Origin: Gammaproteobacteria bacterium
GTDB lineage: Bacteria > Pseudomonadota > Gammaproteobacteria > Steroidobacterales > Steroidobacteraceae
Length of the DNA stretch: 48,102 nucleotides
Assembly: GCA_028293805.1 (NCBI GenBank)
Contig: JAQGOC010000051.1
Location: forward strand, 1-48,102
Reading direction: 5' to 3'
The position numbers and the translations under genes were made by a program. Below, piece by piece: positions 1-48,102 of the stretch. Under the pieces are notes generated by a model. That model searched no databases, was not told where the DNA came from, and was given only the letters and a program-made list of their open reading frames with translations. The first letter of the stretch is position 1, and every line of letters begins with the position of its first letter.

Positions 1-1378
1 GCATTTCCAGCACCTGCCCGCTGGGGGCGAGAAACTCGTCATTCTTCAGCGTCTCGGCGCTCCATTGCCGGTTGGTCACTTCAAAGACCGCTTCCAATCC
101 ATTTGACAGCGTCTCATCGGGGCCAAAAATGCGAAAATGGCGTTCCTGCACATTCAGCTTCGCCACGTCGCGCAGAAACCGTCCGAGTACATGGGTATCT
201 CCGGGGCCGCCCACCCCGGGAGACGCAACGCTGAGTGCATAGTCGCGAAAATCGGGCATGCGCAGATCGCGCAGCAGGATGCCACCGTTGGCGTGCGGGT
301 TCGCTCCCATGCGGCGCTCGCCGGTGGGGGCGAGTGCCGCCAATTCCGGCTTCAGACGTCCCTGCTCGTCGAACAGCTCCCCGGGCCGGTAGCTCCTCAA
401 CCAGTCTTCCAGCAGCGGAAGATGTTGGGGATTGCGCTCGGAGATGGCTAGCGGCACCTGATGGGCGCGGAACGTCCCCTCGATCTGCAGGCCATCGACC
501 ACCTTGGGTCCCGTCCAGCCCTTGGGGGAGTTGAGGACGATCATGGGCCAGCGCGGCCGCGTAGTCTTGCCGTGGGCGCGTGCATCCTGCTGGATTTGCC
601 TGATCCGTTCCATGACTGTGTCGAGCGTCGCGGCCATGGCCTCGTGCATGAGATGCGGTTCGTGCCCCTCGACGAAGAATGGCGTCCAGCCGCAGCCGCG
701 GAGGAATTGCTCCAACTCCTCGCGGCTGATCCGGGCGAGGAGGGTGGGGTTCGAGATCTTATAGCCGTTGAGATGCAGAATCGGCAGTACGGCACCGTCG
801 GTGACCGGATTCAGGAACTTGTTGGAATGCCACGCCGTCGCGAGCGGGCCGGTTTCCGCTTCGCCATCGCCGACCACGCAAGCGACGACCAGATCCGGGT
901 TGTCGAATACGGCGCCGAACGAGTGGCTGAGAGAGTAGCCGAGCTCCCCACCCTCGTGAATCGATCCCGGACATTCCGGGGACGCATGGCTGGGAATCCC
1001 ACCCGGAAACGAGAACTGCGTAAAAAGCTTCTTGAGCCCAACCTCGTCGCGGCTGATGTTCGGATAGACCTCGCTGTAAGTCCCTTCGAGGTAAGTGTTG
1101 CCCACCACCGCCGGCCCACCGTGGCCGGGGCCGGAGACATAGATCATGTCAAGGTCATATTTCTTGATGACCCGGTTCAGGTGCACGTAGATGAAATTCT
1201 GGCCCGGTGTCGTGCCCCAATGTCCGAGCAGCATGGGCTTCACATGCGCAAGTGTCAGCGGCTCTTTCAGCAGGGGATTGCCGTACAGATAAATCTGCCC
1301 GACAGACAGATAGTTAGCAGCCCGCCAGTACGCGTCCATCTGGCGCAGCAGTTCGGGGGAGAGCGTATGTTTGGTCAT
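1..1378 (-). CDS. xfp: Phosphoketolase (D-xylulose 5-phosphate/fructose 6-phosphate phosphoketolase), 3' part beyond window
   Basis: The reverse strand is open from an ATG at 1378 to the window edge, giving about 459 residues of a family usually near 790. The reading begins [11 protein letters not shown] and carries family hallmarks: [47 protein letters not shown] and the thiamine-diphosphate motif GDGEAETGP, followed by [10 protein letters not shown] and [12 protein letters not shown] purine-rich GGAAGG lies a few bases before the ATG and supports this start. The enzyme is a cytoplasmic ThDP enzyme that splits xylulose 5-phosphate or fructose 6-phosphate with phosphate to acetyl phosphate plus an aldose phosphate. 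Only the N-terminal ThDP domain and the start of the middle domain are visible. It has no evident functional link to the neighbouring kinase gene. Confidence 0.95.
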
Positions 1379-1681
1379 GCCTGCACCTTCCGGATCGACT
1401 TTGACACTCACTACAGGCGACGTTGCACCGCCGTCTGTACGCAATCGAACATAGTGGCAGTGCGCGCGTGAACGAGGGCTATGACGGCGCTTCAACGAGC
1501 CAATGCAATGACGGCGCCCAATGCCGCGATGCGGAGGACAGGACTGAGCACGATCGCCGCGTCGGATTCGTCCGTGTAGACCTTGTATTGAACCGCGAAC
1601 ATCGCTGTCATCGAGAGACGGTCGGCAAGGCACCGAGCAGGATCATCTCGCGGCGATGCAGCGCTAATTATGATCCGAGCG
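1379..1681. other. Intergenic stretch, no convincing gene
   Basis: This 303-bp gap lies between the start of the phosphoketolase gene and the end of the CheB-CheR-kinase gene, both on the minus strand. It must hold the phosphoketolase promoter. A 39-codon minus-strand reading (1611 to 1492) has plausible codons but no Shine-Dalgarno sequence, so I do not call it. I see no RNA gene or clear terminator. Confidence 0.5.
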
Positions 1682-4600
1682 CTACGGTGAGCGGATTTGC
1701 GCGCCGCCGCTCGCCAACAACTCTTGCAGCTCATCCATGTCCGCGGGTTTGACGAGATGAGCGTCGAAGCCGGCGGCGCGGGCCGCCCTTCGATCCTCGT
1801 CACGGCCGTATCCGGTCATCGCCACGAGGTACAACTCGCGGTGCTTGGAAGACTGGCGCAAGCGTCGAGCAAGCGCGTAGCCGTCCATCCCCGGAAGACC
1901 AATGTCCACCACCGCCGCCTGCGGCTGAAAACGCTTTGCGAGGATCAGAGCGGCGGGTCCGTCGGCGGCGACCTCGACTGTGTGACCCCATGAGCGGGCG
2001 AGCAGCGCCATCGACTCCGCAGAGTCCGCATTGTCCTCGACAATGAGCACTCGACGGGTGCGACCTGCCGGAGTTGCGGCCGTCATTTCAAGGAGGAGTG
2101 CAGATTCCGGTACGCCCGGCTGGGGCAACTTCAGGGGCAACCGGACGATGAATTCAGTTCCCCGACCGAGGCCGCCGCTGAGTGCCTCGACGCGGCCGCC
2201 GTGAAGCTCCAGTACCCGCCGCACCAGGTTCAGTCCGATCCCCAGGCCGCCGCCCGAGCGGGCGAGCGAGCTGTCCACCTGTGTGAACAGTTCGAAAATG
2301 GGCTCCAGGCTTTCCGCAGCCAGACCAATCCCGTTGTCACGCACGCTCAGGGTGACCTCTGCCTCGTCCTGCGCGAGCTGCAGTACGATCCGGCCACCCG
2401 GTTCGGTGTATTTGGCGGCGTTCTCGATCAGGTTCGAGACGATCTGCTCCAACCGGATCGAATCGCCCTCGACCCACACAGGAGCCTCCGGCCGCACGAG
2501 TGTCAGTACGTGTTTGCGCTCTTCGATGCGGGCCCGGCTCGCATCGGCCGCATGCTGCGTGATCTCTCCCATGTCGACCAGTTCGCGTGTCAGCTCTATT
2601 TGACCGCGGCTGATTCGCGCGACGTCCAGCAGCTCATCGACGAGTCGACCGAGCCGCAGCGTCTGCCGCTCAATCATCTCGTGCAGCTTCACTGATGAGA
2701 CATCAACAGTGGTACGCCGCAGCAGCCGGATGGCGTGCGTGATCGGCGTCAGCGGATTTCTCAGCTCATGCGCCAGCATGGCGAGAAACTCGTCCTTGCG
2801 TCGCGCGTCCTCCCGAAAAACGCCGGTGGCGGCTCTGCGTTCCGTCACATCCTCCATGGCCAGTAGAATCAGCTCCGCGCGCACACCGTCCCCGCGGATC
2901 TTGCGAGCATTCAGCGACATCTTCCGCTCACCGGTTGCCGGGAAGGACTGCCTCACCTCGTAGTCGTCCATCGCTTCATTGCGAATGAGGACCCCCACGA
3001 GGCGCTCGCCGAGGCCCGGGATGTTCCAATAACCCTCGCAGATCTCGTTGAGAATGCGGCCTTCGGTCGCTTGGCGCCGGGTCTTGAAGGCGGCGTAGAA
3101 CGCCTTGTTGGCGCGCAGAACCTTGAGTTCGCCATCCAACACGAGCAACGGCTCGCGCACGCTATCGACGATGACATCCGCATACTCACGTGCGTGCTCT
3201 GAAACCTGGCGCGCCTTCTTCAGCTCCGCGTTAAGCACGGAAAGCTCGCGATTGCGGCTGCCCAGCTCATCGTTGGTGGTGGTGAGCTCCTCGTTCGCGG
3301 ACTGCAGCTCCTCCTTCGCCGTCTCCAGCTCTTCGTTTGTGCTCTGAAATTCCTCGTTGGCCGAGAGCACTTCCTCGTGAGCCGACTTGAGCTCCTCCTT
3401 CACAGCCTCCTGCTCTTGCGCAGTCGCCTGCAGATAATCGCGCATTGCGGCCATCTCTCGCTCCGCTTGCGCCAACCTGCGGTCCTTCTCGGACTCAGGC
3501 AGCGCGCCCGTGTCCGCCTGCCGCGCCCGTCTACCATTTTCCGGGCGCGAGGCGTCGTCAAACAGAATCAGGTAGCAGCGTTCGTTGCTCGTCCGTATGA
3601 GCGGAACAACGTTGATGCTCACATCCTGCAGGTCATTCACCCGCAGACCCTCCCGGCGAACCTCGGAGCCGGATTCGCGGGCCTCGGCGATGGCCGGGGA
3701 AATTTCCACCAGAAGCTCGGGTCGCGCGACACGATGGAGGTTCACGCTCGGTGGGCCGCTCGCGTGCTCGAGATAGGGACCGGTCTCGCCGCGGAACTGC
3801 AAAATGTTGAGCGCCTCATCGACCAACAGGCTCGCTGGCGCAAAGCGCGCAAGCAGCAGACGATCCGCCTCCCGTAGCGCCGAGTCCGCCGCGACGAAAT
3901 TCAGATCGTCGCCGTTGCCTGCTTCCCTCGCCCGGCCTGGGGCACGGGCGCCCTGCGCCGGAAGATCGAGCCCCGTGCCCGCCGGCGCGCCTTTGCGCGT
4001 GTAGAGCCGATGATGCGTATCGGCGAGCTCGAACATATCCGTGGTCTGCCCGATCGTCTCCGAGGGGCCGAGCATGAGAAATCCGTGGGGCCGCAGGGCA
4101 TAGTGGAAGATGTGCATCACGCGCCGCTGCGCGGTCGCGTCGAGATAAATCAGCACGTTGCGGCAACTCACCAGATCCAGGCGTGAGAATGGCGGGTCGC
4201 GCGTCACGTCCTGGCGCGCGAAGATGCACAGATCGCGAATGCGTTTGGCGATGACGCACTGACCGTCCTGCCTGACGAAAAAGCGCGCGACGCGCTCGGG
4301 CGAGAGTTCCTGAACGAGACTCTCCGGAAACGAGCCGGCCCGCGCCTTCTCGATCGCTGTCTCGCTCACGTCGGTGCCGAAAATCTGCACTCCCGCGGGC
4401 GACAACCGCTCGCCCAGATATTCCACTAGCGCAATGGCAACGGAATACACTTCCTCACCGCTGGCGCACCCCGGCACCCAGATCCGAATGGGGGTCTTCG
4501 GCGAGCGTCCTTCGGAAATGGCGGGAAAGACACGCCCACTCAAGCCTTCGAAAGCCTCCGGGTCGCGGAAGAACCCCGTAACCTGGATGAGAAAATCGTG

Positions 4601-5428
4601 GTACAGCGCGGCCGCCTCCGCCGGGTCCGCCTCGAGAACGGCAAGATAGTCGGGGAGCGTGTCGGCTTTTCGGACTGCCATGCGGCGAGCCAGTCGCCGT
4701 CGCAGAGTGCTTCGCTTGTAAAGCGTGAAGTCCACGCCGTGCGCGGTGCGCAGGATACGAAACACACGCTTGAGGGTTTCTTCGTCTCCCGCGGCGAGTA
4801 TGTCTTCCGGGAAATTTGTCTCCGGCGGGTTGGTCGGAAGAGCCGGCGCGGCGGCAGCTCTTGGATTCGGGGGTTGGCGCAAACATGTCAGCTCTTTGGC
4901 AATGCGATTTGGCGCCAGGACGAAGTCTACGCAGCCAGTCGCGATGGCGCTCTGGGGCATGCTGGGAAATCGTGCCGATTCAGGCGTCTGGGCGAACGTC
5001 GTGCCGCCGACTTGCTTGATCGCCTGCACGCCGAGAGCGCCATCGGAATTCCCACCCGACAGCACCACCGCGATCGCCGCAGCGGCTCGCGCCTCTGCGA
5101 GCGAGACAAAGAAGGTATCGATGGGAAGATGTTGCCCCTTGCCCCTTTTCCGGCGCGTCAGGCAAAAACGCTCACCGGTCAGTGTGAGGGCAGCATTCGG
5201 CGGAATAACATAGACGTGACCTGCCTCGACCGCCAGGCCATCGCAAATCTGAATGACCCGCATGGGCGTCTTCTTCGCCAGGATCTCGGGCAACAGGCTC
5301 TCGTGGGCAGGGTCCAGGTGTTGGACGAGCACATACGCCATATCACTCTGCGGAGGCAAAGCAGCCAGCAACTCGCAGATGGCTTCGAGGCCCCCTGCGG
5401 AGGCGCCGATAGCGACGATGGGGACCAA
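1682..5428 (-). CDS. CheB-CheR-PAS-histidine kinase-receiver fusion protein
   Basis: A 1248-residue hybrid signalling protein. Residues 1-185 resemble a CheB methylesterase, with GASAGG (Ser10), QHLDP (His37) and GGNSDG (Asp129). Residues about 215-480 resemble a CheR methyltransferase, with PGCASGEE, FGTDVSE and SCRNVLIYL. A PAS-like segment follows, then a strongly charged E/K/Q/N-rich coiled coil around 670-760, a second PAS, a HisKA box with His887 in LAHELRNP, a HATPase with ENAAKY and RDNGIG, and a receiver at 1125-1248 with Asp1175 in VVDIGLPG and the conserved MTGYG and KPAD. All catalytic residues I looked for are present. The start is a TTG, because the only in-frame alternatives before an upstream stop are CTG codons; AAGG lies just before it. 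No chemoreceptor, CheA or CheW gene is nearby, so a stand-alone sensory or general stress role is more likely than classical chemotaxis. The input signal is unknown. Confidence 0.93.
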   Translation of the reverse strand: MVPIVAIGASAGGLEAICELLAALPPQSDMAYVLVQHLDPAHESLLPEILAKKTPMRVIQICDGLAVEAGHVYVIPPNAALTLTGERFCLTRRKRGKGQHLPIDTFFVSLAEARAAAAIAVVLSGGNSDGALGVQAIKQVGGTTFAQTPESARFPSMPQSAIATGCVDFVLAPNRIAKELTCLRQPPNPRAAAAPALPTNPPETNFPEDILAAGDEETLKRVFRILRTAHGVDFTLYKRSTLRRRLARRMAVRKADTLPDYLAVLEADPAEAAALYHDFLIQVTGFFRDPEAFEGLSGRVFPAISEGRSPKTPIRIWVPGCASGEEVYSVAIALVEYLGERLSPAGVQIFGTDVSETAIEKARAGSFPESLVQELSPERVARFFVRQDGQCVIAKRIRDLCIFARQDVTRDPPFSRLDLVSCRNVLIYLDATAQRRVMHIFHYALRPHGFLMLGPSETIGQTTDMFELADTHHRLYTRKGAPAGTGLDLPAQGARAPGRAREAGNGDDLNFVAADSALREADRLLLARFAPASLLVDEALNILQFRGETGPYLEHASGPPSVNLHRVARPELLVEISPAIAEARESGSEVRREGLRVNDLQDVSINVVPLIRTSNERCYLILFDDASRPENGRRARQADTGALPESEKDRRLAQAEREMAAMRDYLQATAQEQEAVKEELKSAHEEVLSANEEFQSTNEELETAKEELQSANEELTTTNDELGSRNRELSVLNAELKKARQVSEHAREYADVIVDSVREPLLVLDGELKVLRANKAFYAAFKTRRQATEGRILNEICEGYWNIPGLGERLVGVLIRNEAMDDYEVRQSFPATGERKMSLNARKIRGDGVRAELILLAMEDVTERRAATGVFREDARRKDEFLAMLAHELRNPLTPITHAIRLLRRTTVDVSSVKLHEMIERQTLRLGRLVDELLDVARISRGQIELTRELVDMGEITQHAADASRARIEERKHVLTLVRPEAPVWVEGDSIRLEQIVSNLIENAAKYTEPGGRIVLQLAQDEAEVTLSVRDNGIGLAAESLEPIFELFTQVDSSLARSGGGLGIGLNLVRRVLELHGGRVEALSGGLGRGTEFIVRLPLKLPQPGVPESALLLEMTAATPAGRTRRVLIVEDNADSAESMALLARSWGHTVEVAADGPAALILAKRFQPQAAVVDIGLPGMDGYALARRLRQSSKHRELYLVAMTGYGRDEDRRAARAAGFDAHLVKPADMDELQELLASGGAQIRSP

Positions 5429-5914
5429 TTTGGAGTGCCTTGCCAGCAGTGCGGAGCCGGCCTCTGGTGGGCCACCCGTACGTGGCTAACTGAAGCGCTG
5501 CCGGCAGTATACTCTTTGGTGTCCTTGGACCGAAGAGAATTTCAAACGACGCCTGTCACCCGGTTTTGTACGTTAGCGCAGGGACTTCGCGCGCCCCTGA
5601 CACTTAGGGTATTCGTACGGATGCGCCGTGCGTCCAGCTCAACACACTGCGGATTACAGGCTTCGACTACAGGGCCGCTGTCTCGAAGTGTGCTTCGCGG
5701 TCGGTGTCTGCGACAGCCCGTGTGTTGCGTTCGCAACGGCCAACCTCGATCGCGCGGGCCCGACGATGCACTGCGGATTGAAGGAATACTGTTGCGCCTA
5801 TCAGTCAAATGCGCTTGCAGCTTCGGTGAAACCACAGCCCCGTGGGCCTGATGTTGCCGCATCTTGCGAAAATCGTCCGGCGGTGCGTGATAGCGCCTAC
5901 CGCCGGATGAACGT
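5429..5914. other. Intergenic stretch, no gene recognised
   Basis: This 486-bp gap separates the kinase fusion (transcribed away to the left) from the end of the SYLF gene. All frames give arginine- and proline-rich low-information readings typical of non-coding GC-rich DNA. It should contain the promoter of the kinase gene. I found no RNA gene, repeat or convincing terminator. Confidence 0.5.
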
Positions 5915-6475
5915 TCAACCGGTCGCTTTAATCTTTGTGATCTTGGAACCTTCGAATGATAAATCTCCGATCAGGCCCTTTTCCCTGAAGACAAATCCGA
6001 GGATCGGCTTCCCGGTGATGGCACTATCATATTGCCCGCCGGCACCCTCTGACACTATGGCGACTGCCGTGTCCGCCCCTACAGACCAACCCTCGCTCTG
6101 CGTGAATTTATCCAGCGACTCTTTAGTCATGAACATGATGATTTCGCTGTGCTGGCCAACACCGAGCGTGAGACCAACTGAAGCGGATCCGACGCTGTAG
6201 TAATTGACGGTCTCGCCTTTGAGTTGCAGGACGCCTTCGCCGAACTCACCGGCAATTCCGGCGCCAGCCTTGGTCACCCGCGAAAATATCAGTATGCTAG
6301 CGGCCTTTCCCGCCAGTTCCCTGTTCGCCGGATTGAGCGCATAAAAGTGTTTCAGCGCCTTAGCAGCGCTCGCGTCAAGCTCTGCCTTGCTGTGAGCGAA
6401 CGACGTGGCGCTCGCGATAAGGCCGAGGACCGTCAGGCCAATTGAGGCCGCCAGTGGTTTCAGTTTCATAGTCAT
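5915..6475 (-). CDS. Periplasmic SYLF (Ysc84-like) lipid-binding protein
   Basis: The 186-residue product starts with a classical signal peptide: MTMKLK, a hydrophobic core, then SFAHS as the probable cleavage region. The rest is one SYLF domain, with ILIFSRVTKAGAGIAGEFGEG, YYSVGSASVGLTLGVGQHS, MTKESLDKF, WSVGADTAVA and GFVFREKGLIGDLSFEGSKITKI. The family binds phosphoinositides in eukaryotes. Bacterial members are exported proteins of poorly known, often envelope-related, function. The first ATG is used; an internal ATG two codons later is equally possible. It stands alone, with a kinase remnant upstream and a long gap downstream. Confidence 0.9.
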   Translation of the reverse strand: MTMKLKPLAASIGLTVLGLIASATSFAHSKAELDASAAKALKHFYALNPANRELAGKAASILIFSRVTKAGAGIAGEFGEGVLQLKGETVNYYSVGSASVGLTLGVGQHSEIIMFMTKESLDKFTQSEGWSVGADTAVAIVSEGAGGQYDSAITGKPILGFVFREKGLIGDLSFEGSKITKIKATG

Positions 6476-6701
6476 GCTCTGTGGGGTGGATTGAATTGAT
6501 TGTCGTCAGTCTCGGGAACTCCCGGTCACTGAACGGCAATCCTCGCAAGGATGCAGTAGACGGCGCCCAACATAGATCAATCGACTGACTTCATCAGTGC
6601 GCTGCCGTACTTAGGTGCAATCGCTCTACGATCGGAGTCGGCCAGTATGGGATTTCATCCGAACCACGGTGCTCTCGAAGCCACTGGCGACATCGACCAC
6701 C

Positions 6702-6985
6702 TCAGTCTTCCTGCGGGAGACGAACGGTAAATTCACTTCCCCGCCCAGGTCCGGTGCTCGCGGCGGTGACGCATGCCGCCATGCAATTCCACTAGATCAT
6801 GCACCAGTGCAAGACCGATCCCTAGTCCCGATCTGGAGCGCGGATCTCCTACATTCGCCTGTTTGAACAGATCGAATATATGCGGCAGGGCGTCCGGCGC
6901 GATACCGATCCCAGAAGTCTCGGACGCGAACGACGGCCCGACCGTCATGCGTGTGCACGCGAGCCACATACCGGGCACCGTCCAT
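6702..6985 (-). pseudogene. Histidine kinase HATPase remnant with two frameshifts
   Basis: Three reading frames together restore the C-terminal end of a hybrid-type histidine kinase. One frame reads [12 protein letters not shown], the next [20 protein letters not shown] and [19 protein letters not shown], and the third [23 protein letters not shown] and a stop at 6702. Moving between frames needs one extra T near 6914-6917 (GAC-TTCT-GGG where GAC-TCT-GGG is expected) and one extra base near 6771-6775 (GGC-ATGC-GTC where GGC-AGC-GTC is expected). Everything upstream of the ATP-lid region, including the HisKA box, is missing. It is related to, but not part of, the large kinase fusion at 1682-5428. 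I take it to be decayed debris at the left edge of the island. Confidence 0.85.
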
Positions 6986-7045
6986 CTTGCTCGTTCGGCA
7001 CGTTCCATAGGCGCACTCCGTGGCACCATGCGGATCTGGTCGTAT

Positions 7046-7061
7046 CTACTCCTTTGTGTAG
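7046..7061 (+). promoter_or_regulatory. Weak copy of the island palindrome (site S1), upstream of the SDR gene
   Basis: The sequence CTACTCCTTTGTGTAG agrees with site S3 (11947-11962) at 13 of 16 positions and keeps the outer CTAC...GTAG arms. It lies 54 bp before the preferred SDR start at 7116, a spacing like that of the other copies. It is the least certain of the five sites. Confidence 0.5.
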
Positions 7062-7115
7062 TACCCACCTTGGGACTTTTCGGGTTCAATGATCGCGGTG
7101 CAAATCGAGGGGTTC

Positions 7116-7934
7116 ATGCGCGGTCTAGGTGGAAAGGTCCTATTCATCACTGGAGCGAGTCGCGGCGTTGGGAGAGCAATCGCGCTGCGGGCCGCGCGCG
7201 ACGGGGCGAAGATCGTCATTGCCGCAAAGACGACGCAACCGCATCCCCGTCTGCCTGGAACCATTTTCGACGCCGCGACGGACATTGAGGCTGCGGGGGG
7301 CGAAGCGCTGCCATTGGAGACGGACATCCGATTCGAGGATCAGGTTTACACGGCTATCGATCAGGCGGTGACGAGGTTCGGTGGAATAGACATCCTGGTC
7401 AACAACGCCAGCGCGATCAGCTTGACATCGACCCGTGAGACGCCGCTGAAGCGCTTCGATCTGATGATGGATGTCAATGTCCGCGGAACCTTCGTTTGCT
7501 CACAGGCGTGCATGCCTTGGTTGAGCAAGTCGCCTAACCCGCACATTTTGATGATTGCTCCGCCTCCCGATCTGAATGCAAAGTGGTTTGGTCCCCATCC
7601 CGCCTATACCGTTTCAAAATACGGGATGAGTCTCCTGGCCCTGGGTATAGCGGAGGAATTTCGCAGTCAGGGAGTTGCAGTGAACGCGCTTTGGCCGCGC
7701 ACCTTGATTGCTACCACGGCACTTACCATGATCGATATGCCACGTGAGGCCGCTCGCAAGCCCGAAATTGTGGCCGACGCTGCACACGAGATCCTGTGCT
7801 CGGATGCCCGGCTGACCAGTGGGAATTTCTTTATCGATGAACAGGTGTTGAGAGCGGCTGGCTGCGTGGATTTTTCGCGCTATGCCGTCTCGCCGACGCT
7901 CGAGCCCCGGTTAGATCTGTTCGTGAGTGAATGA
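7116..7934 (+). CDS. HSDL2-like short-chain dehydrogenase/reductase
   Basis: A complete classical SDR of about 272 residues. It has the cofactor-binding TGASRGVG, then IVIAAKT-QPHPRLPGTI, the NNASA motif, LMMDVNVRGTF, and the catalytic YTVSK with GMSLLALGIAEEF and VNALWPRT. These segments strongly resemble hydroxysteroid dehydrogenase-like 2 and related bacterial SDRs used in fatty acid, steroid or isoprenoid oxidation. It probably oxidises a secondary alcohol to a ketone with NAD(P), which would feed the ketone carboxylase of this island; that link is inference. An ATG at 7089 is in frame, but 7116 fits better: it has GAGG at a good distance and places the Rossmann strand normally. A candidate operator lies 54 bp upstream. 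It converges with an SDR remnant and the TonB receptor gene. Confidence 0.9.
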   Translation: MRGLGGKVLFITGASRGVGRAIALRAARDGAKIVIAAKTTQPHPRLPGTIFDAATDIEAAGGEALPLETDIRFEDQVYTAIDQAVTRFGGIDILVNNASAISLTSTRETPLKRFDLMMDVNVRGTFVCSQACMPWLSKSPNPHILMIAPPPDLNAKWFGPHPAYTVSKYGMSLLALGIAEEFRSQGVAVNALWPRTLIATTALTMIDMPREAARKPEIVADAAHEILCSDARLTSGNFFIDEQVLRAAGCVDFSRYAVSPTLEPRLDLFVSE

Positions 7935-7966
7935 CGCGCTGGCAGCTCAACCGACGATGCTGAGAA

Positions 7967-8143
7967 CCCCTTTGATCGCAGTTCCGCTACCGCCTCGGCC
8001 AGCTTCGTCCTGCGCCGCGCCGCCAGAGCCACCGCCGCACCCGCGACGGCAAGCGTTCTGGCAACGTGCAAACCGAGGCCGCTCGACGCACCCACGACCA
8101 GAGCGCACTGGCCCGTCAAATCGAAAGAGGGTTGCGCTGTCAG
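7967..8143 (-). pseudogene. N-terminal fragment of a second SDR gene
   Basis: On the minus strand, 10 bp after the TonB receptor stop, a frame reads TAQPSFDLTGQCALVVGASSG, then LGLHVARTLAVAGAAVALAARR and TKLAEAVAELRSKG. This is the first beta-alpha-beta unit of a classical SDR. Homology stops near 7967, and the frame then runs antisense into the end of the HSDL2-like gene. No ATG, GTG or TTG is present at the expected start; a CTG at 8143 sits where one would be. The gene lost about 80% of its 3' part, and was probably once cotranscribed with the receptor. Confidence 0.75.
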
Positions 8144-8153
8144 TGTGGCAGCC

Positions 8154-10496
8154 CTAATCCCACTTGTAGTCCGCTTGGATTCCGTAGGTGGCGGGGAATC
8201 CCGCGATCCTATAGACACTGTCATATCCGAGCGTCGCGTTGGTCCAGTAGTACTTGTTCGTGACGTTCCTGCCATAGAGCGTCACGTCCCAACGGCCATC
8301 TTTAGCAGCCACGCCAGCACGCAGCCCGAGGGTGGTGTACGGGTCAATGCGCAACAGGGGGCTTTCTGCCAGATCTGCAAAGGTCTTGCTGTTGTAGCTC
8401 GCGTGCGCGCCCAGAAAGCCAAACAGTTGCGCCGAGACCGGGGTTCGATATTCAGCATCTGCGTTGAGCGTTACACTCGGCGCAAAATTGAAACTGTGGC
8501 CCTTAAGCTGAACCGGATTACTGAACACATCGTAATCAATGAACGGACCGATCACAGTATGTTGGTAGGCAGCGCCGACATTGAATGTCAGTGGCTTTAC
8601 GGGGCTCCAGGTGATCGTGGCATCTGCACCATAAGAGTGAGCACTGGGAACGTTTCCCAGAGTCGGAACAGGTCCAAAGATCGGATCAACCGTGTTCGTC
8701 AGCAGCTGCTTGTTCTTGTAGTCGTAATAGTAGACGGCCCCGGAGACCTGGATCGATCGAGTATTTGCCTTGGCACCCAGTTCGTAAGAGGTGAGCTCTT
8801 CCTGTTGCACGGGTCGCAGCGACGTTCGCGTGATTGCATTGATCACCGGATAGTTGCCGGCTTTGAAGCCTCGGCTGATCAGCGCATACAGCAGGCTGGC
8901 GTCTGTGGGCTTATAATTCAGTCCGACGCGCCACGGTACATTGGTCTCGCGGAATGACTGCGGGTTGAATCCAGCCTGCAGCTTTGCGTCCAGTGTCACG
9001 CAGTCTCCGGGCAGCAAGGTGCCGGGTGTCCCGCCATCAAGTAATCCAATGAGCCCGTTGGCCACATGGGCCCAGTCGCCATTGCCTGTGTCGGCCGTAC
9101 AACTGCGATTGTGGTGCGTGACACGCGTATAACGAATACCGGCGAGCGCGCTCCACTGGCTGGTGAAATTCCACTGAACGTCACCGAACACACCGACCGA
9201 CTGATTGCTCTGAATGCCGATATTCTTGCTCTGGTGAATGGAACCCAGGCCAGGAGGAGGCAGAGGCGGAGACGAAATGTCCGTCGTACTGGACAACCCG
9301 TTGAACTGCTGAAAGCTCCCCTCGTTGTCGTGATCACCCTGGTAGTTCAGGCCCAGTACAAAATTGCCGCGCTGCTCATCCAGGGTTCCTGACAGGTGGA
9401 ACTCCTGACTATAGGCCTGCAGCCGACCGGTCGTCGTCACGTAGGCGAGATCCAAGGAGGACGCATCATTACCGTACGGGCTTTCGATAGTGGTGCTGAT
9501 GTAGTTCGACAGCGATGAAAACGTAAGATCGTTGGTCAAAAAAACATTCACGATGCCGCTGACCTGCCACTGGTGGTTGTCACGCCGATAACTTCTGCCC
9601 TGATCCCAGTCTGCAGCCCGCGGATCTGCCGGAGCGGCCGGAAACGTAAATAGAGCGGGTATCGCATTCGTTGGCACACGCGGCACCGGGAATACGAATT
9701 GGGGGATTTGGTTGTCTGATCTATCGACCCAGCCATTCACGTTCACGAGCGCGTCGACGTTGTCAGTTGGTTTCCACTCAAGGAGCCCCCTGGCCGCGTA
9801 TTTCTGGACCCGCCCGAGACTTGCGTCCCGAAGATAGTCCTGTTGCCAGTCATCCTGACGCGCGCCAATAACCGCCAAACGTGCAGTCAACGTGTCCGTC
9901 AAAGGTCCACTCACGAAGCCCTCGATCTCGCCGTAATTGAAACGCCCATAGTCGAGATGAGCCCCGCTGACAAATTGCTTTGTGGGCTTGGAAGTGACGT
10001 AATTGATCGCGCCGCCGGTCGAATTCTGGCCGTACAAGGTCCCCTGGGGTCCCTTAGATACTTCCACGTGGTCCAGATCAAACAGCGGTCCCTGTGTCAT
10101 GACCCCGTAGGGAATGGGCGTCTGGTCGTAGTACAGGCTGACGGTCGGTTGGGCACCGAGACTCGTCGCGTTGAAACCGACGCCGCGCAGGGTGTAGACG
10201 GGAGTTCCATCGGCCGCGGTGGATACCGTCAGAGACGACACGACCTGCGGGAGGTCATTTGCGCTGGTGATTCCAAGATTCTGGAGTGTATTTCCGCCAA
10301 CGGATGCGACAGTCATGCCGACGTTGACGAGCTTTTCCTCGCGCCGTTCGGCAGTTACTACAACCTCTGCGAAAGAAGAGTCCGAATCGGCGTTAGCCGC
10401 CGACGTAGAGTCTGCGGGGGCTGCGGCGCGGAGATCGAGTGACGTTGCCAGCAATGGAACGGATGCCCATAATGCAGTCGCGTATTTCGAGTTCAC
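8154..10496 (-). CDS. TonB-dependent outer-membrane receptor of the catabolic island
   Basis: The 780-residue protein has an N-terminal signal-like stretch and an alanine-rich linker. A TonB-box-like FAEVVVTAERREE follows, then a plug domain (LPQVVSSLTVS, YTLRGVGFN, VEVSKGPQGTLYGQNSTGGAINYVT) and a beta-barrel ending in an aromatic, charged terminus (YKWD), as usual for barrels. It resembles the large family of sphingomonad/gammaproteobacterial receptors linked to catabolic loci rather than siderophore receptors with known ligands. The start is a GTG preceded by GAGAGG. The palindrome S2 lies 75 bp upstream, so it is probably induced with the rest of the island and imports its substrate. It was followed by an SDR gene of which only a fragment is left. 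Confidence 0.93.
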   Translation of the reverse strand: MNSKYATALWASVPLLATSLDLRAAAPADSTSAANADSDSSFAEVVVTAERREEKLVNVGMTVASVGGNTLQNLGITSANDLPQVVSSLTVSTAADGTPVYTLRGVGFNATSLGAQPTVSLYYDQTPIPYGVMTQGPLFDLDHVEVSKGPQGTLYGQNSTGGAINYVTSKPTKQFVSGAHLDYGRFNYGEIEGFVSGPLTDTLTARLAVIGARQDDWQQDYLRDASLGRVQKYAARGLLEWKPTDNVDALVNVNGWVDRSDNQIPQFVFPVPRVPTNAIPALFTFPAAPADPRAADWDQGRSYRRDNHQWQVSGIVNVFLTNDLTFSSLSNYISTTIESPYGNDASSLDLAYVTTTGRLQAYSQEFHLSGTLDEQRGNFVLGLNYQGDHDNEGSFQQFNGLSSTTDISSPPLPPPGLGSIHQSKNIGIQSNQSVGVFGDVQWNFTSQWSALAGIRYTRVTHHNRSCTADTGNGDWAHVANGLIGLLDGGTPGTLLPGDCVTLDAKLQAGFNPQSFRETNVPWRVGLNYKPTDASLLYALISRGFKAGNYPVINAITRTSLRPVQQEELTSYELGAKANTRSIQVSGAVYYYDYKNKQLLTNTVDPIFGPVPTLGNVPSAHSYGADATITWSPVKPLTFNVGAAYQHTVIGPFIDYDVFSNPVQLKGHSFNFAPSVTLNADAEYRTPVSAQLFGFLGAHASYNSKTFADLAESPLLRIDPYTTLGLRAGVAAKDGRWDVTLYGRNVTNKYYWTNATLGYDSVYRIAGFPATYGIQADYKWD

Positions 10497-10571
10497 GATT
10501 CCGCCTCTCGCCGTTCACGCTCGTACCATCGCGCTACGACTGAAACCTATCAAACGCCAGCCCGTCGCGAA

Positions 10572-10587
10572 CTACACGATCGGGTAG
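10572..10587 (-). promoter_or_regulatory. Island palindrome, site S2, upstream of the TonB receptor
   Basis: Read on the minus strand this is CTACCCGATCGTGTAG, preceded by an A-run (GCAAAAA). It matches S3 at 15 of 16 positions and lies 75 bp before the receptor GTG. The near-identity with S3 and the matching A-run make chance unlikely. Confidence 0.8.
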
Positions 10588-10674
10588 TTTTTGCAATCAA
10601 CTGCTGCGATTGAGAAATGGGGACAAAAGCAACACTCTATCGGCCGTTCTCGCCCAAGGCTTCAAGAGCCACGC

Positions 10675-11847
10675 TTAAGAGATCGGTAGCACGGTGACCG
10701 GGATCGGACCTTCGGCCTTGAAGCCGTAGCGCTTGTGAGAGCCGATTACCACGGTCTCGAAATATGCCATTCCACGCTCTCGTCCTTGCGTCACGTGCGC
10801 AGGACCGATGTATCCGTTGTAAGGATATCGGGCGCCAGAGGGATCCACTGAGAACCGGCCGTCGTGGCGCCAGATGTCGCTTTCGATGTGGTACTCGCCC
10901 CGATAGACACCCATGCCGCGATCGTCCGTCCAACCGCGACGTTCAAGAGCGTAGCCAAACGCAGAAGTGACGGAAGGGGTGTGGCTGGGTTCGATCAGGA
11001 GGTCGTATAGAACCCCTTGAGAGTCGCTTATGAGGCAGCGCGCTCGTGTGACCTTGCGTGAGTCGGCAACGTACTCGAGATGGTGTTCGACCCGGGTAAT
11101 GGGCGAGATGCGCCCGTCGGCGAAATCCATTCGTCCTTCGGCAACCGCGATCGTTCCGGATGCGTCCTCGTGAATCTGGAAGTACACAATATACGATGGC
11201 ATGTGGGCGAAGACCACCAATCGCAGCAAGCCATCCCGGCCTTCAGGAAGATTAGGGGTAGGCACCAGGTCTTCCGGTCGAAGGCTCGGCCCCACTGACT
11301 GCCGGGTTCCCCAGGAATGATCCATGACACAAAACCAGCTATTGGTGTCGATTTCAATTTTCCGCTCGCCCAGTCGGATCCACCCCGAAGGGCGGCCGGC
11401 TTGCCAGTAGCGGATGAGATCGCGAATTACCCGACCGTTCAGACGCTCGGTCTTACGGTCTTCAGCGTAGGGCTGATGTCGCTTTTCCCACAATATTTCG
11501 AATTCGAGGCCGCCGTGGCGCTCTGGCGTTGCTAAGCTAAGACGTCGTCGGCTGAGTCCATCGAGAATCTCCAGCTTGAGCGGCAGCACTTCAAGGTCAT
11601 CCGGGCGGAGCGACCATCTGCGCGACATACGCGTGACCGCCAGGTCGCCGCCCCGCATCAGTGCTACATAACCTTCCATCACATCCATGTTCGTGTACAC
11701 GCGCAATCCCATAGCCAGCGAGATTTCCCCCGCCGAATCCCAAACGCAAAAGTAGTAGCCGTCACTCCAGGTAAGATCGCTCGATGCCACGTGCGCCATG
11801 GTTTCAACGATCTGATGGCGCGGGAAATCGTCCATCTTCGTCAGCAT
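10675..11847 (-). CDS. Uncharacterised D-H-S-W-G family protein, copy A (DUF7064/DUF7065-like)
   Basis: About 390 residues, soluble, with no signal peptide. I do not know its function. It shares a motif and layout with two proteins at 14845-16844: an N-terminal strand-rich region (DGYYFCVWDSAGEISLAMG), a central MDHSWGTR at about residues 175-182, and a C-terminal part ending in RYPYNGYIGPAHVT and a Y-G-F segment. From memory this resembles the DUF7064/DUF7065 group, with a lipocalin-like fold related to CrtC/AttH proteins; this needs a profile search. An ATG at 11892 is in frame, but 11847 has GAGGA seven bases upstream and is preferred. It is divergent from the phosphotransferase operon and shares the S3 intergenic region, so joint control is likely. 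Confidence 0.8.
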   Translation of the reverse strand: MLTKMDDFPRHQIVETMAHVASSDLTWSDGYYFCVWDSAGEISLAMGLRVYTNMDVMEGYVALMRGGDLAVTRMSRRWSLRPDDLEVLPLKLEILDGLSRRRLSLATPERHGGLEFEILWEKRHQPYAEDRKTERLNGRVIRDLIRYWQAGRPSGWIRLGERKIEIDTNSWFCVMDHSWGTRQSVGPSLRPEDLVPTPNLPEGRDGLLRLVVFAHMPSYIVYFQIHEDASGTIAVAEGRMDFADGRISPITRVEHHLEYVADSRKVTRARCLISDSQGVLYDLLIEPSHTPSVTSAFGYALERRGWTDDRGMGVYRGEYHIESDIWRHDGRFSVDPSGARYPYNGYIGPAHVTQGRERGMAYFETVVIGSHKRYGFKAEGPIPVTVLPIS

Positions 11848-11946
11848 GAAGTCGTCCTCGGTTAGGGATGAAGGCGGGAGCGCAGCCGGCATATGAGCGC
11901 GATCATGGCTTATAATGCAGCCTAAACTGTCGCTGCGTGCGCAAAA

Positions 11947-11962
11947 CTACCCGTTCGTGTAG
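11947..11962 (+). promoter_or_regulatory. Island palindrome, site S3, in the divergent promoter region
   Basis: CTACCCGTTCGTGTAG, preceded by CAAAA, lies 71 bp before the phosphotransferase ATG at 12034 and 99 bp from the ATG of the divergent gene at 11847. It could serve one or both directions. It differs from the perfect palindrome S4 at one position. Confidence 0.85.
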
Positions 11963-12033
11963 GGCTCAGTATCGGTCGTTCGGCTAAGCTCAGTTACTAA
12001 CGCTCTCAGGTGTCGGCCCTGCGTGAGGGGGAT

Positions 12034-14841
12034 ATGAATCGGGATCCGCGCGCGGTATCGGGCGGCGCTGCAGCTGGCCGTGCTGAAGTTCATTCGGTCC
12101 GGGTGGAGCGGCCCGCACCGATGATGGCGGCAGGCGATGACTTGGTACGCGCATTCGAAAGCATTGGCTCCGGTGACCTGGCGCAGGTGGGCGGGAAGGG
12201 AGCCAACCTGGGCGAATTGGTACGCGCCGGGCTGCCAGTCCCGAGCGGCTTCTGTGTCACGGCCGGTGCGTATCGGCAGTTCCTGCAACTGACCGGTGTC
12301 GGCGACAAAATCGACCAACTGTTGGAATCGGCAACCCCCGACGCAGCGGACTATGACGGGTTATCGAAGCGGATTCAGCAGACAATCCATTCGGCGCCCA
12401 TTCCAGCTGCCATTGCTGAGTCAGTCGCAGCAGCCTACCGAGATTTGGTCAAAGCTGCGGGTACCCCGCAGGTAGCCGTTCGTTCTTCCGCGACGGCGGA
12501 GGATCTGCCCGGCTTCTCTTTCGCCGGTCAGCAGGATACATATCTCGGCATCAGTGGGGAAGCCGCGTCTGTGGATGCGGTCCGCCGTTGTTGGGCGTCT
12601 CTGTGGACGAGCCGGGCGATCTCCTATCGGCAGACCCACGGATTTCGCCACCGAGACGTCTACATTGCCGTCGTCGTGCAGGAAATGTTCGCATCGGAAG
12701 TCTCCGGCGTGATGTTCACTGCGAATCCTCTGACGGGAGACCGCCGATACGTCGTTATCAATGCGAGCTGGGGGTTGGGAGAGGCTATCGTCTCCGGGCT
12801 CGTGTCGCCGGATTACTGGACCTTGGACAAGGCAACGGGTCGCATGCTCGAGGAGCGCCTCGGGGACAAAGCAGAGCGGATCGACCAGGAGGTGGGTTCT
12901 TCCGGCGTCGTGCACTCCAACGTCGGCGAGGTAGAGCGAGCGCGTCCCTGCCTGACTGCAGATCAATTGACGGAGCTGGCTCGAATCGGCCGCCTCATCG
13001 AAGAGCACTACGGATTTCCCCAGGATGTCGAGTGGGGTTATGCCCATGGGCGCTTTGCGATTCTCCAGGCACGCGAAGTCACCGGCGTCGAGATCGATTT
13101 CGGCGAGGAGCTGGATCGCTGGAATCGGACCGAGCCCGATGACGATGAGATTGTCTGGAGTAGGGCGTGGGCGGATGCGTTCCAAACTTCGCCGACGACG
13201 CCTTTGATGTACTCGATCCAGCAGAGCTTCATCGCGCGCTCGTACGATGACATGTACAAGTTGTACGGGTTGAAGTCGTTCCTTCGAAGCCGGATGTACC
13301 GCTGGCACCGTACTCGACCCTATTACAGTTCGAAGTATGAGGCGGCACGCCTAACCCTCATGCCGCGCATCGCGCGCACCGACGACGCGCTCGCATTTAT
13401 TGCGCCAGAGGACCGCGAGCGCGTGCGTGCGCTTCCTTTTAAATGGTGGGTGGTGGCATACGCCCAGATCCACGCTCTATTCACAGAGCCACGCTACTCC
13501 TTCTGGCAGTGTGCGGACACGTTTTATAAGGAGTTCCCGGGGCAGGTCAGTCGGTACAAAGCGGCCATGTCCATCGATTTCGGAACGGCTTCGTACGAGC
13601 AGCTCATGGAGTGCTTCCGGACATCCGAGCAGTGTTTCCTCGAACATGCCCGTTCCACCACACCGGGCATCATGGACTATTGTTACTTCCTGATCCTTGC
13701 GTTGGGCGAGATGCTGCGGCACTGGGCGGGCGACCGCGATCAGTCAAAGTTCGGCTCTTTGCTCTCAGGCCTGTCCACACGCACCGTTCAAGAGAACATT
13801 GAAATCTGGCACATTGCACGGCGCATCACCCCGAGCCCGCATTTACGCGCACTGTTCAGGGAAGAAGATCCAGTCCGTATCCTGGCTGAGCTACCTAAAT
13901 CTCCCGAGGGGGCGGCGTATTTGACCGAGGTACGTGCGTTCATCGCGGAAAACGGACATCGAGGCGGTTCTGAGCGCGATCTGGCCTTCCCGCGCTGGCG
14001 GCATCGACCTGAGCTTCTCCTGAGTGCACTGCGAACGCTGAGCTCCGGAGACGCCTCATCCGATCCCGAACTGACCGAAACACGGATGCGAGAGCGCCGA
14101 GAGCGGATCACGCACGAAGTGACCGATGAACTGCGATGCAAGCCGGGCGGAAGATTCAAGGCTGCGCTTTTCCAACTCGTTCTGCGATGGACCCTCAAGT
14201 ACGTACGGATGCGCGACGATCAGCGCTACTACGCGGACTATTACATGGGCGCGCGGCACGACATCTTCCTTGCTCTCGGCGCCCGATTGGTCGATAGCAA
14301 GTTAATCCCATCTCCGGACCAGATATTCTTTCTGGGCCTGCAGGAGGTTGATGATCTCTGGAACAGACGACTTTCAGCCGCCGCCGCGGCGCGCCGGATA
14401 CAAGCTCGACAAACGCAGCACCAGAAATACACCCGCCAAGCCCCGCCATTCTACGTTCGCGGCGGCTTGCCGCTGGTTTCGGAAGAGGAACTCAAGGACA
14501 GTTCCGCGCTGAGTGGAATTCCGGCGAGTTCTGGGCGCGTCCATGCTCGCGCGCGCGTATGCCGTACCCTGGAGGATGCCCGCCGCCTGCAGAAGGGCGA
14601 TATTCTGGTCGCGACCGCAACAGATCCGGGCTGGACCGCGGTGTTCAGCATTATCGCGGGTGTTGTCGTGGAGACCGGCGGACCACTGGCTCATGCGACG
14701 CTGGTTTCACGAGAGTATGGAATCCCATGCGTGACTAATGTCAATCGGGCAACAGAACGCATTGCAGACGGCGCAATGATCACAGTGGATGGCAATGCGG
14801 GTCGGATACTGTTGCATCAAGCAGCGACGGCGGATGCATAG
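12034..14841 (+). CDS. Dikinase-type phosphotransferase, rifampicin phosphotransferase-like architecture
   Basis: About 935 residues. Residues 20-330 are a pyruvate-phosphate-dikinase ATP-binding domain, with GGKGANLGELVRAGLPVPSGF, VRSSATAEDLPGFSFAGQQ, MFTANPLTG, SWGLGEAIVSG and PQDVEWGY. A middle region of some 500 residues is unlike known domains to my eye. The C-terminal end is a phosphohistidine swivel domain, with GGPLAHATLVSREYGIPCV and the presumed phospho-His at about residue 887. There is no PEP-binding barrel after the swivel, so it is not a PEP synthase. The order ATP-grasp, substrate domain, His domain is that of rifampicin phosphotransferase, which moves the beta-phosphate of ATP to a small-molecule hydroxyl. 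A GTG at 12010 is in frame, but the ATG at 12034 follows GAGGGGG. It heads an operon with two D-[HR]-SWG proteins and the LAL regulator, under S3. The substrate is unknown, and a ligase role as in PigC is possible. Confidence 0.85.
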   Translation: MNRDPRAVSGGAAAGRAEVHSVRVERPAPMMAAGDDLVRAFESIGSGDLAQVGGKGANLGELVRAGLPVPSGFCVTAGAYRQFLQLTGVGDKIDQLLESATPDAADYDGLSKRIQQTIHSAPIPAAIAESVAAAYRDLVKAAGTPQVAVRSSATAEDLPGFSFAGQQDTYLGISGEAASVDAVRRCWASLWTSRAISYRQTHGFRHRDVYIAVVVQEMFASEVSGVMFTANPLTGDRRYVVINASWGLGEAIVSGLVSPDYWTLDKATGRMLEERLGDKAERIDQEVGSSGVVHSNVGEVERARPCLTADQLTELARIGRLIEEHYGFPQDVEWGYAHGRFAILQAREVTGVEIDFGEELDRWNRTEPDDDEIVWSRAWADAFQTSPTTPLMYSIQQSFIARSYDDMYKLYGLKSFLRSRMYRWHRTRPYYSSKYEAARLTLMPRIARTDDALAFIAPEDRERVRALPFKWWVVAYAQIHALFTEPRYSFWQCADTFYKEFPGQVSRYKAAMSIDFGTASYEQLMECFRTSEQCFLEHARSTTPGIMDYCYFLILALGEMLRHWAGDRDQSKFGSLLSGLSTRTVQENIEIWHIARRITPSPHLRALFREEDPVRILAELPKSPEGAAYLTEVRAFIAENGHRGGSERDLAFPRWRHRPELLLSALRTLSSGDASSDPELTETRMRERRERITHEVTDELRCKPGGRFKAALFQLVLRWTLKYVRMRDDQRYYADYYMGARHDIFLALGARLVDSKLIPSPDQIFFLGLQEVDDLWNRRLSAAAAARRIQARQTQHQKYTRQAPPFYVRGGLPLVSEEELKDSSALSGIPASSGRVHARARVCRTLEDARRLQKGDILVATATDPGWTAVFSIIAGVVVETGGPLAHATLVSREYGIPCVTNVNRATERIADGAMITVDGNAGRILLHQAATADA

Positions 14842-14844
14842 ATC

Positions 14845-15828
14845 GTGGTCGGCCCCCAGATTCCTAGTACCTTTGACGCGCGCGATGATCGGTTTCACCC
14901 GAGTGATTCGCGCGACCCGATGCTCACCGAGACGGTCTGGTGGAACTTTTATCTTCCCGAGCGAAACATCGATGCGGAGATCTACCTGAACTTCCGACCA
15001 AACCTTGGTGTGACCTCCGCGGGTATTTACTGCTGGAGCCGGTTCTGCAGGCACTTTACGGACGCCTTGCACTTCGACGCGCGAAGTTATTTGCCGCTCC
15101 CGAAGGGCGACCTGGATGACTTCGAGCTGGCCAACGGCCTGCGAATGCGAGTGATTGAGCCGTTAAGTAAGTATGAGATCGCGTACTTGGGCACGCGAGG
15201 TGTCACCCTGGAGTTGCAATTCACAGCGCTCGCCGCGCCGGTCGGGTTCACCACGCCTTCAATGGACCCGGAACGCGCATCCTTTGCGCCCGGGCACTTC
15301 GACCAGGTTGGAAGAATGACGGGGCGATTAGTTCTCCCGCACGACAGCTTCGATATCGACTGCATCACGCAGCGTGATCGGTCATGGGGTGGGTCACGCC
15401 GCGAGGATCCGGAGTATCCGCCTGATGTGGGCTGGCATTCGGCGCACTTCGGCTCGGATCTGTGGCTGCAGTGTTGGCTTTGGCATCAGGAACCGGTTGC
15501 AAACGACCTCCAGGCGGGGATCGTCTACAAGCAGGGAAGGCCCGTTCGAATCGTCAAGGCAGAGCGGCGCACCGTTCTTGATGAAGGTGGCGTGGAGGCG
15601 CGGACGATCGACCTGCAGCTTACCGATGAGGAGGGACAGGATTATCGTTTGCGCGGGACCGTCCGCAACATGTTTCCCTGGCCAGGGTGGTTCAACATGG
15701 TTGGTTTTGCGGGTCTGGTGCAGTGGGAATTGGACGGCAGGATCGGTTGGGGAGAAGTACACGATGGCCGGCGGGTGGATGGCGTGATTGCGCACAGGCA
15801 AGCTGCGGGGCGCACAGCAACACCATGA
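14845..15828 (+). CDS. Uncharacterised D-R-S-W-G family protein, copy B (DUF7064/DUF7065-like)
   Basis: 327 residues from a GTG three bases after the phosphotransferase stop. I do not know its function. It shows the same plan as its neighbour: an early aromatic strand (WWNFYLPERNIDAEIYL), a central QRDRSWGGSR around residues 177-184, and WHSAHFGSDLWLQCWLWHQ, with a tryptophan-rich end. It has no signal peptide or membrane span. Its stop overlaps the next start (ATGA at 15825-15828), indicating translational coupling of copies B and C. It could be a lipocalin-like enzyme or carrier acting on a hydrophobic substrate, by analogy with CrtC-like folds; that is inference. Confidence 0.8.
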   Translation: MVGPQIPSTFDARDDRFHPSDSRDPMLTETVWWNFYLPERNIDAEIYLNFRPNLGVTSAGIYCWSRFCRHFTDALHFDARSYLPLPKGDLDDFELANGLRMRVIEPLSKYEIAYLGTRGVTLELQFTALAAPVGFTTPSMDPERASFAPGHFDQVGRMTGRLVLPHDSFDIDCITQRDRSWGGSRREDPEYPPDVGWHSAHFGSDLWLQCWLWHQEPVANDLQAGIVYKQGRPVRIVKAERRTVLDEGGVEARTIDLQLTDEEGQDYRLRGTVRNMFPWPGWFNMVGFAGLVQWELDGRIGWGEVHDGRRVDGVIAHRQAAGRTATP

Positions 15829-16844
15829 CGCTGAACGCCGAGGACGAGCTTCGCCATTCACCAAGCGGCGCCCCATTTTGGCGCGAAAGTCTCTATTGGA
15901 ACTTCAATGATGTTCGCCAGGACGTCGGTGCCTGGATCTATTTTTGGGTGCTGCCCGGCCCACCCACACAATCTGGATTGATCATCAGCTTCTATCACGG
16001 GGGCTGGCCCGATACGGGGATTTACGATCGAGCCATGGCGCAGCCGCTGCATTGTCTGCGCGAAAGCGATCGGTGGATCTACTGCTTCCAACATAAAACG
16101 GAGCAGTTGGTCAGCTGTGACTTCGACGCGTTCGAGCTCGGTGGCCTGAAGGTCGAGCGCCTCGGACCACTCGAGCGTCAGAGGCTGGTGTTCGACGATG
16201 GACAGGGCAGTGGATTCAATCTTGAGTCCACGTTTTTAATGCCTCCCTACGATTACGCGAACGGCGCGCATCCAACTCCGAGCTGGATGGCGACCAATCG
16301 ATACCATCGAAGTCAGCGCATGCGGGGCGAGCTGCGCATCGCAGGCAAAGTATATGTCATTGACTGCTCGGGTGATTCAGACCACAGCTGGGGTACGCGG
16401 GATTGGGCGACCATGGCGCGTCACGTACTCAAGATGTGGTCGTTTCAGACAGACGATGGCAAGCTCGCTGCCTCGGTGATTAATCAGGGCACCGACGAGG
16501 GCGTTCTGGCTCTGGGGTACATCAACATCGACGGCCAGATCGGCTCGGCGAAGAAGATCGAATCGGAGGATCGATTCGATGCGAATGGCGTGCAGACTCG
16601 GACTGAAGTCACTATCTTCGACGAGCGCGACCGAGTCGTGCGCGCTGTGTGCCCTTCCCTGCACTCCTACATTGGTTGGCGAGTCGGGGTAAGCGGCGAG
16701 TTTTGGGGCTACGAAGGCGTTGGAACATACGAAATCGAAGGCCAAGGCCGAGTTCCCGGCGCAACGTCGTTTTTCTGGCCCCACCGATATACGCCGCGTG
16801 ACCTCACGAAGGCAGACTTGGGATCCAAGAAACACACCGCTTGA
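15825..16844 (+). CDS. Uncharacterised D-H-S-W-G family protein, copy C (DUF7064/DUF7065-like)
   Basis: 339 residues from the ATG that overlaps the stop of copy B. It begins MTLNAEDELRHSPSG and carries LYWNFNDVRQDVGAWIYFW, matching the WWNF region of copy B, and a central DSDHSWGTRDW at about residues 184-194. KMWSFQTDDGKLAASVINQG and a C-terminal FWGYEGVGTYEIEG follow. Copies A and C share the DHSWGTR form, while B has DRSWGGSR, so B may be functionally distinct. It is soluble, with no export signal. The LAL regulator gene follows within 50 bp, so all four genes are probably one transcript. Confidence 0.8.
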   Translation: MTLNAEDELRHSPSGAPFWRESLYWNFNDVRQDVGAWIYFWVLPGPPTQSGLIISFYHGGWPDTGIYDRAMAQPLHCLRESDRWIYCFQHKTEQLVSCDFDAFELGGLKVERLGPLERQRLVFDDGQGSGFNLESTFLMPPYDYANGAHPTPSWMATNRYHRSQRMRGELRIAGKVYVIDCSGDSDHSWGTRDWATMARHVLKMWSFQTDDGKLAASVINQGTDEGVLALGYINIDGQIGSAKKIESEDRFDANGVQTRTEVTIFDERDRVVRAVCPSLHSYIGWRVGVSGEFWGYEGVGTYEIEGQGRVPGATSFFWPHRYTPRDLTKADLGSKKHTA

Positions 16845-16891
16845 CCGGAGGTTCGAAGCGGTGGAAGGTAAGCATGTGCGAGGGGGATTTT

Positions 16892-19597
16892 ATGCGAGCG
16901 TCAGCGGACGAAGCATGGGCCAAAGGACCATCCTATAAATTCGTCGTACCGATGCCGATCGCCGGCGGGATTCGGCGCGAGGGCATTCTCCAGCGCATCG
17001 CGAGCCACGAGCACTTACACTTGGTGGTGTTGCAAGCTCCTGCCGGGCACGGAAAGTCAACGGCTCTGCAGCAGATCAAGGAAGTTGCGGATGAGGAAGG
17101 TTATCTCACCGGCTGGTTGACATTTGATGCGGGGGACAACGACCCGCGCCGCTTCTTCATGCATTTTCAATCGCTGCTGGTTCGCACGATCGGAGCGGTC
17201 GGCAAAGGTGAGACTCGGCGCGGACAGGTGGGTGCGTCGTACCGCTGCGACTGGCTCTTTGAGCATCTGGACCGGCTGGAGAAACCCGTCGCGTTGTTTC
17301 TAGATGATTTCCACGCTCTGAGCGACAAGACGGTCCTGTCATTCTTCCGGCTGTTGTTCGAGCGCGCGCCGGAAAAGTTACGCATCTACCTCGGCTCACG
17401 TTCGCTACCGGACGTGGGCCTCACAAGGTTGATTGTCAATAATCGGGCCGTCATTCTTCAGGCCGATGATCTTAGATTCAGCCCGCAGGAAGTGGAGTGC
17501 TTCTTCGCAGGGGCCGCGGACTCCCTTATTCAAGTGGATGAGATCGATGCGATCTATCGGCGCACCGAGGGTTGGCCAGCCGCACTGCAGTTGTTCAAGT
17601 TGACGTTGAATAGCGCGGATGTCCGAAGGTCACTGACCGGCGATGACGTCCGTGCTCCGCGCGAGCTGGCGGAATACCTCGCGGAGAATGTTCTCGCGCT
17701 GCAACCGCCGCGTATTCAGGACTTACTGCTTCGAACCGCCGAGCTCACGCGCCTGAACGGCCCCTTGTGCAACGAGCTACTGGAGCGGACTGATTCGGCC
17801 GAGGTCCTGTTACAGCTCGAGAAATCAGGGATGTTCCTGCGCTGCGTTGACCCGCGAGGCGGTTGGTTCAAGTACCACCCCTTGTTTTCATCCATCCTGG
17901 CCGATCAGCAGCGTGGCCGGGATCCTGAAGCAGTCGCCGCGACACATCGGCGCGCGGCGGGCTGGTACATGAAACACCGTCTCTACGAGGAGACCGTTCA
18001 TCATGCGACGCTGTGCGGCGAGTACTCGCTGGCGGCGGATGCGTTGAATCTATGGTCGTCCAGCCTAATCGCGAATGCTCACCTGCTCACGGTGGAACGT
18101 TGGAGCGAGCGAATTCCGTTCGAGGAAATAGCTCGTCGACGGGATCTGGCTATCAAGTGCACCTATGCCCTTGTATTTTTGAGGCGCCGACAACGCGTGA
18201 AGCCGCTCTTGGAACTCCTGCAGAGCTGGTCGGGCACTGGAAACGTCTTGGAAACGACGGATCCCCACGTTGTCCTCTCGATGGCGGCTATTTCTGCCAA
18301 CGATGATGAGAGGGCGTTTGCGCTCACCGCAAAAGTCCCGTTGGATCGACTGGACGCCGAGGGCTTTGCGGCATTCGAGTTGGGCGCCTGTGCGAACCTG
18401 CGGGGATACTGTGCTCTCTCGGCTCAGGAATCCGAATGGGCACGCGAGTATCTTGCCTTGGCGCGTGTTCATAATGACCACGCAGCGGCCGCTTTCAGTC
18501 GCGCCTATACGATTGCGGTAAACGGCGTGGCGCTGCTGTTACGCGGAGCGCTGACCGAGGCCTTGGAGAAGTTCAGGGAGGGACTGCAAGGCCACCCGGT
18601 CATGGAAAACTCATTTGCGTTTGCAGCCTTGATTTCCTGCTATGTGTGGGCCCTGTACGAGGCCAATGACCTGGAGACCGCGCAACGCCTCTTTGAACAG
18701 AACCACGACATCATCTCTGAGTCCACACTGCCGGACTTCCTGGCCGTCGCGTATCTTTCCAGTGCCCGTGTACACGATGCGCGTGGGCGACACGCGAAGG
18801 CGGAGTCTCTTCTCGAAGAAGCGGAAGCCATCGGTCGAAGCAGCGGCTGGTATCGCCTGGTCGAGGCAGTCAGCGCTGAGCGCGTTAGACGTGCGCTGTT
18901 GGGCGGCTTAGTGGACGTTGCCACCTCCGTAGCCGGCTGTATGTGCGCGGCACGCGACTCCGGCGGGAGCCAATGGATTCCGTTCGGGAATGACGTCGAG
19001 GACCGGCAGCTATGCGCGATCCGCGTGGCCTTGGCGACTTCCCGCCTTGATGCAGCGTACGAGTTGATCCAGGGCGAGTTGAAGCGGCAGCGGGACCGCG
19101 TGCTCCGGCAGGTCAAGTTGTATCTGCTGCTAGCACTTCATGGCGCACGGGGGGGCGATTGCACCGCCGCGCAACGTAATCTTTGTACGGCGCTCAAACT
19201 GGCGCGGCCCGGCGGTTTCATTCGACCGATTCTGGATGAGGGGGAGCAGATTCTGCAGCTGCTGCGTGACCGGTACCAGATTCTGCTCGAGTCCGACCCG
19301 GGCGCCTCGCGCCCGGATCCGGTCCGCGAGTTCGTCGCCAAGCTGCTTGAGGCCTCGGGCACCGATCTCGGCCGGACAGCCGGAAGGCTCCACTTTGCGG
19401 TTCAGCCCTTGACCGAGCGTGAGCGCGAGATGCTCACGATGCTCGCTAACGGGACCTCAAACAGGGAAATGGCGCAGCAGCTGTTCGTTTCCGAGAATAC
19501 CGTGAAGTTCCACCTGAAGAATATCTATGCAAAGCTCTCGGTAGCGTCGCGTGTGCAGGCGATCTCGACCGCGCGTCAGTTCGGAATTATTCACTAG
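16892..19597 (+). CDS. MalT/AcoK-type (LAL) LuxR-family transcriptional regulator
   Basis: About 900 residues. The N-terminus has a Walker A motif (APAGHGKST), and VALFLDDFHAL fits a Walker B with the sensor segment LRIYLGSRSLP. A long helical, TPR-like region forms the middle. The last 65 residues form a LuxR helix-turn-helix: LTEREREMLTMLANGTSNRE, MAQQLFVSENTVKFHLKNIY, AKLSVASRVQA. This is the ATP-dependent activator class of MalT, AlkS and AcoK. The frame is open from a TTG at 16841 that overlaps the previous stop. ATG codons at 16874 and 16892 both have Shine-Dalgarno sequences; GAGGGGG before 16892 is the stronger. It sits between the phosphotransferase operon and an aco-like operon, as acoK does beside acoABCD in Klebsiella. 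It is the best candidate to bind sites S1-S5. Confidence 0.92.
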   Translation: MRASADEAWAKGPSYKFVVPMPIAGGIRREGILQRIASHEHLHLVVLQAPAGHGKSTALQQIKEVADEEGYLTGWLTFDAGDNDPRRFFMHFQSLLVRTIGAVGKGETRRGQVGASYRCDWLFEHLDRLEKPVALFLDDFHALSDKTVLSFFRLLFERAPEKLRIYLGSRSLPDVGLTRLIVNNRAVILQADDLRFSPQEVECFFAGAADSLIQVDEIDAIYRRTEGWPAALQLFKLTLNSADVRRSLTGDDVRAPRELAEYLAENVLALQPPRIQDLLLRTAELTRLNGPLCNELLERTDSAEVLLQLEKSGMFLRCVDPRGGWFKYHPLFSSILADQQRGRDPEAVAATHRRAAGWYMKHRLYEETVHHATLCGEYSLAADALNLWSSSLIANAHLLTVERWSERIPFEEIARRRDLAIKCTYALVFLRRRQRVKPLLELLQSWSGTGNVLETTDPHVVLSMAAISANDDERAFALTAKVPLDRLDAEGFAAFELGACANLRGYCALSAQESEWAREYLALARVHNDHAAAAFSRAYTIAVNGVALLLRGALTEALEKFREGLQGHPVMENSFAFAALISCYVWALYEANDLETAQRLFEQNHDIISESTLPDFLAVAYLSSARVHDARGRHAKAESLLEEAEAIGRSSGWYRLVEAVSAERVRRALLGGLVDVATSVAGCMCAARDSGGSQWIPFGNDVEDRQLCAIRVALATSRLDAAYELIQGELKRQRDRVLRQVKLYLLLALHGARGGDCTAAQRNLCTALKLARPGGFIRPILDEGEQILQLLRDRYQILLESDPGASRPDPVREFVAKLLEASGTDLGRTAGRLHFAVQPLTEREREMLTMLANGTSNREMAQQLFVSENTVKFHLKNIYAKLSVASRVQAISTARQFGIIH

Positions 19598-19609
19598 CGC
19601 GCTCAGAAT

Positions 19610-19625
19610 CTACCCGTTCGGGTAG
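19610..19625 (+). promoter_or_regulatory. Island palindrome, site S4, perfect copy upstream of the E1/E2 operon
   Basis: CTACCCGTTCGGGTAG is a 7-bp inverted repeat (CTACCCG/CGGGTAG) around TT. It lies 13 bp after the regulator stop and 77 bp before the E1alpha ATG. It is the only copy with full two-fold symmetry outside the central two bases. Confidence 0.85.
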
Positions 19626-19630
19626 TGCGG

Positions 19631-19651
19631 TGCGCCTCTTTGAAAGGCGCA
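19631..19651 (+). repeat. Short hairpin between operator S4 and the E1alpha gene
   Basis: TGCGCCT and AGGCGCA form a perfect 7-bp stem around a 7-base loop. It has no T-run, so it is not a typical terminator. It could lie in the 5' leader of the E1alpha mRNA or be a second protein-binding site. Confidence 0.4.
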
Positions 19652-19702
19652 ATACTCAAAGCGCACAATCGGGGCTCGAACCATTGACCCTCAGGAACAG
19701 GC

Positions 19703-20662
19703 ATGAATGAGCGGCAGCTTCTGGGCCTCTACGAGGGGATCTTGCGGTGCATGCTTTGGGAGCAAGGGCTTATGAGCATGCAGGCCGAAGGTCGCATCTC
19801 GGGTTTCTATCATTCCGGCCGCGGGCAGGAGGGAGTACAGGTCGGCGCGATCGCAGCGATGGCGCCCCAGGACTATCTGCTGTACGCCCACAGAGGTTGC
19901 GGATACATGATCGCCCGCGGTATGCCGATGGAGGTCGTGTACTCGGACTTCCTCGGCATGATGGAGGGTTCAACCCGCGGAATCGGTGCCGGCATCGTTC
20001 ACATCGCCTGGCCGTCTCTGGGAATCCTGGGACAAAGCGGGACCCTCGGCGGATCCTTCACCATCGCGGTAGGCGCCGCTTTATCTGCGCGGATTCGCAA
20101 GGAGAACAAAGTCGTTGTCTGTTTCTTTGGCGACGGCACAGCGAATCGCGGGACCTTCCACGAGGCTGCGAATGCGGCCGGTGTTTGGAAGCTGCCCATT
20201 GTGTGGTTGTGCGAGAACAATGGGTGGGCGGTTTCGACGACGTTCAAGGAAAGCTGCGCCGTGAGCAGCATTGCGGAGCGAGCTGCGGGATATGGCATGC
20301 CGGGAGTCGTGGTTGATGGCCAGGATTCCGCCGCCGTGCATGAGGCCACTCGTGTTGCGATCGAGCGCGCGCGCAGCGGCGGTGGCCCCACCTTAATCGA
20401 GGCACTCACCTGCCGCTTCCGCGGACACTACGAAGGCGACGCCCAGGAATATCGAGACCGAGGTGAGTTGGATCGGCAGAGAAAGGACCGCGACCCAGTG
20501 GAGATCATGGCAGCCCGAATCCGTTCATCCGTTCCAAACGCTGAAAAGGAGCTCGAAGCAATCAGTGAGCGGGTGAAATCGGAGGTTGCTGGCGCGGCTG
20601 AGAAAGCCAAGTCAGGCACAATGCCGCCAAGATCACGGATTTATGACTACGTCTACGCATAG
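19703..20662 (+). CDS. 2-oxo acid/acetoin dehydrogenase-type E1 component, alpha subunit
   Basis: 319 residues, the usual size for this subunit. It has the ThDP motif FFGDGTANRGTFHEAANAAG (GDG at 143-145) ending in WLCENN at about 169-173. HRGCGYMIARG, GGSFTIAVGAALSAR and the C-terminal LIEALTCRFRGHYEGDAQEYR are also typical of E1alpha. AGGA precedes the ATG. It heads an operon with E1beta and E2, behind site S4. The closest general fit is the acetoin dehydrogenase/pyruvate dehydrogenase group (AcoA-like). The complex would cleave an alpha-hydroxyketone or oxidatively decarboxylate a 2-oxo acid to an acyl-CoA. Which substrate applies cannot be told from the sequence. Confidence 0.93.
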   Translation: MNERQLLGLYEGILRCMLWEQGLMSMQAEGRISGFYHSGRGQEGVQVGAIAAMAPQDYLLYAHRGCGYMIARGMPMEVVYSDFLGMMEGSTRGIGAGIVHIAWPSLGILGQSGTLGGSFTIAVGAALSARIRKENKVVVCFFGDGTANRGTFHEAANAAGVWKLPIVWLCENNGWAVSTTFKESCAVSSIAERAAGYGMPGVVVDGQDSAAVHEATRVAIERARSGGGPTLIEALTCRFRGHYEGDAQEYRDRGELDRQRKDRDPVEIMAARIRSSVPNAEKELEAISERVKSEVAGAAEKAKSGTMPPRSRIYDYVYA

Positions 20663-20672
20663 GAAACGAATC

Positions 20673-21671
20673 GTGGCACGCGCTATCACTTACTCCGAGG
20701 CGCTGACTGAGGCGCTGGCAGAAGAACTCGATCGCGACCCAACCGTGTTCTTCATGGGGGAGGACATCGGCTACGGAGGCGTGTTTGGTTTCGCGCACGG
20801 ACTGCAGAAGCGCTTCGGTGCTGAGCGCGTATTCAACACCCCAATATCGGAAACGTTGATTGTTGGGGCTGGTGTCGGCGCTGCGATTACGGGCACTCGC
20901 CCGGTGGTCGAGTTGCAGTTCGCCGATTTCGTCGCTATCGCGATGGACGAGATCTACAACAAAGCGGCGAAATGGCGTTACATGCACGGCGGCCAGTTCA
21001 GTGTTCCGCTCGTGATTCTTGCTCCGGAGGGCGCTATCGGCGGAGCCGGTCCCGAGCACTCGCAATGTCCGGAAGCGTTGTTTTGGTCAGCGCCAGGACT
21101 TTACGTGTTGACTCCCAGCAGTCCCGCCGACATGAAGGGGCTTCTCAAGAGCGCCATTCGAGATCCCAACCCAGTACTGATAATGCCACACAAGGCGCTC
21201 CTCAACACCAGTGGCGAGGTGCCCGACGGCGACCACCTCGTACCGTTGGGGCAAGCGGCGGTCTGTAGGGCCGGTTCGGACGTAACGGTTGTCGCCTGGT
21301 CGGCAATGGTTCCGAAGGCACTTGAGGCTGCACGACAGTTGAAGGGTGAGATCGACCTGGAAGTGGTAGACCCGCGGGGGATTCGACCGTTTGATTTCGA
21401 AGCTGTGCTCACTTCCGTGCGCAAGACTGGCCGTCTCGTTATCGCGCACGAGGCCTCCGTAGTTGGGGGACCTGGGGCAGAAGTCGCAGCGGTAGTAGCG
21501 GAGAAAGCCATTCTACATTTGGAGGCGCCGATTCGACGCATAGGTGCCGCCGACATCCCGATTCCGCAGAGCTCATTCCTGGAGCGCTGGGTGATTCCGC
21601 AGGTAGATGACATCATCAACGCGGTGCGCGAGACCAGCGGCAAGGCCGTAAGCGCGGCGAAGCTCGCCTGA
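20673..21671 (+). CDS. 2-oxo acid/acetoin dehydrogenase-type E1 component, beta subunit
   Basis: 332 residues from a GTG (MARAITYSEALTEALAEEL) that lies 10 bp after the E1alpha stop and has AGGAAA seven bases upstream. A longer frame with an ATG at 20643 overlaps E1alpha and is less likely. Hallmarks are GEDIGYGGVFG, RVFNTPISETLIVGAGVGAA, ELQFADFVAIAMDEIYNKAA, LAPEGAIGGAGPEHSQ, VLTPSSPADMKGLLKSAI and EVVDPRGIRPFD. It forms the E1 heterotetramer with the preceding gene product and binds ThDP at the subunit interface. It matches AcoB-like and pyruvate dehydrogenase E1beta proteins. Confidence 0.93.
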   Translation: MARAITYSEALTEALAEELDRDPTVFFMGEDIGYGGVFGFAHGLQKRFGAERVFNTPISETLIVGAGVGAAITGTRPVVELQFADFVAIAMDEIYNKAAKWRYMHGGQFSVPLVILAPEGAIGGAGPEHSQCPEALFWSAPGLYVLTPSSPADMKGLLKSAIRDPNPVLIMPHKALLNTSGEVPDGDHLVPLGQAAVCRAGSDVTVVAWSAMVPKALEAARQLKGEIDLEVVDPRGIRPFDFEAVLTSVRKTGRLVIAHEASVVGGPGAEVAAVVAEKAILHLEAPIRRIGAADIPIPQSSFLERWVIPQVDDIINAVRETSGKAVSAAKLA

Positions 21672-21692
21672 TTGCCAAGAATTCACTAGATC

Positions 21693-22847
21693 ATGTTCGG
21701 CATTCAGCTGGCCCGGCAGGGGCAGACGATGGAACACGGCACGCTCGTCGAATGGAAGAAGCGAGAAGGCGATGACATGCTCGTGGGCGAGGAGCTGTAT
21801 GAGGTCGAAACCGAGAAGGCCGTTGTTCCGATCGAAGTGACCCGCCCAGGGCGGCTGCTGAAATTGTTGGTACAGCCCGGTGAGAATGTAAGTGTCGGCA
21901 CTACACTCGCACTCGCAGCCGATCCAGGGGAGTCCGTGCCGAGCGCGGAGATCGACGCAGCTGTGCGGCGGTCGCGTGGGGTGGTCGAATCCTCTGCATC
22001 GGCTGGAGAGAAGTCAGTCGCGTCCGGTGCTGAATCAAGCTCCGGACCTCCTTCGGGCGCTAACAGGCCGGTCGCAGTGCCGAAAGCACGCGCGCTCGCG
22101 CAAGAGTTGGGCTTCGACCTGACGCGGGTTCGGGGATCCGGCGAGGGCGGCACGATCCTACCGCAAGATGTGCGCAAAGCAGCCAGCGCAGCTACCGCGA
22201 AGCTCCGTCGCGTTCCGCTGACGCCGATCGCGCGCACAAGCATCGCCGCGCTCGAACGAGCGTCCCAGATTCCCCAGTTCACGCAGGGAGTGCTGGTGGA
22301 TGCCACCGGACTGGAGAAGGCAAAGGCCGCGAGCGGACGGTCGCTTTCTTATATGGATTTTTTCCTCGAAGCGATTGTCAGGGCGGCAGCTCAAGTACCG
22401 GACGTCCTGGCGAGTATTGCGCAGAATGAGATGGTCTACAGCGAGACGGTCGACATCACCATTGCGACCGCAACCGATGCCGGCCTGCTGATCCCCGTAT
22501 TCCGCGACGCGGGAGGCATGTCCATTGAGCAACGTGCGCCGAGGTGGCGCCAACTCGTACGGAGCGCTCGCGCCGGCACACTCACTGTTCAGGAGATGTC
22601 GGGTGGGATTGTTGCTTTGTCCAATCTTGGAACGCGAGGCATCGATTACGGCACGCCCCTTCTGCCATATGGGCACTCGGCGATTATTTTCATCGGCGCG
22701 CTGGCGACCCGGCCCATGGTAGTGGATGAGAAGCTTACCGCTCGGCCATCGTTACACCTTGCCGTAACCTATGACCATCGAATCGCCGATGGACTGCTGG
22801 CCTCTCGTTTTACACATGCAATACACGACGCGCTGCTCACCCCCTAG
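21693..22847 (+). CDS. Dihydrolipoamide acyltransferase (E2 component)
   Basis: 384 residues. The lipoyl domain is residues 1-77 with the lipoylated Lys42 in EVETEKAVVP. An alanine/serine-rich linker leads to a peripheral-subunit-binding domain at about 126-164 (PKARALAQELGFDL, GSGEGGTILPQDV). The catalytic domain ends in TYDHRIADG, with His362 and Asp366 of the H-x3-D-G motif. It moves the acyl group made by E1 to CoA. The Shine-Dalgarno sequence is poor, so its translation may depend on the upstream genes. No dihydrolipoamide dehydrogenase (E3) gene follows; it must be supplied from elsewhere. Site S5 of the next operon starts 24 bp after the stop. Confidence 0.93.
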   Translation: MFGIQLARQGQTMEHGTLVEWKKREGDDMLVGEELYEVETEKAVVPIEVTRPGRLLKLLVQPGENVSVGTTLALAADPGESVPSAEIDAAVRRSRGVVESSASAGEKSVASGAESSSGPPSGANRPVAVPKARALAQELGFDLTRVRGSGEGGTILPQDVRKAASAATAKLRRVPLTPIARTSIAALERASQIPQFTQGVLVDATGLEKAKAASGRSLSYMDFFLEAIVRAAAQVPDVLASIAQNEMVYSETVDITIATATDAGLLIPVFRDAGGMSIEQRAPRWRQLVRSARAGTLTVQEMSGGIVALSNLGTRGIDYGTPLLPYGHSAIIFIGALATRPMVVDEKLTARPSLHLAVTYDHRIADGLLASRFTHAIHDALLTP

Positions 22848-22870
22848 TGCGCAGGCGCCTTAGCGAAAAA

Positions 22871-22886
22871 CTACCCGTTCGAGTGG
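22871..22886 (+). promoter_or_regulatory. Island palindrome, site S5, upstream of the ketone carboxylase operon
   Basis: CTACCCGTTCGAGTGG, preceded by GCGAAAAA, is 52 bp before the first carboxylase ATG. Its left arm is identical to S3 and S4, and its right arm carries two changes from the perfect palindrome. The A-run before it matches S2 and S3. Confidence 0.8.
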
Positions 22887-22938
22887 TGCTTACCGGACCC
22901 GCCACGCGTCGAATTGAGGCGGCGACCCGGAGAGGCGA

Positions 22939-24870
22939 ATGGGACTGTTGATCAATATCGACACGGGCGGGACCCTAACGGATTTCTGCATCATTGACGG
23001 TGACCGTGTCCTGCGCACGAAGACGCTTACCACCCCTTTCGATCTGTCGCGCTGCCTGATCGATGGGCTGAAGAAAGCCAGCTTCGAGCTCTTTGGCGCC
23101 GAGGACCTGCGCCGGCTGCTGGTGGCCACCGACCACATCCGCTATTCGACCACCCAGGGCACGAACGCGCTGGTGGAACGAAAAGGACCCCGCTTGGGGG
23201 TGATCTGCCTAGACGGACTCACGGCAGAGGCCCTGCGTTTGGCCCCCGATTCCCAGGATCTCTATGCAAAACTGATCGGCGACAGGTGCGTCGCCCTCGA
23301 TTCGGCAGAAGAGGAAGCTGCGCTCGAGTACGCTGCGGTAGCCGCCGTCAACAGGCTGGCCGTTGCGGGCGCCACCCGCTTGATAGTCGCCGGACCCGGC
23401 AAGAACCGGGGCAAGGACGAGCGTAGGATCAAGGCCATTCTGCTGAGGAAGTTTCCACCGCATCTGCTCGGGGCGTTGCCGGTCCTGTATTCACACGAAC
23501 TGGTGGCGGACCAGGACGACCATCGCCGTGTTTGGACGGCGATCTTCAACGCCTTCCTGCATCCGGGAATGGAGCGGTTTCTCTACAGCACCGAGCATCG
23601 GTTGCAAGCCGACAAAATCCGGGCACCGTTGCTGATATTCCGTAATGACGGCGGCGCTTCCCGAGTCGCCCGCACGGCGGCGGTCCAAACCTACTCCTCC
23701 GGACCACGCGGTGGCGCCGAGGGCCTGCGGGCGCTCGCCGGGCACTATCAGCTCGCTGAGCTTGTGGGCATGGATATTGGAGGAACGACTACCGACGTCA
23801 CCATCATTGAGAACGGCACGATCCGCACGCACCAACATGGGCGAATTGAAGGTGTCGCGACGTCATTGCCGCTCTGCGATGTAGTAAGCGTTGGAGTCGG
23901 AGGGTCATCGATCATTCGCATTGTGGACGGAGCCTTAGCCGTCGGCCCGGATTCGGCCGGGAGCGCTCCAGGACCTGCGTGCTTTGGCTATGGCGGAACC
24001 GATCCAACCATCACCGATGCCTTGGCGGTCATGGGACTGTTAGATCCGGCCACTTATTTTGGTGGTGGACTGAAGCTCGACTTCGCGGCTGCCCGCTCAG
24101 TCATCGACAGCCAGATCATGAAGCCGCTGGGGATCAGCGAGGAAACTGCGCTGGCCACCATGGAGAGCGCCTGGGTGGGAAAAGTCGTCGACGCCATTCG
24201 GCACGTGGCCAGGCCTGGCAAGGATTCGGTGTTGGTGGCATTCGGAGGCGCGGGGCCGATCCTCGCCACTCGGATCGCTGCGGAACTGAAAATCGAGCGC
24301 GTCCTGATTCCCGGTCTGGCTGCAGTGTTTTCGGCATTCGGAGTCGGCTTTTCGGACATCGAGCACGAATTTGCGCAAACACTTGATGAAGTGAGTGAGT
24401 CTGCCATCGCCGCAGCGCGTGCCGATCTAGTCGAGCGCGCCAGCCGCGCGATGTTTGCCGAAGGGGTTTCGTTGAGGGACTGCACAGTCGATCTCCGCTT
24501 GATAGCGGACGATCAGGAACTCCAGCTCGTAAACGGCCAAGCTCCGAAGTGCAGCGACCGGGGCGGGCTGGCAACACTGAAGCTGCGCGCCGTCCGCGCC
24601 GTGCCGAGAGTTCAGTTGACCGGATCCTTTGAGGATTCCAACTCGAGTGCGGCGACCCCCCACGAGACGCGTCGCACGTACGTCGACGGGTCTTGGAGCG
24701 ATCTCCCGCTTGTGCGGCTCGCTGAGCTCCCGGGTGCCGCTCGTGGCGCGGGGCCGATTGTGCTCGAGGACGCCTACTTCACTGCGCTGGTCGATGCTGG
24801 GTGGGCCTTTCAGCGCAATCTGGCAGGCGACCTGCTGCTGCGTCGCAAAAATGAGGCAAAGGGCCGATGA
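22939..24870 (+). CDS. Ketone carboxylase subunit, HyuA-like ATPase (ApcA-like)
   Basis: 643 residues (about 69 kDa) of the hydantoinase A/acetone carboxylase ATPase family. It has two phosphate-binding signatures, NIDTGGTLTDFCIIDG near the N-terminus and VGMDIGGTTTDVTIIENG in the middle. YSTTQGTNALVERKGPRLGV, a YSSGPRGG motif and APGPACFGYGGTDPTITDA are also family-typical. It starts at an ATG with GGAGAGG just upstream. It is the first gene of an operon whose order (HyuA-like, small gamma, HyuA-like, HyuB-like, 29-kDa protein, acyl-CoA ligase) is what I recall for acetophenone carboxylase apcABCDE-bal. That enzyme carboxylates a methyl ketone to a beta-keto acid using ATP. A hydantoinase or oxoprolinase role is less likely because of the gamma subunit and ligase. 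The ketone used here is unknown. Confidence 0.88.
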   Translation: MGLLINIDTGGTLTDFCIIDGDRVLRTKTLTTPFDLSRCLIDGLKKASFELFGAEDLRRLLVATDHIRYSTTQGTNALVERKGPRLGVICLDGLTAEALRLAPDSQDLYAKLIGDRCVALDSAEEEAALEYAAVAAVNRLAVAGATRLIVAGPGKNRGKDERRIKAILLRKFPPHLLGALPVLYSHELVADQDDHRRVWTAIFNAFLHPGMERFLYSTEHRLQADKIRAPLLIFRNDGGASRVARTAAVQTYSSGPRGGAEGLRALAGHYQLAELVGMDIGGTTTDVTIIENGTIRTHQHGRIEGVATSLPLCDVVSVGVGGSSIIRIVDGALAVGPDSAGSAPGPACFGYGGTDPTITDALAVMGLLDPATYFGGGLKLDFAAARSVIDSQIMKPLGISEETALATMESAWVGKVVDAIRHVARPGKDSVLVAFGGAGPILATRIAAELKIERVLIPGLAAVFSAFGVGFSDIEHEFAQTLDEVSESAIAAARADLVERASRAMFAEGVSLRDCTVDLRLIADDQELQLVNGQAPKCSDRGGLATLKLRAVRAVPRVQLTGSFEDSNSSAATPHETRRTYVDGSWSDLPLVRLAELPGAARGAGPIVLEDAYFTALVDAGWAFQRNLAGDLLLRRKNEAKGR

Positions 24871-25283
24871 AGGTCAACATTACTGAATACCTCCGCATCG
24901 AGCTGGATACGGAGCGCTGGGAGTGTCGGCGTTGCGATCGCGAGCTGGGAGCGGCGCGCGAGAATTACAAACGGGGGCTCTTGGTTTACGACCGTGATCC
25001 GCGGGAGATTCATCCACCGCTGTTGGATTCACGGCTGTACTCGCGGACCTACTCTCCGGATCCCGCTTGGTGCCGGATCCTCGAATACTACTGCCCGAGT
25101 TGCGGAACAATGATCGAAGTCGAGTATCTGCCTCCGGGGCATCCGCCGCTGCACGACATTGAGTTGGATATCGACGATCTGAAGGCGCGGTGGAAGAAAG
25201 GCGCTGCCGCCGAACCGGAACGTCAGTCCGGCTCTGAGCTGCCGGTACGGAAGCTGGCACCTGCACACCGCCACAGAGGTTGA
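24867..25283 (+). CDS. Ketone carboxylase small zinc-binding (gamma-like) subunit (ApcB-like)
   Basis: 138 residues (about 16 kDa). It resembles the acetone carboxylase gamma subunit: YLRIELDTERWECRRCDREL at the start, and YYCPSCGTMIEVEYLPPGHP later. The CxxC and CPSC pairs make a plausible Cys4 zinc site. The segment HPPLLDSRLYSRTYSPDPAWC is also typical. Its ATG overlaps the preceding stop (ATGA), so translation is coupled and subunit amounts should be matched. The presence of this subunit is the clearest sign that the flanking hydantoinase-like proteins form a ketone carboxylase. The last 20 residues look disordered. Confidence 0.88.
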   Translation: MKVNITEYLRIELDTERWECRRCDRELGAARENYKRGLLVYDRDPREIHPPLLDSRLYSRTYSPDPAWCRILEYYCPSCGTMIEVEYLPPGHPPLHDIELDIDDLKARWKKGAAAEPERQSGSELPVRKLAPAHRHRG

Positions 25284-25293
25284 GGTTCATAAC

Positions 25294-27429
25294 GTGAAGC
25301 GCGTGTCGGTTGATATTGGGGGAACGTTTACGGATTGCTTCGTCGCTTGGAACGAACAGTACGCAGAAGGCAAGGCGCTCACGACGCACCAAAATCTCGC
25401 ACTCGGCTTCAATGAGGCGTTGGCCGATGCGTGCGGGCAGCTCCAACTGGAGATCCCGCTACTGCTGTCCCAGGCAGACTCCGTCAGATATGCCACGACG
25501 TTAGGGACTAACGCGCTCATCGAGCGCAAGGGGCCGCGGATCGGAGCCCTCGTGACGGCCGGATTCAAGAGCACTATTCCGATATCGCGAGCGCGCGGCT
25601 ATGGCGAGGGGTTGCCGGAAATTGAGCAGATGGATATTCCCAACGCACGACGGCCGGATCCGCTAGTCCCGATTCCCATGATCCGCGAGGTCCGCGAGCG
25701 CGTCGATTATCTCGGAAACGTTCTCCTCAAGCTGGACGAGGAAGATTTCCGTATCCGTCTGCGGGAGTTGGTGGACCGAGGGGCGGAAGCGCTCGTCGTC
25801 GTATTTACCAACAGCGTTGTTAACCCGTTACACGAGCTTCGCGCGCGCGAGATCTTTTTGCAGGAGTGCCCCGGACATCTGCTGGGCGCTGTTCCGATGC
25901 TGCTGTCGCATCAAGTGGCGGGCCGGAAGGGAGAGTACGCGCGCAGCACCTCGGTCATCATCGATGCCTTCCTTCATCAGACCATGTACTACGGTCTTGG
26001 CACGCTGGAGCTCAATCTGCGATCGCAGGGCTACACGAAGCCCATGCTGGTGAGTCACAACTCCGGCGGCATGGCGCAATTGAACTCCACAGATGCGCTG
26101 CAAACACTTCATTCCGGCCCAGTGTCCGGCATCGCAGCCAGTGAGCAGCTTGCGCGCCAGAGCGAGCTCGGAAATGTCGTCGCCACGGACATGGGCGGCA
26201 CGAGTTTCGATATCGGTCTGGTAGTTGAGGGGGGAGTGAAATTCTACGACTTCAACCCAGTGATTGACCGCTGGCTAGTCTGCGTCCCCATGGTTCACCT
26301 CGTCACGCTCGGTGCTGGGGGCGGCTCTATCGCGCGTTTCGAGCGGATGTTCGGAACCCTCGAGATTGGACCGCAGTCGGCTGGCTCGGATCCAGGACCG
26401 GCCTGCTACGATCGTGGTGGGTTGGAGCCGACCGTCACGGATGCCGATCTCGTTCTGGGATACCTGGACCCGGAGAACTACGCAAACGGCCGAATTCCGC
26501 TCAATCCGCGGCGCTCCAAGCGCGCTATAGCTGAGCGCCTAGGACCTCATTTGAACATGGATGCGATCGAGATTGCGAAGCTAATCAGGCGGACAGTCGA
26601 TAGCAACATGGCGAATGGGATCTCGACTGAGCTGCGCACACGCGGTTACGATCCGAAGAACTTCACGATCCTCGCGTACGGCGGCAATGGTCCGTTGCAT
26701 GCCTGCGGCATCGCCAATGCATTGGGAGTGCAAGCGGTACTGGCACCGCCATTCTCCTCGACATTTTCGGCCTGTGGTGCCGGAAACGTGAATCAGATGC
26801 ACATTCACGAGCTGAGTACCTGGACTACGCTCTTCCACGCGGGCACGCGCTCATTTCTGAGCGACTATCAGGGATTCAACGCGGCGGTGGAAGAGCTCGA
26901 ACGGCGCGGACGCGATGACCTGATGAGACAGGGCGTCGCCGCGAAGGAGGTTCGTTACCGGCTGGAGCTCGACATGCGCTATGGAAATCAGCGAGTCGAA
27001 ACGGCAGTCGTGACGGACATTAGTCGGCTGGGTTCGCAGGCAGACGTGCTGCGATTGATTCAGCAGTTTCACCGTCGTTACGGGCAGCGATTCGGCGAGG
27101 GCAGTCAGTCTCCCGAAGCCGGCATTCGCATCAACACGATCCGCGTGTGCTCGTTTGTCGAGCAGCCCACCGTGCAATTTACCCGCCTCGTGCCGTCCAA
27201 GTGTAAGGAAGTCAAACCCAAGCCTCGGCTGTATCGTGAGTGTCATTTCGTTGGCGAGGACGGCCCGGAGTGGACGGGCGTCTTCGATCACGAAGCGCTG
27301 GAGGACGGCGTCGTTATTGCCGGGCCGGCAATGGTCACCACGCGGGCGACCACTTATCTGGTCGAACCCGGATGGAGCCTGCGGGGAGCACCGCAGGGCG
27401 CTGCCTGGTTTACCAGAGAGCGTATGTGA
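25294..27429 (+). CDS. Ketone carboxylase subunit, second HyuA-like ATPase (ApcC-like)
   Basis: 711 residues, about 77 kDa, from a GTG with GAGG eight bases upstream. It is a second, more divergent HyuA-like ATPase, with SVDIGGTFTDCFVAWN at the N-terminus and VATDMGGTSFDIGLVVEGG in the middle. YATTLGTNALIERKGPRIGA, LHSGPVSGIAASEQLA, GAGGGSIARF and SDPGPACYDRGGLEPTVTDA are further marks. Two non-identical ATPase subunits fit the acetophenone carboxylase plan, which uses two ATP per carboxylation, better than that of acetone carboxylase, which has one. The next gene starts 20 bp downstream. Confidence 0.88.
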   Translation: MKRVSVDIGGTFTDCFVAWNEQYAEGKALTTHQNLALGFNEALADACGQLQLEIPLLLSQADSVRYATTLGTNALIERKGPRIGALVTAGFKSTIPISRARGYGEGLPEIEQMDIPNARRPDPLVPIPMIREVRERVDYLGNVLLKLDEEDFRIRLRELVDRGAEALVVVFTNSVVNPLHELRAREIFLQECPGHLLGAVPMLLSHQVAGRKGEYARSTSVIIDAFLHQTMYYGLGTLELNLRSQGYTKPMLVSHNSGGMAQLNSTDALQTLHSGPVSGIAASEQLARQSELGNVVATDMGGTSFDIGLVVEGGVKFYDFNPVIDRWLVCVPMVHLVTLGAGGGSIARFERMFGTLEIGPQSAGSDPGPACYDRGGLEPTVTDADLVLGYLDPENYANGRIPLNPRRSKRAIAERLGPHLNMDAIEIAKLIRRTVDSNMANGISTELRTRGYDPKNFTILAYGGNGPLHACGIANALGVQAVLAPPFSSTFSACGAGNVNQMHIHELSTWTTLFHAGTRSFLSDYQGFNAAVEELERRGRDDLMRQGVAAKEVRYRLELDMRYGNQRVETAVVTDISRLGSQADVLRLIQQFHRRYGQRFGEGSQSPEAGIRINTIRVCSFVEQPTVQFTRLVPSKCKEVKPKPRLYRECHFVGEDGPEWTGVFDHEALEDGVVIAGPAMVTTRATTYLVEPGWSLRGAPQGAAWFTRERM

Positions 27430-27449
27430 CCGCATTTATGGAGCGCCCT

Positions 27450-29708
27450 ATGAACCAAGAAACTCTGCCGGACGAGCAGGCACTCCTGGATCGGTTCCTC
27501 GCCGACAACCGACTGTTTCTTGGCCCGGATCCCGAGATCATGCGCGACCATCGGGTGGGGCCCCGGTCGGATCTCGAGCAGACGATATTGGAGAAGGGAC
27601 TGAGCCCTCATGAGGTGCACCATGTGCGGGGCTTGTTGAACGCGGCGTTGTCTGAGGCGTTCACCATGTGCAATCAGATGGGCGCCGCTCCGGGCGCGAA
27701 ATGGGGCGACCTGGTGTCAGGCATCTACACTGCGCGGGGAGATCTGGCGATGATCGCGCCGCACGGGATCATTGCGTTCGCGGCGTGCTGCTTCTATCCG
27801 ATCAAATTCATCATCAAGAACTGGATCAGTGATCCCACCGTGGGCGTAAGGGACGGAGACGGCTTCATCCACAACGATGCTCGTTATGGCGGGATCCACA
27901 ACACAGACCAGTCGATGATGATGCCGTTGTTCTATCACGGCGAGCTCGTTTGCTGGCTTTCCACCACTATTCACGAAGGTGAGAACGGCGCATGCGAGCC
28001 GGGCGGCATGCCCGCAGCGGCGGAGAGCAAATACGACGAAGGCATCAAGATGTCGCCGTTTCGGATCGTGGAGAACTTCCAGCTTCGTCGCGATCTGGTC
28101 ACCTTTCTGCAGAACTCCGTTCGGGATCCGAAGCTGCAGCTGGAGGACATGAAGGTCAAGCTCCACGCGGTACTTCGGTTACGCGAACGGGTGATCTCGA
28201 TCCTGGATCGCTTCGGGCGTGATGTTCTTGTCGGCACGTTGCGAACTCATCTGGAGGATGTGGAGGCGGAGGTACGGCGGCGGATTAGAGAGCTGCCCGA
28301 TGGAACGACCCGAGTCATTCAGTTCATGGATTCGAGCCTGCGCGAGAACGTCATGCAGAAAATCTCGCTGGCGATCACGGTCGTTGGAGACCGCATGATC
28401 ATGGATTTCCGCGGCAGCGCTCCTCAGTTCACGAACCGCGCGGTCAACACGAACATTGCCTCTTTCAAGGCTGCACTTTGTACCGGCCTGCTGCAAAACA
28501 TCTGGCCGGATCTGCCCCACACGATGGCTGTTCTCTCGCCCATCGAGATTGTTACGGATCGGAATTCCGTGATTGATGCCGAGGGTGAGATGCCGCAGGC
28601 AATGAGCCTAATGCCGCTGTTCAAGGCCTGCGTCGTGTGGACGATTCCGATGAACAAGTTGAATTTTAGCTTGCCGCAGCGCTACTCGGCGACGATCGCG
28701 TCGCAATATGACCAAGCTGCGACATTTATATATGGCGGGCTCACGCAACACGGAGACGTAACTGGGAACTTCTGCGGTGACATCAACGGCAATGGGCAAG
28801 GCGCTCGCAGCAATGCAGATGGGGAGCACTCCGTCTCGCCGGTGTTCGGATTCATGTGCGATACGGGTGAGCATGAAATCAACGAGGAAGACACCCCCAT
28901 CATTCGCCTGGGAGCGCAACGGTTGGCGCGCGACCGTATCGGCTGGGGAAAGTATCGGGGCGGCTTGGGCTATGAGCAGATCGCGACAGTGCGTGGGTCG
29001 GCGATGTGGGGCTTCATGACAGGCTGCGAGGGATCGAAATTCCCCTCGGCGCAAGGTCTTTTCGCTGGCTACTCCTGCCCGTCCTACCAGCTGTGCAAAA
29101 TCAAGGGCGTGAATATATTTGACGTGTTGCGGGACACACCTCAGGCGATCCAGGAGTTCGACATCGTCCGACTGATGAACGAACGGCCGGTTAGCGGCGC
29201 GCGCTACAGCTCGGTGGATATGGGAATGACCTTCGAGATCTGTAACGAAGGCGAGCTATACATGATCTGTCAAGGCAGCGGCGGTGGCTATGGAGATGTA
29301 CTGGAGCGCGACCCGGCGTTGGTCATGAAGGACCTCGCCGAGGATCTGATGTCGCACGAAATTGCCCGTAATATCTACAAGGTCGTTTATGACGAAGAGA
29401 CCCTGATCGTTGATGAAGAGGCCACTCGAAAGTGCCGCGAGGACTATCGCCGGGAAAGAACCCGCCGGGGACGCCCTTTCAATGAGTTCTGCCAGGACTG
29501 GGTGCGTACGGAGCCGCCAGCAGGTCTGCCGTACATCGGCAGTTGGAGCGATCCGGCGATCATCTACGCCATGAGCGGCGGTCAGCGCGTCACGATGAAG
29601 GCGGATCAGCTGCACGGTGTTTTCATGCCCAATCCCAAGGACGTGCGAATCGCCGAACTCGAATTGCAGCTTGCACAGCTGCAGCGGTCCACCGGCGGCG
29701 GCGAGTAA
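27450..29708 (+). CDS. Ketone carboxylase large subunit, HyuB-like (ApcD-like)
   Basis: About 752 residues, 84 kDa, of the hydantoinase B/acetone carboxylase alpha family. Its features are IYTARGDLAMIAPHGI, RDGDGFIHNDARYGGIHNTD, MMPLFYHGELVCWLS, EPGGMPAAAESKYDEGIKMSPF, MDFRGSAPQFTNRAVNTNIA and QGSGGGYGDVLERDPALVMKDL. In ketone carboxylases this subunit carries the catalytic site where activated ketone meets carboxyphosphate. An upstream extension in frame overlaps the previous gene and lacks family similarity. Of two nearby ATGs (27438, 27450), the second has GGAG at good spacing. The ApcE-like gene follows after 4 bp. Confidence 0.9.
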   Translation: MNQETLPDEQALLDRFLADNRLFLGPDPEIMRDHRVGPRSDLEQTILEKGLSPHEVHHVRGLLNAALSEAFTMCNQMGAAPGAKWGDLVSGIYTARGDLAMIAPHGIIAFAACCFYPIKFIIKNWISDPTVGVRDGDGFIHNDARYGGIHNTDQSMMMPLFYHGELVCWLSTTIHEGENGACEPGGMPAAAESKYDEGIKMSPFRIVENFQLRRDLVTFLQNSVRDPKLQLEDMKVKLHAVLRLRERVISILDRFGRDVLVGTLRTHLEDVEAEVRRRIRELPDGTTRVIQFMDSSLRENVMQKISLAITVVGDRMIMDFRGSAPQFTNRAVNTNIASFKAALCTGLLQNIWPDLPHTMAVLSPIEIVTDRNSVIDAEGEMPQAMSLMPLFKACVVWTIPMNKLNFSLPQRYSATIASQYDQAATFIYGGLTQHGDVTGNFCGDINGNGQGARSNADGEHSVSPVFGFMCDTGEHEINEEDTPIIRLGAQRLARDRIGWGKYRGGLGYEQIATVRGSAMWGFMTGCEGSKFPSAQGLFAGYSCPSYQLCKIKGVNIFDVLRDTPQAIQEFDIVRLMNERPVSGARYSSVDMGMTFEICNEGELYMICQGSGGGYGDVLERDPALVMKDLAEDLMSHEIARNIYKVVYDEETLIVDEEATRKCREDYRRERTRRGRPFNEFCQDWVRTEPPAGLPYIGSWSDPAIIYAMSGGQRVTMKADQLHGVFMPNPKDVRIAELELQLAQLQRSTGGGE

Positions 29709-29712
29709 CAGC

Positions 29713-30498
29713 ATGGGGCGTTGGCTCGACAGGCTCGCCTCAGGAGCGCGATCGGTTTGGCTGAGCGACACGGCCTACACCGCACGCGTACTCATGAACG
29801 GTGCGGTGACATGGATGGACCCAGGGGCGCTGGTTCAGTGGCGCCGCAAGACACTTCAGCTTCTCAATCCAGATGTCGCGGTCCTAGACCTGTTGGCCCT
29901 AGCGAAGGGATGGTCGCCTGCGCCGGGCGCGCCACCGAACGATTCCGGATTGCGCACGGTGCTTGGCAATGAACAATTCGCTGCGTATGCCCGTGATCTC
30001 CTGCGTGCGCTGCGAGTGAGCACGGACAAGCCGCTGGCACTCGACATGCCTTCCCCGCGAAAGTGGCTTACTATTTGCCCTGGCCTTGGCGCAGGAGAGG
30101 GCGTGGCTGAGGACGACATGATCGAGGACCTCGCTGGAGAGACAGCGCGGTTCCTGCGCTTGCAGGGGGATGCCGGTCTCGACGTGATTCTGCTTCACGA
30201 GGACGACGTTCCGGCTGCGCAGATCGGTCCGCTGTTGGCATGCTACAAGAGCTTGGTCAACACGGCTCGCCACTTTCGCTGGGATCTCGGCGTGCACTTG
30301 CCGCACGCGCACCCTGCGCCTGTCAAACACTTCGACTTCGTCATAGCGCCGCGAGATGCGGCTGGAATCGAGCTGCTTGAAGCATTCTGGCAGGGAGAGG
30401 ATGCGCCGCCCGCAACTCCGGGCAGCTTCTACTACGCCGAAATTCCGGAGAGCGCCCAGCCGTCTGAGGTTTTGGAGCGGTTGAGAAGCCTGCGATGA
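29713..30498 (+). CDS. Unknown 29-kDa protein in the position of ApcE
   Basis: 261 residues, soluble, starting MGRWLDRLASGARSVWLSD. I do not recognise a domain with certainty. Alternating hydrophobic strands and helices (LDVILLHEDDVPAAQIGPLL, WDLGVHLPHAHP, FDFVIAPRDAAGIELLE) suggest an alpha/beta, perhaps barrel-like, fold. Its position between the HyuB-like subunit and the ligase, with 4-bp spacing on one side and an ATGA overlap on the other, matches the epsilon subunit (about 34 kDa by memory) of acetophenone carboxylase. I infer that it is an accessory or regulatory subunit of the carboxylase. It could equally be an independent enzyme. Confidence 0.75.
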   Translation: MGRWLDRLASGARSVWLSDTAYTARVLMNGAVTWMDPGALVQWRRKTLQLLNPDVAVLDLLALAKGWSPAPGAPPNDSGLRTVLGNEQFAAYARDLLRALRVSTDKPLALDMPSPRKWLTICPGLGAGEGVAEDDMIEDLAGETARFLRLQGDAGLDVILLHEDDVPAAQIGPLLACYKSLVNTARHFRWDLGVHLPHAHPAPVKHFDFVIAPRDAAGIELLEAFWQGEDAPPATPGSFYYAEIPESAQPSEVLERLRSLR

Positions 30499-32537
30499 GT
30501 CCGACTGCCCTCAAGGAAGGTGACCTGATCTGGAGCCCCAGCCCACATCGTGTCTCGCACACGCGCTTGGCGCGATACATGGAGTGGATCGCCAGCACGA
30601 CTGGGCGGCGAATGGAAGACTACGCGGATCTCTGGCGTTGGTCGGTATCTGATCCGGAGGGTTTCTGGTCGTCCATCTGGTTGCACTTTGATGTGAAGAG
30701 CAGTTCCCATTATGAACGCGCGCTGACCGGGGGGATGCGAGCGCCCAAATGGTTTGAGGGTTGCCAGCTCAACTACGCGGAGCACCTGCTCCGACACGAG
30801 CTGCACGCGCCAGTTGAAGTTGCCCTCTTGTACCGGTCGGAGGACCAAGAGCTGGCAGGTCTCACATGGTCTGAGCTCGGAGCGCAGGTCAGAACAGTCG
30901 CGACCCGTTTGCGTGAGCTCGGTATTAAGCCTGGTGATCGCGTTGCCGCGGTCATGCCGAATGCGCCGGAAACGGTAATAGCCATGATCGCGTGCGTGGC
31001 CGTCGGCGCTGTCTGGGCCGCTGCCGCGCCTGAATTCGGCCCCAAGACCGTGATCGATCGATTCAGTCAAATCGCGCCGACGATGCTGCTTGCCGCCTCC
31101 GGCTATGTTTTCGGCGGTCGGGTGTTCGATCGCTCTACTGAGGTCACACAGATCGCGAAGGCATTGCCCACTCTGAAGCACATCGTGTGGCTGCAGAGAA
31201 CGGCGGAATCGGAGATGCCCCCGACGGCCGGAGTACATTCAGACGGCAACGTGACCGCCCAATGGACAAATTGGGCAAGCCTTCTTGCGGGACCTGCCGG
31301 CAAGGCAGCAGATTTCCAATTTACCCGAGTTCCTTGGGACCACCCCCTGTGGATTCTCTTCTCATCCGGAACGACGGGCCCCCCGAAGGCCATCGTGCAC
31401 GGCCACGCGGGAATGCTCTTAGAGCACCTGAAGCTCGTAAACCTCCATCTCGATCTGCGGCCCTCCGCTCGGCTTTTTTTCCATACAACGACCGGCTGGA
31501 TGATGTGGAATGTCGCCGTCGCCGGGCTTCTTGCCGGAGCAACGATAGTTCTTTACGACGGCAGCCCAACCCATACGTCACCCGATCTTCTGTGGCGAAT
31601 TGCGGCGGATGCCAAGGCTACCCACATGGGTATGAGCCCTACCCTCATGACCATGCAGAAGAGCGCCGGTATCCGTCCCATTGAAAAGCACGCGCTGGAT
31701 GGACTGGAAATGATCACGGTGTCGGGCAGCCCTTGCAGCCCTGAGCTGTTCGAATGGATCCATGCGTGCGTCAAGAGCGATGTCTGGGTCGCCTCGCAAT
31801 CGGGAGGCACCGAGATTGCCAGCGCCTTCGTCGGGGCTGTGCCCACGCTGCCCGTATATGCCGGGGAAATTCAGGCTCGAATGCTCGGAATGGACGTACA
31901 CTCCTGGAGCGACGCGGGGGTCGAGTTGACCGACGCGGTGGGCGAGCTGGTGGTTACAAGCCCATTTCCTTCTATGCCGCTGTATTTCTGGAACGATCCC
32001 GACGGGGCGCGCTACCGCGATTCGTATTTCGGTGTGTTCCCCGGGGTGTGGCGACACGGGGACTTCATCAAGATCAACCGGCGCGGGGGCAGCTTCATCT
32101 ACGGTCGCTCCGACTCAACCTTGAACAGGCATGGCGTGCGAATCGGAACGGCGGAAATCTATCGCATATTGGAGCAAATCTCAGAAGTCGCAGACAGTCT
32201 GATCGTTTGTCATGAACGTCCGGACGGGTCCACTTTCATGCCACTGTTTGTTCAATTGCGTCCGGGTATTGCTTTGGATTCGACGCTGCGGGATGCAATC
32301 CGAAAGAAACTGCGCAGCGAGGGCAGTCCCCGTCACATACCGGACGCGATTGAACAAGTGGAAGCGATCCCCTATACCCTGACGGGCAAGAAGATGGAGA
32401 TACCCGTGCGGCGCATCTTGAATGGAGCGGCGGTGGAGCTTGCGGCGAGCAGGGATGCCATGGCCAATCCCCGCTCCCTGGATGATTTTGTCGCTTACCG
32501 CGATGCGCAGGCGCCAGCTGCGCCTGCGCAAGGCTGA
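30495..32537 (+). CDS. Acetoacetyl-CoA synthetase-like beta-keto acid CoA ligase (Bal-like)
   Basis: 680 residues of the adenylate-forming acyl-CoA synthetase family, acetoacetyl-CoA synthetase branch. It has the P-loop LFSSGTTGPPKAIVHGH, the branch-specific TTGWMMWNVAVAGLLAGATI and LYDGSP, ASQSGGTEIAS, and the C-terminal TLTGKKMEIPVRRIL with the catalytic lysine. The first ATG overlaps the preceding stop (ATGA). It should turn the beta-keto acid made by the carboxylase into its CoA thioester, using ATP to AMP. Benzoylacetate-CoA ligase of the acetophenone pathway belongs to the same branch. The last codons contain a perfect 11-bp inverted repeat. Confidence 0.92.
   Translation: MSPTALKEGDLIWSPSPHRVSHTRLARYMEWIASTTGRRMEDYADLWRWSVSDPEGFWSSIWLHFDVKSSSHYERALTGGMRAPKWFEGCQLNYAEHLLRHELHAPVEVALLYRSEDQELAGLTWSELGAQVRTVATRLRELGIKPGDRVAAVMPNAPETVIAMIACVAVGAVWAAAAPEFGPKTVIDRFSQIAPTMLLAASGYVFGGRVFDRSTEVTQIAKALPTLKHIVWLQRTAESEMPPTAGVHSDGNVTAQWTNWASLLAGPAGKAADFQFTRVPWDHPLWILFSSGTTGPPKAIVHGHAGMLLEHLKLVNLHLDLRPSARLFFHTTTGWMMWNVAVAGLLAGATIVLYDGSPTHTSPDLLWRIAADAKATHMGMSPTLMTMQKSAGIRPIEKHALDGLEMITVSGSPCSPELFEWIHACVKSDVWVASQSGGTEIASAFVGAVPTLPVYAGEIQARMLGMDVHSWSDAGVELTDAVGELVVTSPFPSMPLYFWNDPDGARYRDSYFGVFPGVWRHGDFIKINRRGGSFIYGRSDSTLNRHGVRIGTAEIYRILEQISEVADSLIVCHERPDGSTFMPLFVQLRPGIALDSTLRDAIRKKLRSEGSPRHIPDAIEQVEAIPYTLTGKKMEIPVRRILNGAAVELAASRDAMANPRSLDDFVAYRDAQAPAAPAQG
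32504..32530 (+). repeat. Perfect 11-bp inverted repeat at the 3' end of the ligase gene
   Basis: TGCGCAGGCGC and GCGCCTGCGCA flank the loop CAGCT, within codons for an Ala/Pro/Gln-rich tail. The RNA stem would be very stable. It lies 28 bp before the acyl-CoA dehydrogenase start and could attenuate or protect the transcript there. No T-run follows. Confidence 0.6.
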
Positions 32538-32557
32538 GTCTTGGTAGAGGCTGCTCT

Positions 32558-33721
32558 GTGAATGAAGTAACTACTCGAGAGGTGACCGAAATTGCCGAAC
32601 GCGTTGAGGCCTTCGTTCGCGATATGGTTATCCCGTACGAAACAGATCCGCGGCGCACGCCGCATGGACCGAGCGCAGACCTCGTCCACGAGCTGCGCGA
32701 GAAGGCGCGCGCCGCCAGCGTACTGACTCCGCACATACTTCCGGACAGTCGCCACCTAACCCACCGTCAGGCGGCCTTAGTGCTTAGGAAGTCGGGGCTC
32801 TCGCCTCTGGGCCCGGTCGCTGTCAACACGTCGGCACCAGACGAGGGCAACATGTATCTGCTCGGCAAGATCGGAACAACCGAGCAGCAAACGCGGTTCC
32901 TGGCGCCGCTGATCACCGGAACCGTGCGCTCGGCGTTTTTTATGACCGAGCCGGCGGAGGAGGGTGGGGCGGGCTCCGACCCTTCCATGTTACGGACCGT
33001 TGCAAAGCCGGATGGCCCGGATCATTGGATCATCAATGGTCGCAAGGCATTTGTCACCGGCGCCGCAGGCGCTGCATTCGGCATTATCGTGGCCAAGTGC
33101 GATGAGGGCGCCTCTCTGTTTCTCGTGGATTTGCCCGATCCGGCCATCCGGATAGAGCGGGTGTTGGATTCGATCGACAGCTCCATGCCCGGCGGCCACG
33201 CAGTCGTGCGAATCGAAGGCCTGCGAGTGCACGCTTCACAAATGCTTGGCACCCGGGGCGAGGGATTGAAGGACGCCCAAGTCCGATTGTCGCCCGCGCG
33301 ACTGTCCCATTGCATGCGCTGGCTTGGGGCCTGCACGCGTGCTCAGGAGACCGCCACCGCGTACGCCACCAAGCGCTATGCGTTCGGAAAGGTTCTCATT
33401 GATCACCAAGGTGTTGGGTTCATGCTGGTCGATAACGCCATCGAGCTCAAACAGGCCGAGCTGATGATCGACTGGTGTGCGGATGTTCTGGATGCCGGGT
33501 CACTGGGGACCAAGGAAAGCTCCATGACCAAGGTCGCCGTATCGGAAGCGCTGTATAGGGTCGCGGATCGTTGCGTGCAGGTCATGGGCGGGACGGGAGT
33601 TACCCGCGACACGGTCGTGGAGCAGGTCTTTCGTGAGATGCGTGCGTTCCGTATCTATGACGGTCCCACCGAGGTGCACAAGTGGTCCCTCGCAAAGGGG
33701 ATAAAGAAAGGCACGCTTTGA
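32558..33721 (+). CDS. Acyl-CoA dehydrogenase, ACAD10/11-like
   Basis: 387 residues from a GTG with AGAGG eight bases upstream. It has VNTSAPDEGNMYLLGKIGTT, SAFFMTEPAEEGGAGSDPS, WIINGRKAFVTGA, YAFGKVLIDHQGVGF, VQVMGGTGVTRDT and the C-terminal RIYDGPTEVHKWSLAKGI. These match FAD-dependent acyl-CoA dehydrogenases, in particular the ACAD10/11-like branch. That branch works beside an APH-type kinase: the kinase phosphorylates a 4-hydroxyacyl-CoA and the dehydrogenase-like partner removes the phosphate. The downstream kinase gene overlaps this one (TTGA), which supports a joint role. Simple alpha,beta-dehydrogenation remains possible. Confidence 0.92.
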   Translation: MNEVTTREVTEIAERVEAFVRDMVIPYETDPRRTPHGPSADLVHELREKARAASVLTPHILPDSRHLTHRQAALVLRKSGLSPLGPVAVNTSAPDEGNMYLLGKIGTTEQQTRFLAPLITGTVRSAFFMTEPAEEGGAGSDPSMLRTVAKPDGPDHWIINGRKAFVTGAAGAAFGIIVAKCDEGASLFLVDLPDPAIRIERVLDSIDSSMPGGHAVVRIEGLRVHASQMLGTRGEGLKDAQVRLSPARLSHCMRWLGACTRAQETATAYATKRYAFGKVLIDHQGVGFMLVDNAIELKQAELMIDWCADVLDAGSLGTKESSMTKVAVSEALYRVADRCVQVMGGTGVTRDTVVEQVFREMRAFRIYDGPTEVHKWSLAKGIKKGTL

Positions 33722-34764
33722 GCGACTCTGCACCCTCGCCTTCGCTGGAGTCGGAGCCGGCCGTTGACGTGACGGAATTGGATCGGTGGATGCGGGCTCA
33801 CGTTGAGGGTTATGAGGGTCCGCTGAGCATCGAGCAGTTCCGAGGCGGTCAGTCGAACCCGACATTTGCACTGTCCACGCTCAACGGAAGTTACGTGCTT
33901 CGGCGCAAACCGAAGGGGGTACTGCTGAAAGGAGCGCACGCCGTCGAGCGGGAGGCGAGAGTCATATCCGCGCTGCATACCACGGGATTTCCGGTTCCAC
34001 GGGTCTATGGCCTATGCGAGGACGAAAGCGTTATCGGCACTGCGTTCTTCGTCATGCAGCTCATCAAAGGGCGCATTTTCTGGGACGCCACTTTCCCCGA
34101 AGTCAGCAGCGAGCAACGTCCGCGCTACTTTGATGCGATGAATGCAACGATCGCGCGACTACACAAGCTCGATTTCGTCTCCCTAGGCCTGGGTGCTTTC
34201 GGAGCTCGTGGAAATTACCTTGGGCGGCAGATCGCTCGCTGGTCCAGACAGTACGTCGAAGATCCGGCAGCTGGCCGGAACCCTGATATGGATCGTCTGG
34301 TGGAGTGGCTACCCAAGAACATCCCATCGGACGATGAGGTCAGCCTGGTTCATGGCGACTTCCGATGTGACAACCTGGTGTTCCATGCCGCCAACCCGGA
34401 AATCGTTGCGGTCCTCGACTGGGAGCTCTCGACGCTGGGCCACCCGTTAGCCGACTTCGCCTACCATCTGATGATGTACCGCGTCCCACCCTGGGGCGTT
34501 GCCGGTCTGGTTGGTTCAGATCTGACTGCGCTCAACATTCCCAGCGAATCGGACTACGTCTCAACGTACTGCCGTCGAACCGGGCGCTCGGGCATTGCGA
34601 ATCTCAACTTCTATCTGGCCTACAATCTGTTTCGTTTCGCCGCGATCTTGCATGGCATCAGCGGGAGAGTGCTGCGGGGAACAGCCGTGTCGAGCAAGGC
34701 GCGCGATCTATGCACTTATCTTCCCGCATTTGCCCGTGGCGCCTGGGAGATTGCTCAAGCCTGA
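33718..34764 (+). CDS. Aminoglycoside phosphotransferase-like acyl-CoA kinase
   Basis: 348 residues from a TTG overlapping the dehydrogenase stop (TTGA), with AAAGG upstream. It shows the APH/choline-kinase fold: GGQSNPTFAL, YVLRRKPKGVLLKGAHAVERE, the catalytic loop VHGDFRCDNLVFH, and LDWELSTLGHPLADFAYH with the metal-binding aspartate. This is the ACAD10/11 N-domain and LvaA type rather than an antibiotic-resistance enzyme, judging from KPKGVLLKGAHAVEREARV and the neighbouring dehydrogenase. It probably phosphorylates a hydroxyacyl-CoA. It is the last gene of the island operon. Confidence 0.9.
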   Translation: MSDSAPSPSLESEPAVDVTELDRWMRAHVEGYEGPLSIEQFRGGQSNPTFALSTLNGSYVLRRKPKGVLLKGAHAVEREARVISALHTTGFPVPRVYGLCEDESVIGTAFFVMQLIKGRIFWDATFPEVSSEQRPRYFDAMNATIARLHKLDFVSLGLGAFGARGNYLGRQIARWSRQYVEDPAAGRNPDMDRLVEWLPKNIPSDDEVSLVHGDFRCDNLVFHAANPEIVAVLDWELSTLGHPLADFAYHLMMYRVPPWGVAGLVGSDLTALNIPSESDYVSTYCRRTGRSGIANLNFYLAYNLFRFAAILHGISGRVLRGTAVSSKARDLCTYLPAFARGAWEIAQA

Positions 34765-34860
34765 CCAAGTCGCCGCCGCGATGTCGCCAAATCCAAGAAC
34801 CAGCCGCATCGGGACGCTTCTTGTGCACCCAGCGTGCGTGATCAGCTTGGAGAGACTGTC

Positions 34861-35148
34861 GTGACGGTCCCACGAGGAGGAGCAAAAGAGATTTCATTAA
34901 ACTCACTGATCACCGCTCTGAAATCTCGGATTGCCCATCGTCCAGCCCGCGGCAATCGCTATGTGGACGAACTCGATCCGCTGCAGGTGACGCTGCGGAC
35001 CGGTGAATTCGAAGAGAGCTCGACCTATCACTTTCAGAATGATCTTGACCGCATGAAGAAGGCGCTCGAACGACTCTCTTGGGCGAGAGCGCGCGTACCA
35101 TGCCCTCACGCGTTCAAGGAAATCCGCGCCCGCCAGGAAGCGACCTAA
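34861..35148 (+). CDS. Doubtful small hypothetical protein
   Basis: A 95-codon frame from a GTG with GGAGAG upstream, ending at a TAA. The second half (FQNDLDRMKKALERLSWARA) looks like a real charged helix, and codon use is acceptable. I recognise no family. It follows the island operon by 96 bp on the same strand and precedes the repeat block. It may be a remnant of a mobile-element or regulatory gene. Confidence 0.35.
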   Translation: MTVPRGGAKEISLNSLITALKSRIAHRPARGNRYVDELDPLQVTLRTGEFEESSTYHFQNDLDRMKKALERLSWARARVPCPHAFKEIRARQEAT

Positions 35149-35169
35149 TTTGCCCCACAGGTGGCTGCT

Positions 35170-35252
35170 GGGGGTCGAGATTAAAATCTCACCCCCGACA
35201 CTAAAGTCTCGTCCTGGGTTAAAGTCTCATCCCGGTGATTAAAGGTGCATCC
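35170..35252. repeat. Hairpin and four tandem TAAARTCTC-type repeats, possible mobile-element end
   Basis: Four boxes of the form TAAA-RTCTC-RYCC (the last degenerate, TAAAGGTGCATCC) begin at 35182, 35202, 35220 and 35240, a period of 18-20 bp. The first box is also the inner part of a strong hairpin at 35170-35196 (GGGGGT-c-GAGATT, loop AA, AATCTC-ACCCCC). Arrays like this occur as transposase-binding sites at the ends of some insertion sequences such as the IS21 family. No transposase gene is present, so this is a lone end or a different kind of operator. Confidence 0.55.
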
Positions 35253-35518
35253 TGCTTTCCGGAGCCTAGCAAACGGCTTCGATCGCGTCGCCAGCAACAA
35301 TGCGTTATAAATCCCGGACCCGTCCGTTGCGGGCGTGTCTCGGCTGATAGTGGCGGTGAGGGCGGGATGCGACTGTGCGAGTGCACGGGGTTACGCTTTT
35401 GGGGCGGGGCATGGACGAACATGTTCAATAGCCCCGATTGAGAAATTCTGGCTGTGCCCCTGCGGCACCTACATATTAAGATCGAGCAGCATGACACTGA
35501 CCGCCGATCGAGGCTTGC

Positions 35519-36427
35519 TTGCGCGCGAAAACCCGTCGTAGCGACTGGAGCGACATTCAGTACGTTATTGCGACGGCAAAGCTGGGAAGCTTCCACGCTG
35601 CCGCGATCGCCCTCGAGACCAATCAATCGACGATTGGGCGACGCGTGGCGCGCTTCGAGGCCTATCTGGGCACCAAGATCTTCGAGCGCCACGCCACCGG
35701 CATGCGCCTCACGCCGGCGGGACAAATTCTCTACGAAAAGGCTATCCGAATGGAGGAGGCCGCCAATGACATGGAGTCGAGCCTGCTGGCACTCGATTCG
35801 CGGCTGTCCGGCACGGTGCGCGTGTTTGCCCCCGAAGGCGTGGCCCATCTCTGGCTGGCGTATGTGCTCGCCGACTTCTGCAAGACGCACCCTGCGGTCA
35901 AGATCGACGTCGTGACTCATCGCGAGTGGCTGGATCTGTTCTCCCTGGAAACCGATATTGCGGTGTTCATCGAGAGGCCCAGGAATCCGCGCCTCGTCGC
36001 CTCCAAGATCGTGAAGGTCGAGCACTCCCTCTTTATCTCGAAATCCTATGACGAGCAGTTCGGCCGGCCCCGCAAGCTCGAGGACATCGGCGAACACCAG
36101 TTCGTGGACTACGTGCCGTACCACGTCTGTGCCGATCTCGCCTGGTGGACCAAGAGCGTCCTCCCGCTTCAGCGGATTCAGTTTGTGGTCGACTCCGCCG
36201 CCGTCTATCTCGCGGCCATTCGCAGCGGCGCAGGCATCGGCCTGCTGCCCAATTTCTACAAGCGCGCGGCTCCCGACCTGATTGCGTTGCCCCTCCCGAC
36301 GGGGTGCTCTCTGAGCCTGTGGCTGGTCGCCCGTCCGATCTCCAACAAGTCCCACCGGACGCGGATACTGCTCAAGTACCTGCGTGAACGATTCAACAAG
36401 GATCTCGCGAGCTGGTTCGGAGCGTGA
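35519..36427 (+). CDS. LysR-family transcriptional regulator
   Basis: 302 residues. The N-terminal winged helix is WSDIQYVIATAKLGSFHAAA, IALETNQSTIGRRVARFEAY and FERHATGMRLTPAG. A periplasmic-binding-like effector domain follows (SGTVRVFAPEGVAHLWLA, DIAVFIERP, VVDSAAVYLAAIRSGAGIGLLP). The start is a TTG after GAGG. An ATG at 35491 opens a 16-codon reading in another frame that ends inside the gene and could be a leader. The gene converges with the MFS gene, overlapping it by 35 bp. Its target may be the transporter/deacylase pair or an unseen gene; LysR regulators usually sit divergent to their targets, which is not the case here. Confidence 0.92.
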   Translation: MRAKTRRSDWSDIQYVIATAKLGSFHAAAIALETNQSTIGRRVARFEAYLGTKIFERHATGMRLTPAGQILYEKAIRMEEAANDMESSLLALDSRLSGTVRVFAPEGVAHLWLAYVLADFCKTHPAVKIDVVTHREWLDLFSLETDIAVFIERPRNPRLVASKIVKVEHSLFISKSYDEQFGRPRKLEDIGEHQFVDYVPYHVCADLAWWTKSVLPLQRIQFVVDSAAVYLAAIRSGAGIGLLPNFYKRAAPDLIALPLPTGCSLSLWLVARPISNKSHRTRILLKYLRERFNKDLASWFGA

Positions 36428-37679
36428 CCAGCAGAGCCATCAAGCTCAAGCCACAGGAAGAGATCACATACCACGCGGGTGATAGGGGGTTGCCTGTGCG
36501 CGCGACCAGGCCCGTGGCAATGAGCGGTGCGAAGCCGCCAAAGATGGTGACAGCGCAGTTATAGGCAACACCGATCCCCGAGGAACGAACGCCGACGGGG
36601 AATAGCTCGGCAATCGCAGCTGGCGCGGGGCCTATAAAAAGGGCGGCCAGCACGGCGGAAGCAACTTGGAAGGCCATGAGCGCCGCAGCCTGCGGGTGGC
36701 TCAGCAGGAAATCGAAGCCCGGCACAATCAAGACCACGATGGCGAGGGCAGCCGTCATCATGACGCGGTAACGGCCGAATCGGTCCGACAGATGCCCGGC
36801 CACGGGCGATACGACGAGCATGAACGCGAGCGCCAGGCTGTTGCTGAATAGCGTAGTGCTCAACGGAAGATGGAGTACCGTGCGCGCATACAGCGGCACG
36901 TATACAAAAAAGAAATACGTCGCAACGGTCCAAATGATGGTGATTCCAAAGCCGCGAGCAACCGCGCCGCTGCGTGTGTGCCATAGGACATTCAACGGCG
37001 AGCCCGCGACGCGCGCCTGCCGAACGAACGCATCCGAGTCGTCGACTGTTCGGCGGATGTACAGCGCAAGCGGCACGAGCACTAGACTTGCCAGAAAGGG
37101 TAAGCGCCAGCCCCACCCACTCAATTGCTCGGGCGATATGCTGGCCGAGACGGTGGCGGCCGCCAGAGCGCCCAATAGCAGTGCGCCCGCCTGGCCCGCG
37201 GCCTGCCAGCTCCCAAAGTAGCCAGCCCTACCAGGCGGCGCGTGCTCTATCAGCAGCGCCGTCGCTCCGCCCATCGCGCCACCCGCCGCTAGTCCTTGCA
37301 GGAGACGCGCCAGCACGATCAGCAGTGGTGCTATCACGCCAAGGGTGGCAAACGGCGGGATGATGCCAATGGCGAGAGTCGCGCCGCCCATCAAGACGAA
37401 CGTCAGGAGCAGTGTGAATTTTCGTCCACGGCGATCTGCCAGGACTCCAAAGACCACGGCACCTATTGGCCTGGTGAGAAATCCCACTCCGAAGGTCCCG
37501 ACCGACAAGAGCAATGAGGCCAGCGCATTGCCAGTCGGAAACATGACTTCGGCGATCACTTGGGCGAGAAAGGCGTAGACCGCGAAGTCGTACCATTCCA
37601 GCATGTTAGCGACTGTAACCGCCAGCAGCACACGGCGCAGCCGCGCAGGGTCCTCCGGCGATGAAACAGGTAGACTCAA
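36393..37679 (-). CDS. MFS transporter, metabolite:H+ symporter (MHS) type
   Basis: About 428 residues with twelve predicted hydrophobic segments. VANMLEWYDFAVYAF is the classical MHS start of the first helix, and FGVLADRRGRKFTL is the MFS loop 2-3 signature, repeated as HLSDRFGRYRVM in the second half. LLQGLAAGGAMGGATALLIE and AAIAELFPVGVRSSGIGVAYN are also typical of dicarboxylate, amino acid or osmolyte symporters. A TTG at 37679 overlaps the deacylase stop (ATTGA), so translation is probably coupled. A GTG about 20 bases upstream is an alternative. It imports an organic acid or a product linked to the deacylase; the substrate is not readable. Confidence 0.9.
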   Translation of the reverse strand: MSLPVSSPEDPARLRRVLLAVTVANMLEWYDFAVYAFLAQVIAEVMFPTGNALASLLLSVGTFGVGFLTRPIGAVVFGVLADRRGRKFTLLLTFVLMGGATLAIGIIPPFATLGVIAPLLIVLARLLQGLAAGGAMGGATALLIEHAPPGRAGYFGSWQAAGQAGALLLGALAAATVSASISPEQLSGWGWRLPFLASLVLVPLALYIRRTVDDSDAFVRQARVAGSPLNVLWHTRSGAVARGFGITIIWTVATYFFFVYVPLYARTVLHLPLSTTLFSNSLALAFMLVVSPVAGHLSDRFGRYRVMMTAALAIVVLIVPGFDFLLSHPQAAALMAFQVASAVLAALFIGPAPAAIAELFPVGVRSSGIGVAYNCAVTIFGGFAPLIATGLVARTGNPLSPAWYVISSCGLSLMALLVTLRTSSRDPC

Positions 37680-38797
37680 TCCGGCTCGACCTGTGACGCC
37701 CACGCACCTATCTTGACCATGAATTTGTCCGCCTCGTCCAGCGCAGCACAAGCGATCCACTCATCAGGCCGATGCGCCTGATTGATGGAGCCGGGTCCGC
37801 AGACCACGGTAGGAATGTGCCGCCTTTCGAAGATACCGGCTTCGCTGCCGAATGGAAGCGTAATCACTGGCAGCTTCGCGCCGAAGCCGGTCAGCACCTG
37901 CAGCGTCTGCTCGCCCAGATTGCTGGAAAACTGCGGTACGTCGAGCTCGATCTCGCTTGCGATCTCCAGCGCGGAAAGCTCCTTGCCTGCGAGGTAATCA
38001 GCGACCATCTTCCCTATGGCAGCGACGTCCTGCTGGGTCGATGCCCGGTATTCCCAGCTCACGCTGCAGCGCTCCGCGACTATGTTGGTTGCGGCACCGC
38101 CGGCTATGCGCCCAACGTTCAGTGTGCAGCCGTTGTCCGCAATTTGCGGCAGCTTGGCGACATCGCCCAGGAAGCGCACGAACGCGGCGGCTGCATCAAT
38201 GGCGTTCACCCCAAGCGACGGGTCGCTCGCGTGAGCTGCCGCCCCGCGAAATTTAGTGTGCGAGCCGATCACGCCGTTGTGGGCCACTCCGATTCTCATA
38301 TCGGTGGGTTCCCCTACGATCGCAAAGGCCGGCTGAGGCAGGCTGCTGGCGATCCGGTCCACCAATGAGTGCGCGCCGAAGCAGCCGACCTCCTCGTCAT
38401 AGGAAAACGCAAAGTGGATGGGCCGCCGCATTGCCAGATTCTTCCACTTCTCGGCCGCAGCCAGGACGCAGGCGATGAATCCTTTCATGTCCGAGCTACC
38501 CCGCCCGTACAGCCGCCCGTCTCGCTCCTGGAGCGCAAAGGGATCGCTGGTCCACTCCTGGCCGTCGATCGGCACCACATCCGTATGGCCCGAGAGCACT
38601 ACGCCGCCTTCCCGGTCCGGACCCATGCTTGCCAGCAGGTTTCCCTTGTTCCTGTCAGCGTTGTGGAGGAGCTCTATTCGTGCACCACAAGCGCGCAGGT
38701 AGTCCGCCGCCCATTCAATCAAAGGCAAGTTTGAATTACGCGAAGTTGTGTCGAAGGAAACCAACTGCCGCAGGATCGAGGTGCTCGTGTTAGTCAT
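37676..38797 (-). CDS. argE: M20 family deacylase, acetylornithine deacetylase (ArgE)-like
   Basis: 373 residues from the ATG at 38797. It has the M20 metal-binding features: LSGHTDVVPIDGQEWTSDPF, GRGSSDMKGFIACVLAA, FSYDEEVGCFGAHSLV, AIVGEPTDMRIGVAHNG, and the C-terminal FGSEAGIF and GPGSINQAHRPDEWI. Length and order match ArgE, which hydrolyses N2-acetylornithine. The frame stays open for 158 more codons upstream, but that part is low-complexity and lacks family similarity. The Shine-Dalgarno sequence is weak. Pairing with a transporter and no other arginine genes suggests that scavenging of N-acyl amino acids is also possible. Confidence 0.88.
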   Translation of the reverse strand: MTNTSTSILRQLVSFDTTSRNSNLPLIEWAADYLRACGARIELLHNADRNKGNLLASMGPDREGGVVLSGHTDVVPIDGQEWTSDPFALQERDGRLYGRGSSDMKGFIACVLAAAEKWKNLAMRRPIHFAFSYDEEVGCFGAHSLVDRIASSLPQPAFAIVGEPTDMRIGVAHNGVIGSHTKFRGAAAHASDPSLGVNAIDAAAAFVRFLGDVAKLPQIADNGCTLNVGRIAGGAATNIVAERCSVSWEYRASTQQDVAAIGKMVADYLAGKELSALEIASEIELDVPQFSSNLGEQTLQVLTGFGAKLPVITLPFGSEAGIFERRHIPTVVCGPGSINQAHRPDEWIACAALDEADKFMVKIGAWASQVEPD

Positions 38798-39162
38798 GCT
38801 GCTTATATTCAAAGAGGACAGGGCGCGAAGGGCGCCAGAATGGTGCAGTCCGGACGACACTAATCCAGCGCCGCCGCTCGGTAAACACGATACGTGCATG
38901 TCAGAGTCGCAAATATGCAAGGCTATGCTGCGCGCGGGCTGCGTACCGGCGCTGCTGCGTCTCTTCGGAGTATGAAAATCAGCATTATTTACGGTGTTTT
39001 TTGCCGTGGCGCATTTTCTGTGCAGCCCGCGCGAAACGATTTCCGCCCGCGGCGGTCCCGCAATAGGACGCTCGAGGCAAATTGACGCCACGCGCGACGC
39101 GCATGTACTTTCAACTCGTCTCCGACCGACCGTCTCTCGCTTCGCAGAATAAAGGGGTCTAA
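38798..39162. other. Divergent promoter region between the deacylase and TonB receptor genes
   Basis: A 365-bp stretch with no gene. It must carry promoters for both directions. It is locally AT-richer near 38960-39010. I found no copy of the island palindrome, which suggests that this receptor is not in the same regulon. Confidence 0.6.
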
Positions 39163-41304
39163 ATGAATTCAGCGCTGCTTCGCGCCTGCGCCACGGTTCT
39201 AAACGGCGCAGCGCTTTTCCTCGTGGCTCATCCCGTGCTCGCCGCAGACTCTGCCGATGCGGGCGCGGCACCCGAGCAGTCCGGCCTCGACGAGGTTGTC
39301 GTCACCGCGCAAAAGCGCGCGCAGCGCGCGCAGGATGTACCCATCTCGCTGTCGGTGATGAGCGGTAGCGACCTGGATAGTGCGAGTATCACGAGTGTGG
39401 CGGATGCCTTGGGCCAGGTGCCGGGCGTGGCTATCAACGTCACCGGTCAAGGTGGCGGGACCCGCCTCGCCGTCCGCGGCGTGACAGCGAGTGGCGCGCT
39501 GTTCTCCGGGCCGAGCCCGATCGCCTACTATCTCGACTCCGTGCCGTTTGGCCTGGTGCGTTCGGCGGTCGAGCCGGACGCAAACACTTATGACTTGAAC
39601 CGAATCGAGGTGCTGCGCGGCCCTCAGGGCACCTTGTATGGTGCGAGCGCGTTGAACGGCGTGGTGCGCGTCATCACCAACGACCCCGATCTCAACCAAT
39701 TCGATTTCAAGGGTCGCGCCGGCCTATCCACGACCGAAAGCGGCGGCGGCAACTGGCGCGAGGACATGGCGCTCAATTTGCCCATCGTCGACGGGAAGCT
39801 CGCGGCTCGGCTCGTGGTGGGACAGGAACACGACAGCGGCTGGATCAACACGCCGATCAAGAACAACGTCAACGGCGACGATCTCAAGAACGTTCGCCTG
39901 AAGATCACCGCGCAACCCATTGATGACCTCACAATAAAGCTATCCGGCGCCCACCAGGAGGCAAGCTATGGGGCGCCACCCGAAGCGACCGATGACTTCT
40001 CGGCCTCGACCCAGAAGCAGTCGATCGCCACGCACTACAACGCCTACGATGCGAAAGTCGACTATGAGGCGCCGTGGTTCTCGTTATCGAGTGCAAGCAG
40101 CTACCTTACCTATCTGAACGATGGCGCTCTCGATGTAGCACCAGGCTCTGGCACACCCGTCCTCACCACGCGTCTCATGTCGCGCGTGTTCAGCGAAGAG
40201 GTCAACCTGAATTCCAGGCTACAGGGCCCGTGGCGCTGGTCCTTCGGCGCATTCTATCGAGACGCGAGGGACTCCTTCTATCAGACCCTCGGAAATCTGA
40301 TACCGGCACCCGTGGACGAGTTGGATACATCCCGTTCCTCCGCTGTCTACGGCGAGCTCGGCCGGCACTTCTTCGACAACCAGTTAGAGCTCGCGGTGGG
40401 TGCCAGATACTTCCACGATAATGTAGGCATGCAGCAGCTGATCCTTTTCGGACAGCCGGCCGGCTCGCCGCTTCTGCACCAGCAAGCTACGTTCAACGCA
40501 ACTACTCCACGGGTGGTGCTGAGCTGGTTCCCGAATCGCGACCTCACGATGTATGCCTCGTACTCGGAGGGCTTTCGCAGCGGCTATCCTCAGACTGAGT
40601 TGGTGCAGTTGGAGGCCCCGGAACTGGCGCCGGTGAAGCCCGACAAGCTGCACAACTATGAGATCGGCGGCAAGGGGAACCTGCTCGATGACCGCCTGGT
40701 CTTCGACACCGCCGTCTACTACATGAAGTGGGACGGGATTCAGCAGAATTTGGGCATCACCATCCCCGGCAGCACAGCCAACATTGTCGCGAACGTGAAC
40801 GGTCAGTCAGCGAGCGGCATGGGAGTCGATTTAGCGATCACCGCCCGTCCGGAAAAAGGGCTCGCGCTCGGCGTCAATTTCAGCTGGAACGGCCTGGCGG
40901 AAGACTCGGCGGTCTACTCCAGCGGTCAGCTCCTCTTTCCTGCTGGCGCGCGTATTGACAGCTCGCCAGCCTACACCGCCGGTGCAAACGCCCAGTACAC
41001 TTTTCCGATCGGCTCGACCGGCTGGTCAGGGGAGCTCGAAGCGAGTGCCCGCTATACGTCGCTGCAAACCACGACCAGCATTTCGAAAGGCTCGGGATCG
41101 CCACCCGTGGTGGTGGAGAGCGACACGATGACCACCGGCCGGGTGAGCTTCACGGTAATGACGCCCTCGCACTGGCGCGTGATGTTCTTCTGCGACAACG
41201 TGGGCAATAACCGAGGGGTGCCCTTGGCTGCGACCACACCGTACACGGATCTCAGCATCCGGCCGCGGACGACGGGCTTTCAGGTTGATTACAGCTACAA
41301 ATGA
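39163..41304 (+). CDS. TonB-dependent outer-membrane receptor of the peptidase locus
   Basis: 713 residues. A signal peptide (LLRACATVLNGAALFLVAHP, then VLAADS) leads to a TonB-box-like LDEVVVTAQKRAQRAQDVPI. The plug follows (VADALGQVPGVAINV, RLAVRGVT, LNRIEVLRGPQGTLYGASAL) and then the barrel, with YASYSEGFRSGY and a final YSYK. It is unrelated in detail to the receptor at 8154-10496. Two secreted S9 peptidases follow directly on the same strand, the first with a start 59 bp after the stop. A role in uptake of oligopeptides or peptide-like compounds fits this arrangement. Confidence 0.93.
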   Translation: MNSALLRACATVLNGAALFLVAHPVLAADSADAGAAPEQSGLDEVVVTAQKRAQRAQDVPISLSVMSGSDLDSASITSVADALGQVPGVAINVTGQGGGTRLAVRGVTASGALFSGPSPIAYYLDSVPFGLVRSAVEPDANTYDLNRIEVLRGPQGTLYGASALNGVVRVITNDPDLNQFDFKGRAGLSTTESGGGNWREDMALNLPIVDGKLAARLVVGQEHDSGWINTPIKNNVNGDDLKNVRLKITAQPIDDLTIKLSGAHQEASYGAPPEATDDFSASTQKQSIATHYNAYDAKVDYEAPWFSLSSASSYLTYLNDGALDVAPGSGTPVLTTRLMSRVFSEEVNLNSRLQGPWRWSFGAFYRDARDSFYQTLGNLIPAPVDELDTSRSSAVYGELGRHFFDNQLELAVGARYFHDNVGMQQLILFGQPAGSPLLHQQATFNATTPRVVLSWFPNRDLTMYASYSEGFRSGYPQTELVQLEAPELAPVKPDKLHNYEIGGKGNLLDDRLVFDTAVYYMKWDGIQQNLGITIPGSTANIVANVNGQSASGMGVDLAITARPEKGLALGVNFSWNGLAEDSAVYSSGQLLFPAGARIDSSPAYTAGANAQYTFPIGSTGWSGELEASARYTSLQTTTSISKGSGSPPVVVESDTMTTGRVSFTVMTPSHWRVMFFCDNVGNNRGVPLAATTPYTDLSIRPRTTGFQVDYSYK

Positions 41305-41363
41305 TTCCGGGTCTTCTCGGATCGCTATCGTTACGAACCATTCAAACTCAGAGGTCGAGTCTT

Positions 41364-43427
41364 ATGCGCCGTTTGCTGGGTGTTGGATTGTCAGCTTTGT
41401 TCGTCTGTGCCGGGGCGCAGGCCGCGACGCGTGTCCTGGAGCCCAGGGATCTGTTCAAGATGCAGTGGGCCAACGATCCCCAGATTCGCATGGACGGAGC
41501 GCAGATCGCCTACGTACGCGCCGGCAATGACATCATAACGGACGGGCAGACGGAATCGCTCTGGCTCATCGACACAGCCACCGGCGTACAGACGCCGCTG
41601 ACAAGCGGGCCAGGGCACTACTCCTCTCCACGTTGGTCGCCGGATGGATCGAAGGTTGCGTACCTGTCGACCGGGACCGACGGACACACACAAATCCTCG
41701 TTCACTGGCTGCGCGGGGAAACGGCGGCGCTAACACGTCTCGTGGAGACGCCGAGCGACATCACGTGGTCTCCTGATGGCAAGCAGATTGCTTTCGTGAT
41801 GCTGGAACCTGTGGCGGGGCCGACTATCGGCAAACCGCTCGAGAAGCCCCCGGGCGCTCAGTGGGGCGAGGGGCCGGTGGTCATCAACGAGCTCAATTTC
41901 CGCGCGGACGGGCAGGGGTTGGACAAGCGTGGGTTCCGCCACATATATGTAGTGTCCCTGGCAGGTGGCGGAGTGCCACGGCAACTGACCTCCGGACCCT
42001 TCAGTGACGCGGGGCCGCTCGCGTGGTCGCCGGATGGCCGATGGATCTACTTTGCCGGCAATCGCAGCGATGAGTGGAACCGAGAGCCCGAGGACTGGGC
42101 GCGGCACACCGCCATGACCTTGAGCATATATCGCGTGAATGCTGCGGACGGGAGCCTGACGCAGCTATCGCACGAGGTAGGGCCCTACCATGCTCCAGCC
42201 GTGTCGCCGAACGGAAAGCTCATTGCCTTCCTGGGTTACCCGGATAAGCACATCGGCAATCAGAGCGTGCAGCTCAACGTCATGGACGCAGATGGCGGCA
42301 ATCCACACGTCGTCAGCGAGTCACTGGATCGTTCGCTCACCGATTGCCAATGGGCGGCGGACGGGCGGAGCCTCTATATCGCGTATGTCGATCATGGCCT
42401 CACCAAGGTGGCCCGGATGGGGCTCGATGGTCGTATGGAGCCCATCGTGTCGGACCTGGCTCATGTCGGGGCCGCGACACAACTGCCGTACTCGGGGGGA
42501 GAGTTTACCGTCTCCACCAAAGGCGCCGTGGCCTACACCGGTGGCGGTCCGGATCATTTACCGGAAGTGTATCTGGCAAGAGCGGGTAAGACGCAGCGCC
42601 TCACCGATCTTAACTCCGAGCTTCTGTCGGAGGTGACCCTCGGCAAACTGGCGGCATTGCCCGTCAAATCATCGTTCGATGGGCGAGCGATCGAGGCGTG
42701 GGAGGTGCTGCCCCCGAACTTTGATCCGGCCAGGAAGTATCCGCTGATTCTCGAGATGCACGGCGGACCCTACGCTAGCTACGGGCCGACCTTTGCGGCG
42801 GACTATCAGTTCTACGCGTCCGCGGGATACGTCGTGCTCTACGGCAATCCACGCGGCTCGACCTCATCCGGCGAGGAATTCGCCAATCTCATTTACAACG
42901 ACTATCCAAGCCATGACTACGACGATCTCATGAGCATGGTGGACGCCGCGATTCAGCGAGGTGGCGTGGATGCCGGCAACCTATTCGTCACAGGATCTTC
43001 GGGCGGCGGGGTGCTCACCTCCTGGATCGTCGGCAAGACGCACCGTTTCAAGGCGGCCGTGACCCAGCGGCCAGTCATCAACTGGACGAGTTGGCTGTTG
43101 ACCACCGACATGGGAGCCTTTGGCGCCCGTTACTGGTTCAAGCACATGCCGTGGGAAGACCAGGAGACCTACTGGAAGCATTCGCCGATTGCCTGGGTAG
43201 GCAATGTCACGACGCCGACAATGGTCGTCGTTGGCTTGAATGATCTGCGTACCACCGTCGGGGAGGCGGAGCAGTTCTACCAGGCGTTGCAGCTGCGGCA
43301 CATACCGACCGAGCTCTACGAAATTCCCGGTGCAGCACACGTGCTGACCCGGCCTTCGCAGCTCGCGCAGCAAAGTACTGCGATCGTCGAATGGTTTAAC
43401 CGGTATCGGAGTGCCCCGGCGCACTGA
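41364..43427 (+). CDS. Exported S9 family prolyl-oligopeptidase-type peptidase, copy 1
   Basis: 687 residues with a signal peptide (MRRLLGVGLSALFVCAGAQA, then ATR). The N-terminal half is a WD/TolB-like propeller with repeated S-P-D-G motifs (WSPDGSKVAYLS, WSPDGKQIAF, WSPDGRWIYF). The C-terminal half is an alpha/beta hydrolase, with EMHGGPYASYG, GNPRGSTSSGEEF, the nucleophile in GSSGGG, the acid in VGLNDLRT and the base in GAAHVLTRPS. An in-frame ATG at 41301 overlaps the receptor stop, but 41364 has AGAGG upstream and begins the signal peptide. It likely cuts short peptides in the periplasm. Confidence 0.92.
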   Translation: MRRLLGVGLSALFVCAGAQAATRVLEPRDLFKMQWANDPQIRMDGAQIAYVRAGNDIITDGQTESLWLIDTATGVQTPLTSGPGHYSSPRWSPDGSKVAYLSTGTDGHTQILVHWLRGETAALTRLVETPSDITWSPDGKQIAFVMLEPVAGPTIGKPLEKPPGAQWGEGPVVINELNFRADGQGLDKRGFRHIYVVSLAGGGVPRQLTSGPFSDAGPLAWSPDGRWIYFAGNRSDEWNREPEDWARHTAMTLSIYRVNAADGSLTQLSHEVGPYHAPAVSPNGKLIAFLGYPDKHIGNQSVQLNVMDADGGNPHVVSESLDRSLTDCQWAADGRSLYIAYVDHGLTKVARMGLDGRMEPIVSDLAHVGAATQLPYSGGEFTVSTKGAVAYTGGGPDHLPEVYLARAGKTQRLTDLNSELLSEVTLGKLAALPVKSSFDGRAIEAWEVLPPNFDPARKYPLILEMHGGPYASYGPTFAADYQFYASAGYVVLYGNPRGSTSSGEEFANLIYNDYPSHDYDDLMSMVDAAIQRGGVDAGNLFVTGSSGGGVLTSWIVGKTHRFKAAVTQRPVINWTSWLLTTDMGAFGARYWFKHMPWEDQETYWKHSPIAWVGNVTTPTMVVVGLNDLRTTVGEAEQFYQALQLRHIPTELYEIPGAAHVLTRPSQLAQQSTAIVEWFNRYRSAPAH

Positions 43428-43530
43428 TACTGGCCGACGACGCTTCGATCCCGAGCGGGAAACGCGAAGACTGCGGCGGGTCTCAGTCTGGTAGCCGAGG
43501 TCCGCGAATGAGAAGAAAGGGGTGATGTAT

Positions 43531-45606
43531 ATGGTCATTGGAATCCGACTGGTTGCGTGCAGCGTGCTAAATGCGCTGGCGCTGTTCTGTGCAAGCGCGT
43601 ATGCCGACGCCAATCATGGCGGTGCGGCGGGGCAGTTCACGGTCGGCAGGTACTTGGATCTGCAGACAGCAGAGGATCCGCAGATCTCGCCGGATGGCAC
43701 CCAGATCGTCTACACGCGAAGTATGGTGAACAGACAGGAAGACAAGATGCAAACCGCCGTCTGGATTGTGGACGCGGACGGTCAGCATCATCGCTTCCTC
43801 GCGACCGGCAATGGACCCATGTGGGCACCGGACGGCAAGAGCATTGCGTATCTCGCCGAGGGCGAGCCGAAGGGCGTTCAGATATTCGTGTTGCATCTTT
43901 CGGTGCCGGGACCGGCCACTCAGTTGACCTCTCTGCCGCAGGCGCCAGCTAACCTTCACTGGTCCCCCGATGGCCGCCGGATCGGCTTCACGATGGAGGT
44001 TCCCGACCCGGAAAAGTGGTCGGTTGACCTGCCTGCAGCGCCGGAAGGAGCGAAATGGGCGAGCGCACCTTTCTATACCGAAAGTCTCCATTACAGGCGC
44101 GATGGTGTGGGACTGAACGAGAGAGCGTCACGGCAGCTGTTCATCATCGCAGCCGACGGCGGCGCGCCCCGGCAGGTCACCACCGGAAGCTGGAGAATCG
44201 GCGAGACCGTTCTCGAATACATCGATACCGTCAACTGGGGCTTCACGCCGGATGGTCGCTCCGCTATCGCAGAGGGCTTTCGAGAGGGCGATGCCGATCG
44301 AAACGATCAAGATTGCTACATCTACTCCGTGGATCTCGAAACTGGCGCGACCACGCGGTTGACGACGACCCCAGGAGGATGGCGGGAGCCGGCCATGTCC
44401 CCCGATGGCAAGACAATCGCGTATGTGGGCTTCGTCAGGAACGGTGATTCGTATCGGATTTCGGATCTATGGACGATGTCCGCGGACGGGAGCAACGCCA
44501 CCCTGCGCTCCGCCGGCTTCGATCGTGAGCCGCAAAGCCTCACCTGGGCTCCGGATAGCAGCACACTGTATTTCACGGCCGAAGATCGCGGCAGCGTGCA
44601 TCTTTACTCATGGTCGGCGCACGGTGGCGTCAAACAGCTCACCCAGGGGGCCGAGGTGCTCAGAAGCCCTTCGGCGAGCGCCAAATCGATTGTCGTGGCA
44701 CGATCGGACTTCGATTCGCCCCAGGATCTGCAGCTGCTCAATGCCCGCGAGCCCAAAAACTCACAGCGGTTGACCCATCTCGATGACGAGCTGCTCAGGG
44801 GAATCAGCCTCGCCAAGGAGCAGGAGATCTGGTTCGAGTCGAGCGGCGGCGCCCGCATCCAGGGCTGGCTCGTCAAGCCCCCAGGCTTCGATCCCAACCG
44901 GCACTATCCGCTCCTGCTCGAAATTCATGGTGGTCCACATGGGATGTACAACGTCGGTTTCAATCCGTCCTTCGAAAACTTCGCCGCGAACGGCTACCTG
45001 GTGCTGTATCTGAATCCGCGCGGCTCGACCGGCTACGGGAATGAGTTCGGCAATGCCATCGCCAAACATTATCCGGGGCCCGACTACGACGACCTCATGG
45101 CGGCCACCGATGCGGTGATCAAAGAGGGCTCCGTCGATCAGTCGCACATGTTCGTCGCTGGCTGCAGCGGCGGCGGGGTGCTGTCTAGCTGGGTCATCGG
45201 ACACACTAACCGTTTCGCCGCCGCGGCCGTGCGCTGCCCCGTGATCGACTGGATCAGCATGGCCGGAGAAACGGATATTCCCTATTTCACCTACCGCTTT
45301 TTCAAGAAGCCGTACTGGGAGGACCCGAGCGACTGGTTGGAGGAGTCCTCGCTGATGCATGTTGGCGCGGTCAAGACCCCGACTCTGCTGATGACCGGCG
45401 AGCTCGACCGGCGCACGCCCATCGCGCAGACAGAGGAGTTCTACGCCGCGCTCAAATATCGCGGAGTGCCTGCAGCTCTGCTGCGCTTCGACGGCGAGTA
45501 CCACGGCACCGGTCGAAAGCCCTCGAATTGGATGCGTACCCAACTGTACATGCTCAATTGGTTCCGCCGCTTCGGCGGCAACGCAGACGGACCTCCACCG
45601 AGTTAA
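43531..45606 (+). CDS. Exported S9 family prolyl-oligopeptidase-type peptidase, copy 2
   Basis: About 691 residues with an N-terminal signal peptide (MVIGIRLVACSVLNALALFC, then ASAYADA). A propeller with SPDG motifs comes first, then the hydrolase domain: EIHGGPHGMYN, LNPRGSTGYGNEFG, the nucleophile in AGCSGGG, MTGELDRRTPI and GEYHGTGRKPS for the acid and base. It is a paralogue of the preceding gene, 103 bp downstream. The two differ in the residues around the catalytic histidine (GAAHVLT versus GEYHGTG), so they probably have different specificities. GTG 43522 and ATG 43525 are alternative starts; 43531 has the best spacing from AAGGGG. Confidence 0.92.
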   Translation: MVIGIRLVACSVLNALALFCASAYADANHGGAAGQFTVGRYLDLQTAEDPQISPDGTQIVYTRSMVNRQEDKMQTAVWIVDADGQHHRFLATGNGPMWAPDGKSIAYLAEGEPKGVQIFVLHLSVPGPATQLTSLPQAPANLHWSPDGRRIGFTMEVPDPEKWSVDLPAAPEGAKWASAPFYTESLHYRRDGVGLNERASRQLFIIAADGGAPRQVTTGSWRIGETVLEYIDTVNWGFTPDGRSAIAEGFREGDADRNDQDCYIYSVDLETGATTRLTTTPGGWREPAMSPDGKTIAYVGFVRNGDSYRISDLWTMSADGSNATLRSAGFDREPQSLTWAPDSSTLYFTAEDRGSVHLYSWSAHGGVKQLTQGAEVLRSPSASAKSIVVARSDFDSPQDLQLLNAREPKNSQRLTHLDDELLRGISLAKEQEIWFESSGGARIQGWLVKPPGFDPNRHYPLLLEIHGGPHGMYNVGFNPSFENFAANGYLVLYLNPRGSTGYGNEFGNAIAKHYPGPDYDDLMAATDAVIKEGSVDQSHMFVAGCSGGGVLSSWVIGHTNRFAAAAVRCPVIDWISMAGETDIPYFTYRFFKKPYWEDPSDWLEESSLMHVGAVKTPTLLMTGELDRRTPIAQTEEFYAALKYRGVPAALLRFDGEYHGTGRKPSNWMRTQLYMLNWFRRFGGNADGPPPS

Positions 45607-45994
45607 GAAGTCGCATATCGATGAGTGGGAGTCCTAAGGCCTCCCACTAAGTGCAGCGTAACGCCGCGAAAACGCACGGATGAAGATGTACATGAGACTT
45701 GATTTCACGGAGGAAGAATACACCCAACAGTTCGGGGTGCCGGTGCATGGCGACAGTTCAGAGCAAATGAGGGGTGGGATCCGATCCACTGATCGCAGAC
45801 ATGCCTCGGTCGAATTGGAGGTTCTCCGCGGCGCTCAGCGATCCTGCTATCACAGGCGTACATCCGTGACCGTCTCGAACATGCTGCCTCCAAAGTAGGC
45901 GATCCATTGTCTTTTGCGCGGAGTACGATGCTAGAGAAGTATTCGGCGAACCGCCGTGCACGGCCGGATGTAGGGGCGAGCGCGCGGTTATTCC
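45607..45994. other. Intergenic stretch after the second peptidase gene
   Basis: A 388-bp gap between convergent genes. Apart from a hairpin at 45624-45648 I see nothing. A 72-codon forward frame at 45680 has no similarity to known proteins and lacks a ribosome-binding site of note. Confidence 0.5.
45624..45648 (+). terminator. Hairpin after the second S9 peptidase gene
   Basis: AGTGGGAG and CTCCCACT make a perfect 8-bp stem 17 bp after the stop codon. There is no T-run behind it, so it may be a weak intrinsic terminator or an mRNA-stabilising stem. Confidence 0.5.
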
Positions 45995-48102
45995 CTACTC
46001 GTAGCGCAGCGCGGCGGCAGGCTTTGCTCGAGCGACGGGCCAGCAATGGGCACTCACCGTGACCAGCGCAACGATAAGCGTCAATGCCGTTGTTGCAATG
46101 AACAGCCACGGGCCAAGCTGCACGTGGTAGGCAAAACCTTGCAACCAGCGGTTCATGATGTAGGCGGCGACCGGCCACGCGATCAGGCTTCCGTAGAGGA
46201 CCGGCGTACTGAATTGCCAAAGCAGCATGCGCATGATGTCGCGGGTTTCCGCCCCCATCACCTTGCGTATGCCTATCTCCTTCGTGCGGCGTTCTGAGCT
46301 GAATGCCGCGATGCCAAAGAGCCCGAGGCAGGCAATGAGGAGCGCCACGGTTTCGAGGACGGCCATCAGCCGCTCCTGGCGGATCATGTCCTGGTATGTA
46401 TCTTCCACCTGCTGATCGAAGAAAAACCGCGAAATTGGGCGGGGACTGCCCAACCGCTTCCACAGCAGGTCGATTGATGCGAGAGTTTCAGGTATCTCGC
46501 GACCGCTCAGCTTGACGCTCATCAGTTGAAAGAAATTGGGTTGGACATAGAACACCGTGGGCCCGATCGGCTCTCGGATGGACCCCATCGGAAAATCGGT
46601 GACGACGCCGATAATTTCAGCCGGGTAGCCATCGACAAGGTTATCGTCGGGCGAGCGGAGCAACGCCAATGGAACGCTCTGACCGATGGCGTTGCCGGGA
46701 GAGGCATACCCGAGCTGGCGCCGGGCTGTTTCATTGATGACCACGGGTAGCCGGAGCGGCAGCTTTGGATCCTCGGGAGGGACGTCCTGCTCATGTGCGG
46801 CGGAAAAAAAACGCCCCGCCAGCGGCTTGAACCCATAGAGTTCGAGAAAGCCGATATCGATGGCGCTCTCATGAATCGAAAGACGCTGCCCGTTGTGCAG
46901 CTGAGTCGGAATGACGACTGGATTGAGGAGGGGTGCCAGAAATGAACACGATGCGGCTCGCACGCCGGAAAGCGCTGTAATTTCATTTTTGAAGGCCTTG
47001 GTGCAGCCCCCGCGGATCAGCAGTACCTGATCCTTGTCGAGCCGTAAGCTGTCGCGCGTCGCGTAATTGGTTTGTTGATACAGAATTCCCGTCGAAACAG
47101 TCAAGCCAATCAGGATCGCGAACTGCAGGATGACGAGAGCCTCCCGCAACCGTTGGGAACCACTGGGACCGCCGGAGCGAGTCCTGAGTACCCACGCCGG
47201 TGGGAAAGCCGACAGCACAACGGCCGGATAGGCGCCGGCCAGTGTCCCGACCAACAACACGGCCGCGGCGATACTGGTAGCCAGACCGGGATCGCGCCAG
47301 TACTCGAAGGGGATCGTCCGGCCGAGAAAAGCGTTGTAATGCGGCATCAGTACCTCGACCAGCGCGAGAGCCAACACCATGCTGAGGGCGACATAGATCA
47401 TCGACTCACCGATGAACTGAAGGACCAAATCGGTCCGGCTGGCACCGGAGGCCTTGCGGATGCCGACCTCGACCGCACGTCGTGTCGCCCGCGCCGTCGT
47501 CAAATTCACAAAATTGAGGCTCGCAAGCAGGACTGTCAGAGCACCAATGGCTGCCAATGCGTAGTCCGGTGTCGCGGAGCCCGGGCTGTACAGGTGAACG
47601 GCAGCAATCGGAATGAGCGTCAGTTGCACCGCTGCACTCGTCTTGTCGACGCCGGGCATTTGCATGTGCCTATCGACAAAGGCGGGCAGCGCATGAGCCA
47701 ATTCATCGATCGATGCGGCAGGGGACAGACGGATGTAGGTCAATGTATTCCAAGGTTTCTGGAGCGCCGGTCCCGGCATGGCGTCGAGCGCTGCAAGGCG
47801 CGAATACGCGGCGCGCCCTGATGCAAATATTCTGGCATCGAGGTGCGTGTTCGACGGCAAATCCATGAGCACTGCCGTCACCTGCATCGAATGCTGGCGG
47901 TTGACCTCGATCGTTTCTCCGATCGGATTATCTCGGCCGAAATACTTGCGTGCCATTTGCCTCGTCAGAACGATCGCGTCAGGCCGGTCCAAAGCCGTCC
48001 GTAGATTCCCGGCAAATACCTGGAGCGGAAGGACTTCGAAGATCTCAGGATCCGCCCAGGCAATGTAGTCGCTCGCCTCGACATTGCCATGACGCAATCC
48101 GA
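45995..48102 (-). CDS. MacB/FtsX-type ABC transporter permease, 5' part beyond window
   Basis: About 700 residues are visible, and the N-terminus lies outside the window. The order is a MacB-type periplasmic domain (VVLTRQMARKYFG in the form IVLTRQMARKYFGRDNPIGE), an FtsX transmembrane core (LASLNFVNLTTARATRRAVE, VGIRKASGASRTDLVLQFIG), a second periplasmic domain (PVVINETARRQLGYASPGNA) and a second FtsX core (ACLGLFGIAAFSSERRTKEI, GIRKVMGAETRDI), ending PAAALRYE. This two-core form of about 800 residues is common in Acidobacteria and gammaproteobacteria, where several copies occur with an ATPase. The ATPase gene would be outside the window. It converges with the peptidase locus and is probably unrelated to it. 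Confidence 0.92.
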   Translation of the reverse strand, partial: GLRHGNVEASDYIAWADPEIFEVLPLQVFAGNLRTALDRPDAIVLTRQMARKYFGRDNPIGETIEVNRQHSMQVTAVLMDLPSNTHLDARIFASGRAAYSRLAALDAMPGPALQKPWNTLTYIRLSPAASIDELAHALPAFVDRHMQMPGVDKTSAAVQLTLIPIAAVHLYSPGSATPDYALAAIGALTVLLASLNFVNLTTARATRRAVEVGIRKASGASRTDLVLQFIGESMIYVALSMVLALALVEVLMPHYNAFLGRTIPFEYWRDPGLATSIAAAVLLVGTLAGAYPAVVLSAFPPAWVLRTRSGGPSGSQRLREALVILQFAILIGLTVSTGILYQQTNYATRDSLRLDKDQVLLIRGGCTKAFKNEITALSGVRAASCSFLAPLLNPVVIPTQLHNGQRLSIHESAIDIGFLELYGFKPLAGRFFSAAHEQDVPPEDPKLPLRLPVVINETARRQLGYASPGNAIGQSVPLALLRSPDDNLVDGYPAEIIGVVTDFPMGSIREPIGPTVFYVQPNFFQLMSVKLSGREIPETLASIDLLWKRLGSPRPISRFFFDQQVEDTYQDMIRQERLMAVLETVALLIACLGLFGIAAFSSERRTKEIGIRKVMGAETRDIMRMLLWQFSTPVLYGSLIAWPVAAYIMNRWLQGFAYHVQLGPWLFIATTALTLIVALVTVSAHCWPVARAKPAAALRYE

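Follow-up and report, generated by a model that had tools for sequence, protein, structure and literature searches.

The 16-bp palindrome CTACCC-N4-GGGTAG is found at five places in a catabolic gene island of the window (the whole stretch of 48,102 nucleotides analysed here), an island for the degradation of ketone-like compounds. It is very probably the operator and on-switch of the LAL (MalT-family) regulator encoded in the same island, which would bind it as a dimer and activate the operons, because the same word adjoins the same kind of regulator and matching operons in distant bacteria. Sequence comparison shows the motif itself, its association with those LALs whose recognition helix is of the TVKFHLK type, its location in front of orthologous operons and a preferred distance to a -10 element.

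An earlier note on this DNA had described five copies, and all five are present, mostly in the form CTACCCG-NN-CGKGTAG. They are given here with a sixth match:

7046..7061, plus strand: palindrome before the SDR gene, CTACTCCTTTGTGTAG; matrix score 14.9, weakest of the five
10572..10587, minus strand: palindrome of the TonB receptor, CTACCCGATCGTGTAG on the minus strand; matrix score 22.7
11947..11962, plus strand: palindrome between divergent genes, CTACCCGTTCGTGTAG; matrix score 23.1
19610..19625, plus strand: perfect palindrome before the E1/E2 operon, CTACCCGTTCGGGTAG, 12/12; matrix score 26.2
22871..22886, plus strand: imperfect palindrome (10/12) before the ketone-carboxylase operon, CTACCCGTTCGAGTGG; matrix score 19.6
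31618..31633, plus strand: sixth match, intragenic, CTACCCACATGGGTAT, 11/12; score 14.5, expected 0.075 per window

The 16-mer at three or fewer mismatches is found at four places in the window (7 strand-wise hits), against a mean of 0.29 and a largest value of 2 in 100 shuffles. Site 7046 differs from it at 4 positions (by eye) and agrees with CTACCC-N4-GGGTAG at 10/12, as does 22871. When a matrix is trained on 28 sites from other loci, selected because they resemble the consensus, the five sites, 7046 included, are the window's top five 16-mers. Site 7046 had been called weaker and does have the lowest score, yet it stands above all control-locus positions; control loci totalling 640,774 bp nowhere score as high as 14.86 with the same matrix. 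The claim that no copy lies outside the island is true within the window, the extra match at 31618 being inside the island. That match lies in an acyl-CoA-synthetase-type gene belonging to the island's gene run, lacks a good -10 between +21 and +24 in either direction, and is probably due to chance. The window gives no Rfam match at gathering thresholds.

The genes concerned are as follows:

7116..7934, plus strand: SDR (short-chain dehydrogenase) gene, Pfam adh_short
8154..10496, minus strand: TonB-dependent receptor (Pfam), target of site 10572
10675..11892, minus strand: 405-aa protein without Pfam match, divergent target of site 11947
12010..19597, plus strand: probable operon ending in the LAL gene (ORFs abut or overlap; Pfam)
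12010..14841, plus strand: PPDK_N/PEP-utilizer phosphotransferase (Pfam), first gene of this probable operon
14845..15828 and 15687..16844, plus strand: DUF7064/DUF7065-type proteins (Pfam), same probable operon
16841..19597, plus strand: LAL (MalT-family) regulator, proposed binder, recognition helix SENTVKFHLKNIYAKL; TPR_MalT, GerE
19703..22847, plus strand: predicted operon for E1-alpha, E1-beta and E2 of a 2-oxoacid dehydrogenase (Pfam)
22939..29708, plus strand: ketone-carboxylase operon (Pfam Hydantoinase_A, Acetone_carb_G, Hydantoinase_B)
22939, 24867, 25294 and 27240, plus strand: its genes, HyuA-like, acetone carboxylase gamma, HyuA-like and HyuB-like

Distances of 52–77 bp to the start codon had been reported. 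These hold for 22871 (52 bp, by coordinates), 10572 (75 bp upstream of the receptor gene) and 19610 (77 bp). From 11947 it is 47 bp to the GTG start codon at 12010 and, on the other side, 54 bp to the divergent gene. For site 7046 the distance is 54 bp only if the SDR gene starts at 7116 and not at the first ATG of the ORF (7089); 7116 is the likely start because the predicted transcription start near 7096 comes after ATG 7089. The gap from the LAL stop codon to site 19610 is 13 bp.

The island LAL has 918 aa and the build of its family, about 900 aa with an N-terminal STAND/AAA NTPase, a MalT-like TPR middle and a C-terminal GerE domain. Residues 37–437 match the MalT structure 8bob_C (E = 1.3e-39). 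TPR_MalT (1.3e-24) and GerE (1.5e-21) are both above Pfam cut-offs; the AAA and nSTAND Pfam matches fall below the curated cut-offs, and Pfam gives no PAS domain. For the GerE domain there are matches to the NarL structures 1je8 and 8u3b. LAL regulators are common, and to our knowledge few have a known operator.

For an unguided search, 9 rows of less than 700 aa and 6 that nearly duplicate others (L170, L186 and four from Xanthomonas) were removed from 103 LAL rows, and 4,096 half-sites with 11 spacers (0–10) were counted in the 350-bp flanks of 88 LAL genes. For the TVKFHLK-type LALs CTACCC with spacer 4 ranks first, being found downstream of 14/45 (next non-shifted word 5) and in either flank of 17/45 (next 8). 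The eight leading words for the 43 LALs with other helices do not include it. A site of at least 11/12 lies within 350 bp of 17/45 TVKFHLK-type LALs versus 0/43 others; with 29 permuted half-sites the mean is 0.07 (maximum 1) in the 45 and 0.17 (maximum 2) in the 43. At 10/12 the numbers are 21/45 and 0/43 (permuted mean 1.72, maximum 6, in the 45), and without the six loci that had suggested the motif 12/39 and 0/43. The helix class was defined after viewing 16 LAL loci among 18 stretches; applied then to 80 further loci, it gives a site in 12/36 versus 0/36. On a tree made after removal of the HTH columns, a test with independent pairs comprises just 5 pairs, of which on average 1.3 show the site with the helix, 0 against it and 3.7 no difference. 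The site-bearing TVKFHLK-type loci span alpha-, beta- and gammaproteobacteria. The proposal that the LAL is the binder gains support, as judged from sequence, from a motif that adjoins one helix type in three classes and is absent beside the other helices examined. It counts against this proposal that 28/45 TVKFHLK-type LALs have no 11/12 site within 350 bp; some of these have sites elsewhere on the contig, and for others none is found.

Exact sites genome-wide number 21, in 15 of 28 hand-picked genomes with a TVKFHLK-type LAL, 16 of which had already shown a site of at least 11/12 at the locus. The 27 control genomes, from 28 loci picked among LALs without that helix, have 1. The reversed control pattern is found 10 and 20 times, respectively. 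Six of the 12 genomes with no earlier site at the locus carry an exact site; its absence from 13/28 counts against the link. The single control-genome site is situated about 600 bp behind a regulator gene with a TENTVKFHLK helix, outside the LAL catalogue, and a TonB receptor follows it at 91 bp. With ORFs taken by simple longest-first choice, 17/51 site rows fall within predicted ORFs, several of which are doubtful, and some rows show one site in two overlapping loci.

In its own genome (5.77 Mb) CTACCC-N4-GGGTAG is found exactly twice, each time directly behind a TVKFHLK-type LAL gene. The many unrelated copies that the earlier note had held in advance to speak against a regulon do not appear, there being just seven places with one mismatch or fewer, four of them in the window, versus 28 for the reversed control. 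Of the three outside, one is behind the second LAL; the other two (C58:6507 and C99:953) are inside ORFs and, considered as operators, were taken as chance. Among 274 class genomes exact CTACCCG-NN-CGGGTAG is found only in this genome and in one other (G357), where it lies inside an ORF with no TVKFHLK-type helix in the surrounding 12 kb and was likewise set aside as chance.

Conservation before orthologous operons, the other sign looked for, is found. Ketone-carboxylase operons of the window's type with their 5' end in the sequence examined show a site upstream in 10/10 cases, with better sites than the imperfect 22871. The 16-mer of site 11947 is identical in Solimonas marina (L233) and S. 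flava (L231/L232). A carboxylase-like set (L234, 2992–7755) adjoining a LAL without the TVKFHLK helix has no site in front, which counts against the association with these operons.

In 13 of 90 flanks a -10-like TANNNT begins at precisely +22 from the palindrome, the mean for other offsets being 0.56 and the next commonest, +23, having 5 flanks. The 90 flanks are both sides of 45 sites of at least 11/12, some of them mutual relatives; this recount was made without orientation choice, an earlier set of 38 sites having been oriented by hand. At 33/45 sites there is no TANNNT at +22 on either side, which counts against a general rule; the fixed distance is a property of the sites as a group. With TANNNT at +22 the palindrome would therefore lie directly against the -35 region, in the manner of a class II activator site. 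In the window three of six promoter directions strictly follow the +22 rule. The -10-like elements near the sites are:

7085..7090, plus strand: -10-like TTCAAT, +23 from site 7046
10544..10549, minus strand: TAGGTT, exactly 22 bp after site 10572
11919..11924, minus strand: TAGGCT, +22 from site 11947
11985..11990, plus strand: TAAGCT, +22 from site 11947
22909..22914, plus strand: TCGAAT, +22 from site 22871

The best palindrome, site 19610, lacks a TANNNT at +22 and any good -10 between +21 and +24, which counts against the rule; a weak promoter-like pair, TTGAAA-18-CACAAT, starts at 19640. The A-runs reported before three sites are real and recur, AAAA lying directly beside 13/45 sites of at least 11/12 (background 0.0019 per position):

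10588..10592, minus strand: A-run (AAAAA on the minus strand), promoter-distal side of site 10572
11943..11946, plus strand: A-run before site 11947
22866..22870, plus strand: A-run before site 22871

We infer binding, a dimer, an inducer, activation and autoregulation. The LAL, with its MalT-like NTPase module, would take ATP and a pathway inducer and self-associate, and two C-terminal LuxR-type helices would each read one half-site. The palindrome would span roughly -50 to -35 and border directly on a -35 box that is poor or missing, and RNA polymerase would be recruited by the DNA-bound dimer to the -10 element 22 bp beyond. The single palindrome at 11947 would drive two divergent promoters. 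The LAL would boost its own synthesis, because its gene ends the probable operon starting at 12010. TonB receptor uptake, ketone carboxylation, the 2-oxoacid dehydrogenase and the SDR would be switched on jointly. Of the single pathway proposed earlier, co-regulation is well supported; a chemical link is not.

That the LAL binds the sites and mainly represses is unlikely. Blocking of polymerase is also possible from a site next to the -35 region, and the LAL-family SCO6993 is described as a negative regulator (PMC9628970), but no promoter-like pair overlaps a site in a simple scan (2 such pairs in 16 kb) and the predicted geometry is that of the activator MalT of Actinoplanes (PMC7567727). Slightly less likely still, the palindrome belongs to another island regulator and the LAL is a mere neighbour. 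The LAL is a candidate binder, and sites are also found kilobases away from its gene; however, the site tracks the LAL helix type in three proteobacterial classes (17/45 versus 0/43), and the sole exact site in the 27 control genomes is again near a TVKFHLK helix.

Intrinsic terminators or RNA hairpins are a very improbable account of the sites. None of the five is among the 17 terminator-like hits (stem-loop and T-run on the transcribed strand) in the scan of 6900–23100. Several sites do lie just behind a stop codon, with 6-bp arms and a 4-base centre, and a one-strand T-run follows 10572, 11947 and 22871, but these T-runs are on the strand without a known gene end there, and the sites keep a preferred distance to a -10-like element. 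A mobile or duplicated short repeat without regulatory role, which five near-identical 16-mers in 16 kb might suggest, is hardly credible, since the flanks are 17–38% identical where the cores share 11–15 of 16, and the place before orthologous operons is conserved in other genera.

An operator of the LAL is thus the preferred reading, and it can be set beside known systems. NarL heptamer pairs are arranged 7-2-7 with TACYYMT, giving arms TACCC-N6-GGGTA. The half-site likewise starts TAC-CC, and the island GerE domain resembles NarL, but here the arms (TACCC-N4-GGGTA) are 2 bp closer and spacer 4 is the best among 0–10. MalT of Actinoplanes sp. SE50/110 is a LAL activator whose motif TCATCC-5nt-GGATGA overlaps the -35 at 17 transcription starts in one large region, for which its authors assume horizontal transfer and in relatives of which the motif is found (PMC7567727). 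The 3' end of that motif is 34.4 ± 1.0 bases from the start (PMC7567727), and 34–35 is predicted here (22 + 6 + about 6–7); the differences are CTACCC, spacer 4, Pseudomonadota and ketone-carboxylase genes. The E. coli MalT operator consists of GGGGA(T/G)GAGG direct repeats (quoted in PMC7567727, PMC6099782), unlike the inverted repeat of CTACCC. TpdR of Rhodococcus jostii TMP1 is likewise a LAL activator of a catabolic operon, its proposed site being a 15-nt direct repeat (PMC6099782). AlkS, acting at PalkB of Pseudomonas putida GPo1 on a 20-bp inverted repeat in the alkane pathway, is alike by description (PMC8784404): it is of the LAL/MalT type, activates a catabolic operon through an inverted-repeat operator and feeds back positively on its own gene. 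Such feedback is proposed for the island LAL. The PAS-LuxR box CTVGGGAWWTCCCBAG shares the 16-bp palindrome, 6-bp arms, 4-bp centre, -35 region and LuxR-type helix, but its arms are CTVGGG, not CTACCC, and its regulators are PAS proteins of Streptomyces (PMC9774167). CTACCC also occurs within the operator of a different regulator (PMC4349456).

The mechanism is of a known kind; the operator for the TVKFHLK-type LAL set appears new. CTACCC-N4-GGGTAG was not found in the open-licence literature searched, and a report beyond it is possible. It seems somewhat probable that a widespread, apparently undescribed set of proteobacterial LALs with the TVKFHLK helix reads this operator, which would be the same in two deep branches of the LAL tree and in three classes, accompany TonB receptors and the ATP-dependent hydantoinase/ketone-carboxylase genes, and activate from a fixed distance of 22 bp ahead of the -10. 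Helix and operator would then form a code by which the regulons of uncultured bacteria could be read from sequence alone. One word predicting regulator, promoter and target operon would let the ketone-carboxylase regulon be drawn in cultured and uncultured bacteria, and would offer a candidate inducible promoter.

The regulon would join a PEP-utilising phosphotransferase, a TonB receptor and a 2-oxoacid dehydrogenase, for biochemists to explain. As a guide to orthologous islands in 369 genomes the phosphotransferase was set aside, the matches listed being mostly ordinary PEP synthase-type proteins aligned in the N-terminal part; two full-length relatives, 27% identical, are among the matches listed.

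All five 16-bp palindromes claimed in the earlier note were found. They are listed here by start coordinate in the window, with the genes they precede and the −10-like elements near them (offsets are distances from the palindrome); a sixth, intragenic match follows. Matches are given out of the 12 fixed positions of CTACCC-N4-GGGTAG.

7046: before the SDR gene; TTCAAT at offset 23
10572 (minus strand): before the TonB receptor gene; −10-like TAGGTT at offset exactly 22
11947: between the divergent genes 12010 (+) and 11892 (−); −10-like TAAGCT (+) and TAGGCT (−), each at offset exactly 22
19610: before the E1/E2 operon; no good −10-like element at offsets 21–24
22871: before the ketone carboxylase operon; TCGAAT at offset 22
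31618–31633: match of 11/12 lying within a gene of acyl-CoA-synthetase type; nothing like a good −10 element at the usual distance

Four places in the window match CTACCCGTTCGGGTAG with up to three mismatches, where shuffles expect 0.29 hits, and 7046 is a weaker fifth site. A weight matrix trained solely on 28 sites from other loci was then run on the window. The five claimed sites are its top five 16-mers (scores 26.2, 23.1, 22.7, 19.6 and 14.9), followed by 31618 at 14.5 and then a drop to 8.3. The control loci, 640,774 bp in total, contain no position that scores 14.86 or better and one that scores 14.46. The earlier note had also proposed a search of the whole genome (392 contigs totalling 5.77 Mb; the window is C210) for unrelated copies, and its outcome favours the motif: CTACCC-N4-GGGTAG with up to one mismatch occurs at seven places, as against 28 for the reversed control pattern. 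Two of the seven are exact (19610 and C60:14540), three others are in the window, and the rest are on contigs C58 and C99. A long CheB/CheR/PAS/histidine kinase/receiver fusion adjoins the island at 1682–5428 (−).

The island encodes a large ATP-binding LuxR-type regulator (LAL, 16841–19597, +). Its NTPase part matches MalT (8bob, E-value = 1.3e-39) and it carries MalT-like TPR and a LuxR-type HTH; judged by these signatures it is a MalT-type protein. Loci around LAL genes of relatives were fetched, and palindromes of the same shape are found right behind several of these genes. The LALs with a palindrome mostly display the recognition helix [ST]ENTVKFHLK (one has TENTVKYHLK and one TEHTVRFHLK), and those without it in this first set mostly display other helices. 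At L081 and L087 the helix type is present, with no such palindrome close by. NarL pairs have a half-site similar to that of the window, but with arms 2 bp further apart.

New test material came from the species collection, where an alignment of six LALs retrieved 80 loci. Of 103 LAL rows in all, 9 shorter than 700 aa and 6 that nearly duplicated others were removed; the 88 left were split into 45 with the helix [VI][KR][FY]H[LV][KR] and 43 without. All 4,096 six-base half-sites were searched with spacers 0 to 10 in the 350-bp flanks, the motif not being supplied. CTACCC with spacer 4 ranks first in the helix-type LALs, being found downstream of 14 of the 45 (next non-shifted word, 5) and on either side of 17 (next word, 8). 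In the 43 others the top words are unrelated, with counts of 5 or 6. When relatives are counted as independent, a site of at least 11/12 adjoins 17/45 helix-type LALs vs 0/43 others, 12/39 vs 0/43 with the six motif-suggesting loci removed, and 12/36 vs 0/36 in the newly pulled loci alone (Fisher p = 1.6e-4); anywhere in the fetched locus it is found in 21/44 with the helix vs 0/40 without. By comparison, when the half-site is permuted (29 permutations), the count among the 45 helix-type LALs at the same threshold averages 0.07 and never exceeds 1. In a LAL tree built without the HTH columns the helix type is on two deep branches, and the site is present on both. Independent pairs, only 5 in number, give 1.3 in favour, 0 against and 3.7 with no difference.

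Exact CTACCC-N4-GGGTAG sites number 21 among 28 genomes that encode a helix-type LAL, 15 of which have at least one; this choice favoured sites (16 of the 28 already had a site of at least 11/12 in the locus). There is 1 in 27 genomes picked for another LAL, and the reversed pattern shows 10 and 20, respectively. Among the remaining 12 helix-type-LAL genomes, 6 have an exact site vs 1/27 controls (Fisher p = 0.0017). The sole control site (genome G561, contig C8, locus L248) follows another LuxR-type regulator gene at a distance of about 600 bp; that gene is truncated where the stretch ends and encodes the helix TENTVKFHLK. A cyclophilin gene lies in between, and the site is 91 bp before a TonB-dependent receptor. 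Because this regulator and receptor flank the site, the exception obeys the helix–site rule. The wider helix–operator pattern beyond the window merits a proper survey.

Island proteins were compared with the fetched loci, in which relatives of HyuA1 (the first carboxylase-operon gene, 22939) are 43–71% identical over the part seen. Conservation of the motif before orthologous operons, which the earlier note had made a check, holds: the site is upstream in 10/10 operons whose 5′ end is covered, and its distance to the first aligned HyuA1 residue is roughly 50–470 bp. Locus L124, with its 5′ end missing, is outside the ten.

Window: site 22871, 10/12, the weakest of the ten
Solimonas flava: L231
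S. marina: L234
Three Burkholderia: L236, L237 and L238 (L238 with partial HyuA1 at a contig end)
Proteobacterial bin: L130, site within the last bases of the LAL open reading frame
Zhongshania: L131, partial HyuA1 at a contig end
Sphingopyxis: L138
Spongiibacteraceae bin: L139

A 16-mer identical to site 11947 recurs in Solimonas, and each of the three Burkholderia loci has a second site identical to 19610. Hydantoinase/carboxylase relatives are found in 31/43 helix-type-LAL loci (window excluded) vs 1/40 loci without the helix. S. marina L234 carries a second acetone-carboxylase-like set (2992–7755) with no CTACCC-N4-GGGTAG site in front; in the stretch 124–7755 it adjoins a different LAL, 29% identical and without the TVKFHLK-type helix. 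This points to a second type of operator for carboxylases under LAL control.

TANNNT was counted at each offset on either side of 45 sites (90 flanks). There are 13 at offset 22, 5 at 23 and 2 or fewer at any other, the mean of offsets other than 22 being 0.56. With the usual −10-to-start distance, this offset predicts a start 34–35 bp beyond the palindrome, which would then cover about −50 to −35. Predicted starts fall before start codons 10496 (−), 11892 (−), 12010 and 22939, and the one near site 7046 favours an SDR start at 7116. Past 19610 there is a promoter-like pair (TTGAAA, 18, CACAAT, from 19640); at a guess this is the promoter, which would put the site near −58. An A-run directly adjoins 13/45 sites and is promoter-distal at 10572, 11947 (+) and 22871. 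Such a run might be contacted by the alpha subunit of the polymerase.

Comparison of loci shows a motif that is tied to one helix type, is conserved in front of orthologous operons and has a preferred spacing, good support for a predicted operator. The helix link and the conservation support the earlier interpretation of the window LAL as binder of the palindrome, which is most likely its operator, and the LAL most likely activates its targets. Behind site 11947 begins a run of abutting or overlapping genes that ends with the LAL gene; positive feedback of the LAL on its own gene is therefore likely.

By analogy the predicted mechanism is of an already known kind, since published accounts describe parallels. 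The closest known is Actinoplanes MalT. At 17 transcription starts its palindrome, TCATCC-5-GGATGA, overlaps the −35 region, with 34.4 ± 1.0 bases between motif end and start; it shares the geometry of the predicted window operator but the word differs (PMC7567727). AlkS, also a LAL activator, has an inverted repeat as its operator and is subject to positive feedback (PMC8784404). PAS-LuxR proteins recognise a 16-bp palindrome with the architecture of the window sites (PMC9774167), and for the Rhodococcus LAL activator TpdR the proposed site is a 15-nt direct repeat (PMC6099782). No published account of the operator, the helix–operator pairing or the tie to ketone carboxylases was found in the literature searched.

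Twenty genes adjoining sites were scanned. They encode hydantoinase A or B, TonB receptors, MMPL transporters, zinc-type alcohol dehydrogenases, SDR, PQQ dehydrogenase, Rieske-type oxidoreductase, porin, a DUF1295 protein and an avidin-domain protein, and one is without a match. The 943-aa protein of 12010–14841, with PPDK_N and PEP-utiliser mobile domains, is reminiscent of phenylphosphate synthase-type phosphotransferases. It has no relative among the loci compared with the island proteins, thus the window island may activate its substrate differently. In Methylibium (L240, 6707–6742) two exact palindromes, 20 bp start to start or about two helix turns, precede a PQQ alcohol dehydrogenase; from the sequence the pair looks like a tandem operator. 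In Paraburkholderia (L189, 4268–5432) a 16-mer identical to 19610 is 345 bp ahead of an avidin-family-domain gene.

The exact palindrome at C60:14540, CTACCCAAAAGGGTAG, is directly behind a second LAL gene of the same genome (L072, 9577–12387), whose product has the same helix type as the window LAL. The next gene after it encodes a hydantoinase A-type protein, and farther along is a relative (27%) of the window TonB receptor. The central four bases of CTACCCAAAAGGGTAG are unlike those of the window sites, a difference that may keep the window and C60 regulons apart.
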